From assembly GCA_009746045.1 (NCBI GenBank), contig RPFO01000026.1, forward strand, positions 4,496,820 through 4,560,819: a stretch of 64,000 nucleotides of DNA, read 5' to 3'. This document shows, piece by piece, positions 1 through 64,000 of the stretch. The notes under the pieces were generated by a model that was not told the DNA's origin, ran no database searches, and worked only from the letters and a program-made list of their open reading frames with translations. Within the stretch, counting starts at the first letter, position 1, and each line of letters starts with the position of its first letter. A program made the position numbers and the translations under genes. The stretch comes from Mesostigma viride (Eukaryota; Streptophyta; Mesostigmatophyceae; Mesostigmatales; Mesostigmataceae).

Positions 1-81
1 AAAGGAAAACGAACTGAACAGGAAGGACAACGAAGCCAGCCGCCACATCCCACCCACCATGGAGCACGAGGAAGATTGTGA

Positions 82-537
82 GGCATTTCACACGCCTAAC
101 AAGCACTCTGCCGCCTCGCAAGCAGATTTCGGAGCGCAAACACCCAAAACGCCGCAAGACAGATCGACTCCCTTGGGGACGTAGGGCGCTGTGCCAAGAG
201 TGCTTTGGAATCTATTACAACGCGACGGAGGAATGAAGACGATAGCATGCTCGTGGAGATAGCCCTTGCCAAGCAGAAAGTCAAACATACTAAGACGCAG
301 ATTGAAGTCATTGCTACTGAAGTTCACAACCTTCAGCTGCACAGGAACTGGTTTAACATCCAAAAGCGCCACAAAGCCGAATGCGATGATATAAAATTTA
401 ATACTCTTTCGCATAACATCGATGGACCGATAAAACATAGCCAAAAAATGAAATGTCTCTTTGGCCCAATGGTCGTTCGTCCAACGGTCGTTTTTTTTCC
501 TTTAGGGTTGTTTAGTGTGTATTGGTTCTTTTTGTAG
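82..537 (+). pseudogene. Coiled-coil ORF fragment, unidentified
   Basis: One frame is open from 82 to 537. It includes a charged, heptad-like stretch (VEIALAKQKVKHTKTQIEV) followed by HNLQLHRNWFNIQKRHKAE. A second frame is open from 2 to 190, so a frameshift between them is possible. The composition resembles the C-terminal coiled coil of transposon-associated DNA-binding proteins, but I see no diagnostic motif. It probably lies inside an upstream intron of the mutase gene and is most likely a mobile-element remnant. Confidence 0.25.
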
Positions 538-984
538 TTGTTTTGGACGGACGTACCCCACTTAATAACATACCCGTCTTCCATGGACCGTTGGATTCAA
601 GATCCAACGCTCCAGATCCCACCCCTATAACTTTTTCACTTTTTCGATGGTCCCTTCGTTTCTCCCTTCATTTCTCGGTGTCGTCAGCCATCAATGACAT
701 CACGCATTGTCAAGAACGCAGGGCCAATGCATTAAATCAGGTATTACGCGCAAGCCCTAAGGTCAACTCAAGTCGAGGTAGGAACGTCGCTGCTTTCTGC
801 TTCAGAACTGATAACTTACTAGAGCCGGATTTCTAACTGACGTCTTTTTAGTGGTTACTGAATTCCTTGTTGAGTAAACGATTCTAAAATCTGATTCTGA
901 CGAAACCTGTACAGGTCGAAGTTACCTGACAGACCAGTGACCGGCCGATGGACCCACTACCTGCTGCCAGACCTACGGTCACAA

Positions 985-1135
985 GACTAGACCTGTGACC
1001 GCAGCCTGTCTGTGACCGCGGTCACCAAAATCCCGCGGTCATGTGTGACCGCAGCCACCAAAATCCGGCAGTCATGTGTGACCGCAGGCTCCGAAATCTG
1101 GCGGTCAGCGCCTCAGCGGTCACACATGACGGCGC
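985..1135. repeat. Minisatellite, unit about 50 bp
   Basis: Three decayed units share the words GTGACCGCAG, CACCAAAATCC and GCGGTCATGTGTGACC. The repeat lies in presumed intron sequence of the mutase gene. Nothing else was recognised between 540 and 985. Confidence 0.6.
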
Positions 1136-1169
1136 GCGGTCCGTTAGCAAAAACACTGGTTTATCATCA

Positions 1170-1500
1170 GTATAGTTGTAAATATACTACACAATAGTAT
1201 CTGTATTTATTAGTAGTACACAATAGTCTCTCTTTTAGTAGTACACAATATCCTCTCTATTAGTAGTACACAATTGTCTCTGTATCAGTATTACACAATA
1301 GACTCTGTATCAGTGGTACACAATATACTCTCTATTAGTAGTACACAATAGTCTCTGTATTTATCAATAGTACACAATAGTCTCTCTATTAGTAGTACAC
1401 AATAGTCTCTGTATCAGTAGTACACAATAGTCTCTCTATTAGTAGTGCACAGTAGTCTATGTTTTTATTAGTAGTACACATTAGTCTCTGTAGTTTACTA
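1170..1500. repeat. Minisatellite, unit about 25-27 bp
   Basis: Roughly a dozen imperfect units have the core TAGTAGTACACAATAG followed by TCTCTCTAT or TCTCTGTATC. The array is AT-rich and contains no gene. Confidence 0.8.
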
Positions 1501-1704
1501 GACTCAATAGACGTACGAGGCGCCAGCACGTACCATCCCTCACCCTAGTGTGTATGTGCTTTCTACACACAAAGATTGTGTACAGTTAGTGGGTGTGGAC
1601 GTGTGTGTGTGTCGGTGAGCATGCTGCTGCGTAGGCGCTCTCTTTCTTTGTGGCTGATGACCAATGGGCACCCACAACGGGCGCATGGGCCACACACGTC
1701 TCAG

Positions 1705-1800
1705 TCGCCCCCTGCCCCCCTGCCCTCTGGCCCCCTGCCCCTGGCCCCCTGCCCCTGGCCCCCTGCCCCTGGCCCCCTGCCCCTGGCCCCCTGCCCTCTG
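1705..1800. repeat. Minisatellite, 14-bp unit CCCCCTGCCCCTGG
   Basis: There are six to seven units of C-rich sequence ahead of the first recognised mutase exon. The strand asymmetry is strong (C and T on the plus strand). The ORFs across it are repeat artefacts. Confidence 0.8.
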
Positions 1801-1996
1801 TCGGTTCACTTCCCTGGTCACCTGCTCCTGAGGGACATCTCGCCACCCTCATGAGGCGCCATCCTTAGCGCCATGCCTTCGCACCATCCTCATAAGCCAT
1901 ACCTCGCCACCCTCATCGGCACACCTGCCACCTCACTGTGCCCTCCTGTGGCCACTTGTCCACCTCGCCAACTGGCTGCCTTCTTGGCACCTGGCA

Positions 1997-4900
1997 GCGC
2001 GCTGGAGCTCGGCTTCACGCTGGCCGACGGGCTGGAGTACGTTCGTTGTGGGCTGAATGCGGGGCTGGATGTCGACACCATTGCGCCACGGTTCTCTTTT
2101 TTCTGGGCCATCGGCATGAACTTTTACTTGGAGGTGAGCAAGGGACTTTTGGTTGGACGTGAGCACGTTTGAGCAGGTACATGTAATCCAGTACGTCTCA
2201 TATACGAGCGTACGTTTTACCGCTTCTCCTTTTGGGGGGGCATTGGCATGAACTTCTACTCAGAGGTGAGCAAGCCTTAGGTCAGCATGGCATGGCATGC
2301 CTTTTACTTGGAGGTGAGCAAGGGAGTGTGGATGCAGGTAGGTTAATTCAACTTGCTACGGCTTGTGTCGCGGATTTTACTTGGAGGTGAGCAAGTCTTG
2401 AGAAATCAATTGCAATGTAGGGTTTAATTTTTTAAAAAAATATCATACTAGTATATGATTAAGCATTATGCAAGGGTCAGGCTGGAAGGGTTTCTACGGC
2501 ATGAATATCGCCTTGGATGTGACAAAGGAATGGGGATTGAGGAGCTTTGCTTAACCGACTACTGCTAATGTCATTAGCTTTTGCTTGAAATAGAGCAAGG
2601 GATGGGGGGCGGCGAGGTAAGCCGGGTTTGTGGGGAATCGGTTCCTGTAGGCTCTTGTATGCAAGGTGCGCGAGGATGCGGGGATGCAGACCCACGCAAG
2701 GAATACCTGGGATTCCATGTCATGAATTTGCGCTGACAGAATTTGTGCTGCTTTATTCCATGGCTTAGTTTTGTGGTTGCCGAGCAAACGACACTCTCTC
2801 ACACGGCGACACCCGTGCGCCTGCCACCTCGTACAATTTGCAATTTACTATGAAAACATCCCCAGATCGCAAAGATGCGCGCCGCAAGACGACTGTGGGC
2901 CAAGCTGATGAAGGTATAAGGGGGGGAGAGAGGGCGCGGGGAAAGGGCGGTCTTGAACCAGACCTCTGGTCGTTTCGTGTGCTTGCCTGTGTGTGAATGG
3001 CCTGTGCACCAAGCTGATCAAGTGATACTTTTGATGATTTAGGTATTGGCTTGCTATAGTCCTGGTACATGAGAAGGGATGGTCTTTAATCAAGCCTATA
3101 CACATTCTGATTGTACCTGTGGTGAAGGTACTGGATCACCTCTGGTTGTCCCTGTGCCTTTTGTCTGGGAGTCTAAAATGTGTAATGGATTATTACGGAT
3201 TTCGGTTCAGTTTACGTGGCAGATCTGTTTTGAACACAACTTATGTGATGCGAGCGGCATTGATCTCAAGGGAATCCTATCTAAATGGTTACGCCCGGAC
3301 TGACCTGGACTTTAAAATCAACTTCTGCTCGTCGGTGTAGCAAGCAGCGCTGTTTTCTCATCCCCGTTCATCTGTTACTCCATCCTTCTTCCTGCAAAAC
3401 CATAAACAGAGCCAGGTGGCATTGACGCGAAGCAAAGTATTATTATAAGGGTGTATTATGAACGCGAAGCAAAGTATTATTGTGAAGGTGCTACAGTTCA
3501 GCGTAACCTGTTACGCCTTTTTACTTTGCTTTTTACTTTTATCCCTAGCCAGCCAGCAACCTTGCCTCTCTTCTTCTTCTCCTCTTCCCCTCTTCCCCTC
3601 TTCCCCTCTTCCCCTCTTCCCCTCTTCCCCTCTTCCCCTCTTCCCCTCTTCCCCTCTTCCCCTCTTCCCCTCTTCCCCTCTTCCCCTCTTCCCTCTTCCC
3701 CTCTTCCCCTCTTCCCCTCTTCCCCTCTTCCCCTCTTCCCCTCTTCCCCTCTTCCCCTCTTCCCCTCTTCCCCTCTTCCCCTCTTCCCCTCTTCCCCTCT
3801 TCCCCTCTTCCCCTCTTCCCCTCTTCCCCTCTTCCCCTCTTCCCCTCTTCCCTCTTCCCTCTTCCCCTCTTCCCCTCTTCCCCTCTTCCCCTCTTCCCCT
3901 CTTCCCCTCTTCCCCTCTTCCCCTCTTCCCCTCTTCCCCTCTTCCCCTCTTCCCCTCTTCCCCTCTTCCCCTCTTCCCCTCTTCCCCTCTTCCCCTCTTC
4001 CCCTCTTCCCCTCTTCCCCTCTTCCCCTCTTCCCCTCTCCCCTCTTCCCCTCTTCCCCTCTTCCCCTCTTCCCCTCTTCCCCTCTTCCCCTCTTCCCCTC
4101 TTCCCCTCTTCCCCTCTTCCCCTCTTCCCCTCTTCCCCTCTTCCCCTCTTCCCCTCTTCCCCTCTTCCCCTCTTCCCCTCTTCCCCTCTTCCCCTCTTCC
4201 CCTCTTCCCCTCTTCCCCTCTTCCCCTCTTCCCCTCTTCCCCTCTTCCCCTCTTCCCCTCTTCCCCTCTTCCCCTCTTCCCCTCTTCCCCTCTTCCCCTC
4301 TTCCCCTCTTCCCCTCTTCCCCTCTTCCCCTCTTCCCCTCTTCCCCTCTTCCCCTCTTCCCCTCTTCCCCTCTTCCCCTCTTCCCCTCTTCCCCTCTTCC
4401 CCTCTTCCCCTCTTCCCCTATTTTCAGTAACATCCTATCATCTTTATGACCGCCACAGGCGCTCCGCTGTGCACGGCCGTATCTTCTGGCAAGCACACGA
4501 CTTCGTTATTGGTTCAAGCTCTCTATCCAGTCACAAGCATAAGGAGTTCTTTCCTTGGCTTTAGTAGTAGTTGTAGTACAATCCTGCCCAAAGTGCATAA
4601 GTATTCAAGTGTAGTAGCACAATCCTGCCCGAATCTCAGGGATGCTTACTGCTGCTCATGCAAATTGCCGCGGTCCCTGCAGGAGAAGTTCAAGCCCAAG
4701 AGCGAAAAGTCGTTGCTGCTGCGGACGCACTGCCAGGTACTGGTCACTGGGGTTTGCTTTGAGACATGATTTTTTGAATGGTTACTAATTACTGACGTCG
4801 AGGGGGACTGCCCATGTGATCGTGGTTCTCACCAGCGCCCAATTATACCCCGGTAGGTATGTGCAACCACGAAGGTGTCCGCCTGCAGGGCTGCTGAAGC

Positions 4901-7900
4901 TCGAGATGCATCCCTGACATCCTATCATTGTGAGGGCGTTGTGAGTCTCGCAGGGTTGATGCTTTGTGGGGAAGGGGGAGGCACCTGGGGAGGAAGTAGG
5001 GGGGAAGGGGGGAAGAGGGGACGGGAGCGCACTTGAAGGGGCCGGGGTAAGCAGCACTGTGGCTGCCACAGGGTTTGCAGCCACGGTAGCCAGCCCATGA
5101 TCCACAAGGAGTCCGCTCTGCATGGGGCGGCTCCGGAGTGTCAAAATATTTGATAAACTGTGTTGACCAAATCTCTATATATACTTCCAATCACCCAGAA
5201 ATTTAGTAGGTGTTGGAGTAAGGTTCCGGTCTTTCGAAGCTATAGTCTTGGATAACAAAATGAGGCGATTTCAAATATGTTGTCCGCACTTTTATTGTCC
5301 AAATATCCTGGCTGGCGGCCCTTGTCACAGGCCAGCTGCCATGGCTACTCAAGTACAATGCTTAAACACAAGGAGCAAAAGGTCACAGCTATATGCTACG
5401 TTACACACAAAGCACAAGGCACGACACAAGCAATATCCGCCGTTGGAGGTTTGGTGGCGCACTGCTGAGCATCGGATGCATAGGGCACATGCATAACATG
5501 CATGCACAAGCTTAAGGACCAAGGTTGCAGGGGGTGTGTCAACAGTATAGACACTTATGCCCGAATAGCTAGCTGGATTAAGTGTGACCCATTATATTTT
5601 CAGCCGACGGTTGGGTTGCATCGCTACTTAATTGCACTCACCGTACGCCTATTTTATGGCACACTTAAATTAATAGTTTAGGCTTGGGGCATGTTGTTGT
5701 ACTGAACCGCACGGAATATGTTTACTTTGTGATGGACTAGCTGTGACGTCCGACAGTCGTACCAACTTTCTTTTACCGAGCCTTGATGCATCGCATGGGT
5801 ACTTTGACATTTTTCCCATGCATACCAATGTGGCTTTTAGTCCTGGCGTCGCGCCACGCCGATTGCACTTGTTCTTTTTACACGTAAGTTGAGCCGAGAA
5901 GCATGAGCCGTGCCACTAGAAAGAAATCAGATTTACATGGTAGAGTATAGTGGCGCGGGCGCTGCAACCTTGGTCCTTTAGCTTGTGCATGCATGTTATG
6001 CATGTGCCCTATGCATCCGATGCTCAGCAGTGCGCCGCCAGATATCCAACGGCGGATATTGCTTGTGTCGTGACTTGTGCTTTGTGTGCAACGTAGCATA
6101 TAGCTGTGACCTTTTGCTCCTTGTGTTTAAGCATTGTACTTGAGTAGCCATGGCAGCTGGCCTGTGACAAGGGCCGCCAGCCGGGATATTTGGACCAGTG
6201 TTTCTAGTAAGGGTTTTTGCTCGCGTCAGCCTGGCTGACTCGCCGCCGTTGGCGGCGCGTCGGACGGCTGACTCGTTGCCAACGGCGGCAAGTTAGCCAA
6301 TGGAAGCTCAAGTTGGGAATCCGAAAGGGGTTCTCTTGCTACAGGGCCGAACGACCCCTGAGATAAGGTTTGGGGCACATGTCTAGCTTTTGAGTCAGTC
6401 TGACTTGTAAAAGCGCAGCGAGAAATGGGTTCGATCCATGATACAAAATTCAGAATAATATGACCTACTTCAACTGTTTTTCTGAATTTACTGTTACACT
6501 TAATTTCCCAGAATCTGGCTCGTCCAATGATGTTTCCTTCTTGGACCACCGGCCTGGGGGCTCACCAGCATTGCCGGACTGAGCCGATGCTGCTGCTACA
6601 CCACTGGCAGCATTGCTATCATTTCCCCTTTTCCTCTTGCTGCGGTTCGGCTCGTTTGCTGCCTGGCCTACGCCAACAATGGCACGCGGACTAGGCGCAG
6701 GCGCTTTGGCCATGCCGGCGGCCTGTTTCGGCATAAAAAAAACTGCGATCCCCCCAGATTTAATTTCCCCCAGTATTCCTTCCGGCGCCGTCCCTTCACC
6801 CTAAAACTTCCACCCCCCAGGTCGCTAACTTTTCTAGTTGACTATCAGACTAAACCATTAACGTTATTAAATGTTTATACAATATTACTGACCCGGCCCG
6901 AAATTTCACCTACGCATCTAGTAATGAATGGATCCAACAAATCTAAAGTGTTAATCAACACACCTGGAATCCGATTCAAAGCAATCTACAAGGAAAGGAT
7001 GTTCATCTAAATCAGGCAACCTCGCAAAGCTGCGTCAATCAGCTCATCAATCATATTCCGGAGGATCGACCATTGCCAGTCGTCCTCGGCTAGGTATTGT
7101 GCTACCACTTAGCATTCGTCTCGAACAACGGTCTAGACTCTAGAAGTCTCGTCACTCTCGCCGCCAAGCAGGCAAGGGCCGGCAGGTCTGGCACTTGGCA
7201 TGGTAACGGGCTGTTCAGGATTCCGCACTGTCTGACGCATAGACTCGGTGCACATGAGTACTGACATGCTGCCTAAATTTCCGCGTCAGACGACTGACGT
7301 GCAGTAAAAATTTACGCGTCAGATGACTGACGCGGGGCCAAAATTTACGCGTCAGCTGTCTGATGTGCGGACGAAAAAGTCGGACGCGTCAGACACTGAC
7401 GCGTCAGCGGCTGACGTATACGTACCGTTACTAGAAACACTGATTTGGACAATAAAAGTGCGGACAATATATTTGAAATCGCCTCGTTTTGTTCTCCCAG
7501 ACTAAATCTTCGAAAGACCGGAGCCTTACTCCGACACCTAAGAAAATTTTTGGGTGATTGGAAGTATATAGAGAGATTTGGTCAACACCGTTTATCAAAT
7601 ATTTTGACATGGTATCGTCAGCCGAGTTCCGAACTGATTTCCCAAGCCACGAAACGTCTTCCAAGCGTCTATAAAAGAAGAAAACGGCTATCTTTTCTGC
7701 CTACTTTTCATAGTGTGCTGATATGAGGAAGTCATCATGGAGGGGCCTGATCAGCCTGAGTATGATTTTGCCACAGTCACTATAGAGTTCGAGGTGCGAA
7801 AAATATCAGCGCTTGTTAACCCAGAAAAGGCGCAGCAGTGGACAGAACAAATAATAAAGGGCATTAGAGAAACTGACCTGGATTGCCCAATTGACTACTT

Positions 7901-10900
7901 GTGGTTGAACACCCTACTCCTGAGCTATTTGAAGCATCTGTAGCTCTCGGTTTGGTAGGGCTGCCTCACCTCCGCTTGGAGGGCCTTAAACACAGCGCTG
8001 GCACGCCGGTCGTTAACCAGTCGTGCCACGCGTGCCCCTCGGCCCTTCATAGGGCTGATGATAGGCGTGAGCAGCGTTTTCTCGGCAGTAATCACATCAG
8101 GGTCGTTTACGTCCGCTGTGCCTTCAATGACGTCCTTGACATTGTATGCCTCGCACCCGGTAAGTAGCATATCCTCGAACTCGCGCCAGGTAGCGTAGTC
8201 TTCAAAGGGATCGAAGGGCGTCATGCTGCCGAAGTATTTTACAACTTCCTTAGCGCCCTTCGTTCTTGGGGGTTCATCGCGTGAAGGTGGCGTGTTAGAC
8301 GCACCACCACTGCCTGTGTTCATGGTGTACAAGGGGGAAAATAGGCGCTCCTCGCGCGGAAAGAAAGCCTTGCAGCGGTAAAATAAAATGCGCCTTAGAA
8401 AGCTCACTCGAAAACAATGCCCTTTTCTTCCTTGAGATGCTTCAAATAGCTCAGGAGTAGGGTGTTCAACCACAAGTAGTCAATTGGGCAATCCAGGTCA
8501 GTTTCTCTAATGCCCTTTATTATTTGTTCTGTCCACTGCTGCGCCTTTTCTGGGTTAACAAGCGCTGATATTTTTCGCACCTCGAACTCTATAGTGACTG
8601 TGGCAAAATCATACTCAGGCTGATCAGGCCCCTCCATGATGACTTCCTCATATCAGCACACTATGAAAAGTAGGCAGAAAAGATAGCCGTTTTCTCCTTA
8701 TATAGACGCTTGGAAGACGTTTCGTGGCTTGGGAAATCAGTTCGGTACTCGGCTGACGATACCATGTCAAAGTATTTGATAAACTGTGTTGACCAAATCT
8801 CTCTATATACTTCCAATCACCTAGAAATTTAGTAGGTGTCGGAGTAAGGTTCCGGTCTTTCGAAGCTATAGTCTTGGATAACAAAATGAGGCGATTTCAA
8901 ATATATTGTCCGCACTTTTATTGTCCAAATATCCCGGCCGGCGGCCCTTGGCACAGGCGAGCTGCCATGGCTACTCAAGTTCAATGCTTAAACACAAGGA
9001 GCAAAAGGTCACAGCTATATGCTACGTTGCACACAAAGCACAAGTCACGACACAAGCAATATCCGCCGTTGGATGTCTGATGGCGCACTGCTGAGCATCG
9101 GACGCATAGGGCACATGCATAACATGCATGCACAAGCTAAAGGACCAAGGTTGCAGCGCCGGCGCCACTATACTCTACCATGTAAATCTGATTTCTTTCA
9201 GTGGCACGGCTCATGCTTCTCGGCTCAACTTAGGTGTAAAAAGAACAAGTGCAATCGGTGTGGCGCGACGCCAGGACTAAAAGCCACATTGGTATGCATG
9301 GGAAAAATGTCAAAGTACCCATGTGGTGCATCAAGGCTCGGTAAAAGAAAATTGGTACGACTGTCGGACGTCACAGCTAGTCCATCATATCGTCTGTATC
9401 ACAAAGTAAAAATATTCCGTGCGGTTCAGTACAACAACATGCCCCAAGCCTAAACTATTAATTTAAGTGTGCCATAAAATAGGCGTACGGTGGGTGCAAT
9501 TAAGTAGCGATGCAACCCAACCGTCGGCTGAAAATATAATGGGTCACACTTAATCCAGCTAGCTATTCGGGCATAAGTGTCTATACCACTGACACGGAAC
9601 AGGACCACTAGACCACGTCTGTTGTGCGGCCACAAAAACATCATCACCCTTGCCATATCTTCTGACAGCCGGCCTACCTCTGCCTCCAAAGCACTGGGAA
9701 CAGGCGCACCGGGAACAGGCGCACCAAGTGTTGCGGCCGTGCTGAGCGCGCTGGCAACACTGCGTGCCTGACGGCGACTGGACGGGGGGCAGTCCCAGAC
9801 AGGCAGGAAGGTGCGATGGGGACCGAGCGTTGGGAACAGGTGTCCGCGCGTGTACCGGTGCCGTCACAGTCCAAGAAGGAGCTTGCAGGGTGAGAGCCAA
9901 GGCGGGCTCATAAACCAACCCGCACGATGACACAGGAGACGGTGAGGCGTCGTACCTTGCAGGCAAAGGGGTGCCCAACGAGGAAGAAGGGAAACCAGCC
10001 GACTGTACTGGTGCTGTGAGGCGGTAGACCTCTTCCAACAACCGGGTAAGATCCCTCGCGTCCGTGCGGAGCCGACCATCCCACGATACCTCCAGCTCGT
10101 CTGTGAAGTAGATTTAGTCTTGGAGTGCTGGGTTGATTGCAACCTCGCTCCTGAGCCATTCACGCATGTCGCGGGTGGCAGGATCCTGCAACACCGCGGG
10201 AACATCGACCAGTAATAATCGCCAAAGGTTGCCACAGCTCCCACAACGCATGCCCTTGATGGGGCCATAACTCAAGCATTCATGGCTGCCCAGACTACTC
10301 CAGGCGACTCGAGCAAAGAGAGGAGCAATAAGCTCCTGAATGCCGTGTGCCAACGAGGGGAAAATGCGATGCTGGGGGCGCGTTTGAAGGGGGAGCACGA
10401 TCCCACAGGGTAAACGGACCCAACTGAAGGAGAGGAGATGCCGTAAATGCGGGGGAGGTCCGGACAGGAGCTGCGATTCCATCATCTGTTAGCGTGCGAG
10501 GGGAGGGGGGCAACCAACCACATGATGGCATCCACATGACACACAATGCCCCAGGAGGAGGCTACACCTACCTAGGGACGGTCACCTCACCTTTCTGTTC
10601 TAGTGCTGGAATGGACCGAGGAGGCGGGGGCATGACTTGATCTGTAGATCAGACTCGGCCTTGTGAGAGAAGTGGCTTAGTTGGGGACCCTCTACTGGGC
10701 ACCCCATCGCCTTCTGAGATGGGTGGAGTACGACCGTCAATGCAGGCAGGGACAGGGCCTTGTACTTGTGTCTGGCCGTACGATAGCCCTGAATGGCACT
10801 CTCATGTGCTTCAACCATGCAACAAGAGTTCATCCACACCTTGCATGGTAGAGCGGGACATTGTTTTCTTGGTGAGGAGAGGGCTACTCAACAGGTCCGT

Positions 10901-13900
10901 ATGAGAAAGAGGGGGGTGACCGGTGTCCAGAAGAAAAGGGGTCATTCCATAATCCATGCGCAGCTGCCGCAGCATCAGCACTTTTGTTGAGGAAGAACTC
11001 TATGAGGGGAAGCTACCCCTCCCAATCATCACGGCCACGGGCAACGTATTGTTTGAGGGCCTCCTCGACAACCCGGTATTAATTAGTAATATGAATTTGT
11101 ATTATCTCTTTACAATTTCGATATGTCTTTTCATAGATTTTTTAGTTTTTCTAGTTGTTTTATGTGTTTTATAAAAAACAATGTTATGGACCCCCAGTAC
11201 CCCCTGGCCCCATGCAACCTCCCCAGGCTCCCGTACCATTGTGCACTCGGATGCGCGGTTCCTTTGCTCGACCTCGTCTAATATGTTAGGCTGTGGTTAT
11301 GGGACTGTCGGTTTTTGGATTGTGCGCACACGACCGTGGTTTGATGGCTGTGGTAAGGACCGTGGTTGCGATCCCAGTATCTGGATCCAAGAAGCCGTAT
11401 GCCTGTCTGGTTTTCCCCCTGGGCCGCGCTTGCATGCACGTGTGTGCAGATGTCGGGCTGCTGCGCTCATCCACACTAGCCACACTAGATGCACAGTATG
11501 ATACTGTCTTGTTAGCGTCCAAAATGATATTGTCTTGATTGCGTCCGAAATGAGATTGTTTTTGTTGCATCCAAAACGATATTGTTTGTGCCATTCTGGA
11601 TGTCGCTTGTGTTCCATCATACTGGATGTGTGTTTGGGTTCAATGCACAGACCTCGGGCTACTCGCTGACGGCGCAAGACCCCTACAACAACATCGTGCG
11701 GACGACGGTGGAGGCGATGGCGGCGGTGCTGGGGGGGACGCAGAGCCTGCACACCAACTCGTTCGATGAGGTGAGCGTTTCAGCACACCAACTCAGTTGA
11801 TGAGGTGAGCGTTTCAGCACACCAACTCGTTTGATGCGGTGAGCGTTTCAGCACACCAACTCTGAAGGCACTGTTGCATGCCACAGGTCACACCGAAGAC
11901 ATGATGATGTAGTGCGTGGCACAATAAATCATGATGCAGTGCACAACAAAGGCATGTACACAAAACTATATGGAGTGGCACAAGCCCCACCGACTCTTGG
12001 ATGAGGAATGTTTCTGTCGCACTTCGCCGTTTGCACCTTGTTTTAAGCATGGCTTCAAAAGTAACGGTTCTTTCAATAATAGTAATACTAATATAATAGT
12101 AATACTAATAATATTCAATAATAGTAATACTAATATAATAGTATACTAGTATTTAGTAATAGTATATTTCGCCTTGTTTTCAGGAGGCGAGCGCGTGCCA
12201 CTTTAGCCCCTTTCGATGCGTTGTTTTTGTTCAAGGGTCATCCCTCCCAGTCACCTTCTCAACACATGCTGATCTATGTGCTCATTGGCTATAGGAAAAT
12301 TGAGTATATGTGATCATCATCGGGAAAGTGAGAAGGCGGTGCCGTACAAAGTTGTTTTTATGGTAGGGTATGGGCAGTATGGTTGGCCCCCGGTGCGGAA
12401 TGTCAAGAATATGGCACTATTTGCCACGTTTCGGGTAACTTTGACTTTTTTTCCTGTTGCGTCTGGGACGCTTTACTCGACCGTTGGTAGCTGGGTGAAT
12501 TTATTGATTTCTTGCAATTAGGTCGAGTACTCTACTTTTTTTTTATGTTCGACGAGATGTAAAATTGCACAAGTCTGCACAAGTCTTTTCTCCCTTGGCC
12601 GATTGGATCAATACCGGAGTTTCTCTCTCTGGTTAATATTTGCTGTCGTCCGTACAGTACCTGGTACTGGCCTGTCGGTACCTTAGTCGTTTGACAAGTT
12701 TGTAAGGATCCGCGCTCCGCGCCGACTCCCTGTTCACAAAGTGTTGCCCTGGATGCGCAACGTCTTTGTACTTGCATACTCGTGACGCTGCATGTTGTGT
12801 TGATGCAGGCCACCCACTTTCGTGTGGCGGCTGGCTGCACACTCTTAACTATACAGTTGATTTATTTTCAGATCGATGGTCATAGATATTGCATGCTTTC
12901 CACATGTTGTTGCCCCTGCAATTGTCAACAGACCTTGTTGGTCGCCTAATCGCTCATGGCTAACGTTGAGTCGTGTAGGCCTTGTTGGCCATAGCCATTG
13001 TTGGGTGTGTTTGCCGTGTTGGCAGCCCTAGTAGGGCGTGTTGTCAGCCTCGTTGGCTACTAGCCTTGTTGGCTACTGGGTAATTTACTATTCGTAATGG
13101 AAAGGCGTCAAAAGGCTCAGATCTTTCCTCTGCATACGCTTTTTTTTCTGACACGGAATCACTGCCAACTAATACTGCCCCGCCTTGGGATGCCAGTGGA
13201 GCTGTCTGCCTTTTTAATATTATGATTGGCTATTTAATTTTCCGCTGAAGACATCATTGGACATAATACCCCCCCCGCGCGATTCATACATTTATTGATT
13301 GATGATTCTCTTTCCGAACTTATAATAAAAATCGACTTGACTAGAGTTTCAGTTTTATCACCCACCTGGCTCCGGCACCCTTGATTGACCACGCCCATGC
13401 CCGGCTCCCACCTCCAGGCGCTGGGCTTGCCGACCGAGACCAGCAGCCGGGTGGCGCGCAACACGCAGCTCATCCTCCAGGACGAGACGCAGATCACTAA
13501 GGTGAGGAGTTTTTACCTTTTTTTAAGGTGTGTGGGGGGGGGGGGCAGGAAGAGGCACGGTGACATGGGTATTGCCAAGGTGACATGTGGCAGCATTTGT
13601 CTCTCATGTATGCGTACGTGCGTGTGGACGTGTGGATGTGTGTATGTGCGTGTGTTTGTATGTGCGTGTGTTTGTATGTGCGTGTGTTTGTATGTGCGTG
13701 TGTGTATGTATGCGTGTGTGTGTTGAATGGAGAGATTGCCACGGTGACTAGCAGCGGTAGTCGGGCACACTCATGTTGTGAGCATGGAAGGGGGGGGAGG
13801 CACCAATCACACATGTGACAGGTGACAGGTTAGTTGTTGTATGTGCGGGGTGCAGAAGCAGACACACACCACACACATGTTGGGCAGCGCTGATGGCTTT

Positions 13901-16900
13901 GGGCGCCATTCACAAGAGTTGCGAGAGAAGGCCCACCTTGCATTGGTGGCTGATGGTGGTTTGCGTGTTTAGAGCTGTATAGTAAGGTAGCATCATTTAG
14001 CATCATAGTATAGTCCAGTAGCATCATATATCAAAATAAAGCACCATTAGGCATCACATTACAGTCCGGTAGCATCATAGAGCCAGGGGGAGAGGTGGCA
14101 TAATCACAATAAGTTGACAGGCGCCATTGGTGACCAATGGGGTATATGACCGTCAGTTTAATTTTACCAAGGATAAGAACTATGACGCGGATGGGGTGGG
14201 GTCACACGAATAGAGGCTGGCGACTACATAATCAAGGATAGCCACATATAAGGAGTCGCGTGCAGCGTGATTACTCCGCTTGCCTTCTCCCCTATTCCCT
14301 AAATAGCTTGCCATCTTGCCCACGGATCCACCCACCTGGCCTCCTCCCTCCTTTCCCCCCTGCAGGTGGTGGACCCCTGGGGCGGCTCTTACTTCATGGA
14401 GTGCCTGACCGCCCAGCTGGAAGCAGAGGCGCTGAAAATAGTCGAGGAGGTGGAGGCAATGGGGGGAATGACATCAGCGATCGCTTCGGGCATGCCCAAG
14501 CTGCGGATAGAGCAGTGTGCGGCCGCAAAACAGGTACACTCTTTGACATAGTCGCATCATTGCATCGCTGTCGTGTCGCACCTATATCGTGTGATACCTC
14601 TACGCCGATAGTGTCTTGCAGTGCTGGAAATGCCCAGGGTGAGCTTTGAGAATACGTTGTACCCAGTACCATACATGATCCATATTGTAATGTACTATGG
14701 TGCTGTACTAACTACTGACAGTTAGGTTAAATAGTGCCGGAAACTTTGAGAATATGATATACCATACATGATCCATAGGGTAATGTACTATTAACTATGA
14801 TGCTGTACTAATTACTGACTACCTGGCCTCATATATGTTACTGCTTGGGGGCATCTCATATGTGTTCCTCTGAATAAGTACAATCAAAAAACAAAAGCTG
14901 GTTGTGTATTTTTACTGTCTACTCGCTCCGTATGTAGCCGCTCAGTTGTTTGTGACCAGACCGCTCGGTATTGACACCACCACCACCCACCAGGCACGCA
15001 TCGACAGCGGCCAGGAGACGGTGGTGGGCGTGAACAAGTACAAAGTGGAGGGCTCGGGTGCCAGCAGCGTGGACGTGCGCAGCGTGGACAATGAAGGGGT
15101 GTTGCGGACGCAAGTCGCGCGGTTGGAACGCGTGAGGAGGGAGCGGGACCCCGCCAAGTAAGGAGCTATCTGTAGTAGACCAAATCATAGTTTTTTACAG
15201 TACTCATAGAACACAGTATTCTGTTAGTATTGTAGAAACATATTGGTAGTTATGCATGGTACTAAAGTGGAGTAATGCGGTGCTACGATGACAAGAGTCA
15301 GGAATGATGAGAGTAAGGATCTGTCCATAAGGGGAACTGCAGGTGTCCAGTATGCGGCGGCATGGAGACATGCCTGATGTGTGTGGTAGCATCTTCGGAT
15401 GAGTTACAACAGGCAGCGTGGCACCTGAGAAGAATGGGGCGCGAGCAGTTTCGTGTTTCGTTCACTATGAGCTGACGCCTGGTTTCTTTTCAATTGGTGG
15501 TCCTTTTGGGAAGCGCTCATATTTTCTGTCTATGAGCTGACGCCTGGTGTCTTTTTTCAATTGGTGGTCCTTTTGGGAAGCGCTCATATTTTCTGTCGTT
15601 GGGTGCATCGACGGACATGTTCCACCCTTGGTGGGCTAGCACGCAAACCTAGTCTGCCTTCAACGTTCCACTACACACACAACCACATCCGCCAGATGCC
15701 ACCAACTTGCACACACACAGACATAGACATACAGGTTTGGCACACACAGAGCCTGTTACACTGGCACACACGCACACACACATCACATAGGCTCTGAAGC
15801 TAAGGTCCATTGGAGTGCCTTCCAGAGAAGCAAGTTTATTACAAGAAGTGTGTGCAGGCTTTAACAGTTGAGCCTAGCCACACCCTCAAAATCATTGTAC
15901 AAGTCATTGTCAAGTTAGGCCAGTTCACCATGCTGGGGCTCAGCACATGCCCCCTTGGTCCAATCTTGTCCCCAACAGCAGCGAGGGCGGGTGGGTGGGA
16001 ACTGCAAAAAGGCCTCCCATAGTTCACCACACCACTCTAAGTACGTGTGAAAATGAATAACACACCACATGGTCTCAAGGCGCCGCGCCCCCCTCAAAAG
16101 GGTGGGCACGGTTGACAGTGCGCACTTGTACCGGCGCAACGCCGGTCCCCTTCTACTCTAGTCCTGTGTAACACAAGCACCTCACATGGTGTAGGTGACG
16201 TACGGTAGAGCTACACCATGGGCGGCAGATCAGCCCCCTTTCAGCCCGCCGCAACATAACTATAAAATGAGCAGATAGATCACAAATTGCACGCAAACAC
16301 ACAAGTTAGACGTACACACGAACACACACACACATTCCCTGCACAGATTTTCATGGATGATCAGTGTGTGCTTGCATCCAGCAGGTTTTGCAAGTCTCAC
16401 CCTAGCCCATGTCTGCATACGCACTGGCAGGCTTGTCGATCCCTGCACTTGCTTGCTTGCTTGCGATTGCGGTGCCTGCGCCCGGCAGGGCAAAGCGTTT
16501 CTCACCATGCGCACATCCCTGTGCACAAACATTGCATGCTTGTTCACCGTGTGCAATCGTTGATCGTGTGCTTGCTTCCGGCAGGGCCAAGCAAGCGCTG
16601 GACGCACTCCGCCACGCCGCCGCGACGCCTCCCACAAGTCACCGCATCCAGGGCACCGATGAGCCACTACCGGATGCCAGTAGCACCAAGAGCAGCGGCA
16701 GTGGTACCACCACCACCAGCACCACCATCACCAGCAGCGGCAGCAGCGGCAGCAGTAATGCAGCCGTGTTAGCCAGCAGCATTAGTGCAGGTGCTGGCAG
16801 TAACAGCACCGGTACCAGCCCGGCCAGTGCCAGCAGTGATGCGGTCTGCGCAACTACCAGCAGCGGTACGGGTGGTGGCAGCAATCTGCTGGAGCTGGCG

Positions 16901-19576
16901 GTGGCGGCGGCGCGCGCACGCTGCACTCTGGGGGAGATATCGGCCGCGTTGGAGTCGGTGTGGGGCCGCCACCAGCCGAGTACTGAGATGGTCCGGGGGG
17001 CATACAGGTACTGATGGAAGTACCATATACCCCTTGTATCTAGTAGTATGTACTAACAAGATGGTCCGGGGGGCAGACATGCACTATATATATCCAGGAT
17101 ATAGGTAACACAACAGTTTATCAGCTACAATATGGATTGTTGTCGCATAATTTGTCTGGCAGCAGATGATCCTTGGACTTTAAAACTAAATAAAACTAAG
17201 TAACTTACAGTGGAAGATTACCTTGAAGCAACACGGGTGGTGGTAGAATGCCCGCCCCCCCTTTTTTGACTTCTAAGACCATCGCTGCTGGGATAAGTCA
17301 TCAAAGAAAGGCAGCTCTTGTATTGTATTTCCCGAGTCGATGCCGTCTTGGGCCTTGTCATCCTAAAGGATATCATGATCGCGCCCAGGGTTGTTGATGG
17401 CCTGTTGGGTCGTGTCGCAGGCTGATACTCCTGCCTCACGCTGCACGCAACACTCGCGTGTCGTGCTGCAGACGACACTCTGCCACAGGGCCACCGCGTC
17501 AGTCTGGGGCATAAAATGATAAGGAATCAAGCTGATTTGAGCTGAGCTGAGCTGAGCTGAGCTGATTTGAGCTGAGCTGATTTGAGCTGAGCTGAGCTGA
17601 GCTGAGCTGAGCTGAGCTGAGCTGAGCTGATTTGAGCTGAGCTGAGCTGAGCTGAGCTGAGCTGAGCTGAGCTGAGCTGAGCTGAGCTGAGCTGAGCTGA
17701 GCTGAGCTGAGCTGAGCTGAGCTGAGCTGAGCTGAGCTGAGCTGAGCTGAGCTGAGCTGAGCTGAGCTGAGCTGAGCTGAGCTGAGCTGAGCTGAGCTGA
17801 GCTGAGCCGAGCTGAGCTGAGCTGAGCTGAGCTGAGCTGAATTGATTGACATGAACGAGCCCATCCCTCTCCTTGGCCAACGTGGCGGATCATTTACTCA
17901 GACCATGCCATATGGTGGTGCCACCCATGCGACCCCGTGACCCATTGATATGCATATCTTTTGCGATAGGTGCATAGTTTTCTATTTATTATACCCTGCT
18001 GCATGGTCGTGGCATCAAGCGGGCCTTGTCCCCCGTTACTTCTCCCCCACCTTCACACTCCACATGGCCCCCACTACTTGCCCCCGCTGCTCCCCCCTAC
18101 TGCTCCCCCCCACTACTTGCCCCCACTACTTGCCCCCACTACTTGCCCCCACTACTTGCCCCCACTACTTGCGCCTGCTGCTTCCCCCTACTGCTCCCCC
18201 CCACTACTTGCCCCCACGTCTTGCCCCCGCTGCTTCCCCCTACTCCTCCCCCCCACTACTTGCCCCCACGTCTTGCCCCCGCTGCTTTCCCCTACTGCTC
18301 CCCCCCACTACTTGCACCCACGTCTTGCCCCCGCTGCTTCCCCCTACTGCTCCCCCCCACTACTTGCACCCACGTCTTGTCAATAATTGTTTTTCTTACT
18401 CCCTGCAGCCGCGCATACGGTGAGAAGGCGGAGGACGCAGCGGCGCTCGACGTGGTGAGGCGCCAGGTGGTGGCGTTTGAGGCACGCACGGGCCGTCGGC
18501 CGCGTGTGCTGGTGGCCAAGATGGGCCAGGACGGGCATGACCGGGGCGCCAAGGTGGGTGGTAGATTCCTGATAGTATAGATGGGCGATTGCTCATTTTG
18601 ATGGAGCCAAGCAGAGTCGGGCCAGGACATGCAAGGCTGGGGCATGAAAGGTGGGTTTGGGGGGCGGTGAATGGCCAAGGTGGGTGGCAGAGATGGTAGG
18701 GTAGATGGTAAGTTGTCTAGGGAGCAAAGGAGACATTGGGCAGGGCGGGCATGATAGAGCCGCCAAGGTGCGTGCCGGTTGACAGAGGAGAGAACAGGCG
18801 CACGGGGTGATGGATGGAGCAGTGAAGGGATAGAAGTGGGCGGCAGAGCCGGTAGTATAACTTAGTGATGGTGCGTGAAACAGTGTTGTGTTGAGACAGC
18901 AGACGAGAGGACGGGAGAGATGGGCTCGACTAGAGGGGATTGTCGCGGTAAGGTGGATGTGGTTGAGGGGGCAGAGAATAGTTGCAGGCCGGGATGATGG
19001 GCAGTAAGAACTGATGTGGACTATGGGCAGTGCCAGCTGGTGATGAACCAGCCAAGGGCTATGGCTTTCTGGTTTGATCAAGAAGGTTACATGAGTGGCT
19101 TTCAACGTTGCAAGTTCTAAGTACTGGTGGGGACAGCCTAGGTGCAAGATATGGCTGATAGAGTGAGGGATCTGTTGCCGTGCTTGCGTCTTATGGGTAC
19201 AATGTGCGTCCTTATGATGTTTCCATCCATGGGTCAGGTCATTGCGACCGGGTTGGCCGACTTTGGTTTCGATGTCGACATTGGGCCACTGTTCCAGACG
19301 CCCGACGAGGTGGTCCGCCAGGCACTCGACGCGGACGTGCACTGTGTTGGCATTAGCTCCCAGGCGGCCGGCCACAAGACCCTTGTGCCAGAGTTAACGC
19401 GGCAGCTGCGGGCTGCCGGGCTGGGACATGTCCTCGTTGTCGTGGGGGGCATTGTCCCCCAGGATGATTATAAATTGTTGTTTGAGGCGGGGGTTGGCTG
19501 CATCTTTGGGCCAGGCACACCTGTGGGGACAGCGGCCGTGGAAATATTGTCGAAACTGGGAGATGCCACAGTTTAG
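1997..19576 (+). CDS. Methylmalonyl-CoA mutase, 3' part of gene, ten exons (N-terminus outside window)
   Basis: Adenosylcobalamin-dependent isomerase that converts methylmalonyl-CoA to succinyl-CoA, normally in mitochondria. Exons: 1997-2133, 2866-2913, 4683-4736, 11651-11770, 13418-13501, 14366-14533, 14994-15157, 16585-17007, 18409-18553 and 19238-19576 (stop). All introns are GT-AG. After the two bases that complete a split first codon, the exons sum to exactly 560 codons, so all phases agree. Family landmarks are TLADGLEY and [13 protein letters not shown] in the barrel, [30 protein letters not shown], then the B12-binding domain with the DxHxxG motif (DGHDRG) and [17 protein letters not shown]. 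The first roughly 230 residues of the family are missing, and no matching exon was seen in 1-1996, so the gene starts left of the window. Exon 16585-17007 carries an extra Ser/Thr/Gly-rich stretch of about 80 residues between the two domains. Identity is secure; exon edges rest on phase and splice consensus. Confidence 0.95.
2866..2913 (+). CDS. 48-nt mini-exon of methylmalonyl-CoA mutase
   Basis: This phase-0 exon codes for sixteen residues, [16 protein letters not shown], the conserved segment just after the [13 protein letters not shown] exon. It is preceded by a CCCCAG acceptor and followed by GTATAAG. It is too short to appear as an open reading frame and would be missed by ORF calling. 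The next exon, 4683-4736, is also short (18 residues ending LLLRTHCQ). Confidence 0.9.
3574..4420. repeat. Polypyrimidine satellite, 8-bp unit CCCCTCTT
   Basis: About 105 nearly perfect copies run for 850 bp inside the mutase intron 2914-4682, with a few unit-length slips to CCCTCTT. The tract is pure C/T on the coding strand and pure purine on the other, so it is a candidate for triplex or R-loop formation. The 300-residue ORFs across it in three frames are artefacts. Confidence 0.97.
5537..7609 (+). repeat. Long terminal repeat, inverted copy, split by a hAT element
   Basis: This is the same LTR as 8765-9594 but in plus orientation, about 818 bp long without the 1247-bp insertion and its 8-bp duplication. 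It starts TGTCAACAG and ends ATTTTGACA, followed by the TGGTATCGTCAGCC primer-site-like sequence. Confidence 0.75.
6196..7442. mobile_element. Non-autonomous hAT-like DNA transposon
   Basis: The ends are CAGTGTTTCTAGTAA and its inverse. The element is flanked on both sides by the eight-base duplication ATTTGGAC (6188-6195 and 7443-7450). The intact LTR copy at about 8930 shows the uninterrupted target. Eight-base target duplication with CAGTG termini is the hAT pattern. Sub-terminal GTCAG/CTGAC words are repeated near both ends, as expected for transposase sites. No transposase is present. A minus ORF at 6465-6734 is basic and Ala/Ser-rich but has no recognised domain. Confidence 0.85.
7941..8323 (-). 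pseudogene. Gag-like polyprotein fragment of the copia-like element
   Basis: The minus-strand ORF starts at the ATG at 8321-8323 ([13 protein letters not shown]) and continues through [20 protein letters not shown] to [16 protein letters not shown]. The pattern of a Trp/Phe-rich start, a middle helix and FKALQ resembles Gag of copia retrotransposons. It is cut off at the inverted junction near 7940, so the nucleocapsid and everything downstream are lost. The apparent stop at 7925 lies in the foreign, inverted sequence. Confidence 0.55.
8404..8637 (-). CDS. Short leader ORF of the retroelement (unknown function)
   Basis: A 77-residue acidic ORF lies between the primer-binding site and gag, beginning [19 protein letters not shown] and rich in Glu, Ile and Leu. 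The same protein is encoded on the plus strand in the inverted copy at 7737-7943, where it ends early. Conservation between the two copies suggests it was coding in the parent element, but I do not recognise the family. Confidence 0.45.
   Translation of the reverse strand: MEGPDQPEYDFATVTIEFEVRKISALVNPEKAQQWTEQIIKGIRETDLDCPIDYLWLNTLLLSYLKHLKEEKGIVFE
8765..9594 (-). repeat. Long terminal repeat, intact copy (minus orientation)
   Basis: This 830-bp LTR has the terminal inverted words TGTCA and TGACA. On the minus strand its 3' end abuts a sequence starting TGGTATC, the usual first bases of a primer-binding site for initiator methionine tRNA. It matches 5537-7609 in inverted orientation once the hAT insertion there is removed. 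Confidence 0.75.
9559..10485 (-). pseudogene. Degenerate ORF, unidentified
   Basis: One minus-strand frame runs from 10485 to 9559 with a single in-frame stop at 10111-10113. It reads as ordinary protein around [30 protein letters not shown] and [15 protein letters not shown], then becomes Pro/Ser-rich. A CxxC pair could bind zinc. It lies in the same mutase intron, just outside the LTR, and its 3' end overlaps the LTR edge. It is probably a mobile-element or captured-gene remnant. Confidence 0.3.
10555..11640. other. Remaining intron sequence without a recognised gene
   Basis: This is the distal part of the mutase intron. Short ORFs exist on both strands but none shows a motif. The interval 11060-11180 is AT-rich. 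Just before the next mutase exon, 11500-11590 holds repeated phrases of the type TTGTTTGCATCCAAAATGA. Confidence 0.4.
11752..11862 (+). repeat. Tandem copies of exon end plus splice donor (mutase)
   Basis: The last bases of the exon ending at 11770 and its donor (ACTCGTTCGATGAG then GTGAGCGTTTCAGC) are followed directly by two more near-identical copies and a partial one, with a period of about 34 bp. The downstream copies carry small changes (ACTCAGTTGATGAG, ACTCGTTTGATGCG) and keep GTGAGCG, so each is a decoy 5' splice site. Confidence 0.9.
12062..12165. repeat. AT-rich repeat (TAATA / ATAGTAATACTA)
   Basis: A simple AT-rich tract in the mutase intron 11771-13417. The rest of that intron holds imperfect repeats of CTTGTTGGC(TAC) at 12925-13080 and nothing recognised as a gene. 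Confidence 0.7.
13610..13722. repeat. GT-rich minisatellite, unit about 16 bp
   Basis: The unit TGTGCGTGTGTTTGTA is repeated several times inside GT-rich sequence in the mutase intron 13502-14365. Confidence 0.75.
14645..14825. repeat. Two-copy tandem repeat, unit about 105 bp
   Basis: TTTGAGAATA..., CATACATGATCCATA, GGTGCTGTACTAA and TACTGAC recur in the same order in two copies within the mutase intron 14534-14993. No gene content. Confidence 0.7.
15465..15598. repeat. Two-copy direct repeat, unit about 66 bp
   Basis: ATGAGCTGACGCCTGGT followed by CAATTGGTGGTCCTTTTGGG and CATATTTTCTGTC occurs twice back to back in the mutase intron 15158-16584. The following 600 bp hold CA-rich sequence and no recognised gene. 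Confidence 0.8.
16585..17007 (+). CDS. Mutase exon with Ser/Thr/Gly-rich interdomain insertion
   Basis: The exon joins the end of the substrate-binding barrel ([17 protein letters not shown]) to the start of the B12-binding domain ([18 protein letters not shown]). Between them, at about 16650-16890, lies a low-complexity insert of roughly 80 residues built from AGC/ACC triplet repeats that encode runs of Ser, Thr, Gly and Ala. Other mutases have only a few residues here. The insert keeps the frame, with a one-base entry phase and a two-base exit phase, so it probably acts as a longer flexible linker. Confidence 0.9.
17528..17842. repeat. Pentanucleotide satellite (GAGCT)n
   Basis: About 60 units of GAGCT with occasional GATTT interruptions, in the mutase intron 17008-18408. 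Because the unit contains AGCT, the tract is largely self-complementary and can form hairpins. The QLSSA-type ORFs across it are artefacts. Confidence 0.95.
18060..18380. repeat. C-rich minisatellite, 15-bp unit with higher-order pattern
   Basis: The unit CCCCCACTACTTGCC appears first as a simple array, then mixed with CCCACGTCTTG and GCTGCTTCCCCCTACTGC blocks in a longer repeating order. It lies immediately upstream of the acceptor of the mutase exon 18409-18553 and forms part of a very long pyrimidine-rich region. Confidence 0.85.
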
Positions 19577-21987
19577 CTCGCGCTATACTTTGTCTGGTTG
19601 TCACGCTATACAATGTTGCGCCAATGCGACAACAAGTGCTGGCCGGAAACCTGGAAGATCTATGCCAGTATCATTGTATTTCGCGCGTCGCTGTACATAC
19701 TGTGGACTTGAAATATCAAACAGACAACATGTAATGTATATCAAGCTAGAGACAATGTCATGTACATGGTTAGGCTTAAACGGTAATTGCATGGTGGTCA
19801 ATCAATAGGACATGCAGTGGAATCGGTCGATGATCGATTAATTATGCACAATCTGACGATAGTTGTCTCATTGATAGTGTACACTTATAAAATCACGTAG
19901 GTATGCATGAAATTGCGGTTATGATTATCAAGCGTGATCCCGGCCGGCTGCATGGCGGCCAGCTAGCTGGCGGCCCAGCCAGCCTGCATGTAGCATATTG
20001 CCTCGATCCCTTAGTTATTTTAACATGTATAGACTGCTGCGTCACGGGAGCATAATCCTTGCAATGAATGGGTGGTGGAATGGAATATGGCTGCAGCTAT
20101 CTAACCTGATTGCACCCATTGGGGATGCCAGATCATTTCAACGGGTCTGATGGTGCACCCTGTGGTATGCCTGTGGCATGAGGGACGGGGGGGTCTCTGC
20201 CCCCTTCCCGCTGTGCACACTCAGGGACTAAAATCACTCTGGTGCTCCGTGACTCCCCAATGGGAGCACGTGTTTTACCCTTAATCTAACCTGCCTAGTT
20301 GTCCACGGCCGGGTTTGCGTGGGCGACCCTGACCGAATCGCTAAGGTAATTACCATGTTTGATCGCACGCGTCACCTGGTCCACCAACTTTGGGATGGTT
20401 TCCTCCATCCCCCGATCATGCATGCCATTCTTCTTTGGGAGTCATCATCCTCCATATCACATATAAGCCGGGAGGCTGCTCAGGCGTGCGCACGTTCAGT
20501 TCTTCCTAGAATAGCCGGCATGCGCATGCATCCAATAAAGCTATAGCGGCCTATATTGTGAAAGGTCCATGTGTGTGTGGAGGTCCTCTTCAGTGCTCAG
20601 TCCTTTGGCGCCTGATGGATGGCCGCCGAGTACCCCTCCCGCGGGTATAAATAATAATTAGAGGCGGGTATAAATTACTAGTCTGGGATGGGATGGATCT
20701 CGGTCAGTTGGTAGTCGCGTATACAACTGTCTGTAGCGCCTGCAGGGCTCGGGTCTGATGGCACCCGGGAACAGGTGGAGGCTGATGAAGCGGGGCGCCC
20801 ATCATGCCTGGGGACATCCGGGTTCGGGTTGCCGGCAGCTTGCCCGCGAGGTGCCGCACGGCAGGAGCCCGGCCGACGGCGGGTGGCCGGGCGCCGCTGT
20901 TCGGACCAGCGCGTCGACGAACGGGAAAGTGGGTACTTCCCGTAGTTGGCTGTCGCTCATCTCGATACGTCGGCAGCACGGTCGCTCAAGGTTTACCCAA
21001 GTGGCATGCAACAAGTTACAACACCGGGAGTGAGAGGATGTGTGGCCCAAAAGTACTGTTCAGTTCAGTTCAGTTGGATGCCACGCCGGTCATAGCCCGA
21101 CAGAGCTATCATTTTCCGGTGAAATGGGTGTTAGTTTATCTGGCGGAGCCAATTTTCGGAAGAACCGTTAGGTTCGCCAGAATTGGCGAAGCTTATAAGG
21201 CCGTACACGTGAGAAAACATAGGAATAGGGGATGAAAATCCGTCAATCCATCCATCCATACATACATCCACCGAATTTGTCCCGAATTTGCAAGCATAAG
21301 GGTGAGGTTCTTCCGAAAATTGGCTCCGCCGTAGAGTTTCAACGGGCAAGTTGCAAACACGCACGTTACTTGATTCCATAAGCAGAGCTATCATTTCGGC
21401 CCAGGTGCCGCGAAAGAAGTGTAATGGCTGAACAAATCGCTGACACGTTGAGAACAGTAACGGAAGAGCTTTATTTTCCGTGGTGACCGTACGTCTACTT
21501 GGATACTTGGTGGACCGTTGAGGCTGAGTCGGTCTAGAGGACGGTTTGCCTGGTTCAATTTTTCCTCGCATGACGATATAGAGATATGGCGGTCGGCCCC
21601 AAACTGGGTACCTAGTCATGTAACAACCATGGTGCAAGCTTATTTCAAGCAAGATTCAAACCTATTTCGGGATAAGTAAGATGAACATGCAGTGTGAAAA
21701 AACCCGGGGAGACGGGCGAAGAAAAGCATTTACTGAACGGCGCAAGACTTTTTCGCACACAGGCAAGAAATGGCTAGCTGGTTCGGTGACCAGTCGCCAT
21801 ACGACACCAGGATGTCAGGACCGGGTAGCCTAGACAGAGAGCTCACTATATGGCCTGGGATGGAAAGCAAATACGCGTAAAAATTCTCTCAAGCCAATAA
21901 GGCTTTTGGTTGACGTTGGCTGCGTGTTAAAATGCCGTAAGCCTAGCAGCACCAACCAAAGTAAACCAGGTTGTCCGAACACCGGGA
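19577..21987. other. Intergenic region after the mutase gene
   Basis: This is the 3' flank of the mutase gene. A TGTAA word at 19728 and AATAAA at 20534 are possible polyadenylation signals, neither proven. A GC-rich island at 20780-20930 is open on both strands without a motif. A minus ORF at 21131-21652 has no recognisable domain and spans the inverted repeat described separately. Confidence 0.4.
21142..21330. repeat. Perfect 25-bp inverted repeat (MITE-like or hairpin)
   Basis: The arm at 21142-21166 (starting GGCGGAGCCAATTTTCGG) is exactly reverse-complemented at 21306-21330, with 139 bp between. No clear target duplication was seen. It could be a small MITE or a long hairpin transcript. 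Confidence 0.7.
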
Positions 21988-22800
21988 ATGACTGGCGCTC
22001 TAGGTTCGAGTGGACAGCAGGCGGTCAAGCAAAGTTCCCAGGATCCTCCGCCGGCCCTAGTTGACCTTATTTTGAAACAATACCCAAAGGCCATCGCTGG
22101 AGTTCAGCGGAAGCATTGCGTGCTTATCAAGCAGCACACCTTGCCTTGGATTCTGAAGGTAAAAGTTATCGACCTGAGGCTAATACACAGTCTATGAGAT
22201 TCCTTCCGCCTTCTGGGGCTCATATGAAGACTGCAATTTCTGGTCTTCCTGGGTGTGAGGGAGCTATCCAATTGCCCGCGTCCCGCTTATTTGAACGATT
22301 CGCTGTGTCGCCCACGAATACACGCCCATCCTGGCAGCGTATCGAGGACATCTACGACGGACGTTACCAGAGCTACCAGGCGGAAATGGAGAACAGGTAA
22401 CCATGATGGTGATGTCCACAGGCAGCATGGTCCCGTCTTGTAGCGTTGACAATGCACTTGACCGGTAGCAAGCACGGAAGCTCCCAACCGGCGCGCATGC
22501 ACATCCCAAATATCCTGGCGGCCGTGGTGTGCGCTGTCTGTCATGTTGTTTTGTCTTCAGGCAGTAATGAGGTGAGCTTGGTAACTTCACTCTTCTACAT
22601 TTAGTGAAACCCTGCCCCAGGTGCTTATGTTTGTGTTGGTCAGCCTAAACGTAGCTGACATGCCCTTCCGTTACAAGTGCCAGGATGCCCTTAAGAATGG
22701 CACGTATTTCCCTCATGTAAACCGCGCCACCAACCATGAGAGGCTAGCATGTAAACACAAGTACCAATTTTCTCAACCCGATGGAGCCATGTGGCATTTC
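21988..22800 (+). CDS. Possible upstream exons of the unidentified gene
   Basis: An ATG at 21988 opens a 57-residue frame (MTGALGSSGQQAVK to LIKQHTLPWILK) that stops at a plausible donor, GTAAAAG, at about 22159. A second frame (22063-22396) ends GRYQSYQAEMEN before GTAACC. A third (22621-22800, from a CCCAG acceptor) reads VLMFVLVSLNVADMPFRYKC. All look protein-like, but I could not join them in phase to one another or to the downstream exons. Confidence 0.3.
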
Positions 22801-22978
22801 TGACATTGCCATTATAGACAAGGTGGCGTGTTCTTTTAGTAGCACTAGCTCGGTGTGGGTCTCCGCAAATTAGAGTGACGATGGGCTCTTAAACCATAAG
22901 GACCACATTGTGGATGACCTTAACCTTTACTAGTATCAACGTGGCACAAGACACACCCACATCCCCTCACCCTGCCAG

Positions 22979-25055
22979 GTGGGAGCAGAGCCCTGAGCTG
23001 GCGCTCGACGACGCCGGGCTGGGCACGCTGCAAGGAGAGTTGGAGGCCGATGGCGCGGGCCTGCAGGAATACGTGCTGCAGTTCTCCCTCAAGCAGTACG
23101 GCCTGCGGTCGCTGGTGTGTGGCAGTGATAGCAGAGCGTACAGTCATTCAAGCCTTAAGTTGGGTTGGCTAAAGTTGTGGTAACGTGTTAAGTTGGGTCG
23201 CAGTTGGCTGCATGGCTAACCCGACTTAAGGTGTGAAAACTGTACCCGCCAAGCGCTTCAGGGCAACAGCCTAACTTGGGTTCACGCCTTTAGTTGGGTT
23301 GACCCGAAGAAACCCTCGAACCCAACTTAAGGCGTGAATGACCGTATCGTGGAGAGGGTATCGTGGAGAGGGGAGGGGGAGGGGGAGGGGGAGGGGGAGG
23401 GGGGAGGGGGGAGGGGGAGGGGGAAGGGGGGAGGGGGAGGGGGGAGGGGGAGGGGGGAGGGAGGGGGGGGAGGGGGAGGGGGGAGGGGGAGGGGGGAGGG
23501 GGAGGGGGGAGGGGGAGGGGGGAGGGGGAGGGGGGGGAGGGGGAGAGTGCATAGTGTATCGTGTATCGTGGATATTCTGCAAAGGCAACATGGCCTTGAA
23601 AAGATATGTCGTGGCAAATGGTGGCAATCAGGCCACTCTCTCGCCTGCATCCTGCGCAAGCATGTGCTGGTGGACATTTCCGCGATGCTACGCGACGGAG
23701 GGTGGCATTCACTAGAATGACTACCATGCACACAACCGCAGACAAGAATGTACTGCCCTTCAATGAAATGTGCCGTTACTTAACCGTGAAATAGGTGACA
23801 AAGTCTAGCATAATAGGTGACAAAGTCTAACTGTGAAATAGGTGACAAAGGCTAGCATAATTGGTATTAGGCGACAAAGTCTAACCGTGAAATAGGTGAC
23901 AAAGGCTAGCATCATAATAGGTGTCGAAGTCTAACCGTGAAATAGGTGACAAACGCTACGCTAGGTATCATTCTCGTAACTTGACTTCTTGTGACGCTCT
24001 TTCCATGCACGCGGCCACCCGCTTCTACCACCTGCCACCTGCCTTTATCATGCTGTTGGGTTCCATGGCACACTCAGATCTGCTGCGGTGTTGTGCTACT
24101 GTGGCACTTTGTGCCGGCTGGCTATCTTGCCACACGTGCATTGCACACCACCACCTCCAGGTGGACCGCGCCGTGTGGGAGCTGCTTTGCAACGCCGAGG
24201 CGGCCGCGCAGTGCAACGCACACCTGGCGGTGCGTGTGGGGATGCAAGCAGTGCATGGGGAGGCAAGCGAGAGGAGTGCCTCATGGGTGCTGGGCGTTAG
24301 TGCTCGATTACTGATGGAGTTTCGCTACCGTAGTTCTGCTGGCTAATCAGCCTAGCAAGTCGAACTAGCGGGATGTTGGTAGCCTCCGAGATATCTCCAG
24401 ACGTGCCACATCCCCTCAAAACCTTTTGTTGACGCCCATCCTCCTGCGGACCGAACCATTTCCCATCCCAAACCCAATTGACATCTTCCCCACCCCTTTA
24501 CTGTCATTCCTGTATCAGGTAATTATTTTGTTGTATCTTGCTTGATCGACATATAGTTGATCGATGGGCGGGTGATGTGTAGCTGATCCATGGATGGGTG
24601 ATGTGTAGCTGATCGGTGGATGGTTGATAGCTAGTCGATCTGTGCCTGGGCTGTACAGATTATCGGTTGATGTTTGTTTGGTAGCCGAGAAAGACAGATA
24701 GGGAGTCGTTTCCTATGGCCAGGCATTGGCTGCTTGTAGGTGGAGGAATACTTCACGGCATTGCAGTGGCCTGGCAGTTGGACGGCATGGAGTTTTCCGA
24801 GGCGATCCATTTTGCCAAGTGCTCGCGCTTATCCTGCACCTCCTGGTGGATCATCCTGGATCTGTGGCCTCCTCAATGTATCATGTGGCTAATAAGCCAG
24901 TACTCCAGAAGTACTCATCGTAGTAGTATTCTTGGTGTTAGTATTATTGCGTACTTGATTCCGTGGCCTGCGTGGACGCACGGCTGAAGGCCAGCGTGGA
25001 CCGAACAGTCTTTCGCTGTGATTGTTTCCCGCTTTGTGGTTGCTGTGTGCCGCAG
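22979..25055 (+). CDS. Tentative exons of the unidentified gene, 5' side
   Basis: Exon 22979-23114 follows a CCTGCCAG acceptor and reads WEQSPELALDDAGLG...EYVLQFSLKQYGLRSL, a helical segment. A fragment near 23640-23701 reads KHVLVDISAMLRD. Exon 24161-24229 has a good acceptor and donor and reads VDRAVWELLCNAEAAAQCNA. A segment near 24795-24915 reads VLALILHLLVDHPGSVASSM, and one near 24965-25000 reads VACVDARLKASVD. They lie on the same strand just before the secure exon chain, so they probably belong to the same gene. The phases of the second, fourth and fifth pieces are not resolved. Confidence 0.45.
23141..23344. mobile_element. MITE with TA duplication (Tc1/mariner-like)
   Basis: The 26-bp terminal inverted repeats start CAGTCATTCAAGCCTTAAG on the left and CGGTCATTCACGCCTTAAG when the right end is read inward, matching at 24 of 26 positions. 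TA flanks both ends (23139-23140 and 23345-23346). The element is only 204 bp and has internal copies of the TAAGTTGGGTT word. It sits about 25 bp inside an intron, next to the donor of the exon ending at 23114. Confidence 0.8.
23348..23545. repeat. G-rich tract (GGGGGA)n
   Basis: About 200 bp of GGGGGA units and variants lie directly after the MITE, with G on the coding strand. There are many runs of four or more G, so G-quadruplex formation is likely. ORFs across it are artefacts. Confidence 0.9.
23785..23955. repeat. Minisatellite, unit about 33 bp
   Basis: Five to six copies of GAAATAGGTGACAAAG with CTAGCATAATA or TCTAACCGT lie in intron sequence. Confidence 0.75.
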
Positions 25056-28000
25056 GTGGACCTGTTCTGCAGCTTCCTCCAAGAGACCTACTCGCTGGTA
25101 TGCGCACTGTGTGGGTTGTATTTCTGTCATCCGTGTAATTCTGCATAGTGCACTCGTGTAAAATTAAAAGCGTTGCGGGCCCTGGCTCGACCAATACTCG
25201 GCATGGTATCGGATAAGTAGGACAACGTCCCAGGCTTGAAATCAGTTTCCCAAACTCTAGCAAGTCGCCAGGCAGAGGAGACATAACAATGTAGAAGGCG
25301 GACATTGCTTGATGGCCCTTCACGCGAGTTTGAAGGGCAGGAGGGCAGGGGGGAAGGCAGGCTCCCTATCTGTCCTTCATACCAGCCTATCTGGCCAGGA
25401 GATACGGACTGGAAGTAGGAACTGGAGCGTGAATTTGGAAGCATTTTTCAGACGGCATGCTTATGCAGAAAAGTTCAGGGTTCTGTATCCATTCAGTGCC
25501 ACAATTTGATGTGTGTGCATGTGTTTCCCATGGCGCCTGGCTCGCGTATCGCTTTTGCGCATATCGCCCATGAAGTCTCACGTGCCGGTGACACCAAGCA
25601 TAATTTTCGTGCCATTTCCTTGACTTTGACTGTGGAACTCTCACCCATCTGCCAATCATACGTTTCATGTCTGAATGTGCTAATGCCCTCTGCGGCTGCG
25701 CATGTCGCTATCGCGATCCTGGAATATCCACCGATCTACCCGATCCCTTGGTGCGCAGGAGGAGCTCTTCTTCTTCCTGCACTGCCGCCACCATTTGGTG
25801 GCGTTTGTGGGCAGCTGCTGGTCGCAGGACACGCGCGGCCCCGCCCCCATCCAGGGGCAGGGGACGGCTGGTAGCACGACGCCGGTGCCTACGCCGGGTC
25901 CTGTGGTGGTGGACGTGGGGATGACCAGCCAATTTGTGGACACGCTGCGGTGAGCGACCACATGCAGTGTCGAGGGGGTGGATGTGGGGTGGTAGTTGTA
26001 GGGCGGCCCCGCTGGCAGCGGGGAACTACCTGCTCTGATCGTGGACACGCTGTGGTGGGCAACCACAAGCACTGATGAAGGGGTGGCTGTAGGGTGGTAG
26101 TCTTAGGTGCCTTCTCTGTTTTGTGGACATGCTGTGGTGAGCAACATGTTTAGGTGGTAGACGTAGGGTTGTCGTTCGGTTACGTCTGTAGACGTAGTTA
26201 GGTTAGGTATAGAGTACGGTTAGGTTAGGCGCAGCGTTATAGTTAGGTCAGGTGTAGGATTATACTTAGGTGTAGGGTTATAGTTAGGTCAGGTGTAGGG
26301 TTGCACTTCCCATCTCCCTGCTCTTCCCGCGATACATCCCTCGCACACCCCAACTTCCGACCTCCCCATCCCCTAACCGGCCGCCTGATGCAGCACCATA
26401 TGATATTTCGTCCTGCGTCGACACGTTCTGCGATCACCCCCCCTTTTCCCCTCCAACCCCGCCCACCCCAACCTACTCCGCAGGCGCTCAAACTCAGGAA
26501 CCTTCGTTGCCGAGCCCAGCGCCCCCGCCGCCCCGTCAGTCTCCGCGCTCCCCCCCTGCCACAGCCACCTGAGCCTGTCGCACTGTCTGGCCGTGACGCG
26601 CGCCATTTTCGGGGGCGGACGCCTCGCGGACCGCCACCTGGCGCTCCTCTATCGCACGGCCGTGCAGCTGCTGCACACGGTGTTCGAGGACAAGCGCAAG
26701 GGGGCGGGGGGGGGGAAGGGGGGGGACCTGGGTGCCACGGGGGCCTCGTGGGCAAGCACGGGGGAGTCGGCGGGAGTGGGTGACGGGAAGGCGGGCGGGA
26801 AGGTCCGCATCACAGGATATGAGGTAAATAATTCTTACTGGGACATGAGGTATGCAACCATCTTTAAGTAATATTAATAATAAGAAGAAGAATAAGAATA
26901 AGAATAATAATAATAATAATAATAATAATAACGAGGTGACTCGGCATCTTTCAATTCTCACTGGGACATGCTGCAAGGTTTTCTTACTGGGACATGTGGC
27001 ATTGTCTGTTGCGTCGTCATCGGGTGCCTGATCTGTACTCAGCTTTCCAAGGTTTTTGCAGTATATATGTGTTCATTTTCCCAATGTTTTTGCAGTATAT
27101 TTGTGCTCATGTTTCCCAATGTTTTTGCAGTATATTTGTGCTCATTTTCCCAATGTTTTTGCAGTATATTTGTGTTCATTTTCCCAATGTTTTTGCAGGA
27201 TATTTGTGCTCATTTCCCCAATGTTTTTGCAGTATATTTGTGCTCATGTTTCCAATGTTTTTGCAGTATATTTGTGCTCATTTTCCCAATGTTTTTGCAG
27301 TTTATTTGTGCTCATGTTTCCCATGTTTTTGCAGTTTATTTGTGTTCATTTTCCCAATGTTTTTGCAGTATACTTGTGCTCATGTTTCCCATGTTTTTGC
27401 AGTATATTTGTGCTCATTTTCCCAATGTTTTTGCAGTATATTTGTGCTCATGTTTCCCATGTTTTTGCAGTATTTTTGTGCTCATGTTTCCCATGTTTTT
27501 GCAGTTTATTTGTGTTCATTGTCCCAATGTTTTTGCAGTATATTTGTGCTCATGTTTCCCATGTTTTTGCAGTATATTTGTGCTCATGTTTCCCATGTTT
27601 TTGCAGTATATTGGTGCTCATGTTTCCAAGGTTTTTGCAGTATATTTGTGTTCATTTTCCCAATGTTTTTGCAGTATTTTTGTGCTCATGTTTCCCATGT
27701 TTTTTGCAGTATATTTGTGCTCATTTTCCCAATGTTTTTGCAGTATATTTGTGCTCATTTCCCCAATGTTTTGGCAGTATATTTATGCTCATGTTTCCAA
27801 TGTTTTACAGTATTTTTGTGCTCATGTTTTCAATATTTTCGCAATAAATTTGTACTCAGGTTTCCAATATTTTTGCAGTATATTTGTACTCATGTTTGCG
27901 ATGACCGATCTGTACTCATGAACGTATGAACAAATGCTCCAGTGACCGTGCTTCCCGTGCCCGATTCCGCACTCCCCCCCGAAACCCTGCCCCTTCCGCT

Positions 28001-31000
28001 CCCCCCCGCAGTTCCTCCAAGTTCTGCTCGTGCTATTCCACGCGACCACGCCCGACAAGGCCACCCCCCTCTCCCCCCAAGGCCACACTGACCCCGCCGA
28101 TTCTGGAAACCCCGACGACCTGTTCCGACGTGATGTCAGCGATGCCGCCCCAGGTACAGACGGCTTTGGTTACTCTACCTTGGGCACATACAGTAACCCG
28201 CTGTATGCGACCTCCCCCCACGACCCTAATTCTGGCTCCCGCAATGACCCTGCCTCGCGCCCCGTATGGACGGTCGACTCACCCCCAGAGATGGGGTGGC
28301 TGTCGGGGGATGGTCGGGTGGCACCGAATGACGGCCCCTCGCCACATGGCACAGCAGCTTCCATCGGGTGGGATCCAGCTACAAACATCCCGGGACAGCA
28401 TCCTTCAGCACCCGCACGCCAGCATTATATGGAGCGTGCAGATGGGTGGGAGGGCGGTGCCAGCATGAGTCCCCGATGGGCGGGCGCTCGTATGGGGGAC
28501 CCTGGGGGGGCCATGGCCGCCACCTGGCCGGTGGACGTGCGGGGCGGGCAGGAAGGCGGGGGTCGGACTGGAGAGCGGCCGCGTTCGGCCCGCCACAGCG
28601 CGGAGATGGGTGGTATGGGTAGCCATGGTTTCCATGGCAACGGTGGACACCTTGGCGCTAATCCTGGCGACACGGAACGGGGCAACACGGGGGGCGTCGC
28701 GTTCTCGGGGGCGAACACGGCGCTTCTTGCAAAGGACTTGGATGCGTTGTCGCGGGTGGCAGCAGGTAGTATTGTTGAGGGGCCGCCTCGGCGACGGAGC
28801 ACGTCGCGCGAGCGTCAGGCGATTCTCGCGGCGGCCAGCAACCACCTGGAGCGGTGCTCGCAAGGGGGGGAGCTGGCTGACGGCGAGGGGAGGGGGGGGA
28901 GTGTAAGCCCCCACTGCCGGTCGCGGTCACCAAAGCGAGGCCCAACGTCCGCGTCCCATCCGGAGCTGCCAATAAATGGGCCAGCTCTTCAACTGGCGCC
29001 CGTCACCCCGGATAGAGGTTTAGCCCATGAGAACGGCGTCTCTTCCAGTAACACACCACGCGCGTTCCCTCACGGTGCAGTGAGCGGGAGCCCCCGCGCC
29101 ATGCCCACCCAAGCCCCAGCCAGCCAGATTTCAAACTACTACGATCATCCCCACCAGCAAGCCCCGCAGTATACCCGGGACCGCGAGCAAGTGGAATACG
29201 GCCGCGGCCCCGCGAGGCCAGGGGATGTCTCTGAGGACCGCCTCGCTCGCATGGGCGCACGATTCACTGTGCCCTATGACCGAGAGTACAGCTTGCGTCT
29301 GTCGCCCAGGAGGGGGCGCCACGTGTCGCCGTCCCCTCGGCGGTCGGCCGCCGCGGGCGGTCTGTCCCCCCGCCATTCCTCCAGGGGGGTATCGAGGGAG
29401 CAAACCTCGGTCGAAAAGTCCAGGGAAAGATCTGTCGAACGATCCAGGGAACGGTCCTCAGTGGAAAGGTTCTCTGTGGAAAGGCCCTCCATGGAAGCAA
29501 ACTCCCCCGGGGGTCCTCCTGGGGTCTCCTCGGCGGTCTCCTCGCGAAGAGGGAGCATGTCCCCTCAAAGGGGGAGCGGGGGGGAAGGTGCGCGTGGGCC
29601 AGGGGTTGCCGGCAACATCACGGTGGCGGCGATGTTCAGTAATAACGGTGGCAGGCCCGTGCACGCGCCACCTGGCGGTACGAGGGCGAGCGGCAGCGTG
29701 GGGGATGCCAGCAGGGAGGGTTCGGCCGCTGTGTTGCGGAGAGTGCTGCTGGAGGACACGGTCGGCGGTGCGCAGCTCGATGGTGGCGGTAATGACAACA
29801 CGATTAGTAATGACCGGGATGCTGCGGACGGCACGGCCGCGCCCGCACCGAGTTTCTCGGCGCCAGGCGTTCATTCCGATGCACGTGCGGGCATTTATCA
29901 TCCCGATCAAGCAGGGCACGTTGCGCCCACGGCTGGGACAGGCCTTGGGCCGGGCGCTGGTCAAAGCGCCGGTCTCGATCCTGGACATCGACCGCATTCT
30001 CTTTCAGGAGGGGCACCCCATCCCTCCTTCACACCCGACGGACGCCCGCTCGCCTCTGGAACCCGTGGCATCCATGACGGCATCCACCACGGGGGCCCCC
30101 CTATAGGTGCTGTTCCTGTGGGAGCTGACGGCCGTGGCGGTGCCAGTCGTTCCTCCTCGACAGCGGAGCATGGCGGCGGCTACGGCGCAGGCAGCCGGCG
30201 ATCGGGGGATGCTGGCGGCGCGGATGTTAGCAGCGGCAGCGGCGACAAGCGGAATCCAGCCCCTGGGGGCGGCGACGGCGGCGTGTGGAGTCGTGTAAAT
30301 GGCAGTGGGGGTGGCGGGGATGGGAACGGCCACAGTGAGGCAAACGGTGGGATACGGGCCTCGGATGAGGGCGGAGGCAAGGAAAAGAGCGGTCGGGCAC
30401 CCGGCATACAGGGGAGGGAGGCGGGCCAGGGTGGGGCAGGGGATATGGAGGGCGACCCGATCGGCGGCCTTCTGGTGGGACAGCTGGCGCGCGTGTGCTC
30501 CTTGTACACAGAACGCCTGCTGAGCGTGTCGGAGGGGAGGGGGCTGCCGGACGCGATTCTGCGGGATATTGGCCGCGAGGTGGGTGTGCGCGTGGGCACG
30601 GGTGGGGGTAAGGTTTTGGAAGTTTTAGAAGGACAGTAGGGCTTAGACAAGGAGAGCAAAGCTTAGAAGTAGAGTGGGGCTTAGGAAAGGTGAGTAGGGC
30701 GTGACGAGGGGAGCAGTGGATGCGTGAGGTCAAGGAAGGGCGAGGTGGGGCGTGGGCATGCGCACAGGGTGGTTTGAGGGACGACGTAGGCGTGCACGAG
30801 GCACGCACTAGGTACGCACGAGGCACGCGCCTGCCAGATGGGATCCACAGAAACGCCGGCCACAGGGTGTTGTGATGCAGGATAGTCGCACAGGGTACGA
30901 TGGCACTGGGCACTGGGTACTTGCGCGGGGCATGTGGAAGTAGTAGATTGCGGAGTGAGCATGTGAATGGGCATGGAACGTGAGCCAGCGATTCTATCAT

Positions 31001-34000
31001 TGGCGGCTTCTGCATTCATGAAGGTGTTAAAACAACACTCACACACTCACACACTCACACACTCACACACTCACACACTCACACACTCACACACTCACAC
31101 ACTCTCACACTCACACACTCACACACTCACACACTCACACACTCACACACTCACACACTCACACACTCACACACTCACACACTCACACACTCACACACTC
31201 ACACACTCACACACTCACACACTCACACACTCACACACTCACACACTCACACACTCACACACTCACACACTCACGCACTCACGCACTCACGCACTCACGC
31301 ACTCACGCACTCACGCACTCACGCACTCACGCACTCACGCACTCACGCACCCACCCACTCACTCACCCACTCACTCACGCACTCACGCACTCACTCACTC
31401 ACTCACTCACTCACTCACTCACTCACTCACTCACTCACTCACTCACTCACTCACTCACTCACTCACTCACTCACTCACTCACTCACTCACTCACTCACTC
31501 ACTCACTCACTCACTCACTCACTCACTCACTCACTCACTCACTCACTCACTCGCACACACGCACAGACACACACACATACACACACGCACAGACGCACGC
31601 ACATTTCTACCAACCCACTTCCATCCCCCGTTAACCCACCCCCACCCTCCTTCACTTTCTCGCAGGTTCTCCACCAGCTCCACAAGCGCAGCGTGGCCGC
31701 GCTGTCTGCCGCCCTGCAGCAAGCGCGCGCGACCCTCGAGCAAGGGGGCGGCGGTGGCGGTGGGGATGCCAGCAGCGGGTTGACGGCCGCCAGCCGTAGT
31801 GGAGCCAAGGGCCCCGGGAACGCCCGCCTGCAGCAGGTATGTGTTTGACTATGAAATTCTTGGAAATGGTGGGAAGAAGCAGCGCGTTCAGGCAAACCGA
31901 GGTCCTTCATGGGCCTCTGGCCTGATGTTTGGAACATGTCGCCGGCACGCATGCCGGCAGATGGGTGAAAGGTGCTTCCAACATAGTAGTGTTTTTGTTC
32001 ATAGGCAACTGGTTAGCAGGCATGCAGGCATAGGAAGGGCGAGGGTGATTGCCCAGTGCCTTCTGCCTCTCTGCAAAACAGAATATCAGCAAAAAATATA
32101 CATCTGTGGAGGAGAAATCGTAAGCTACGCTGGATGCAACGAATAGGCGCGGGGCCGTTGGAACACGGCATCGAGTCCTCTGGGTACTATTGTTTAGGGT
32201 TGTACTCCTGTTTTACCCTAAACAGAGGACGGTGGGTACTAGTCCCCGCGCGCTCATTGCATACTCATACGTCTGTGGTTGCTTGATTGTTGTTGCTTAC
32301 CTTTCTGGCCCCTGCCCCTTGTCCCACCCACCCACCCACCCACCCTCACCACCCACCCAACCCCACCGCAGCTGCTTCTGAACCTGCTGACCAGCCGTGC
32401 GTCCGACGCGGCATCCCCCAACAACTTGACCGCCATCTGCAAGGCCGTGCTGCAGGTGAGGCATGCGCCCCCAGGCCCTTGTGCTGCACATGAGGGGCGT
32501 CCTTGATTACCAATAGCCCATCATCAGGCTAGTGGTAGTTGGAGCACCCCAGCTGATCAGAATTGATGATGCTGCAGGTGAGGCACCCGCCCTAGCCCCC
32601 TTGTGCTGCACGTGAGGCACTCATGTCACGTGGTTGATGGTTGGACGGGTGATACCAGCATACGGATGACTGGATGGATGGATGGCTGCAGGTGTGTGCC
32701 CGAGTAAGGCACCAGGGGAGCTTCGGCATCCCCTATACGACCCTAGTAAACACGGTACATGGTACTTCCATTCCCATGTTTAAAGTAATTGTGAACTTGG
32801 TATTGGCTCATCATCTTAGCAGATCCTACTGCTGTAAATTCCGTCTTACTAGTTTCTACTACAGTTGTACAAGATTACTTTACTGAAAATTCGAATCCGG
32901 GTTCTCGTTATCTTAAACTAGGTAACAACTGGGTATAGGGGTGTTTCCTGATAAGGCTGTTTTCTTGGGCGGGCATGCAACCATGCCGCCACGAGGCCCA
33001 GCGCCCACACCATCGAGACAGGCAGCGCAGACGGCTGGGCATTGCTCCCTCGCTGGCCCTGCGCACACGCTTTTTTTGTATCGAGCCCATGGTGTTGCAT
33101 TGTACAAGGAGTCGTGACGCATTATCCAAGGTGCCGCATGGGGGAGCAGATGCCTGGGCGCGGGTGAATCATCCCAGAGGTCATGGTAACGTTGTGTGGC
33201 AACCTGAGTACAGTAGCAACGGGATACGTTGGGTCATGGTTTAGGGTTTAGGGTTTTATTGTCACCGATATGGTCTGGGTATCGTGACAGACATGGTCGG
33301 CGTATTGTCACCGATATGGTCTGGGTATCGTGACAGACATGGTCGGCGTATTGTCACCGATATGGTATGGGTATCGTGACAGACATGGTCGGCGTATTGT
33401 CACCGATATGGTCTGGGTATCGTGACAGACATGGTCGGCGTATTGTCACCGATATGGTCTGGGTATCGTGACAGACATGGTCGGCGTATTGTCACCGATA
33501 TGGTCTGGGTATCGTGACAGACATGGTCGGCGTATTGTCACCGATATGGTCTGGGTATCGTGACAGACATGGTCGGCGTATTGTCACCGATATGGTCTGG
33601 GTATCGTGACAGACATGGTCGGCGTATTGTCACCGATATGGTCTGGGTATCGTGACAGACATGGTCGGCGTATTGTCTCCGATATGGTCTGGGTATCGTG
33701 ACAGACATGGTCGGCGTATTGTCACCGATATGGTCTGGGTATCGTGACAGACATGGTGATCATGGACGTGTGCTGGATACATTCACAGACATGTGCTGGA
33801 TGTATGCTGGATATGTGCTGGGCATGGTCACAGGTATGGCCATGGACATTTGCCTACTTTAATGTTAATGGATGTGTTGGTGGATATTCTCACAGCTACG
33901 GTCACCCATGCTTTGCGGCGGGCAGGATGAGGCGCTGTCCAAGGGCATCAGTGGTTGATGTGACGGTCAATTGACGGATGCATGCCGGATGAGTGCAGGA

Positions 34001-34287
34001 TATTTGCTCAATGTGTTACGAATCTCTTCCGTACCACCGCAGGGCAGTGCGCTGCCAAACATGGGACATGGAATGGATGGGTGTATGCATGCCAGACGTG
34101 TGCCGCATAACTGCTAGTAGGACCACAGGACGAGGCGCTGCCCGACACGTGAGTGTAATAGAATCGACGCATGTGTGCCGGATGTGTGCCTATTTGCTGG
34201 CACAACCACAGGACGAGGCGCTGTCGAATGACATTGAGACGCTCATGGCCTACCTTCTGGCGTACGCGTGGGAGCAGTTCTCCAAGG
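25056..34287 (+). CDS. Unidentified large helical protein with long disordered insert, seven-exon chain
   Basis: Seven exons join in phase: 25056-25097, 25759-25949, 26484-26823, 28012-30579, 31666-31836, 32372-32455 and 34212-34287. All have GT-AG borders. Helical segments include VDLFCSFLQETYSLEELFFF, LSHCLAVTRAIFGGGRLADR, FLQVLLVLFHATTPD, LLVGQLARVCSLYTERLLS, VLHQLHKRSVAALSAALQQA, LLLNLLTSRASDAASPNN and DEALSNDIETLMAYLLAYAW. The 2568-nt exon codes for about 800 disordered residues rich in Gly, Ser, Pro and Arg. They include SPKRG, SPRRG and repeated SRERS/SVERS motifs like an RS domain. This pattern suggests an armadillo/HEAT-type scaffold, but I do not recognise the family. The last exon ends in phase 1, so more exons follow that I could not locate. 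Confidence 0.7.
26100..26300. repeat. Imperfect repeat GTTAGGTCAGGTGTAGGG
   Basis: Short G/T-rich units of the type TATAGTTAGGTCAGGTGTAG repeat between the donor-copy array and the next acceptor in the intron 25950-26483. Confidence 0.6.
27036..27905 (+). repeat. Minisatellite whose unit contains a 3' splice site
   Basis: More than 25 copies of a roughly 31-bp unit have the core TTTTTGCAGTATATTTGTGC followed by TCATTTTCCCAATG or TCATGTTTCCCATG. Each unit has a T-rich tract and CAG, so each resembles an acceptor. The array lies just before the acceptor of the 2568-nt exon. All three plus frames stay open across most of it, giving false 260-317 residue ORFs. Confidence 0.95.
31034..31560. repeat. 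Compound microsatellite (CACACT)n, (CACGCACT)n, (CACT)n
   Basis: About 525 bp of CA-rich repeat shift in composition from left to right, within the intron 30580-31665. The HTLTHS-type ORF is an artefact except for its last part, which is the real exon 31666-31836. Confidence 0.95.
33243..33765. repeat. 46-bp dimeric minisatellite, about 11 copies
   Basis: Near-perfect 46-bp units are each built of two related 23-bp halves, one starting TATTGTCACCGATATGG and the other TATCGTGACAGACATGG. The copies are almost identical, so the array is young. It begins right after a short TTTAGGG run (33238-33259) and lies in the intron 32456-34211. Confidence 0.95.
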
Positions 34288-34751
34288 GTGAGTGACAATG
34301 TGACAGGTGGCAGCGCTCCTAGGATATGTGGGGGAGATTTTCCCAGCGGGCAATCCTCCAGGGGTGAGTGGGCACAGGTTTCCAAAGGTGGGCGGGGCCT
34401 GTTTTCCAAGGGAACATGGGGACAATTTTTGAAGGGTCTGGGGGGCCAATATTGGGATGGCGATTTGGGCCAACTTTTCCCGGGTAAATGGTCGCAGTGC
34501 AAGGGCTACAGCGTGATCTTCCTTGGTGAGTGACATGTGGCATTTGCTGGGCCACCGCGCTTATTGCCTGGGATGCACATGCAGAAACTACAACCAAGGT
34601 ACTGTTCGTATCAAGAGTGGCTGCTGCCCATTGCTGGGCTTTTGCTTTATGGGCTGGAATGGTTTGGGTGGGCTCTGCCACGGTGGCGTTGTCAGTATGT
34701 AGTATTATGAAGCGTTAGCCAAGTACAGTTAGCACATTGCATACACACCAC

Positions 34752-34885
34752 TGTTGTTTGTATGTGTATGTGTGTGTGTGTGTGTGTGCGCGTGTATGTG
34801 CAAGTTTGTATGGTCGTTTGGGGGGTGGGGGTGGGGGTGGGGGTGGGGGTGGTGGGGTGGGGGTGGGTGGGGGGGGGGGGGGATG
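34752..34885. repeat. GT and G-rich microsatellite
   Basis: A GTGT tract is followed by GGGGGTGGGGGTG units and a run of G. Confidence 0.85.
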
Positions 34886-35789
34886 GAGCTGTTAGTGTGT
34901 TGCAGGGAGCTGGAGATGAATTGACAGAACAAATGTTCAGCTGTACTATGTAATCTAAGTTTGACAGTTGATGCTCGGAATGAGCCGGCGCAAAATAGTA
35001 AACCACGACCTTCTCTAGTGTAGATCAGTTATATGTTGTTTTGATATATAAGAGGCTGGCATGGATGTTGACGGTGTCATGATTTGTTCCTTGGCATCGT
35101 GCTGTGCCTCCTTGTCGCTTCACAGCTGATTCGGAAGCGCCACCGGAAGTCCCTGGGCAGGTCGCGAAGAGGAAAGCTTGAGGAAGGAACCCGAAAAAAC
35201 CCAGAAGTTGGCTCGCGATTTGTGACCAACAGGGTTTCTTGGGCACTATGTCATGTAACACGCGAAAGGGAACGGCTTTATAATAGCTTCACTTGGGAAT
35301 ACTGGTATGCCCCACCATCACCTGTTGCTCGTTGCAAGGTTGATGCAAGCACTCCTGGACCAGATGAAGAACCTTTTCTTTGTAGCATTTCCCTTCGGAA
35401 TTGCAAGCGTTGAGGTGTGCGTGTCCAAGCCAGACTTTGACGCAGAACGAATTATTGACGGCCGGCCAGCCGTGTTCGGAACCCTCTTTGGGGCAGGGTT
35501 CCTCCTCCCCTCAGGACCCGTTTGCTTCCTTGAGTACACCCCACGCTCGGCCGGTGCGTCCAGGCCAGCTCGGCATATATTAAGGCCTTCCAAGGTTTGT
35601 AGGGATTGTCAGTGTCGCTCGTCCACGCATGATTGACGAAGAAGTGGGCTGCCATGCAAGCATTATCCTGAAGGGCTTGAGTACTGACGTTTCTGCATGG
35701 CCGCCATGCATGTGCGGCCAGTTGCTAGACAGGTGAAAAACCACTTAAACAAGGTTAAAATTTTTTCCCTAGCTTGATTATTATTGAGC

Positions 35790-36450
35790 GGTTACACTAC
35801 TGCCGGCCTGGCTCGTCTGCCATTATTTTAGAAGACAGTAAATGCATGCACTTGATCACAACCCGGACAAGGATTAGTTCTATCAATGTAAGTAAGTACT
35901 TGCGTGTCATGCACATGGGCATGCTACGAGTACTATGCTAATCTCATCAGAAAATAATTACACGAATTGTTCCTTATTGAATGCAGGCTGCGGGCAGCTA
36001 GGGACATGCAGATATGCATATACTCCCTGGCTTAATTTTGTAAGTACGTTCTTATGATTATATATAATTCGTTGTCTCACTTCATATAATTCGATCAATT
36101 GTATAATAGTTGTCTCACTTCATGTATTGAGAGCTAGAGGATTATATTCCTCACCACTAGACACTCCCGGCCAGTTAGGCTAGGAAACCATGCACGCCCT
36201 GATCAAGCATGCGAGCTGTTTCCGGCAAGCCCCGCCGTCTATAGGTCATCTAGTCGCTCTACACGTAAGCCAGCCATAATTTAATTCAATGCACAAGGCT
36301 AGCTATAGCTACACATTTCCATCTCCATTCATATTCATCATCCTGAACGACTCGAAAATGCGGACAAGAGAACGGCAGGCTCGAGCTACCTGCCATGGTC
36401 TGGAGTCGCCCGGTCGTTTCTGGCCTGCGCTGAGTGTCTCCTTGATATTC
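35790..36450. repeat. Mosaic dispersed repeat shared with the right end of the window
   Basis: Segment 35880-35965 matches 61945-62035 in inverted orientation. Segment 36153-36300 matches 59880-60032 in inverted orientation. Segment 36405-36440 matches 63050-63085 directly. A shorter match links 35800-35850 and 61838-61880. The mixed orientations suggest scrambled fragments of one repeat family, perhaps the non-coding part of the retroelement at 61.4-64 kb. Confidence 0.6.
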
Positions 36451-37754
36451 CTGGGCGCGCATGCATGTACGTGGTCATTGAGTTGTCTCACACACAAAAT
36501 TGATCTAGCTAGCTACCATTTGATTTCACGGACCATCTTCTAGCTCTTGATCGATGATCGGCACTACTTATAGCACCGGCCACGTTATGAAGCATGCAGA
36601 CCTAGCTAGCTCCAACCGCGGCATCGAATCCAAATCCTTTGTGTATAGGCATTCAAAGCTCATGCAAATGGTTATGTTCATGCATATAGTTGTCTACATG
36701 AATGCGCCATGTCAAGCTGTCGGTTGTTAAATAAACTACAAGCAACCTAGTATATATGCCGCTCGGGACTCACAGGGCCGCAGCTAGGGCGCTCAGCAAA
36801 TAGACTTGTGCATGCATGCATAAGTACTGCCCCAAGCTCCTATGCATATGTGTGACACTGGCCAGGCTTGCCACCAGTTCATACCATAGAAGAAGTCACA
36901 AAAGCAACTGCCATGATCAGTGACATGGATGGGGCATATAACACTAGCTAGACATCTCCAGCTAGGAGATGGAGATTAATCAATTGGAGGTTAATCTCCA
37001 GTTAGGGCACACCAAAGCAGGCAAACCTTCCCATGTCCTCGCTTCAAAATTGCCAGAAACGCTGCTATTCATGTGAAATAGTTTGGTACCATACCTGATT
37101 ACGCTGCTATTCATGTGGTCCGATCGTATCCATGGTTTGAAATACATGTGTGCCCAGCTGTACAGGCACACCAATATTTGTTTGGATATCTTCCTCTTCC
37201 AAATTCCAGGCCAGGAGGTTAGGACATCTCCCTTCGGATCTTCCCCGCCAGAAACAACATGACACCTGGGGTGTCCATCATAGTGGAGCCCAAACGCCCT
37301 TACCATTGTGAAACAGTTTGGCAGCTGATGGTACAAGCTCACCATATATGTGCCAGCAGGACTCGCATATGTGCATTACTCCTTAAAGCACATCTATTGC
37401 TCAAGCAGTTATGTGCCAACCCCATTCGCAGGATGACACTTCCGCGAGCAGTTTTAGATGCCAGGCCTGTGCACCACACAGGCAGACTGCTATTACACCA
37501 AGGTGCCCTTGCGTTCTTCTCCCTGCCACGACGAGCTTATCCAGGCCACTTGAGCAAATCCAGGCTTGATTACATCCAGGTCAGGCCACAGTGTGAGGCT
37601 GACAGTCCCCGCGGGCCCATGAAGCTGTAGAGCCATTAGTAGAAATACTGGCGATGTTCCCACGTCTTGTGTCGAGAATAATACAACTTCTACCCCTCTT
37701 ACTACTCCCTATCCTTCTACTTTCCCATCCATCCTCTTCGCTCTCCTTTGCCCC

Positions 37755-37960
37755 TTGGTTGCCCAAACCGTTGCCCCCCTGAGCCCCCTTGCCCCCCTTG
37801 CCCCCCTGGGCCCCCTTGTCCCCCTTGCCCCCCTTGCCCCCCTTGCCCCCGTTGCCCCCCTTGCCCCCCTTGCCCCCCTTGCCCCCCTTGCCCCCCTTGC
37901 CCCCCTTGCCCCCTTGCCCCCTTGCCCCCTTGCCCCCCTGGCCTCCCTTGCCCAGACCAC
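37755..37960. repeat. C-rich minisatellite (CCCCCCTTG)n
   Basis: About 20 units of nine or ten bases, C and T on the plus strand. The PPLPPLPP and GGKGGKGG ORFs are artefacts. Confidence 0.9.
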
Positions 37961-38381
37961 CCCCTCCCCCCAAAAAATTGTCTTCTGCTAGGCCATCACC
38001 CCGACGCTTGGGATCCAATCTTCAAGGATTGTTGAGGTTCTCCGAGACAGCTTGCCTCAATGTCCGAAAGCCCCCAGGCCATGCAGAGCTTTCCGTGGTG
38101 CGCTGACGTGCGCGTGCCATAGGGGGGCTGTCGGCTCCCCGTGTTCCCCAGGAGTGGGGCGGCCAGAGTCGCCAGCCCCCCAAACATGGCCAGAAGGCAC
38201 GCCTCCCATCAAACATGCCTTATGGCCATCCTGTGATGCTGGTGGTGACGGTGGCGGCGGTTGCGGCTGTGGCTGTGGCGGCCGCTGCACCTGCTGCTGC
38301 TGCTGCATGCGCCCATGAAGTCCTAGTGGTAGACCTGCCGGTTTCTCTACATCCGGAGGACTGTGCTTCCCTTCCCAGAAC

Positions 38382-38520
38382 CTGAATGTCAACGATGCCC
38401 GCAACCCTGTGTTTTTTACCGCCATCAACCAACCCTCCATGAAGGTGACACCTGTGCTGAAGTCATCACTTGCCACCTTTACGGGGGTGGCCAGCGCTCT
38501 GGTCGTTCAAAGCATGGCCG
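38382..38520 (+). CDS. Possible isolated exon, unidentified
   Basis: A strong acceptor (CTTCCCTTCCCAG) at 38369-38381 precedes an open frame reading NLNVNDARNPVFFTAINQPS and then KVTPVLKSSLATF. The minus strand is also open here, so the strand is uncertain. It could be a late exon of the unidentified plus-strand gene. The donor was not identified. Confidence 0.25.
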
Positions 38521-38879
38521 TCCCCACCTCCCCTTACAGGCAGGCCACAACCCGTTGTACAGGCTGGGCTCCAGCTGCATCGGGCAACTGGTCAGCAAAC
38601 CAGACTACTTCAGGCTCCCTTTCACAAGTTCGCGTCAGGGTCCCAAGGGGGTCATGGACTCGCCATGGTCCCTGTCTGCAGGCTGGCCATACCCCTTTCT
38701 CAGAGGTTCCCCTCCAGGTCGATCGGGTACCTGACAAAGCAAACCAGAGTTCTCAAGCTCCCTTTCTACAGGCTTGCATCCCGGTCGATGGGTATTGACA
38801 ACTTGTCATGGACCCCTCGTGACGACTCAGAAGCAATTCCTTGAAAGATTTGCCTCCAGGAGCTAGGGGATCAAGCAAT

Positions 38880-39035
38880 ACCCATGCTCCTATCCTGCAG
38901 GCTGGCCCTCCTATTCGCAGGTTGGCCCTCCCATTGGTGGGTTGGCCCTCCTATTCACAGGTGTGCTGGCCTTCCTATTCACAGGTTGGCCCTCCTAGTG
39001 GCGGGGGTGCCCTCCTATTCACAGGTTGGCCTCCA
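38880..39035 (-). repeat. Tandem copies of the malic enzyme stop-codon region
   Basis: Downstream of the malic enzyme stop (minus strand, stop at 39019-39021), a phrase read on the plus strand as CTCCTATTCACAGGTTGGCC recurs near 38972, with variants near 38909 and 38949. The original at 39013-39032 contains the last codons and the stop. The copies therefore repeat the coding end plus stop into the 3' flank. Confidence 0.75.
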
Positions 39036-42000
39036 GGTGCATGGGGATCATGGACTCATCATACCGTGGCTCGTACATGTGCGTGCGCACGTGCGCGCAC
39101 AGCTTCTCCTTGGGCGGCACGGGGACCTCGTTGAGCCCCTCGAGCCGTGCCTGGTGCATGACCGCGGCGGCAACGATCACGCTCACGTCGCGCACTTTGT
39201 TGACCGAGGGGAAGAGCACGCCGGCCTTCACGTCAGCATCGGTCTGGTAGAGCGCAAGAGCGCGCGCAGCCGCAATGAACATCTTGTCGGTCACGCGGCG
39301 CGCGCGCGCCAGCACCACGCCCATGCCGACGCCTGCGAGGCATGTTCACAGATGGGGTTCAAAAGAGAGGATGTGGTTGGTAATGGGAAGGAAGGGGGAG
39401 TAAGTAAAGTACTAGGGTGCCGTGTTGGGGCCATGTCACAAGTAGTATGCCAGCCTCAATAGACAAAATCTAAAAGATAACAAAATGCATCTGAATATGC
39501 CCTGGGGGGGAAGGATGAAGGAGTTACCAATGATCAGGGAAGGGAGGCAAGGGGGGAGAGTTCAGGCACGGCGACAAGGGGGAGCGTTAAATGGCAGGAC
39601 CTGGGGGGGTGGGGGTGGGGGGGGATCGAGACCCAGGGATAGCTGAGAATCAAGCTTGCAAAGTCCAACCTTGCAAAGTCCAAGAAATGTTCGCCCAAGG
39701 ATTGCACGCCCAAGAAATGCGCGGTCTCTTGCTGGTCAACAAGACACGGGAGGCTGCAGCTTTGGCGCAAAGGGAATGCAAACCGTGGCACAAACTCAGT
39801 TCACCTGACCAGGGACCGCACATGAATTCCAAACACCAGCCATCTTGCCCTGCGCCGCATGCACACGCGGCGCAACCTGCACGCATGAGTCCCTACATAC
39901 ACCGGCCGTGCATGCCCACTCCCTTAAAGAGAATCTCACGGTTGCTTACCGGGGAAGATGACATGCTGTTCCCCTGAGCCACGCTCACCCACACCCACAC
40001 CCACTCTAAACCCCCGACCGAAATGCCCACCCATAACGCCCAAACGACATGCCCACCGTACAACGCCCAACGACCCTACAATGCACAACTTCTGTCCCCC
40101 AGAAGATGACGGTCGCTCACCCGGGAAGATGAACATGTTATTGCCCTGCATCGGGTACACCATGTGCCCCTCGTACTCAAACGGCGGGTACGGCGACCCC
40201 GACGCGAATATCGCCTTCCCCTTGGACCACCGCATCGCGTCCTCGGCAGTGATCTCGCTATTCGCGGTCGGGTTCGAGAGCGGGAAGATGATCGGAGCGT
40301 CGCAGTTCTCGCACATGGCCTCCACGATCTCCTTTGTGAACGCGGCCGCCTGGCCCGAGAGCCCCATGAGCGCGTTCGGCCGGATCTTCTTGACCATGCT
40401 GAGGATGTCCAGCCCCTCGAACTTGGTCGTGTCGGAGCGCGCAAACTGTTTCTTGTGGTCGGCCAGGTGGGACCGCTGGGCCGTGATGTGCCCCTGCGAG
40501 TCGAGCATGTAGATGCGGGCACGCGCCTCATCCTCGGGCAGACCTTCCTCCATGATGAGGGACACGATCGTGTTGGCCACGCCCACAGCCGCGCTCCCCG
40601 CGCCGAAGAAGAGGATGCGGAGGTCGCTCATCTTGGTGCCTTGGGAGCGCGCGGCGTTGAGGAGGCCTGACGCGATGACCGCGCCCGTTCCCTCTGGGGG
40701 TGGGGAAGATGGCATGAGAAGTTGAGAAGAAGAGAGGTGGGATGACATGAAATAGCATTATAATTAGCATTATGAATGAAAGGACAACAAATTGTGAATG
40801 AAAAGACAACAAAATGAGACGAACTGAATTTCACTGATATGGAATAAATACATGAAATGAAAGGGGACATTAGAAGAGGAGGCTGGGGACAGGGGGGCTC
40901 AATGTTGATTGGGTGGGGGTGGGCGACATGGGGGACGGGGTGTGGCCTGGGAGAGGTGGGAGAGGTGGGGTGGGGATGGGGATTTCGTTGGGGGGGAGGA
41001 GGCACAGGTGGGCAGGGGCAGGGGCAGTAGGTGGGTAAGTGCTGATAAGGGTGCCAGACATGGATATAGGGACAGGGGCAAGCAGCAGATAACGAGCATG
41101 GCTTAGTCTACGTGCTTTTAGTAAATTAATGGCATCCCCCCATATTGCTTCAACTCGCGCAGTCCTCTACCTTTTCCTGCCATCGTGGAGTTGGTGTTTG
41201 AAAAATTAAGACGCTTCAGCTTAGTGGTCGTCCACAGATATCCCAACGCACTGGACAGTAGCAAACTCGCGTCAACCCACGGATGTGCATGCCCTCTGAA
41301 AAAATGCTCCCGATCACATCATCCCGACTAGGGTGTCCATCACCAACCCCAGCCAGCATAAGACCCAGTAAGCTGTCCGCCCACCCCATTAACACTGCGC
41401 ATACAGCCCCTTTTGAAGCCCATTCACGGCCCATTTTTAAAGCCCACATTTAGCCAAATCACAGACCATTTATACCTCATTCATAGCCCACATACAGCCA
41501 ATTGTGGGTTTAGGGTTTAGGGTTTAGGGTTTAGGGTTTAGGGTTTAGGGTTTAGGGTTTAGGGTTTTAGGGTTTAGGGTTCACAGCCCATGTATAGGCC
41601 CCCTAAAGCCCACGTAAAAGCCCACTCCACGCCACGTAAAAGCCCACGATGAATATCCCATGGTCACGCGCCCACTCACGAATGTCGTCGTTGAACACAC
41701 GGTACTTGTCGCGGTGCCGCTCCAGCACGCTCATCGCCTTATCGGTCTTAAAGTCCTCAAACTGGACGAGGCAGTGGGGCCACTTGTCCATGACCGCGGC
41801 CAGAAACTCATCGACGACCGCGTAGTACGCGTCCCCGTCCAGCCGCGTGTGCCGCGAGCCCAAGTACAACGGGTCCGCGAGCGTCTCGTCCCGGTCCGTC
41901 CCCACGTCCAGCATGCAAGGGAGCGTGCGGGAGGGGTGGAATCCGCCCCCAGCGATGTAGAGCGACAACTTGCCCGCACAGATGGGCATGCCATTGATCC

Positions 42001-44561
42001 CCAGGTCCCCCAGGCCCAGGATGCGGCCGCCATCGGTCACGACGATCACATCCACGGCCGGGTGGGGCCAGTTGTCGAGCATGGCGCGCATGTGGCCCTT
42101 GTCCCGCGCGCTGAAGAACATGCCCGTCGCCGCGCGGAAGATGTGGGAGAAGCGCTGGCAGGCCTCGCCCACCGTGGGGGTGTAGCTGGGGTAGGTAGAG
42201 GGGGGAACAAGGGTGGTGGGGGAAGGGGGCGGGGAGGGGGGGGGGGGGGAAGGGAAGGGAAGGAGGGTTGATGGAAGGCAGGTGGTGTGTGTGTGCAATG
42301 GCGGGGGGGGGGGGGGGGGGGGGGGAGGGGGGAAGAGGAGGGCGGGGGGTAGTGCCGTGGTTAATGGTTTACCCAGATGCCAATCCAGAGAATTGCGGGT
42401 CAGAACAAGGGGACGATAAAATGAGATTATACCCGCCTAGTGAAGATAGAAGCAGAGATATTATCTGTGCGAGGTGTCCTAGGTGCAAGGTGTGTACGAC
42501 AGAGTCGGAAAAAATTACTCGCCCATGATGAAAACCAGGGTTTACCCAGGGACGGGTGAAAGGCCTTGAAAGGGATAAGACCGCAGGGGAACAATACACG
42601 ATGTTGACATTGCTGAGTACGCTAACACGTTGCTGGCTCAGGTCCTGCATCACACACTAGGCATTGCAAGGGGTAACCCCTGTAGGGGTAAAATTACACA
42701 CTCCAAGCTCCATTTTCCTTTGCCTGCTGTCGAGTTAGTCTGATTTGTTAAACCCTGTGAGTGCTGTTGCCTGGTCAGGCTATTCCCAATGAGGAAGTTA
42801 CATGGCTCGCCGTTACGAACAATGCACTGAGCAGATAACTGAAATGCCTACCTGTCTGCCCGCCTGCCCAAAGAATCGGACAAAAAAAAAAAAAAAAAAA
42901 AAAAACAGCCCCAATTATTTACCCAGTTATTCACCTGCACCCCCAGGCTGCTCGCCACAGCAATTTGCGACTATCTGGCTAGCACCATTCAGTTTCAAAC
43001 CGATTACCGAGGAATTTATGGGCTGACCAACCAGCGGGCATTATAAATAAATTTAAAAATTAAATACAAAATTTGACAGTATACTTTTATATCATTTTAC
43101 TGCGCAAGCACGCAGATGACCAACTTGGTGGCTTGACAATGGATAAGCTAACTTTACACCAACTACTTGCCAACTAAGTAGCCGCCAGTAGATGAGCCTG
43201 CTAAAGGGCTAGCAGCCAGTCTATTGCTGTTAAAAAAATAATAATAACTACATAAAAAAATATAATAAAATTGATTATCTTGAACCACAAATTTGGACTG
43301 TATTGCAGTCCACTTACCAAAAAATCAATCTAAGGGGAAATGCATGAGATGACAAAAGAAACTAAAAGTTCTTCAGCAGTTCATCATCCAACCAAGCAAC
43401 CAAATCTTGCCATCAAGAGATCAAGAACCAATCATTAGCCAGTCAAGCCATTTGCTATCCAACCAACAGTCCTTACAGTGAAAGCAGAAGCGGGTACACC
43501 AGCTAAATTAATTGAATCCCAAGACACTAATGGCTATATCAAAGTAGGAATGATGCTATGCTAAAAAGAAAATTAAGAAATTAATGTCAAATACAGGGGA
43601 GATACAGAGTGTGAGACAAATCGGAGCTGTCAAGTGACATAACCCCTTGTATGGGCACAATAGCTGCATGGTATAATCTTAATATGATGCAGCGACTGCC
43701 CGCACAAGGCAAAATGTCGATCCTGATACAAAGCCATGAACGTACTAATGAATACAAAGCATATGAGCACTCATAGTCGAGCGCTTAGATTTGTGGGAAA
43801 GTCATCGCAATGCACTCTCCCCTGGCTAAACCTTTGCGACAACAAGAAACAAACAATTCACAAATGCTGGTGGCACAGACCCTCCTGTGACGTGTAAGTC
43901 TTAGCTAGCAATGCAGCACGATCGTGTCCTGGCAGGAGTGAACCGTAGGCATCGCGACACCATGGTCGACGAACAAAACTTGTAAAAATAAACTTACACA
44001 ATAGGCATCAGCTCCATCAGGTTCCTCGATAGCAGGTAGTAGAACAGGGTCTGGTTACTGCTCTGGACGCGTTGCAGGAAGGTGTATCGATTAAGCGGCT
44101 TTGTAAGCGATCGAAGTTGCTCCATACACCGCTCCGCTTGTTCTTGGATGGACTCAACTTTGTCCGGCAGTAACCCACGCAGATGCCAAATCTCCCGCTC
44201 ATGCAGCGTGAATGCAGTACCCTTGTTCGTGGCGGGGTTGCGCATTAAATATTCTACTTTAACCATACCCTCCGCCTGCCTGCTGTGATCTTTAAATAAG
44301 CCCTCGACATCCCACACTTCGTCTTCTCCTTCACAGTCTGTCCTTGTAGCCTGCTCCAAAATATGGCGAAGTAGGTGATAAAAAAGAATGGGGCGGAAGA
44401 GAATTGAGCCATTATAGTTATGGCAGCAACAGGAAATCTTGTTATTCCGAGAGACTGGCATTCAGAAAGAGGCTTACCCATTGGCGATTGACCACCACAC
44501 TGCCACCAGCCGCAACGAGCATGCCGGCCAAAAATCCCGCCCCGACAGCCTGGTACGACAT
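39019..44561 (-). CDS. Malic enzyme (malate dehydrogenase, decarboxylating), complete, five exons
   Basis: Oxidative decarboxylation of malate to pyruvate and CO2 with reduction of NAD(P). Minus-strand exons: 44478-44561 (start), 43998-44350, 41680-42185, 40121-40693 and 39019-39332 (stop). They sum to 1830 nt, giving 609 aa, and every junction is GT-AG and in phase. Split codons rebuild family motifs exactly, for example PIV-YTPTVGEAC and FNDDI-QGTGAV. Landmarks: NKGTAFTLHERE with LRGLLP near the N-terminus, VTDGGRILGLGDLG, KLSLYIAGGGFHPSRTLP, FNDDIQGTGA (about 310-319), Rossmann motif FFGAGSAAVG (about 343-352), PLSNPTANSEIT and FASGSPYPPFEY. A KKQFA segment after the second fold recalls NADP-using forms, but cofactor choice is not settled. 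The first exon encodes a hydrophobic stretch (QAVGAGFLAGMLVAAGGSVV) that could be a signal anchor or an unusual presequence. Confidence 0.96.
40860..41507. other. Malic enzyme intron 3, simple and G-rich sequence
   Basis: Within the intron 40694-41679 there is G-rich sequence at 40880-41060, then unremarkable DNA, and repeated phrases of the type AGCCCACATACAGCC and AGCCCATTCACGGCCC at 41400-41640. No gene was recognised. Confidence 0.5.
41508..41582. repeat. Interstitial telomere-type repeat (TTTAGGG)n
   Basis: About ten units of TTTAGGG, one of them TTTTAGGG, lie inside malic enzyme intron 3. A shorter run (two to three units) is at 33238-33259. TTTAGGG is the telomere unit of land plants, many green algae and several alveolates. 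Being internal, it probably reflects a repaired break or a past end insertion. Confidence 0.95.
42225..42345. repeat. G-rich tract in malic enzyme intron 2
   Basis: Long G runs, including one of more than 20 G around 42303-42325, lie close to the acceptor of the exon 41680-42185. On the gene's strand this is a poly-C pyrimidine tract. Confidence 0.85.
42346..43997. other. Malic enzyme intron 2, AT-rich, no gene seen
   Basis: The sequence is moderately AT-rich, with a poly-A run of about 25 at 42882-42905. No ORF with a recognisable motif was found in 1.6 kb. Confidence 0.5.
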
Positions 44562-45486
44562 TTCGGGAGTAAAGCGCTCCTCTAAAATAACTTATATTCT
44601 ATTATTTTCGTTTGAACTTCAGTTCCAGTGTTCAACAAAGAATACAATGCATAGCTCGCCAGTGTTTGCCACAATAGTGCTCAAATGTCGTGAAAGCCGC
44701 GCACCTCCAAGCGACGTAATTACTTACGACAGCAAATGCACCAAAACTCCAAAAGTCGGGTCGCTGTTTCGTTGCCGGGCTCGCACGGGGACTTGCCACA
44801 GTTCCGGACCACACTTGTCACGGAAAAACTGTTGTATCCACAAATAATCAACTACCAAGTGGACACAGTAGATTCATTGGGACGGGATATATAGAGCATC
44901 TATTGAGCATCCAAGGGGTGACAGGTGGGCAGCTGACGTGAGCCGACCTCCAAGCGTCGGGTTTGGATCATGAAGGCCTGACACCGGTTTACAGCTCCGC
45001 TACCTAGCCAACCGTACCAGTTGGACGTAAATTCCCAGGTATAGAATACTTATCCTGTTAAGAAAAAAGATGAATTTGGGTACGAGTAGTTGTGCGTGAT
45101 CTGGTGAAATGTGAACTTAATCCAGTGTCAGAGTCAGAGTCAGACGTCTAGAACACGAGGACATTCATAGCTTGAACTTGCAGTTGGCACGATGGCCAGG
45201 TGCGATCGTTGGCTTGCGCGGGTACACGCGTCGCCATGCGCGCGTTTCCAGGCCGATCCAGCATGGATCAGTTGTGCATGCGGTAGCGGGAATATCTATC
45301 TAGATTTCGAGAAGCCATGGCGCTGGCCGACAACGTCAGGTTGGCTATCCTTGCATTCCTACGTCCTCCTGGTTGCTCGAGGCTAGGATTTCACCCATTC
45401 GTCCATGGTACCTGAATGTGTTTTCAATTCCCTCCGCCTAGGTATTTAATTCTGTGAGAAAGCGCCTGCACATTGCAGTAACGAAG
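44562..45486. promoter_or_regulatory. Shared divergent promoter region of malic enzyme and acyl-CoA synthetase genes
   Basis: The two start codons (44561 minus, 45487 plus) face away from each other across 925 bp that contain no other supported gene. Both 5' UTRs and both promoters must lie here unless untranslated exons exist elsewhere. A TATATAGAGC stretch at 44888-44900 could be a TATA-like element. Nothing more specific is visible. Confidence 0.5.
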
Positions 45487-48400
45487 ATGTCAGCCCCGCG
45501 TATGTGGGTCTGGATGAGACGGGTATGCCAATCGTCCGCGCTGTGCTCTCCGAGGGTACCGCATTGGCGTCACTTTTCTGTTGGCACGGAAGCTGTGTAT
45601 CGTTCTCATCTAACGCCAATCAAGTTCCTGGAAAGGAGCGCAAACGGTAGGCATCAAAACGGGGTGAAGGTTTACATGCCTTTTAATAGTCTGACCTAAT
45701 GGCTTTCCACAAGGTTGTAGTTACGCCGATCTTGTAAGTCAAGTCGATCTTTGTATCCATGTGCATGTGTTTTGTTAATTCAACAGCTGATTAACCCATT
45801 CTGCAACGTTCTGCAAGTGGGTTTCGATCTTGATTTCGCTTAACTTCCTGCCTGAGTGCTTCCTGATGACACTTCTTACTGTAGCCCATATGCATCGCCA
45901 CGTTGCACGTTCATTTTGGTGGCAGTGTTCAGAGATAAGGACGCAATCAAGCTTGATGGGACAGCCTTCACTTACGGCCAATTTTTTGACAGGGCGTCCA
46001 AGCTAGCCGGCGGACTGATTGCTTCCGGCGTACGTCCAGGCGACCGCGTGGCGATCGTTTGCAGGTTCGTCGGCATCGCGATGATCGATTATAAGGCTTG
46101 CCGCGATCGGTTGCCCCATCCACCGGCGTCCGTGATTGGTATGATGGTCCCTGTGGCATTTCATGTTGCATTTCCATATTTCCATTATTCCCTTCCCTTC
46201 CCTTCCCTTCCCTTCCCTTCCCTTCCCTTCCCTTCCCTTCCCTTCCCTTCCCTTCCCTTCCCTTCCTTCCCTTCCCTTCCCTTCCCTTCCCTTCCTTCCC
46301 TTCCTTCCCTTCCCTTCCCTTCCCTTCCCTTCCCTTCCCTTCCCTTCCCTTCCCTTCCCTTCCCTTCCCTTCCTTCCCTTCCCTTCCCTTCCCTTCCCTT
46401 CCCTTCCTTCCCTTCCCTTCCCTTCCCTTCCCTTCCCTTCCCTTCCCTTCCCTTCCCTTCCCTTCCCTTCCCTTCCCTTCCCTTCCCTTCCCTTCCCTTC
46501 CCTTCCCTTCCCTTCCCTTCCTCCCTTCCCTTCCCTTCCTTCCCTTCCCTTCCCTTCCCTTCCCTTCCCTTCCCTTCCCTTCCTTCCCTTCCCTTCCCTT
46601 CCCTTCCTTCCCTTCCCTTCCTTCCCTTCCCTTCCCTTCCCTTCCCTTCCCTTCCCTTCCCTTCCCTTCCCTTCCCTTCCCTTCCCTTCCCTTCCCTTCC
46701 TTCCTTCCCTTCCCTTCCCTTCCCTTCCCTTCCCTTCCCTTCCCTTCCCTTCCCTTCCCTTCCCTTCCCTTCCCTTCCCTTCCTTCCCTTCCCTTCCCTT
46801 CCCTTCCCTTCCCTTCCCTTCCCTTCCCTTCCCTTCCCTTCCCTTCCCTTCCCTTCCCTTCCCTTCCCTTCCCTTCCCTTCCCTTCCCTTCCCTTCCCTT
46901 CCCTTCCCTTCCCTTCCCTTCCCTTCCCTTCCCTTCCCTTCCCTTCCCTTCCCTTCCCTTCCCTTCCCTTCCCTTCCCTTCCTTCCCTTCCCTTCCCTTC
47001 CCTTCCCTTCCCTTCCCTTCCCTTCCCTTCCCTTCCCTTCCCTTCCCTTCCCTTCCCTTCCCTTCCCTTCCCTTCCCTTCCCTTCCCTTCCCTTCCCTTC
47101 CCTTCCCTTCCCTTCCCTTCCCTTCCCTTCCCTTCCCTTCCCTTCCCTTCCCTTCCCTTCCCTTCCCTTCCCTTCCCTTCCCTTCCCTTCCTTCCCTTCC
47201 CTTCCCTTCCCTTCCCTTCCCTTCCCTTCCCTTCCCTTCCCTTCCTTCCCTTCCCTTCCCTTCCCTTCCCTTCCCTTCCCTTCCCTTCCCTTCCCTTCCC
47301 TTCCCTTCCCTTCCCTTCCCTTCCCTTCCCTTCCCTTCCCTTCCCTTCCTTCCCTTCCCTTCCCTTCCCTTCCCTTCCCTTCCCTTCCCTTCCCTTCCCT
47401 TCCCTTCCCTTCCCTTCCCTTCCCTTCCCTTCCCTTCCCTTCCCTTCCCTTCCCTTCCCTTCCCTTCCCTTCCCTTCCCTTCCCTTCCCTTCCCTTCCCT
47501 TCCCTTCCCTTCCCTTCCCTTCCCTTCCCTTCCCTTCCCTTCCCTTCCCTTCCCTTCCCTTCCCTTCCCTTCCCTTCCCTTCCCTTCCCTTCCCTTCCCT
47601 TCCCTTCCCTTCCCTTCCCTTCCCTTCCCTTCCCTTCCCTTCCCTTCCCTTCCCTTCCCTTCCCTTCCCTTCCCTTCCCTTCCCTTCCCTTCCCTTCCCT
47701 TCCCTTCCCTTCCCTTCCCTTCCCTTCCCTTCCCTTCCCTTCCCTTCCCTTCCTTTCCTTCTGTTTCACCTTGCTCTCGTTTGCCTCATTCATCATCAAA
47801 GGCAGTTGTATCTCCTTTCCCAGGTGTGTTCATGACAATGTTCAATCTGAAATCCTTTGGCCATGCTTCAACTTTGGAGTCCCCGGCAAAGCACGTGCCC
47901 CTGTGTATCCCCAATCTAAGACTCACATTCATGCTCCTGTGCCGCAGTCGCGCGCTTCCATTAACCAGGAACTTCATCTGTTCCAGACACGTCAATTTAC
48001 GTTGCAGCCAGTCAGATGTTCCAGATGACAGCAGTAACAGCGAAAGCCCACGATGACACGTATATCTTCACAACGCGAGCACGTTTGCAAAGTCTGTATT
48101 CCAATCAGTAGACCAATCGCACTGTGCACAGTAGTCATGCCGTACCTGCATTGGGGCCTTGGCTTCACCCACGTCACCAGAGTGTGGCACCTCCGTGGCC
48201 CAGCTCGTTATCTTGTGGTCTCGTTGCAATTTGTCGCTGTGCAAATATTTCTGCTAATATTTGTTGTTGTGCAATTTATTGCCTTCGTTACCGCTATTGC
48301 TTCTGCCATGTCATCCTTCGCCCCCACATCTTTCACCCACCCCTAACCCAGAATGCTCCCCCTGGGCACATCGAGGCCCTACGATTTTGGTATATATATA

Positions 48401-51400
48401 TCCTTGTTGTCTCTATGGCCATTTTTAAATCTGCTCGCTCCGTTGCTCGGCGTCTTTCACGCATTTGCCTTCCGTGCAGGAACTTGCGCGCGCACCATAC
48501 GGCCTTTTTCTTGAATTCATTCAGCACAAGATCTTGCTAGCATCCTTATTGCTCTCTTGTGTTTTCTGCTGATTCCGTTATTTCCCTTTACTCTCCCAAG
48601 GAACCTGCCTGAAGACATCGAGGCCCTTTTCAGTCTATCTGGTAGATATCGGCACCATTCCTGATCCTTTCTGTAGTCCCCGACCTCTTCTAAAAGTAAA
48701 TACCATCAGTTCTTGTCGTTTAAATGCCCCTTACCCCCCCCAGGAACCTGCCGGAGCACCTCGAGGCCCACTTTGGCGTCCCCATGGCCGGCGCGCTCCT
48801 CGTGTCCATCAACACGCGCCTGAGCCCGCGGGAGATGGGCACGATCCTCGCCCACTCAGGCGCCTCGATCCTGTTGGTCGATTCTGCGCTCGCCAGCAAC
48901 GTGGCCCACATCCCGGGCCTTGCACACACGCCTGGGAGCGGCCTGGCGGCGACTGTCGGCGGTATGGGGTGTCCCACTAGTGGCAGCGGCGGGGGCGGCG
49001 GGGCCAGCGATGATGGGGCCTTGTCGGGACTTAGGAAAATTGTGACGATTTGCGAGGACCCCTCACACACGGTGCACGAGCATCTGTTCCCGCGGGGCGT
49101 CACGTATGAGGAGTTTCTCAAGTCGGGGGAGAGCGTGGCGGTTGACCCGCAGGGGCGGCTTCAGCATGAGGAGGACAGTATTGCGATCAACTACACATCA
49201 GGGACAACGGTGGGTGGTGGACGGATTTATGTTCAATGGAACTTGGGCGACTTGACCGTGAACTCAAAGTTTTCGTATGTCAAATGGGGCTTGGATGCAC
49301 TGAAAAGTTGGCGAGGGTGGGGTGAAGCTCCCCGTTGGAAACCACAGGGGGTGGACGTTTTAGCATTTCGGCAGAGCTTTGTTGAAGTCGGTTTGATTAA
49401 GTGCAAGAAGCAATTGGTGGGTGGGTAGATCAACGACCCACCAGGGACCACGACGGTTGGTTGGTTGATTGGTTGGTATATTTTCCATTTGATCATATTT
49501 TGTCGATTTGGTTGGATTTGGTCGACAGTACAAAATCTACTTATCATGTGATGAGGGTTGGGTAAATTGCATGGCAGGGCCGATGGTGGTCGTGGCTTGA
49601 GTTAATTTGTCTGATAGAGTTCCGTTTCATTCCGTGGAATAAGCACGTGGAAGGTGGTTGGATCAACTAGACTGTCAGGGAGGACGGTGGGCGGTCGATT
49701 TTTTTAATACGTTCCACTAGAATGCAGTCGAGTGGGTGCAACTAACTAAGCGTGTGGTAGGTGGCTGGGTTTGCTAAAGCAGATGGATCAAGTACATGCT
49801 CCCTGGTTGCGTGGATGCTGTGTCAGGCATGTGCTAGCTGGGTGCGTGGATGCTGTGTCGGGGACCGCGGTGCCGCGGTGGTTGGTCGATAACACACATA
49901 GTCTGTTCGCTTGAGATGGTCTGTTGGACTCGATCTGTGTACTGAAAAATGTCGTTGGTAGCTGGGTCATGTCAAGGTGAGAGAGATGCGCGGCAGCGCC
50001 AGCAACTACCCGACCTACCCCTTCAGGGTGCGAGGCGCTAGGGACTAGTTTGCACTTTCTGGATGATTGGCTCGCCGTGTCCTTGCCAAATCCGCCCTCA
50101 GCCTAGTGCATGCCTTGCCCGCCCGTTACTGTGAGCGCGTTTTCGTCATGCTTGCGCATTGCGTGTTTATGCTTACACACGCGCGTGTTCCTGCTGCTTG
50201 CCCCTTTCGTTCCGTTCCAGGGCGCCCCAAAGGGCGTCTTGTACAGCCACCGTGGGGTGTACCTGAACGCCATCGGCGAAGCGATGGAGAGCGGGCTCAA
50301 TTCTTCATCCAAGTATCTATGGACGGTACGGACTTCTGAATTTTTCTTGACCTGTGTATCTTTCTGGTCTCTCGCCTCGCATGGATCAATCTACCGCGTC
50401 GCCTCGATTGGGTGGTCATGGCACGTGTTTGATAGTAGCGGGCATGCAGCTTACGATGACATTATCAGCATAGACCCCTCGCGGTGTTCAAATTTTGTGT
50501 TGGTGTCTCTAATGCACCTGTTCTCTGTATCTGCCCCCTACTTGCATACCAGCTTCCCTTTGCTAACCGATAGACCGCGCTGCCTCCTTAGCCTTCCTCT
50601 GAATCCATCGCCTAATTAATGAAATCAAATACTTTGTCGTCTACTTTTCAATCTCCGTGCTAAACACTTATTCATCTGCTTATCGGTCTCCGTGCTAACT
50701 ACTTGGTCATCTGCTTATCGGTCTCCGTGCTAACTACTTAGTCATCTGCTTATCGGTCTCCGTGCTAACTACTTGGTCGTCTGCTTATCGGTCTCCGTGC
50801 TAACTACGAAGTCATCTGCTTATCCGTCTCAGTGCTAACTACTTAGTCATCGGAACATGGCCGCGGGGCGCGGGCTATCTACTGCATACACTAGCATCGT
50901 AGTATTTTAGTGCCAAAACTCTTGTCCTCTGCCCTCCCACTCCCTTAGGTTCTCACACTCGTGACCTCACACGCATGATTGTCACTGTCAACAGAATGCA
51001 ATACTACTCTATATATCATATAATTGTCGATGGGGTGCCTCATTTGGACATGATGTCCCCACACATGCCTCTGTGCTGCGTGCTGTGGTGCTGGCTGCGA
51101 TGGCACGTGACACTTCCTATTCTATTCTTGGCTGACCCTCCCCTTCCAGCTGCCCATGTTCCACTGCAAGTCCTCCCATCTACGCATGCCTCCACCCGCA
51201 TGCCTCACGTATGTGCCACGCATGCTGCTGCTGTGCTTCGTGCCATGGTGCTGGATGCGGTGGAACTTGGCATTTCATGGTTTACTTTTGGCTGCCCCCT
51301 GACACGTTCCAGCTGCCCATGTTCCACTGCAACGGCTGGTGCCACCCGTGGGCCGTCACCGCGGTGGGCGCGACGCACGTATGCCTTCGCCAGTAAGTAC

Positions 51401-54400
51401 AAGGGGGCCGTGAGGTTGTCGATAGCATTCCTTGGCCCGATGCACGTCTGCCCCCGCCCATATGTGAAACTGATCGCTCCCCGATGCTTGGTGCGCGCTG
51501 ACCCAACCATTGGGCCCAACCGGTACAGCATGCCTGTGACCGGCGCACGCCATGCCTACTGGACACCCTGCATCATGCCTCTTCCGTGTCCTTGCGCACT
51601 GCGCCTCCTTGCGCGCCCATGCACCGCGCCTGTGCACCCTCCTCGCGCGGCACGCACCGGACCATGCGCCATGCCTGCGTGATGTTCTTGGGTGGGGTCC
51701 GGGTGCCCGCACCGGACCATGCATGATGACTGTGAGTCCGTGCATCCGTACCGGGGGTGGTCGTCGTGAACAGTTGCAGTGCACACACTGTATGATTAAA
51801 GGACCTGCCTTCTGGACAGGCTCATGTGTGCCATCGCGTCGATGGGGGTCCCTGCAGGTGGTGACTTTTGGCACTCTTGCAAGGTCTTAGGGCAGTCAAA
51901 ACACGCAAGAAAGGATACCTCCCATTTTTATGTCTTATTGCATCTGCAACGTGTCGATTTTCATGCCCATCGCCTATCGAACGTTGGTATTATATTCTTG
52001 CTTCTCTTCTTTGATGGAAATTTGATGGTTGTGCGGAGGCCAAACATGAAGGGCAGTGCGCCGGCACCGACGCCCATCCCACGACGTGCCTTGGCTCCTC
52101 TCTGCGATTCAAACAAGCATCGCATTGTCAAGGTAGGCTGTGCCGTGACAATACCCAGCGCGTGTGGCGGGTCCTCGCTCGTGGCCGTTTGTTTGACCCT
52201 GCTCTTCCCTAGTGCTGCCGGCCCTTGCAATCGCCGTTCCTCTTGTCCCTCATCCCCTCTTCGGCTCCCCCCCACCTGCTCCCGTCCTCACATCAACCCC
52301 CGCCCCAGCTTTGACCCCCAGCACGCGTGGCGGGTGATCCTCGAGGAGCGCATCACCCACATGTGCGGCGCCCCGATCGTCCTCCACTCCCTCGCCCACT
52401 CCCCCCACGCGCCGCGGCCGGGAGAGCTCCCCCAGACGCTGACCATCGTGACCGCGGGGGCGCCCCCATCGCCGACCCTCCTCGCCCGCATGGAATCCCT
52501 CAACGTTGATGTCCGCCACATGTACGGGCTCACAGAGACCTACGGCCCGCACACGGTCTGCGCAGTGCAGGACACCTGGCGGGGGCTGCCCTTGGCGGAG
52601 CGCGCCGCTAAGGTTTCCCGCCAGGGCGTTGGGATGATCTGCGCCGACCCTGTCAGGGTGGTCGACGGCGACATGCGCGACGTGCCCCGCGACGGCGCCA
52701 CGATGGGCGAGGTCGTCATGCGGGGGAACAACGTGATGAAGGGGTACTTCAGTGACCCTAGAGCGACCGAGCGCGCGTTTCACGGCGGGTGGTTCCACTC
52801 GGGCGATCTCGCGGTCATGCATCCTGACGGGTACATCGAGCTGAGAGACCGGAGCAAGGACGTCATCATCACGGGGGGGGAGAACGTGTCGTCCATCGAG
52901 GTGGCGCAGGTGGGGGGTGTGGGTGGGGAGAGATGGGTGTTCTTACTAGTTTAGGTGGGGGGTGGAGGACGGCAACGATGTTTTGTTGAATGATGGGGGG
53001 CGATAGGCTTGTTTGTTTCATGTTGATTGTGGCTGGGACAGGCATCCGCATGAGTACTCACATGGAGGACTGTGTTGGTCATTGATTTGAGCACCGGGGA
53101 GGGACCGGAGCAAGGACGTGATCATCTGTCGCGGTCGTGCAGGTGGGGGGGGGGGGAGGAGGGGAGAGAGAGTTGGGTGCTCTGACTCAAGGTGTGGCCG
53201 CGCAGGCGGCTGGTGAAGAAGACAAGGGGGCAAAATTGGCAAACGGGTGTCGCTGGTGGTTTAGATGGCGTCGGTGGGTGGTGACAGATAGTAGGGGTGC
53301 CTTGCATCCAGTTTAGATCACCAGGTGCTTGGGTGGGGAGGGGCAAAAGAAAAATGGGGTGTTATGATAGTTTAGGTCACGCACTTCGGTGTTCAAAGAC
53401 AGCAGGGGTGTGTTTTTGAGTGCGACAGCTGGCACAGGTGGGTGGCACCTAGGCACGTGTTGGGGCACGTGATGGGCCAGCTGGCACAAGTGGGTGGGGT
53501 CAACGAGTTTGGGCCCATGACGGGCCAGCTCGAGCAGGAGGCTCCAGCAGGAGGGTGGCAGGTTGTTGGGTTGTTGCAGTTGCGTCGTGAGTGCAAGTGC
53601 ATGTTTGGTAATTACCCCGCACATACTATGCATCGAATGGCGACCGTGGTTTCCAGGTCTCCCTTCATGTTTGTGGCCTTGAATGGCCAGTGATTCCTTT
53701 AAGGTATTTGCGCTTAGCGCCATGTGGCATATTGAACCAAGGAAACTAGCTTTGGCTAGGCCAATGTGTGGCTTTTAGCCTATAAAAATCTGGCTAGGCA
53801 CGGCCACGTGTGGCGACTGGCGGGCGGGCGAGTCAACTGGCTTCCCTGGTCACACAATGCTCCCTTCTTAACCTGTCACCTGCCACTTGCGGGCAGCCTT
53901 CCGAGTCACTGAGTCCTGAGCGCAGAATTCTTCACGTACACTGCGGCGTGGCGCGGCGCTTTGTGGCCAGTCAGCTAGTGAGCTTCAGGCGACCAAAGCA
54001 CGCGAGTCGACACTCGACAGCCACGGGGCACTGGGCCATTGTTGACTGGCGGAAGCTACTCGTAGTACTACTAGGGAGACTTGCGGCGGAGAGCCGGCTG
54101 GAACACAGATTGACATGGCCAAGTGTGGCGTCACTAGGTAGTAGCTTTGGATTCAACACGGCCATGATGTGGTGACCAGCAATTGCCAAGTAGCACAGCT
54201 CCGCCACATTGTGGCGTCTTGGGACCTGTCATTTGGGGTTGATATCGCCACAATTTGCTAAAACAGGCGCTACAACGCCACATTTGGCGAGCAAACGCCA
54301 CGAATAAACACTGTGTATGGCCATTCGTGCGCTAAATTGTGGGCTTGGGTGTGCTTCATGCCCATACAAGGTATGCATGCGTGGAGCTGTGTCGGTCTAC

Positions 54401-55143
54401 CGCGTCGCAAGGCGACGAACCGACGCCTATTTAAGAAGTGGTTGGGTGCCATTTTTTCTAGGTTTCATGTCATTGGACTTTCCTGTGATGAATCTGTCTG
54501 ATATGATGCAGATACTTTCTCGACAACCCTCATGGCGTTTTGGTTAGACATGGGAGTGGGTTAAAGAAGACGCTTATGTGCCCACTTGTTGTCACATAGC
54601 CAGCTGCTCTGTTTCTACTTCATTTGACTGGGCACATGAGCTGTGGTGTCTTCCGTATTCCACATTTCGTTCTCAAAACAACGTTGGCATGCACAGATCC
54701 TGGAACGGCACCCTGCTGTGATGGAGGTTGCCGTCATCGGCGTTCCCCATCCCAAGTGGGGGGAAACTCCCAAAGCATTCGTAAAGCTGTGGCCATCCCA
54801 TGCCAGTCCTGGGTCCAGTCCCCCGGGACCCTCTGCGGCTGCTGCATCTCCAGCGGAGGGCGTGACAGGTGGTAGCATAAATCATGCTAAGGCTGTTGAG
54901 AAACAAGCTGCCTCTGTCAGCGAGGGAGGTGCACATGACACGGATGCATTGGCAGCCCACTGCCAGCTCATGGAGAAAGAGCTCATCACATTCTGCCGGC
55001 AAAACCTCTCGCATTACAAGTGCCCGACGGCGGTCCAGTTTGTGCAGGAGCTGCCCAAGACGAGCACGGGCAAGATACAGAAGCACATTCTGCGGGACAA
55101 GGAGTGGATGGGGCATGGGACTATGCGAATCCAGGGGTCGTGA
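45487..55143 (+). CDS. Acyl-CoA synthetase (AMP-binding, AAE/short-medium chain type), complete, seven exons
   Basis: ATP-dependent activation of a carboxylic acid to its CoA thioester through an acyl-adenylate. Exons: 45487-45646, 45926-46064, 48744-49209, 50221-50325, 51313-51392, 52309-52909 and 54697-55143. They total 1998 nt, giving 665 aa, with all phases consistent. Motifs: P-loop TSGTTGAPKG (about 251-260, rebuilt across a splice), [21 protein letters not shown] (about 390), [26 protein letters not shown] and the C-terminal lysine motif [11 protein letters not shown]. The sequence resembles plant acetate/butyrate-CoA ligases (AAE family). The N-terminus ([17 protein letters not shown]...[10 protein letters not shown]) is basic and lacks acidic residues, like a mitochondrial presequence; no C-terminal peroxisome signal is present. 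Low-complexity inserts occur after [15 protein letters not shown] and after [12 protein letters not shown]. Confidence 0.95.
46187..47755. repeat. Polypyrimidine satellite (CCCTT)n, 1.57 kb
   Basis: More than 300 pentanucleotide units with scattered CCTT four-base slips fill most of acyl-CoA synthetase intron 2 (46065-48743). The tract is pure pyrimidine on the coding strand. Three frames stay open across it, giving false ORFs of about 600-660 residues. Confidence 0.97.
47760..48340. other. Rest of synthetase intron 2, no gene seen
   Basis: Non-repetitive sequence between the CCCTT satellite and the acceptor-copy array. Short ORFs only, no motif. Confidence 0.4.
48340..48775 (+). repeat. Decayed copies of an acceptor plus exon start (synthetase exon 3)
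   Basis: The real junction (CCCCCAG then GAACCTGCCGGAGCACCTCG) is preceded by three related blocks. One is near 48585-48632 (CCCAAG, GAACCTGCCTGAAGACATCG, AGGCCC), one near 48465-48500 (GTGCAG, GAACTTGCG), and one near 48340-48382 (ACCCAG, AATGCT, then GCACATCGAGGCCCTACG). Spacing is roughly 120-145 bp. Confidence 0.75.
49195..49775 (+). repeat. Decayed copies of exon end plus donor (synthetase exon 3)
   Basis: The exon ends GATCAACTACACATCAGGG, ACAACG, then donor GTGGGTGG. Related blocks follow at 49427-49465 (GATCAACGACCCACCAGGG, ACCACGACG, GTTGGTTGG) and 49661-49700 (GATCAACTAGACTGTCAGGG, AGGACG, GTGGGCGG), with a weaker one near 49735. Spacing is about 230 bp. Confidence 0.8.
50640..50855. 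repeat. Minisatellite, 40-bp unit, about five copies
   Basis: CATCTGCTTATCGGTCTCCG followed by TGCTAACTACTTGGT repeats in synthetase intron 4 (50326-51312). Confidence 0.9.
51139..51340 (+). repeat. Duplicated acceptor plus exon start (synthetase exon 5)
   Basis: The real junction, TTCCAG then CTGCCCATGTTCCACTGCAA, starts its exon at 51313. The same 26 bases occur at 51144-51169, preceded in both places by related sequence, giving a unit of about 163 bp. The upstream copy diverges right after TGCAA, so it is a decoy acceptor. Confidence 0.85.
53250..54690. other. Distal synthetase intron 6, no gene seen
   Basis: There are repeated phrases of the type TGGGCCAGCTGGCACA at 53400-53530 and CGCCACA(T/A)TTGG words at 54210-54300. 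Short ORFs without motifs. Confidence 0.4.
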
Positions 55144-55990
55144 GTTGCTCATGCAACTTAACTTGCGGATCCAGGGTTCACATGAGTTGCTTGACCCACG
55201 GGCAATCGAAATCGCTTAACGGCCACGGGAACAAGATTGAGACGGCTGATGCGATGCATCGCTCATGCTCTGCCCTCTCCTGCTGAGGATCTGGGCTCTG
55301 GGGAGCTAGACTCTGAACAAATAGAGTTGCAGCAAGGGAGGGCTAGGCCAGGGAGAGCTTGTGCCCACATTTTGAAGGGAGGAAGCTCATACATCCTTAC
55401 ACGACGTTGAACCGCCATGCGTCCAGGAATGTTACAGTCTCGCTTAATACCAGTGCAATACTTAAATGGCCGTGATTCGGGAAACCACGAGAATATCGAT
55501 GCGTGCAGACAGATTCATGGCATCACATGCATGACGGTTCCTCATTCGTTTCCTGGTGGAGTATCACGTCCGACAGCATGAGAAGTTAAGGAATCCACAT
55601 GCATGTAATTTCATCGATATGCATGTGACCCACCAACACAAAAATTGACGATGCCACGAGCCACGAGCGGACATGGCTGACGGCGGGGCTCAGAACTTTT
55701 GCGTCTGAGCCCCAAATTAAGTCGGGCTACTTGCATCAGATGCCGGCGTCTTTTCAAGACGCATCTGCTAGTATAATCGGTTACGGCTGTAACACAGTAC
55801 GTATATTTTGCCAATGCCACCAAAACGCAGCCTCGACAAACAAATCGAGCTGCTGTCGGCATTCCAGTCGACAGCAGCTCGTGCGACATGAACTCCTGCG
55901 GACGCGGCAACCCTCTCGCACTGATATCCCAGCTCTCCCCCCCGGTCTGCCTGAGCCTCGATCGACGCAATTAATTAATTAGACTCGTGC
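55144..55990. other. Intergenic, 3' flank of the synthetase gene
   Basis: No ORF with a motif. A TGTAA word at about 55604 is a possible poly(A) signal. GGATCCAGGGT at 55166 partly repeats the end of the coding sequence (AATCCAGGGGTCG). Confidence 0.4.
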
Positions 55991-56021
55991 TCCCGTTGGG
56001 GAGTCACGGAGCATTAACCCC

Positions 56022-56379
56022 GATGGATGGATGGATGGATGGATGGATGGATGGATGGATGGATGGATGGATGGATGGATGGATGGATGGATGGATGGAT
56101 GGATGGATGGATGGATGGATGGATGGATGGGTGGGTGGGTGGGTGGGTGGGTGGGTGGGTGGGTGGGTGGGTGGGTGGGTGGGTGGGTGGGTGGGTGGGT
56201 GGGTGGGTGGGTGGGTGGGTGGGTGGGTGGGTGGGTGGGTGGGTGGGTGGGTGGGTGGGTGGGTGGGTGGGTGGGTGGGTGGGTGGGTGGGTGGGTGGGT
56301 GGGTGGGTGGGTGGGTGGGTGGGTGGGTGGATGGATGGATGGATGGATGGATGGATGGATGGATGGATGGATGGATGGG
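56022..56379. repeat. Compound tetranucleotide array (GGAT)n(GGGT)n(GGAT)n
   Basis: About 27 GGAT units, 50 GGGT units and 14 GGAT units in a symmetric order suggest spread of a GGAT-to-GGGT change inside an older array. MDGW/VGGW and HPPT ORFs are artefacts. Confidence 0.97.
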
Positions 56380-56468
56380 TGCATGCAAACAGTCCTACCG
56401 GTCTAATCTATAGATCTACATCAGCTACAGGTACAACATCTACGTAACAGCGTCACTAACTACAACAT

Positions 56469-57360
56469 CTATCTAAACAGCATCACGCTATACCCTAGGG
56501 GAGCTGTCTGGCGTGCCTCCCGCAGGTTTGCACACGCGGGCGCTTCCCCACAGGGGGGGGCTCGTTGTCCTCTATGACCTGGGCCCACTTGGCCTTGTCC
56601 ATCATCTTCTTCCAAATCACAGAGAGGCCTAGGCCCCCCATGTCCTCTACTAGCTGTTCTTTGAAGGTGCGGGCCTGGCGGCATCGATCTAACATCACGG
56701 GGCCCGGCCCACGTCAGGAGGTGCCGGCCAGGCTGAGCTGGTCGCAGTCCCGCGGGGGGGGCACGTGAGGTGTCTACCTGGTTGGTGCGAGCTAGGTGCC
56801 CTACGAGCTGCAGGCGCCGCTGCTTAATGGTGCTGGTGATATATGGCATGCCCTGGTACAGGTCCTCATTGCGGACATGAGCAGCATATCCTACTCTGAA
56901 AATGGATCGCAGCATGTTGGTGACCGTGCCGTCCAGCTTGCGGGCCAGGTCGGCGGTGAGGGTCCACGTCTCGGCCCCATACGTGAGAACAGGAAGGACG
57001 AGGACCTTAAGCAGGTCCTGTTTCTCGATCTTGCCCAGGGGCTTGCGCCACAGGGCCCGGTACTGGCGTAAAGCGTGCCAGGCGAGGGAGATGCGATGGT
57101 CCACATCAACCTCGCAGCTGGGGAGCAGGCTGCCCAGCAGCTCAAGTGACGCGGTCCCGATACAGGACTCGAGAGCCGTCTAGGAAATAGAGGGGTGGCG
57201 GTGAGTGGGTGAGCCCAACCGCCAGGGCCTCTGTCTTCTTGCTGACCTCAAGCCCCACTAGTGCACGGGCCTCGATTATTAGCCAGGCAGTCAAGCCATG
57301 TCTGCACGTGCCCAGCTAGTGTCCTCGAAGAGGGTGGTGTCGTCTGCGAAGATGACCGAC
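56469..57360 (-). pseudogene. Non-LTR retrotransposon reverse transcriptase fragment
   Basis: On the minus strand the palm motif FADD (SVIFADDTTLFED) occurs near 57345-57310, followed after frameshifts by LVGLEVSKKTEALAVG. The open frame 57104-56469 then reads DHRISLAWHALRQYRALWRK, VLVLPVLTYGAETWTLTADL and RRLQLVGHLARTNQVDTSR. This order (palm, thumb, YGAETW) is typical of the reverse transcriptase end of LINE-type elements. Several frameshifts and stops show it is dead, and the 5' part and any endonuclease are missing. Confidence 0.85.
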
Positions 57361-57568
57361 GCAATGCTCTATATACACCAAAGTCGTCGCCCATTCCAAA
57401 GAAAACCCAAACTTCCCATACCAAATGGCCCGAGGTCCGCCGCTTCGGCGCCGGCCATCATTGCAGCGGGATTTTCATGCATCTTGGAAATCTTTAATTT
57501 ACGCTCACGAAGGAACAATGTGACGATGTTATCAAGCTCCTGGCCGGCCTGCCACGACGAAGTTTTAA

Positions 57569-59655
57569 CCCTTAAATGGTGCTCGCGCCTATTTGTAGGC
57601 GCGAGTTGAACTCGCGCCTACAAATAGGCGCGAGATGGGAAGCGGCGCGGCGCGAATGCCAGTAGACATTTCCGTGATATTTTTAGGTCTGCTGCTAGAG
57701 CTAGATGTGCTCTACGCCCTGATACCGGACATCACTATGTTTCGACCAAGTCTACAGGGACTAATTAACGGTTACAGTACAGGGGGTACCCAGGTCCACC
57801 GGGACGAAAGTGAATGTAAAATAATTACGAACATGCATATTCGAGGCTATGGCGGTGCAGAAAACTGATTGGTGTAGGAGCATCGATGCATGGATTCGTT
57901 CCAAATTTTGTAGGCATTATTTATGCGTTATAAAGATGCTGTAGCCGCAGTCGCGCAACATTTACTGAGGTGCGCAATCATCTCGGTCTGGGTTTTACTG
58001 CGTCAACGCGTGTTTATTGTGACGGGAGTGACAATGAAGCTAGCACTTGTTATCGGCGGCTTTATAATTGAATATTTCGCATCGAGTAAATTTGTTACGA
58101 TGTATTTCGAATATTTCATTAGTGTCGTGGGCCAGGAAAGTCTTGACGCATCGGCCCTGTCGTCAGCTTGCTAGCTGTCCTTGAGCCTTTTTTTTGCGGT
58201 TTCGACCTGGCGTAGTTTAGTGTCCCTGCGGTTACCGTCGACAAGATAAAGTCGTCGTATCACTCGGTAAGTAATCTCGGACTCATTGTTGAAGGTTTGG
58301 GATGTCAAAGTTGCTTCGTTACTACTTTTCTGTAATGGTTTGTGGTGGTGGTTGCGCACAGCCATTACGGTCAGATTTTCATCAGTTTTGTGCATGATTG
58401 GCTGCGTCTGCACCAAATATACTAGAATAATGATTGGTGTTACATGTAAATAAGTTCTATATGGTATCATGATGGTTTCTATAGCCTAAATCCTTAAGAA
58501 TAGATGGTATCCTGGCCTGTTTTTGGTTAGCCTTTTAGCTTTGTTAGTATTGCTGTTGTGCAGTCACCCCATCTGTCTTCATGTAACACCTGTGGAGGTC
58601 CCAGTGCCCTGCTTGCATTCAAAAGAAGGTCCATGAGTTGTCTCTGTGTCATTTCATCTCAGGCAAGCATATGGAGGTCATTTTTTATGTTGTGGATGCA
58701 TGGGCTACGTAGCCCCTTGCACACGTGCATTTGGGCCTTGGCACAGTGGTATACCTGCTAGTAGAGCTTGGTAGCCACCACATGGTGACGTTTTCTTTAG
58801 AACAACATGAGCATAGTTTAAGCTGTGTGTTAGTGATCATTTTGAGCATTACCCGGCCATTCAAAAGCACCATTGTGCACGCCTCATACCATTGTAATGC
58901 CACTTAGTGCCGCATGTCGCCCCGTAGCCAGTTAACAGCTGAAATGATGAAGCCCAGCATATAAGGAGCTCCAGTTAGCATTTCCAATGATCTAGGCTTA
59001 CTTTTACTTATTTAGTGTAGCACTGACATGTGAGAAAAACTGTGCATGTGGTAGGCTTGTGTGGTGGGTAGTCATTGGCCTTACCATGCCATGATACGCG
59101 CGAATGTGACTGTGCACTGGCATGGCTACCTATGTTTAATCGCTGTTATGGATGTTCTGTATGCTGGAATTGATGAAATAATGCATGTTTGATCATTTAT
59201 GATGTTTTATGATGCTACGGACTGAGGCGCCTGCCTTGTAATGCTAGCAAATGTCACCAGCCAAACTGGCTCCTATTTTTAGGCGCGAGTTATTTTTAGA
59301 TAATGCATCTGGGTCCCTGGGACAACCTGTCATGTCAGTGTTCAGAAGCCATGCCTGGCTACCCAAGCAACTGCCTTTAAAATGTTGGGAGCAACGGAAC
59401 TGTTTTCAGGTGTAATAATGCATTATACATGAGTGTTTTTCTCGCACTCGCGCACCCCCCTGAGGGTGGTGCTATATTTAGCACCCATAGGACATTGCAA
59501 CATGACCAATGACATGACCCCCAAGTAAGTCCCTATATGTGTGTGCTTTGGTCCCAGTATGGACCCTAAATTGTTTTTAGGTTAGGTTGTGGACATTACC
59601 ATGCAAGGTGCAACTGGAGCCTATTTTTAGGCGCGAGTTGGACACCATTTAATGG
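57569..59655. mobile_element. piggyBac-like DNA transposon, decayed or non-autonomous
   Basis: The left end reads CCCTTAAATGGTG and the right end, read inward, CCATTAAATGGTG. Both are bordered by TTAA (57565-57568 and 59656-59659), the piggyBac target. Sub-terminal GCCTATTTTTAGGCGCGAGTT-like words occur at both ends and at 59278. The 2.1-kb interior has only short ORFs and no recognisable transposase. It lies to the right of the reverse-transcriptase fragment, in intergenic DNA. Confidence 0.75.
57582..57634. repeat. Perfect 24-bp hairpin near the piggyBac-like left end
   Basis: Two exact inverted arms, 57582-57605 and 57611-57634, are separated by TTGAA. Each arm is itself almost palindromic (CTCGCGCC...GGCGCGAG). 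It is likely part of the sub-terminal inverted repeats recognised by a transposase. Confidence 0.9.
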
Positions 59656-60271
59656 TTAATTCTGCCTATACTCCTGGCGACAATGTCACCAAGCCCAACT
59701 GGGAATGGCTGCTTCAAGAACCGGAGGCGCACTTGAAGGGCAGTCCTCATGTGCAGCTATCAAGGAGACAACCAGCGCAGGCCAGAAATCGGGAGAATCC
59801 GAACCAGGGTAGCTCGAGCCTGCAGTTATCTTGTCCGCGTGTTCGAGTCGTTCAGGATGATGAAGATGAATGGTGATGGAAATGTGTATCCTTGTGCATT
59901 TAAATTATGGCTGGCTTACGTGTAGAGCGACTAGATGACTGACCTAGACGGTGGGGCCGGAAACAGCATGCTTGATCAGGGCGTGTGTTTCGAGCCTATA
60001 ATTGGCCGGGAGTGTCTAGTGGTGAGCACCATTGCTGCGATCGCTCTCCCACCATTTACGAGGAAATACCCGCAAATGGAAAACCACTGAAAAGCTCTAG
60101 CTAGTCAGTCATCACGTTAGCCATGCCATGCTTCCAAACGTCCAAGACTATCCCGTTTCGTTTAAGTGGCCAGCCGGAGCGGCTGCTTAGGTTTTAGCGG
60201 GCAAGTGTTCGAAGCGCGTCATTGGTGAATTACTCGGGAACTTGGGTTTCCCCGCGAAACTCCAACCGCAC

Positions 60272-60580
60272 GTTCAGATTTCCAAATCTCAAGTAAAGTT
60301 CGGCGCAACTTTCTGAACGGGGGCAGTTGACGAGCAGCATTCCTCCGGACGAATGAATTGCGTTCCATACTTGCGCAAAATTTTGAAAGGTAGCTTGCGT
60401 GCAGCCCTACTAAAATTTGCGCGCACGTTCAGATTTCCAAATCTCAAGTAAATTTCCGCGGAACATTCTGAACGGGGGTAGTTGGCGGGCAGCGTTCCTC
60501 CAGACGAATGAAATGCGTTCCATACTAGCGCAAAATTTTGAAAGGTAGCTTGCGTGCAGCCCTACTAAAATTTGCGCAAA
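60272..60580. repeat. Two-copy tandem repeat, unit about 150 bp
   Basis: CACGTTCAGATTTCCAAATC through GCAGCCCTACTAAAATTTGCG occurs twice in direct order with a few percent divergence. Confidence 0.9.
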
Positions 60581-60589
60581 GTGTAGGAC

Positions 60590-60775
60590 TGAAAATTCGT
60601 AACGGAAAGGTTTTGGTAGTTGCCGTCACTTCCTCTTGTGCAAACGTGTGGGAGTGAAAATTCGTAACGGAAACTTTTTGGTAGTTGCCGTCACTTCATT
60701 TTGCGCGAGTGTTGGGCTGAAAATTCGTAACGGAAACTTTTTGGTAGTTGCCGTCACTTCCTTTGGTTCGACTGA
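60590..60775. repeat. Three-copy tandem repeat, unit about 65 bp
   Basis: GACTGAAAATTCGTAACGGA, then TTTTGGTAGTTGCCGTCACT, is repeated three times immediately after the 150-bp repeat. Confidence 0.9.
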
Positions 60776-60879
60776 AAATTCGCTGAAATTCGCTGAATTC
60801 GTACCGTAGCCTAATTTTTAGTACCTCGAAGTGACGGGGCACCTAAAAATTTGCCCACAAGTACACTTGGCAGCGCGCT

Positions 60880-61950
60880 CACTGGGAAAAATTGTACAGC
60901 CGCTCCGGCGGGCCACTTGAACGAATTGTAATTGTGACTGCACACGGTGCAAAGGCAAAAAGCCGTAGGACAGCACTTTTAAATGTGCGGCGGGAACCAA
61001 AAGCCTGCGTATGCCAGAAAACATCGTGTTGCTGCAGCGATGCGACGATGTGGACAACGAATCCAGTGCCAAGCTCGGAACGGCCGCAAAGGAGATCTGG
61101 CATCACAGAGCTCAGATGTGCGGAGATACTATGCGATCCAGCCGGTCCACGACCTGTTTGTAGAGCTTGTGCCAAGGGGCACCACGTACCGAACAGATGT
61201 GGGTGATCGACGTTGCAAAAAACACCGGACTTGACGGAGCATAATGTCTCGTTCATAGTCTTTGACCAACAAACGATGCAAGAGTTCAACAAGAGTCGTG
61301 ATGAAATCGACACGATAACAACAAAGACGGGAAAAACGATGTAACTGAGAAAGAACAACACCATATTTTGCTGTGTGGGAAAGGAGACCAGTTGTGAATA
61401 TCGGGGTAACGAATAAAAGCAAGTCGCTGGTATTTAGGCTATACCTGCGCTGCGATGCATGCAGGACGTCACCCAGACAACTGGCTACGCTGGCCTCAGA
61501 AGCCTCCTCAGGCATGAGCGCAGACGGGCACTACCACAGCAGCTGCAGCATCCTTGCAGAGCGGCACCTCCCCCAGCACGGACTCCATCCGAGCTGCAGT
61601 GGCGAAGCAGCTGGCGCCGATGGCTGAGCAGCTTGCCGCCCTGAACGCGCCCGATGGCCCACTCAACACTCTCTCGGCCGAGGTCAACAACATTGAAGCC
61701 AGAGTCACCATGCAGCCTCTTTTCAATAAGCTTCCAGCCTCAGTGTTTTCTCCCCACGGGCCCCGCGGCGCGTTGCTATAGCCAGGGTGAGAAGTCCGCA
61801 GGTGGAGGTTCATTGCCCCTGAGGATAGCCGCTACACTACCGCCTCGTCTGCCATTACAGTAGAGGACAGCTCGGATGAGGATTACATCCCCATCTAGTG
61901 CTTTATAATGGTTGGGGAATGATGCAGACGATATTTGTTTAAACTTTAGT
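60880..61950. other. Short ORFs, no confirmed gene
   Basis: The plus frames at 60892-61234 contain several cysteines (CVCQKTSCC, LRCAEILCD, CRACAKG) that might be a decayed zinc-binding end of a transposase. The minus strand is open at 60879-61364. I could not decide between them. The interval 61500-61790 reads partly as a coiled coil (AKQLAPMAEQLAALNAPD) and could be the start of the retroelement ORF1. Confidence 0.3.
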
Positions 61951-62271
61951 GTATAATTATTTTCTCTAATGAGTGAGATTAGCATAGTACTCCGTGGCAT
62001 GCCTTTGCGCATGACACGCAAGTACTTACTTACTCATGCAGCCTCAGTTTACTGCTACGCAAGAGCACATTGTCACCAAAGTTTCCGAGGCCACAGCCAC
62101 TGTGACCGCCTGCCGGCAGGTGGAAGGCCCAGTCGGCCAAGGCACGGCCGTTCGAAACTTGAGGCAGTTGCTACTGACCAAGAGTAGATGCGACCTGGCC
62201 ACGCGAGTCCCCGAGATCACCGAGCAAACGGCCACCATCGCCGCCCAAACTAGCTGCTGGTAGGGCTATCG

Positions 62272-62680
62272 ATGACCCCTCGACTCGCGCCTCCTGGGCT
62301 GAGGCCTGCTCAAGAGCCATGCAGGCAACCTCTCAGTACCACCACCACCATCACCACCAAGCTCCAGGAGATGGAAGACACGCGCTGCGAGGCCGCTGAC
62401 CGCGACCGTCGCCGCTGCCGGGTCATCCTCAGGCGCTTCGACATGCAGCCGGAGGAGACCCCAGACTCTCTTCTCCACGAGCTGAAGAAACAACTCTTGG
62501 CGTGCATGGAGCTGCCAGGTGCGACACTGCAGGGCGCCTACCGTGCCTGCCCCATCCACGGGACGGCAAGGCTGGGCCCCCTCCAGTGGTCCTCACCTTC
62601 AGCGACATTACAGCCCGAGTTCGGTTCCTCTCTCGCCACAAGAAGCTGGTGAACACCTCCTCAGTGGTCGCTTGACGACG
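62272..62680 (+). pseudogene. Retroelement ORF1-like (RNA-binding) fragment
   Basis: The frame reads DTRCEAADRDRRRCRVILRR, then ETPDSLLHELKKQLLACMEL and GAYRACPIHG. After a frameshift near 62575 a second frame reads VVLTFSDITARVRFLSRHKKL. This order resembles the RRM and C-terminal domains of ORF1 proteins of L1-type elements. It lies upstream of a reverse transcriptase on the same strand. At least one frameshift breaks it. Confidence 0.5.
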
Positions 62681-62844
62681 ACCTGACGCCAGCCCAGCAG
62701 CAGCAACGCATCGATCAGTGGCCTGACTACATCCGCGCCACAAGCCCAATTACCCCGAGAAGCCCCATGCTGGCGGGGCGCGGGGACCATGTCAACAAGA
62801 AACTGTGGAAGCCCCACCGGGCTCCCCGGCCCTGGGATAGAGCA

Positions 62845-63200
62845 CTCGAGCTAACTAGTTTTCTAGATGGGGGCAATCGATTATGAGATTGCTTAGGCAT
62901 TACAGCACTTGAAATGATATTAGCCGGCCCAGCGAACGTATAGTACCTTCAATTAGCTCTGCCAGGCACCAATAGTGTGGCCATCAGCTTAATTGCGCCT
63001 TAGCCGGTGTCTTAATTGAGCCCACCTCACCTTTGTAGAATTCTCCCGATTTCTGGCCTGCGCTGGTTGTCTCTTTGATAAGCTATGCGTCAGCCTACCT
63101 ATGGTGTTGCACTGGTTGTATCATGCACCCACAGTGATGCGCCGGCCCCAGCACCATGCTGTGGAGAGAGCGCTCTCTGGCTAGCTGCCCACTTGCGGCA
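62845..63200. other. AT-rich block interrupting the retroelement
   Basis: This non-coding block lies between the ORF1-like and reverse-transcriptase regions. It shares a 35-bp phrase (TTTCTGGCCTGCGCTG...) with 36405-36440. It may be a nested insertion of the mosaic repeat family. Confidence 0.4.
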
Positions 63201-63249
63201 GTGAGAGAAGCTTGGGCGCGCCCTCCCTCCTCGCTGTGTGTATACGTAG

Positions 63250-64000
63250 TGCCTCCAAGCGGTCCATGCTGCCCACCCGGCGGTCGCTATTCAGGCCTAC
63301 TTGGATGATATCTACCTTCTGGACCCTGTGCCGGACACCACCGCGGCTCTGCTGGCACTGCAGACCGCGGTGGCCGACATCAACCTCCAGTTGACCCTGG
63401 CCAAGTGCGCGGTGTACTCGCCCCAAGGTGATTGCTCCGGCTTTCCGCCCCAGCTCTTGGGCCGGGACGAGCGCCTCCATGGGTTGGATGTCCTCGGCGT
63501 TCCGGTTGGCGACCCCGCGTTTGTCATTGATGCTCTGCGGGCCGCCCTCGAGGCACGCACTGAGGTACTGCCCTTGATTGCGCGCCTTCATGATTCGCAG
63601 ACCAAGGGTCTGCTTCTGTGGTTTTGCGCTCACCCTCGCGTCGTTCACTGGCTCCGGGGCGCTCTTCCGGCTCAGGTCCGGCTGGCCGCCGAGGGCCACG
63701 ACGAACGCATCCAGTCGGCCTTGGCGCAGCTGGTCCCGGGCCCCGACCTCCCGCCACATGCTATTCGCATTGCCTCCCTGCCTGCACGGATGGGTGGCTG
63801 TGGTCTGACTCGTGCCGCCCGGCTGGCCCCAGCAGCATTTTTGGGCTCCGTCGCTCAGTCGTGGGCGGAAAGCTGCCGGCTCCTGCCCCTTTTGGCAACG
63901 GCAGCGCCTGACCTCCTGGACCCCAGCAACCCCTTGCCCTTCGTCACTGCCATCCAGGAGGCCTATGCTGAGATCCAGCAGGCCTGTTCTCCCGTCCGTG
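63250..64000 (+). CDS. Reverse transcriptase C-terminal half, runs off window end
   Basis: One frame is open from 63250 to the window edge with no stop (about 250 codons). It contains the catalytic box YLDD (AVAIQAYLDDIYLLDP), then LQTAVADINLQLTLAKCAVY, LDVLGVPVG and ARMGGCGLTRAARLAPAAFL. The spacing of the palm box, the helix and the GGxGL segment matches reverse transcriptases of non-LTR-like elements in protists. The frame has a stop at 63247-63249 and the earlier fingers domain is absent, so this copy is probably 5'-truncated or interrupted by the insertion at about 62845-63190. Confidence 0.75.

Follow-up and report, generated by a model that had tools for sequence, protein, structure and literature searches.

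Introns in the 64,000-nucleotide stretch of the Mesostigma viride genome analysed here (the window) carry partial direct copies of the adjacent exon end and its splice site, above all at donors, and other genes of the same genome carry such copies as well. The process looks like general local duplication that is mostly visible at coding edges. The reading that we favour, with a probability of about 0.55, is local duplication of a repair-like kind that coding selection filters, together with a so far unexplained excess at the edges.

Copies of exon edges in the window

Four genes were rebuilt in the window using Pfam: methylmalonyl-CoA mutase (plus strand), a gene referred to as G2 (plus), malic enzyme (minus) and acyl-CoA synthetase (plus). 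PDB alignments were continuous across every exon join of the mutase and the synthetase. None of the tested exon frames of G2 matched a family, and the models of its 10 introns draw on open frame and splice consensus. The 15 exon edges named in the original prediction (11 donors and 4 acceptors) proved correct to the base in these models. For each edge, a query of 40 exon and 20 intron bases was aligned to the next 800 intron bases. Malic enzyme intron 1 (127 bp) was excluded from tests requiring 300 bp, and the intron of acceptor 48744 is incomplete and therefore not counted among the 27 introns. The copies mapped in the window, in window coordinates, were as follows:

2089..2145, plus: original donor junction and source of copies, mutase exon end 2133; join backed by PDB alignment
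2221..2274, plus: copy 1 of the 2133 junction (-45..+9), 44/54 identical
2291..2325, plus: copy 2 of the 2133 junction (-25..+12), 34/37 identical
2375..2395, plus: copy 3 of the 2133 junction (-12..+9), 21/21 identical, flanks unrelated
3002..3022, plus: copy of exon end 2913 (-21..0), 18/21
11749..11862, plus: 34-bp tandem array of 3.4 copies across donor 11770
16358..16385, plus: first copy of acceptor 16585, 23/28
16472..16496, plus: second copy of acceptor 16585, 21/25
17059..17085, plus: copy of donor junction 17007, 24/27
18619..18774, plus: three partial copies of donor junction 18553
26041..26145, plus: two copies of donor junction 25949 (44/54 and 23/26)
32570..32617, plus: copy of donor junction 32455, 42/49
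33923..34140, plus: two copies of acceptor junction 34212 (22/26 and 40/51)
34350..34370, plus: copy of donor junction 34287, 18/21
38887..39031, minus: tandem array holding the malic enzyme stop codon, a copied coding end
39930..39976, minus: copy of malic enzyme donor junction 40121, 38/48
48584..48626, plus: copy of acceptor junction 48744, 35/43
49428..49461, plus: first copy of donor junction 49209, 27/34
49658..49698, plus: second copy of donor junction 49209, 34/42
51128..51169, plus: copy of acceptor junction 51313, 39/45
53099..53187, plus: copy of the end of exon 52309-52909 with its donor, in two aligned pieces
55164..55191, plus: copy of the acyl-CoA synthetase stop-codon region, bounds approximate

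In agreement with the prediction that these copies are far beyond chance, all 15 edges beat base-shuffled introns: the 11 donors and 3 of the acceptors outscored all 300 base shuffles each, and acceptor 48744 scored 46 against a maximum of 38 among 500. With dinucleotide-preserving shuffles, 1 of 200 tied acceptor 16585. The weakest of the listed cases were donors 2913 and 34287 (score 27). Self-alignment was also stronger than alignment of the same queries to other introns, with 14/27 donors and 4/27 acceptors above the 99th percentile (permutation p = 5e-5 for each excess in the 27 window introns) and 9/17 donors when G2 was left out. Sixteen of the 27 introns were affected at either end, close to the "around fifteen of about 25" given in the original prediction. 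As to the predicted periods of 34 to 230 bp, the lower end held, but donor offsets extended from 34 to 477 bp.

Three unlisted donors also passed. In G2 intron 6 the repeat copies intron and not exon, G2 intron 7 is G-rich, and in synthetase intron 3 the match covers the exon part only. The fourth passing acceptor was synthetase 52309, where exon sequence alone matched. A first profile of the window showed an acceptor peak (3/26) no higher than the intron interior.

Recurrence in kinase and kinesin genes

Copies were found at 8/33 donors and 7/31 acceptors of kinase genes, and at 9/23 donors and 2/23 acceptors of kinesin introns, which had been called with a script that took no account of repeats. 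Other-locus controls gave 2/626 for donors and 3/581 for acceptors. The kinesin set comprised 16 compact regions taken from 129 matches; 24 introns were called, one low-scoring intron was removed, and eight exon pairs had no usable model. The two positive kinesin acceptors include L069, which consists of a C-run. Kinase regions were chosen from 135 matches, mainly for partial match, with 5 of L001-L030 used and the unclear edges in L049, L054, L055, L056 and L058 excluded. Donor L032 was noticed via its array, and without it kinase donors stand at 7/32. If the kinase acceptors are counted without L031_4979, whose match is to the protein repeat of the preceding exon itself, and without L053 and L039, which appear to be conserved as coding sequence, 4/31 remain. 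The acceptor point of L033 lacks an AG.

Anatomy of the copies

The copied unit spans roughly 15-50 bp across the coding edge and recurs as a direct repeat 34-615 bp inside the intron, usually past an unrelated spacer. By the strict repeat measure, for which units below about 14 bp are undetectable, junction units had a median of 27 bp (IQR 24-31). Spaced cases made up 18/19 at junctions, of which L032, L062 and L076 are array members, and 38/49 in intron interiors, of which about nine are copies or parts of junction units. Interior and junction spaced repeats had median units of 22 and 26 bp and spacers of 67 and 92 bp, respectively, with an identity of 0.91 in both. Direct repeats usually surround an insert, unique in the fetched DNA for 20 of 21 spacers, which is the configuration associated with staggered breaks in Daphnia.

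Few inverted copies were found (0.5% of junction windows with a threshold of 28 and about 2% with 24), and on this ground copying from inverted templates was rejected. We also rejected, for most copies, simple tandem duplication with a period equal to the offset, since similarity is lost within about 12 bp of the donor although the exon part is 73-100% identical. A push-out model in which younger copies lie nearer was unsupported by copy identities. Outside the arrays, nothing consistent was seen for copy-to-copy extension past the core. Arrays of at least 2.8 copies contained four donor junctions and no acceptor junction, and most other copies were spaced. One reading of kinesin introns L062 and L076 is a source, a spacer and a copy, with later amplification of the source-plus-spacer block. 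Six-mer counts showed enrichment of the donor-like GGTGAG, but families were counted many times and we place no reliance on this result.

Excess at coding edges

A 3-mer complexity filter penalises long matches, so TRF and low-complexity masking were used instead. With tandem arrays and low-complexity DNA masked, copies in the pooled set were 9.3 times as frequent at donors (CI 5.1-17.6) and 6.3 times as frequent at acceptors (CI 2.0-18.1) as in intron interiors; the far end of many kinase introns is undefined, and an "interior" that enters exons would inflate such ratios. Unmasked, the donor excess was 3.0 (CI 2.0-4.6) and the acceptor excess 0.97, so the size of the excess depends on how arrays are treated. 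The donor ratio was the same where intron ends are known, in the window and kinesin genes (15/39 donors versus 33/837 in the interior; 9.8, CI 5.2-20.6), and there the acceptor excess was not significant (3/32 versus 16/794; 4.7, CI 0-16.3). Donors in the sets outside the window gave 11/43 versus 24/907 (9.7, CI 4.3-25.8). A neutral simulation with a constrained source and decay produced an excess of 1.2-2.4. The bias towards edges exceeds what would be predicted from passive duplication, and part of it is unexplained.

Similar repeats were present in intron interiors, less often than at edges, and nearly absent from exon interiors: exon windows 45-75 bp from the edge gave 4/218 on the donor side and 2/198 on the acceptor side, compared with 18/63 donors and 7/50 acceptors in the same analysis. 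Donors exceeded acceptors (25/82 versus 7/78, Fisher p = 7e-4), also outside the window (15/56 versus 5/52, p = 0.026).

Some coding ends at stop codons were copied as well. Sixteen of 30 kinase loci gave a stop with room behind, which with the four window genes made 20 ends, 5 of them scoring at least 28. Five ends (L010, L012, L013, L014 and L028) contain a strong donor ahead of the stop, probably enter introns, and were set aside. Within the small sample of 15 usable ends, four had copies (synthetase, malic enzyme, L002 and L017); synthetase and L017 carry GTGAG at the stop codon and may represent donors that went unrecognised, the scoring of donors at the stop having covered the kinase ends. 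The synthetase stop ends at 55143 and overlaps a donor-like GTGAGT. L002 sits on a small contig and may belong to another organism. Taken together, the interior repeats and the copied stop-codon ends point to general local duplication more than to a habit of copying junctions. Of the genome-wide habit originally proposed, the recurrence of copies in other genes, far above chance, was borne out, but a habit of junction-copying as such seems the less likely description.

The size of the edge excess could alternatively mean that splice junctions, mainly donors and perhaps all coding edges, are true hotspots, at which transcription or splicing provokes breaks or slippage that repeatedly copy a junction-centred segment of about 20-40 bp into the intron; a stalled polymerase, an RNA-DNA hybrid or nascent RNA bound by splicing factors are the proposed triggers. 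The donor excess, in the pooled set and in the sets outside the window, is above the simulated range. Copy frequency peaks on the junction itself (0.21-0.22 at -10..0 versus 0.00-0.05 past +50, in the window and kinase sets alike). Similarity usually ends no more than 12 bp past the donor, tighter than tandem duplication with a period equal to the offset, and both the donor-acceptor difference and the donor-only arrays fit this idea. However, acceptors also exceed the interior once masked in the pooled set, two of the four copied stop-codon ends have no donor-like motif at the stop, and interior repeats share much the same anatomy. We regard such hotspots as possible but rather doubtful. If they exist, introns would grow from their 5' ends and fill with neutral donor copies.

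Other origins of the copies

Source, spacer and copy have the form of an insert flanked by a duplication, as a mobile element or introner inserting with target duplication would leave. Yet 20 of 21 spacers matched their own locus only when compared with the window and all fetched loci; the L070 spacer includes one more exon copy and also gives short matches at other sites. A related idea, raised in the original prediction, is intron gain by tandem duplication of exonic AGGT. Its signature, a donor region resembling the acceptor region of the same intron, was absent from the 27 introns, where donor-versus-acceptor self scores ranged from 11 to 18 and averaged 14.0; the other-intron mean was 15.5, a value raised by pairs with a short exon in common. 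Both of these origins appear unlikely.

As anticipated, the copies lengthen introns and leave GT-bearing sites, and many retain the GT and part of the donor consensus, which could suggest that selection keeps them as alternative or decoy donors. Over the aligned stretches, identity was 273/305 positions for the intron side and 678/799 for the exon side (0.85, 36 copies), with local alignments trimmed at mismatches. Among 24 donor copies detected through the exon alone, including 8 from two arrays, identity was 0.83 at +1/+2, 0.74 at +3..+6 and 0.58 at +7..+9, and near random from +19. These copied donor bases thus showed no clear extra conservation over copied exon bases, a weak comparison since the exon part is selected to match. 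Offsets also follow no fixed reading frame, and we consider selection for the copied donors very unlikely.

Assembly error or chance is extremely improbable: although the simple arrays of the region are difficult to assemble, the exon part of the copies diverges by up to about a quarter, the other-locus controls gave almost no copies, many contigs are megabases long, and one kinesin gene with a copied edge lies on both contigs C2 and C622, with equal spacing across the intron concerned (C622 was compared by spacing).

Discussion

Under repair-like duplication filtered by coding selection, short local duplications would be frequent, with a segment of roughly 15-50 bp copied directly and the copy usually ending tens of bases of unrelated DNA away from its source. 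We infer break repair as the cause, a staggered break filled in and closed with filler DNA being the expected source of this spacing. Duplications wholly within coding sequence would be purged by selection, and units within introns would be neutral and fade quickly, since mutation affects both copies. A unit across a coding edge would carry the exon end and splice site into the intron and stay recognisable, as constraint preserves the copy in the exon. Selection may also account for the donor bias: donor copies would be tolerated better than acceptor copies, probably because a downstream second donor leaves the first in use, whereas an additional AG upstream is usually the first to be used. 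Certain source-copy pairs might later amplify into tandem arrays, and introns would thereby grow at their edges.

Several published systems resemble parts of this scheme. Recent introns of Daphnia contain internal direct repeats ascribed to repeated staggered double-strand breaks with inserts (PMC4202315); passive intron lengthening was proposed there, and short repeats common to the intron and one adjacent exon were described. The Daphnia repeats measure 4-17 bp (4-12 bp if exon-shared) and their signal is strongest in new introns (PMC4202315), whereas the median strict junction unit here lies outside that range, units cross one junction, and the genes were not selected for recent intron gain. 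A published tandem duplication across an intron-exon boundary likewise reuses existing splice signals, but it created a new intron, whereas here existing introns lengthen at one end. Proximal duplications in vertebrates are closely linked, include splice sites and were credited to break repair, but their units have a median of 147 bp and lie about 1.2 kb apart on average; that study describes one inverted case and excluded pairs within 50 bp (PMC2671141). Small tandem duplications have been shown to arise by fill-in at break ends with 3' overhangs; the work used human and mouse cells cut by Cas9, and its abstract has no splice-site aspect (PMC8355091). Direct repeats are also reported at exon-intron borders (PMC11782384), although that study pairs the 5' with the 3' border (mean 11.4 bp) and the donor and acceptor regions here are unalike.

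Intron lengthening is usually attributed to transposons and drift. In the genes analysed here, the constrained exon end provides a reference for dating and counting small duplications that fade within introns, and the difference between donors and acceptors offers a testable case of splicing rules shaping the survival of duplications. If the residual excess is real, damage or slippage would be concentrated on splice donors.

Gene models and sampled loci

The assembly that holds the window comprises 440 Mb in 2243 contigs, with the window on contig C887. From Pfam matches, sequence reading and translation of the spliced exons we reconstructed four genes in the window, defining 27 introns. In the methylmalonyl-CoA mutase and acyl-CoA synthetase genes (both +), the joins fall within alignments to solved relatives, and exon-like extra pieces in their introns therefore lie outside the protein. 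For the unnamed gene G2 (+), the tested frames matched no family, and the model comes from an open frame and splice consensus; its exon at 28012-30579 is 2.6 kb long, and the reading frame of this exon lacks a Pfam match. Beyond the window we used exon edges of kinase genes, judged by eye, and kinesin introns called by a script blind to repeats. Other repeats of the window are as follows:

3575-4419, mutase intron 2: very long pyrimidine array, (TCTTCCCC) about 106 copies
5167-9077, mutase intron 3 (6.9 kb): three closely similar open-frame stretches (two +, one -), apparently a repeat element
27047-27893, G2 intron 6: about 25 copies of a 34-bp unit, its consensus containing an acceptor-like TTTTTGCAG
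41506-41581, intron of malic enzyme (-): about ten copies of the plant-type telomere unit TTTAGGG
46188-47758, upstream of the synthetase exons: very long pyrimidine array, (TTCCC) about 318 copies

Elsewhere in this assembly (G000), contig C2011 has 11 full-length AMP-binding matches. Their open frames (2158-5371 aa) are intronless, a hint that this contig is bacterial.

Introns carry copies of neighboring exon edges

The original prediction held that introns contain worn direct copies of the adjacent exon end and its splice site, and the edges that it listed do carry them: 11/11 donors and 4/4 acceptors outscored base-shuffled introns, the score of acceptor 16585 being equaled by 1 of 200 dinucleotide shuffles. 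Across the window, 14/27 donors and 4/27 acceptors scored above the 99th percentile of a control that paired the same queries with other introns, as did 9/17 donors when G2 was left out. When sliding 60-base windows were scanned for local direct copies downstream (threshold 28), such copies were found for 14.7% of junction windows (n = 211), 5.8% of intron windows (n = 1652), 3.1% of intergenic windows (n = 1034) and 1.7% of exon windows (n = 460), with 0-0.1% for distant controls and 0.4-1.2% for inverted copies.

The copies also occur beyond the window. Among kinase exon edges, 8/33 donors and 7/31 acceptors (three of the latter doubtful) were positive, compared with 0/33 and 0/31 exon interiors and 5/33 and 2/31 intron interiors. 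For kinesin introns the counts were 9/23 donors and 2/23 acceptors, with 1/23 and 0/23 exon interiors and, depending on position, 4 to 6/23 intron interiors, a signal much of which comes from tandem arrays. Edge copies are thus real and recur across the genome sample. Upstream of kinase exons at two loci (L053 and L039) there are exon-like copies whose differences are mainly silent, possibly alternative exons.

Copies that reach the junction include 6-45 bp of exon, and in most of them the likeness stops no more than 12 bp past the donor. In 24 donor copies located by exon sequence alone, eight of them from two arrays, identity was 0.83 at +1/+2, 0.74 at +3 to +6 and 0.58 at +7 to +9, and about random from around +19. 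Unrelated spacer separates most copies from their source; copies with a 34-35 bp period occur too (11749-11862; L032; L056, offset 34). At L062 and L076, which hold some of the freshest copies, source, spacer and copy look as if they were later amplified as one block. Junction repeats (unit 26 bp, spacer 92 bp, identity 0.91) much resemble intron-internal ones (22 bp, 67 bp, 0.91); around nine entries in the intron-internal list are themselves copies of junction units or pieces of them.

The excess at edges

To size the effect, we scored 50-base windows as positive when their central bases fell in a local direct repeat. Unmasked, this held for 25/82 donors versus 94/938 donor-side interior windows (ratio 3.0, CI 2.0-4.6; other-locus control 2/626) and for 7/78 acceptors versus 83/899 (0.97, CI 0.31-2.17; control 3/581). 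With tandem arrays and low-complexity DNA masked, the ratios were 9.3 for donors (18/63 versus 42/1369; CI 5.1-17.6) and 6.3 for acceptors (7/50 versus 30/1356; CI 2.0-18.1). Set by set, masked donor ratios were 9.0 (window), 7.4 (kinases; CI from 0) and 10.5 (kinesins); for the window and kinesin sets together, where intron ends are known, donors gave 9.8 (CI 5.2-20.6) and acceptors 4.7 (CI 0-16.3).

In a simulation with parameters of our choosing, a source held constant at the junction and free in the interior yielded ratios of 1.2-2.4; set against the observed ratios, source constraint therefore accounts for part of the effect, not all. Intron interiors that turn over more quickly could contribute further. 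Edge copying is partly passive, with an excess at edges left unexplained.

Coding ends served as a control for splicing. Five of 20 scored at least 28, versus 0/380 controls; five of the 20 probably continue into introns, and of the other 15 four were positive (synthetase, malic enzyme, L002, which is possibly from another organism, and L017); a donor-like motif at the stop was absent from two of these four. These few cases hint that coding edges of any kind are open to copying, and therefore argue against a cause in splicing only. The same test brought up, close to the first in-frame stop of L028, a probable donor junction, not one of the 33 kinase donors, that has a very fresh copy (score 113).

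Donors exceeded acceptors (p = 7e-4 in all sets; p = 0.026 outside the window), and a true donor hotspot is a serious rival, if a rather unlikely one. The donor bias agrees with a simple expectation for splicing: an extra downstream donor would be harmless, and an extra upstream acceptor would tend to be used. We favor a reading in which short duplications with inserted filler DNA would arise as in staggered-break repair and selection on coding sequence would filter them; this origin and the account of the donor bias are both inferred.

Relation to known systems

Earlier reports describe related processes. New Daphnia introns had significant internal direct repeats in 55/90 cases, versus 16.2% of established introns, interpreted as repeated staggered breaks lengthening introns (PMC4202315); in potato, an intron was created by tandem duplication across an intron-exon boundary; and in vertebrates, break repair duplicated nearby DNA including splice sites (PMC2671141). 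Amoebophrya introners are repeat families, unlike our spacers as far as tested. Our searches of open-licence papers turned up no account of copies of such a size that straddle the junctions of established introns across a whole genome.

Contigs C2 and C622 of the assembly carry the same kinesin gene with near-equal spacing of its pieces, and are probably two haplotypes. This pair offers a chance to observe new copies as polymorphisms.
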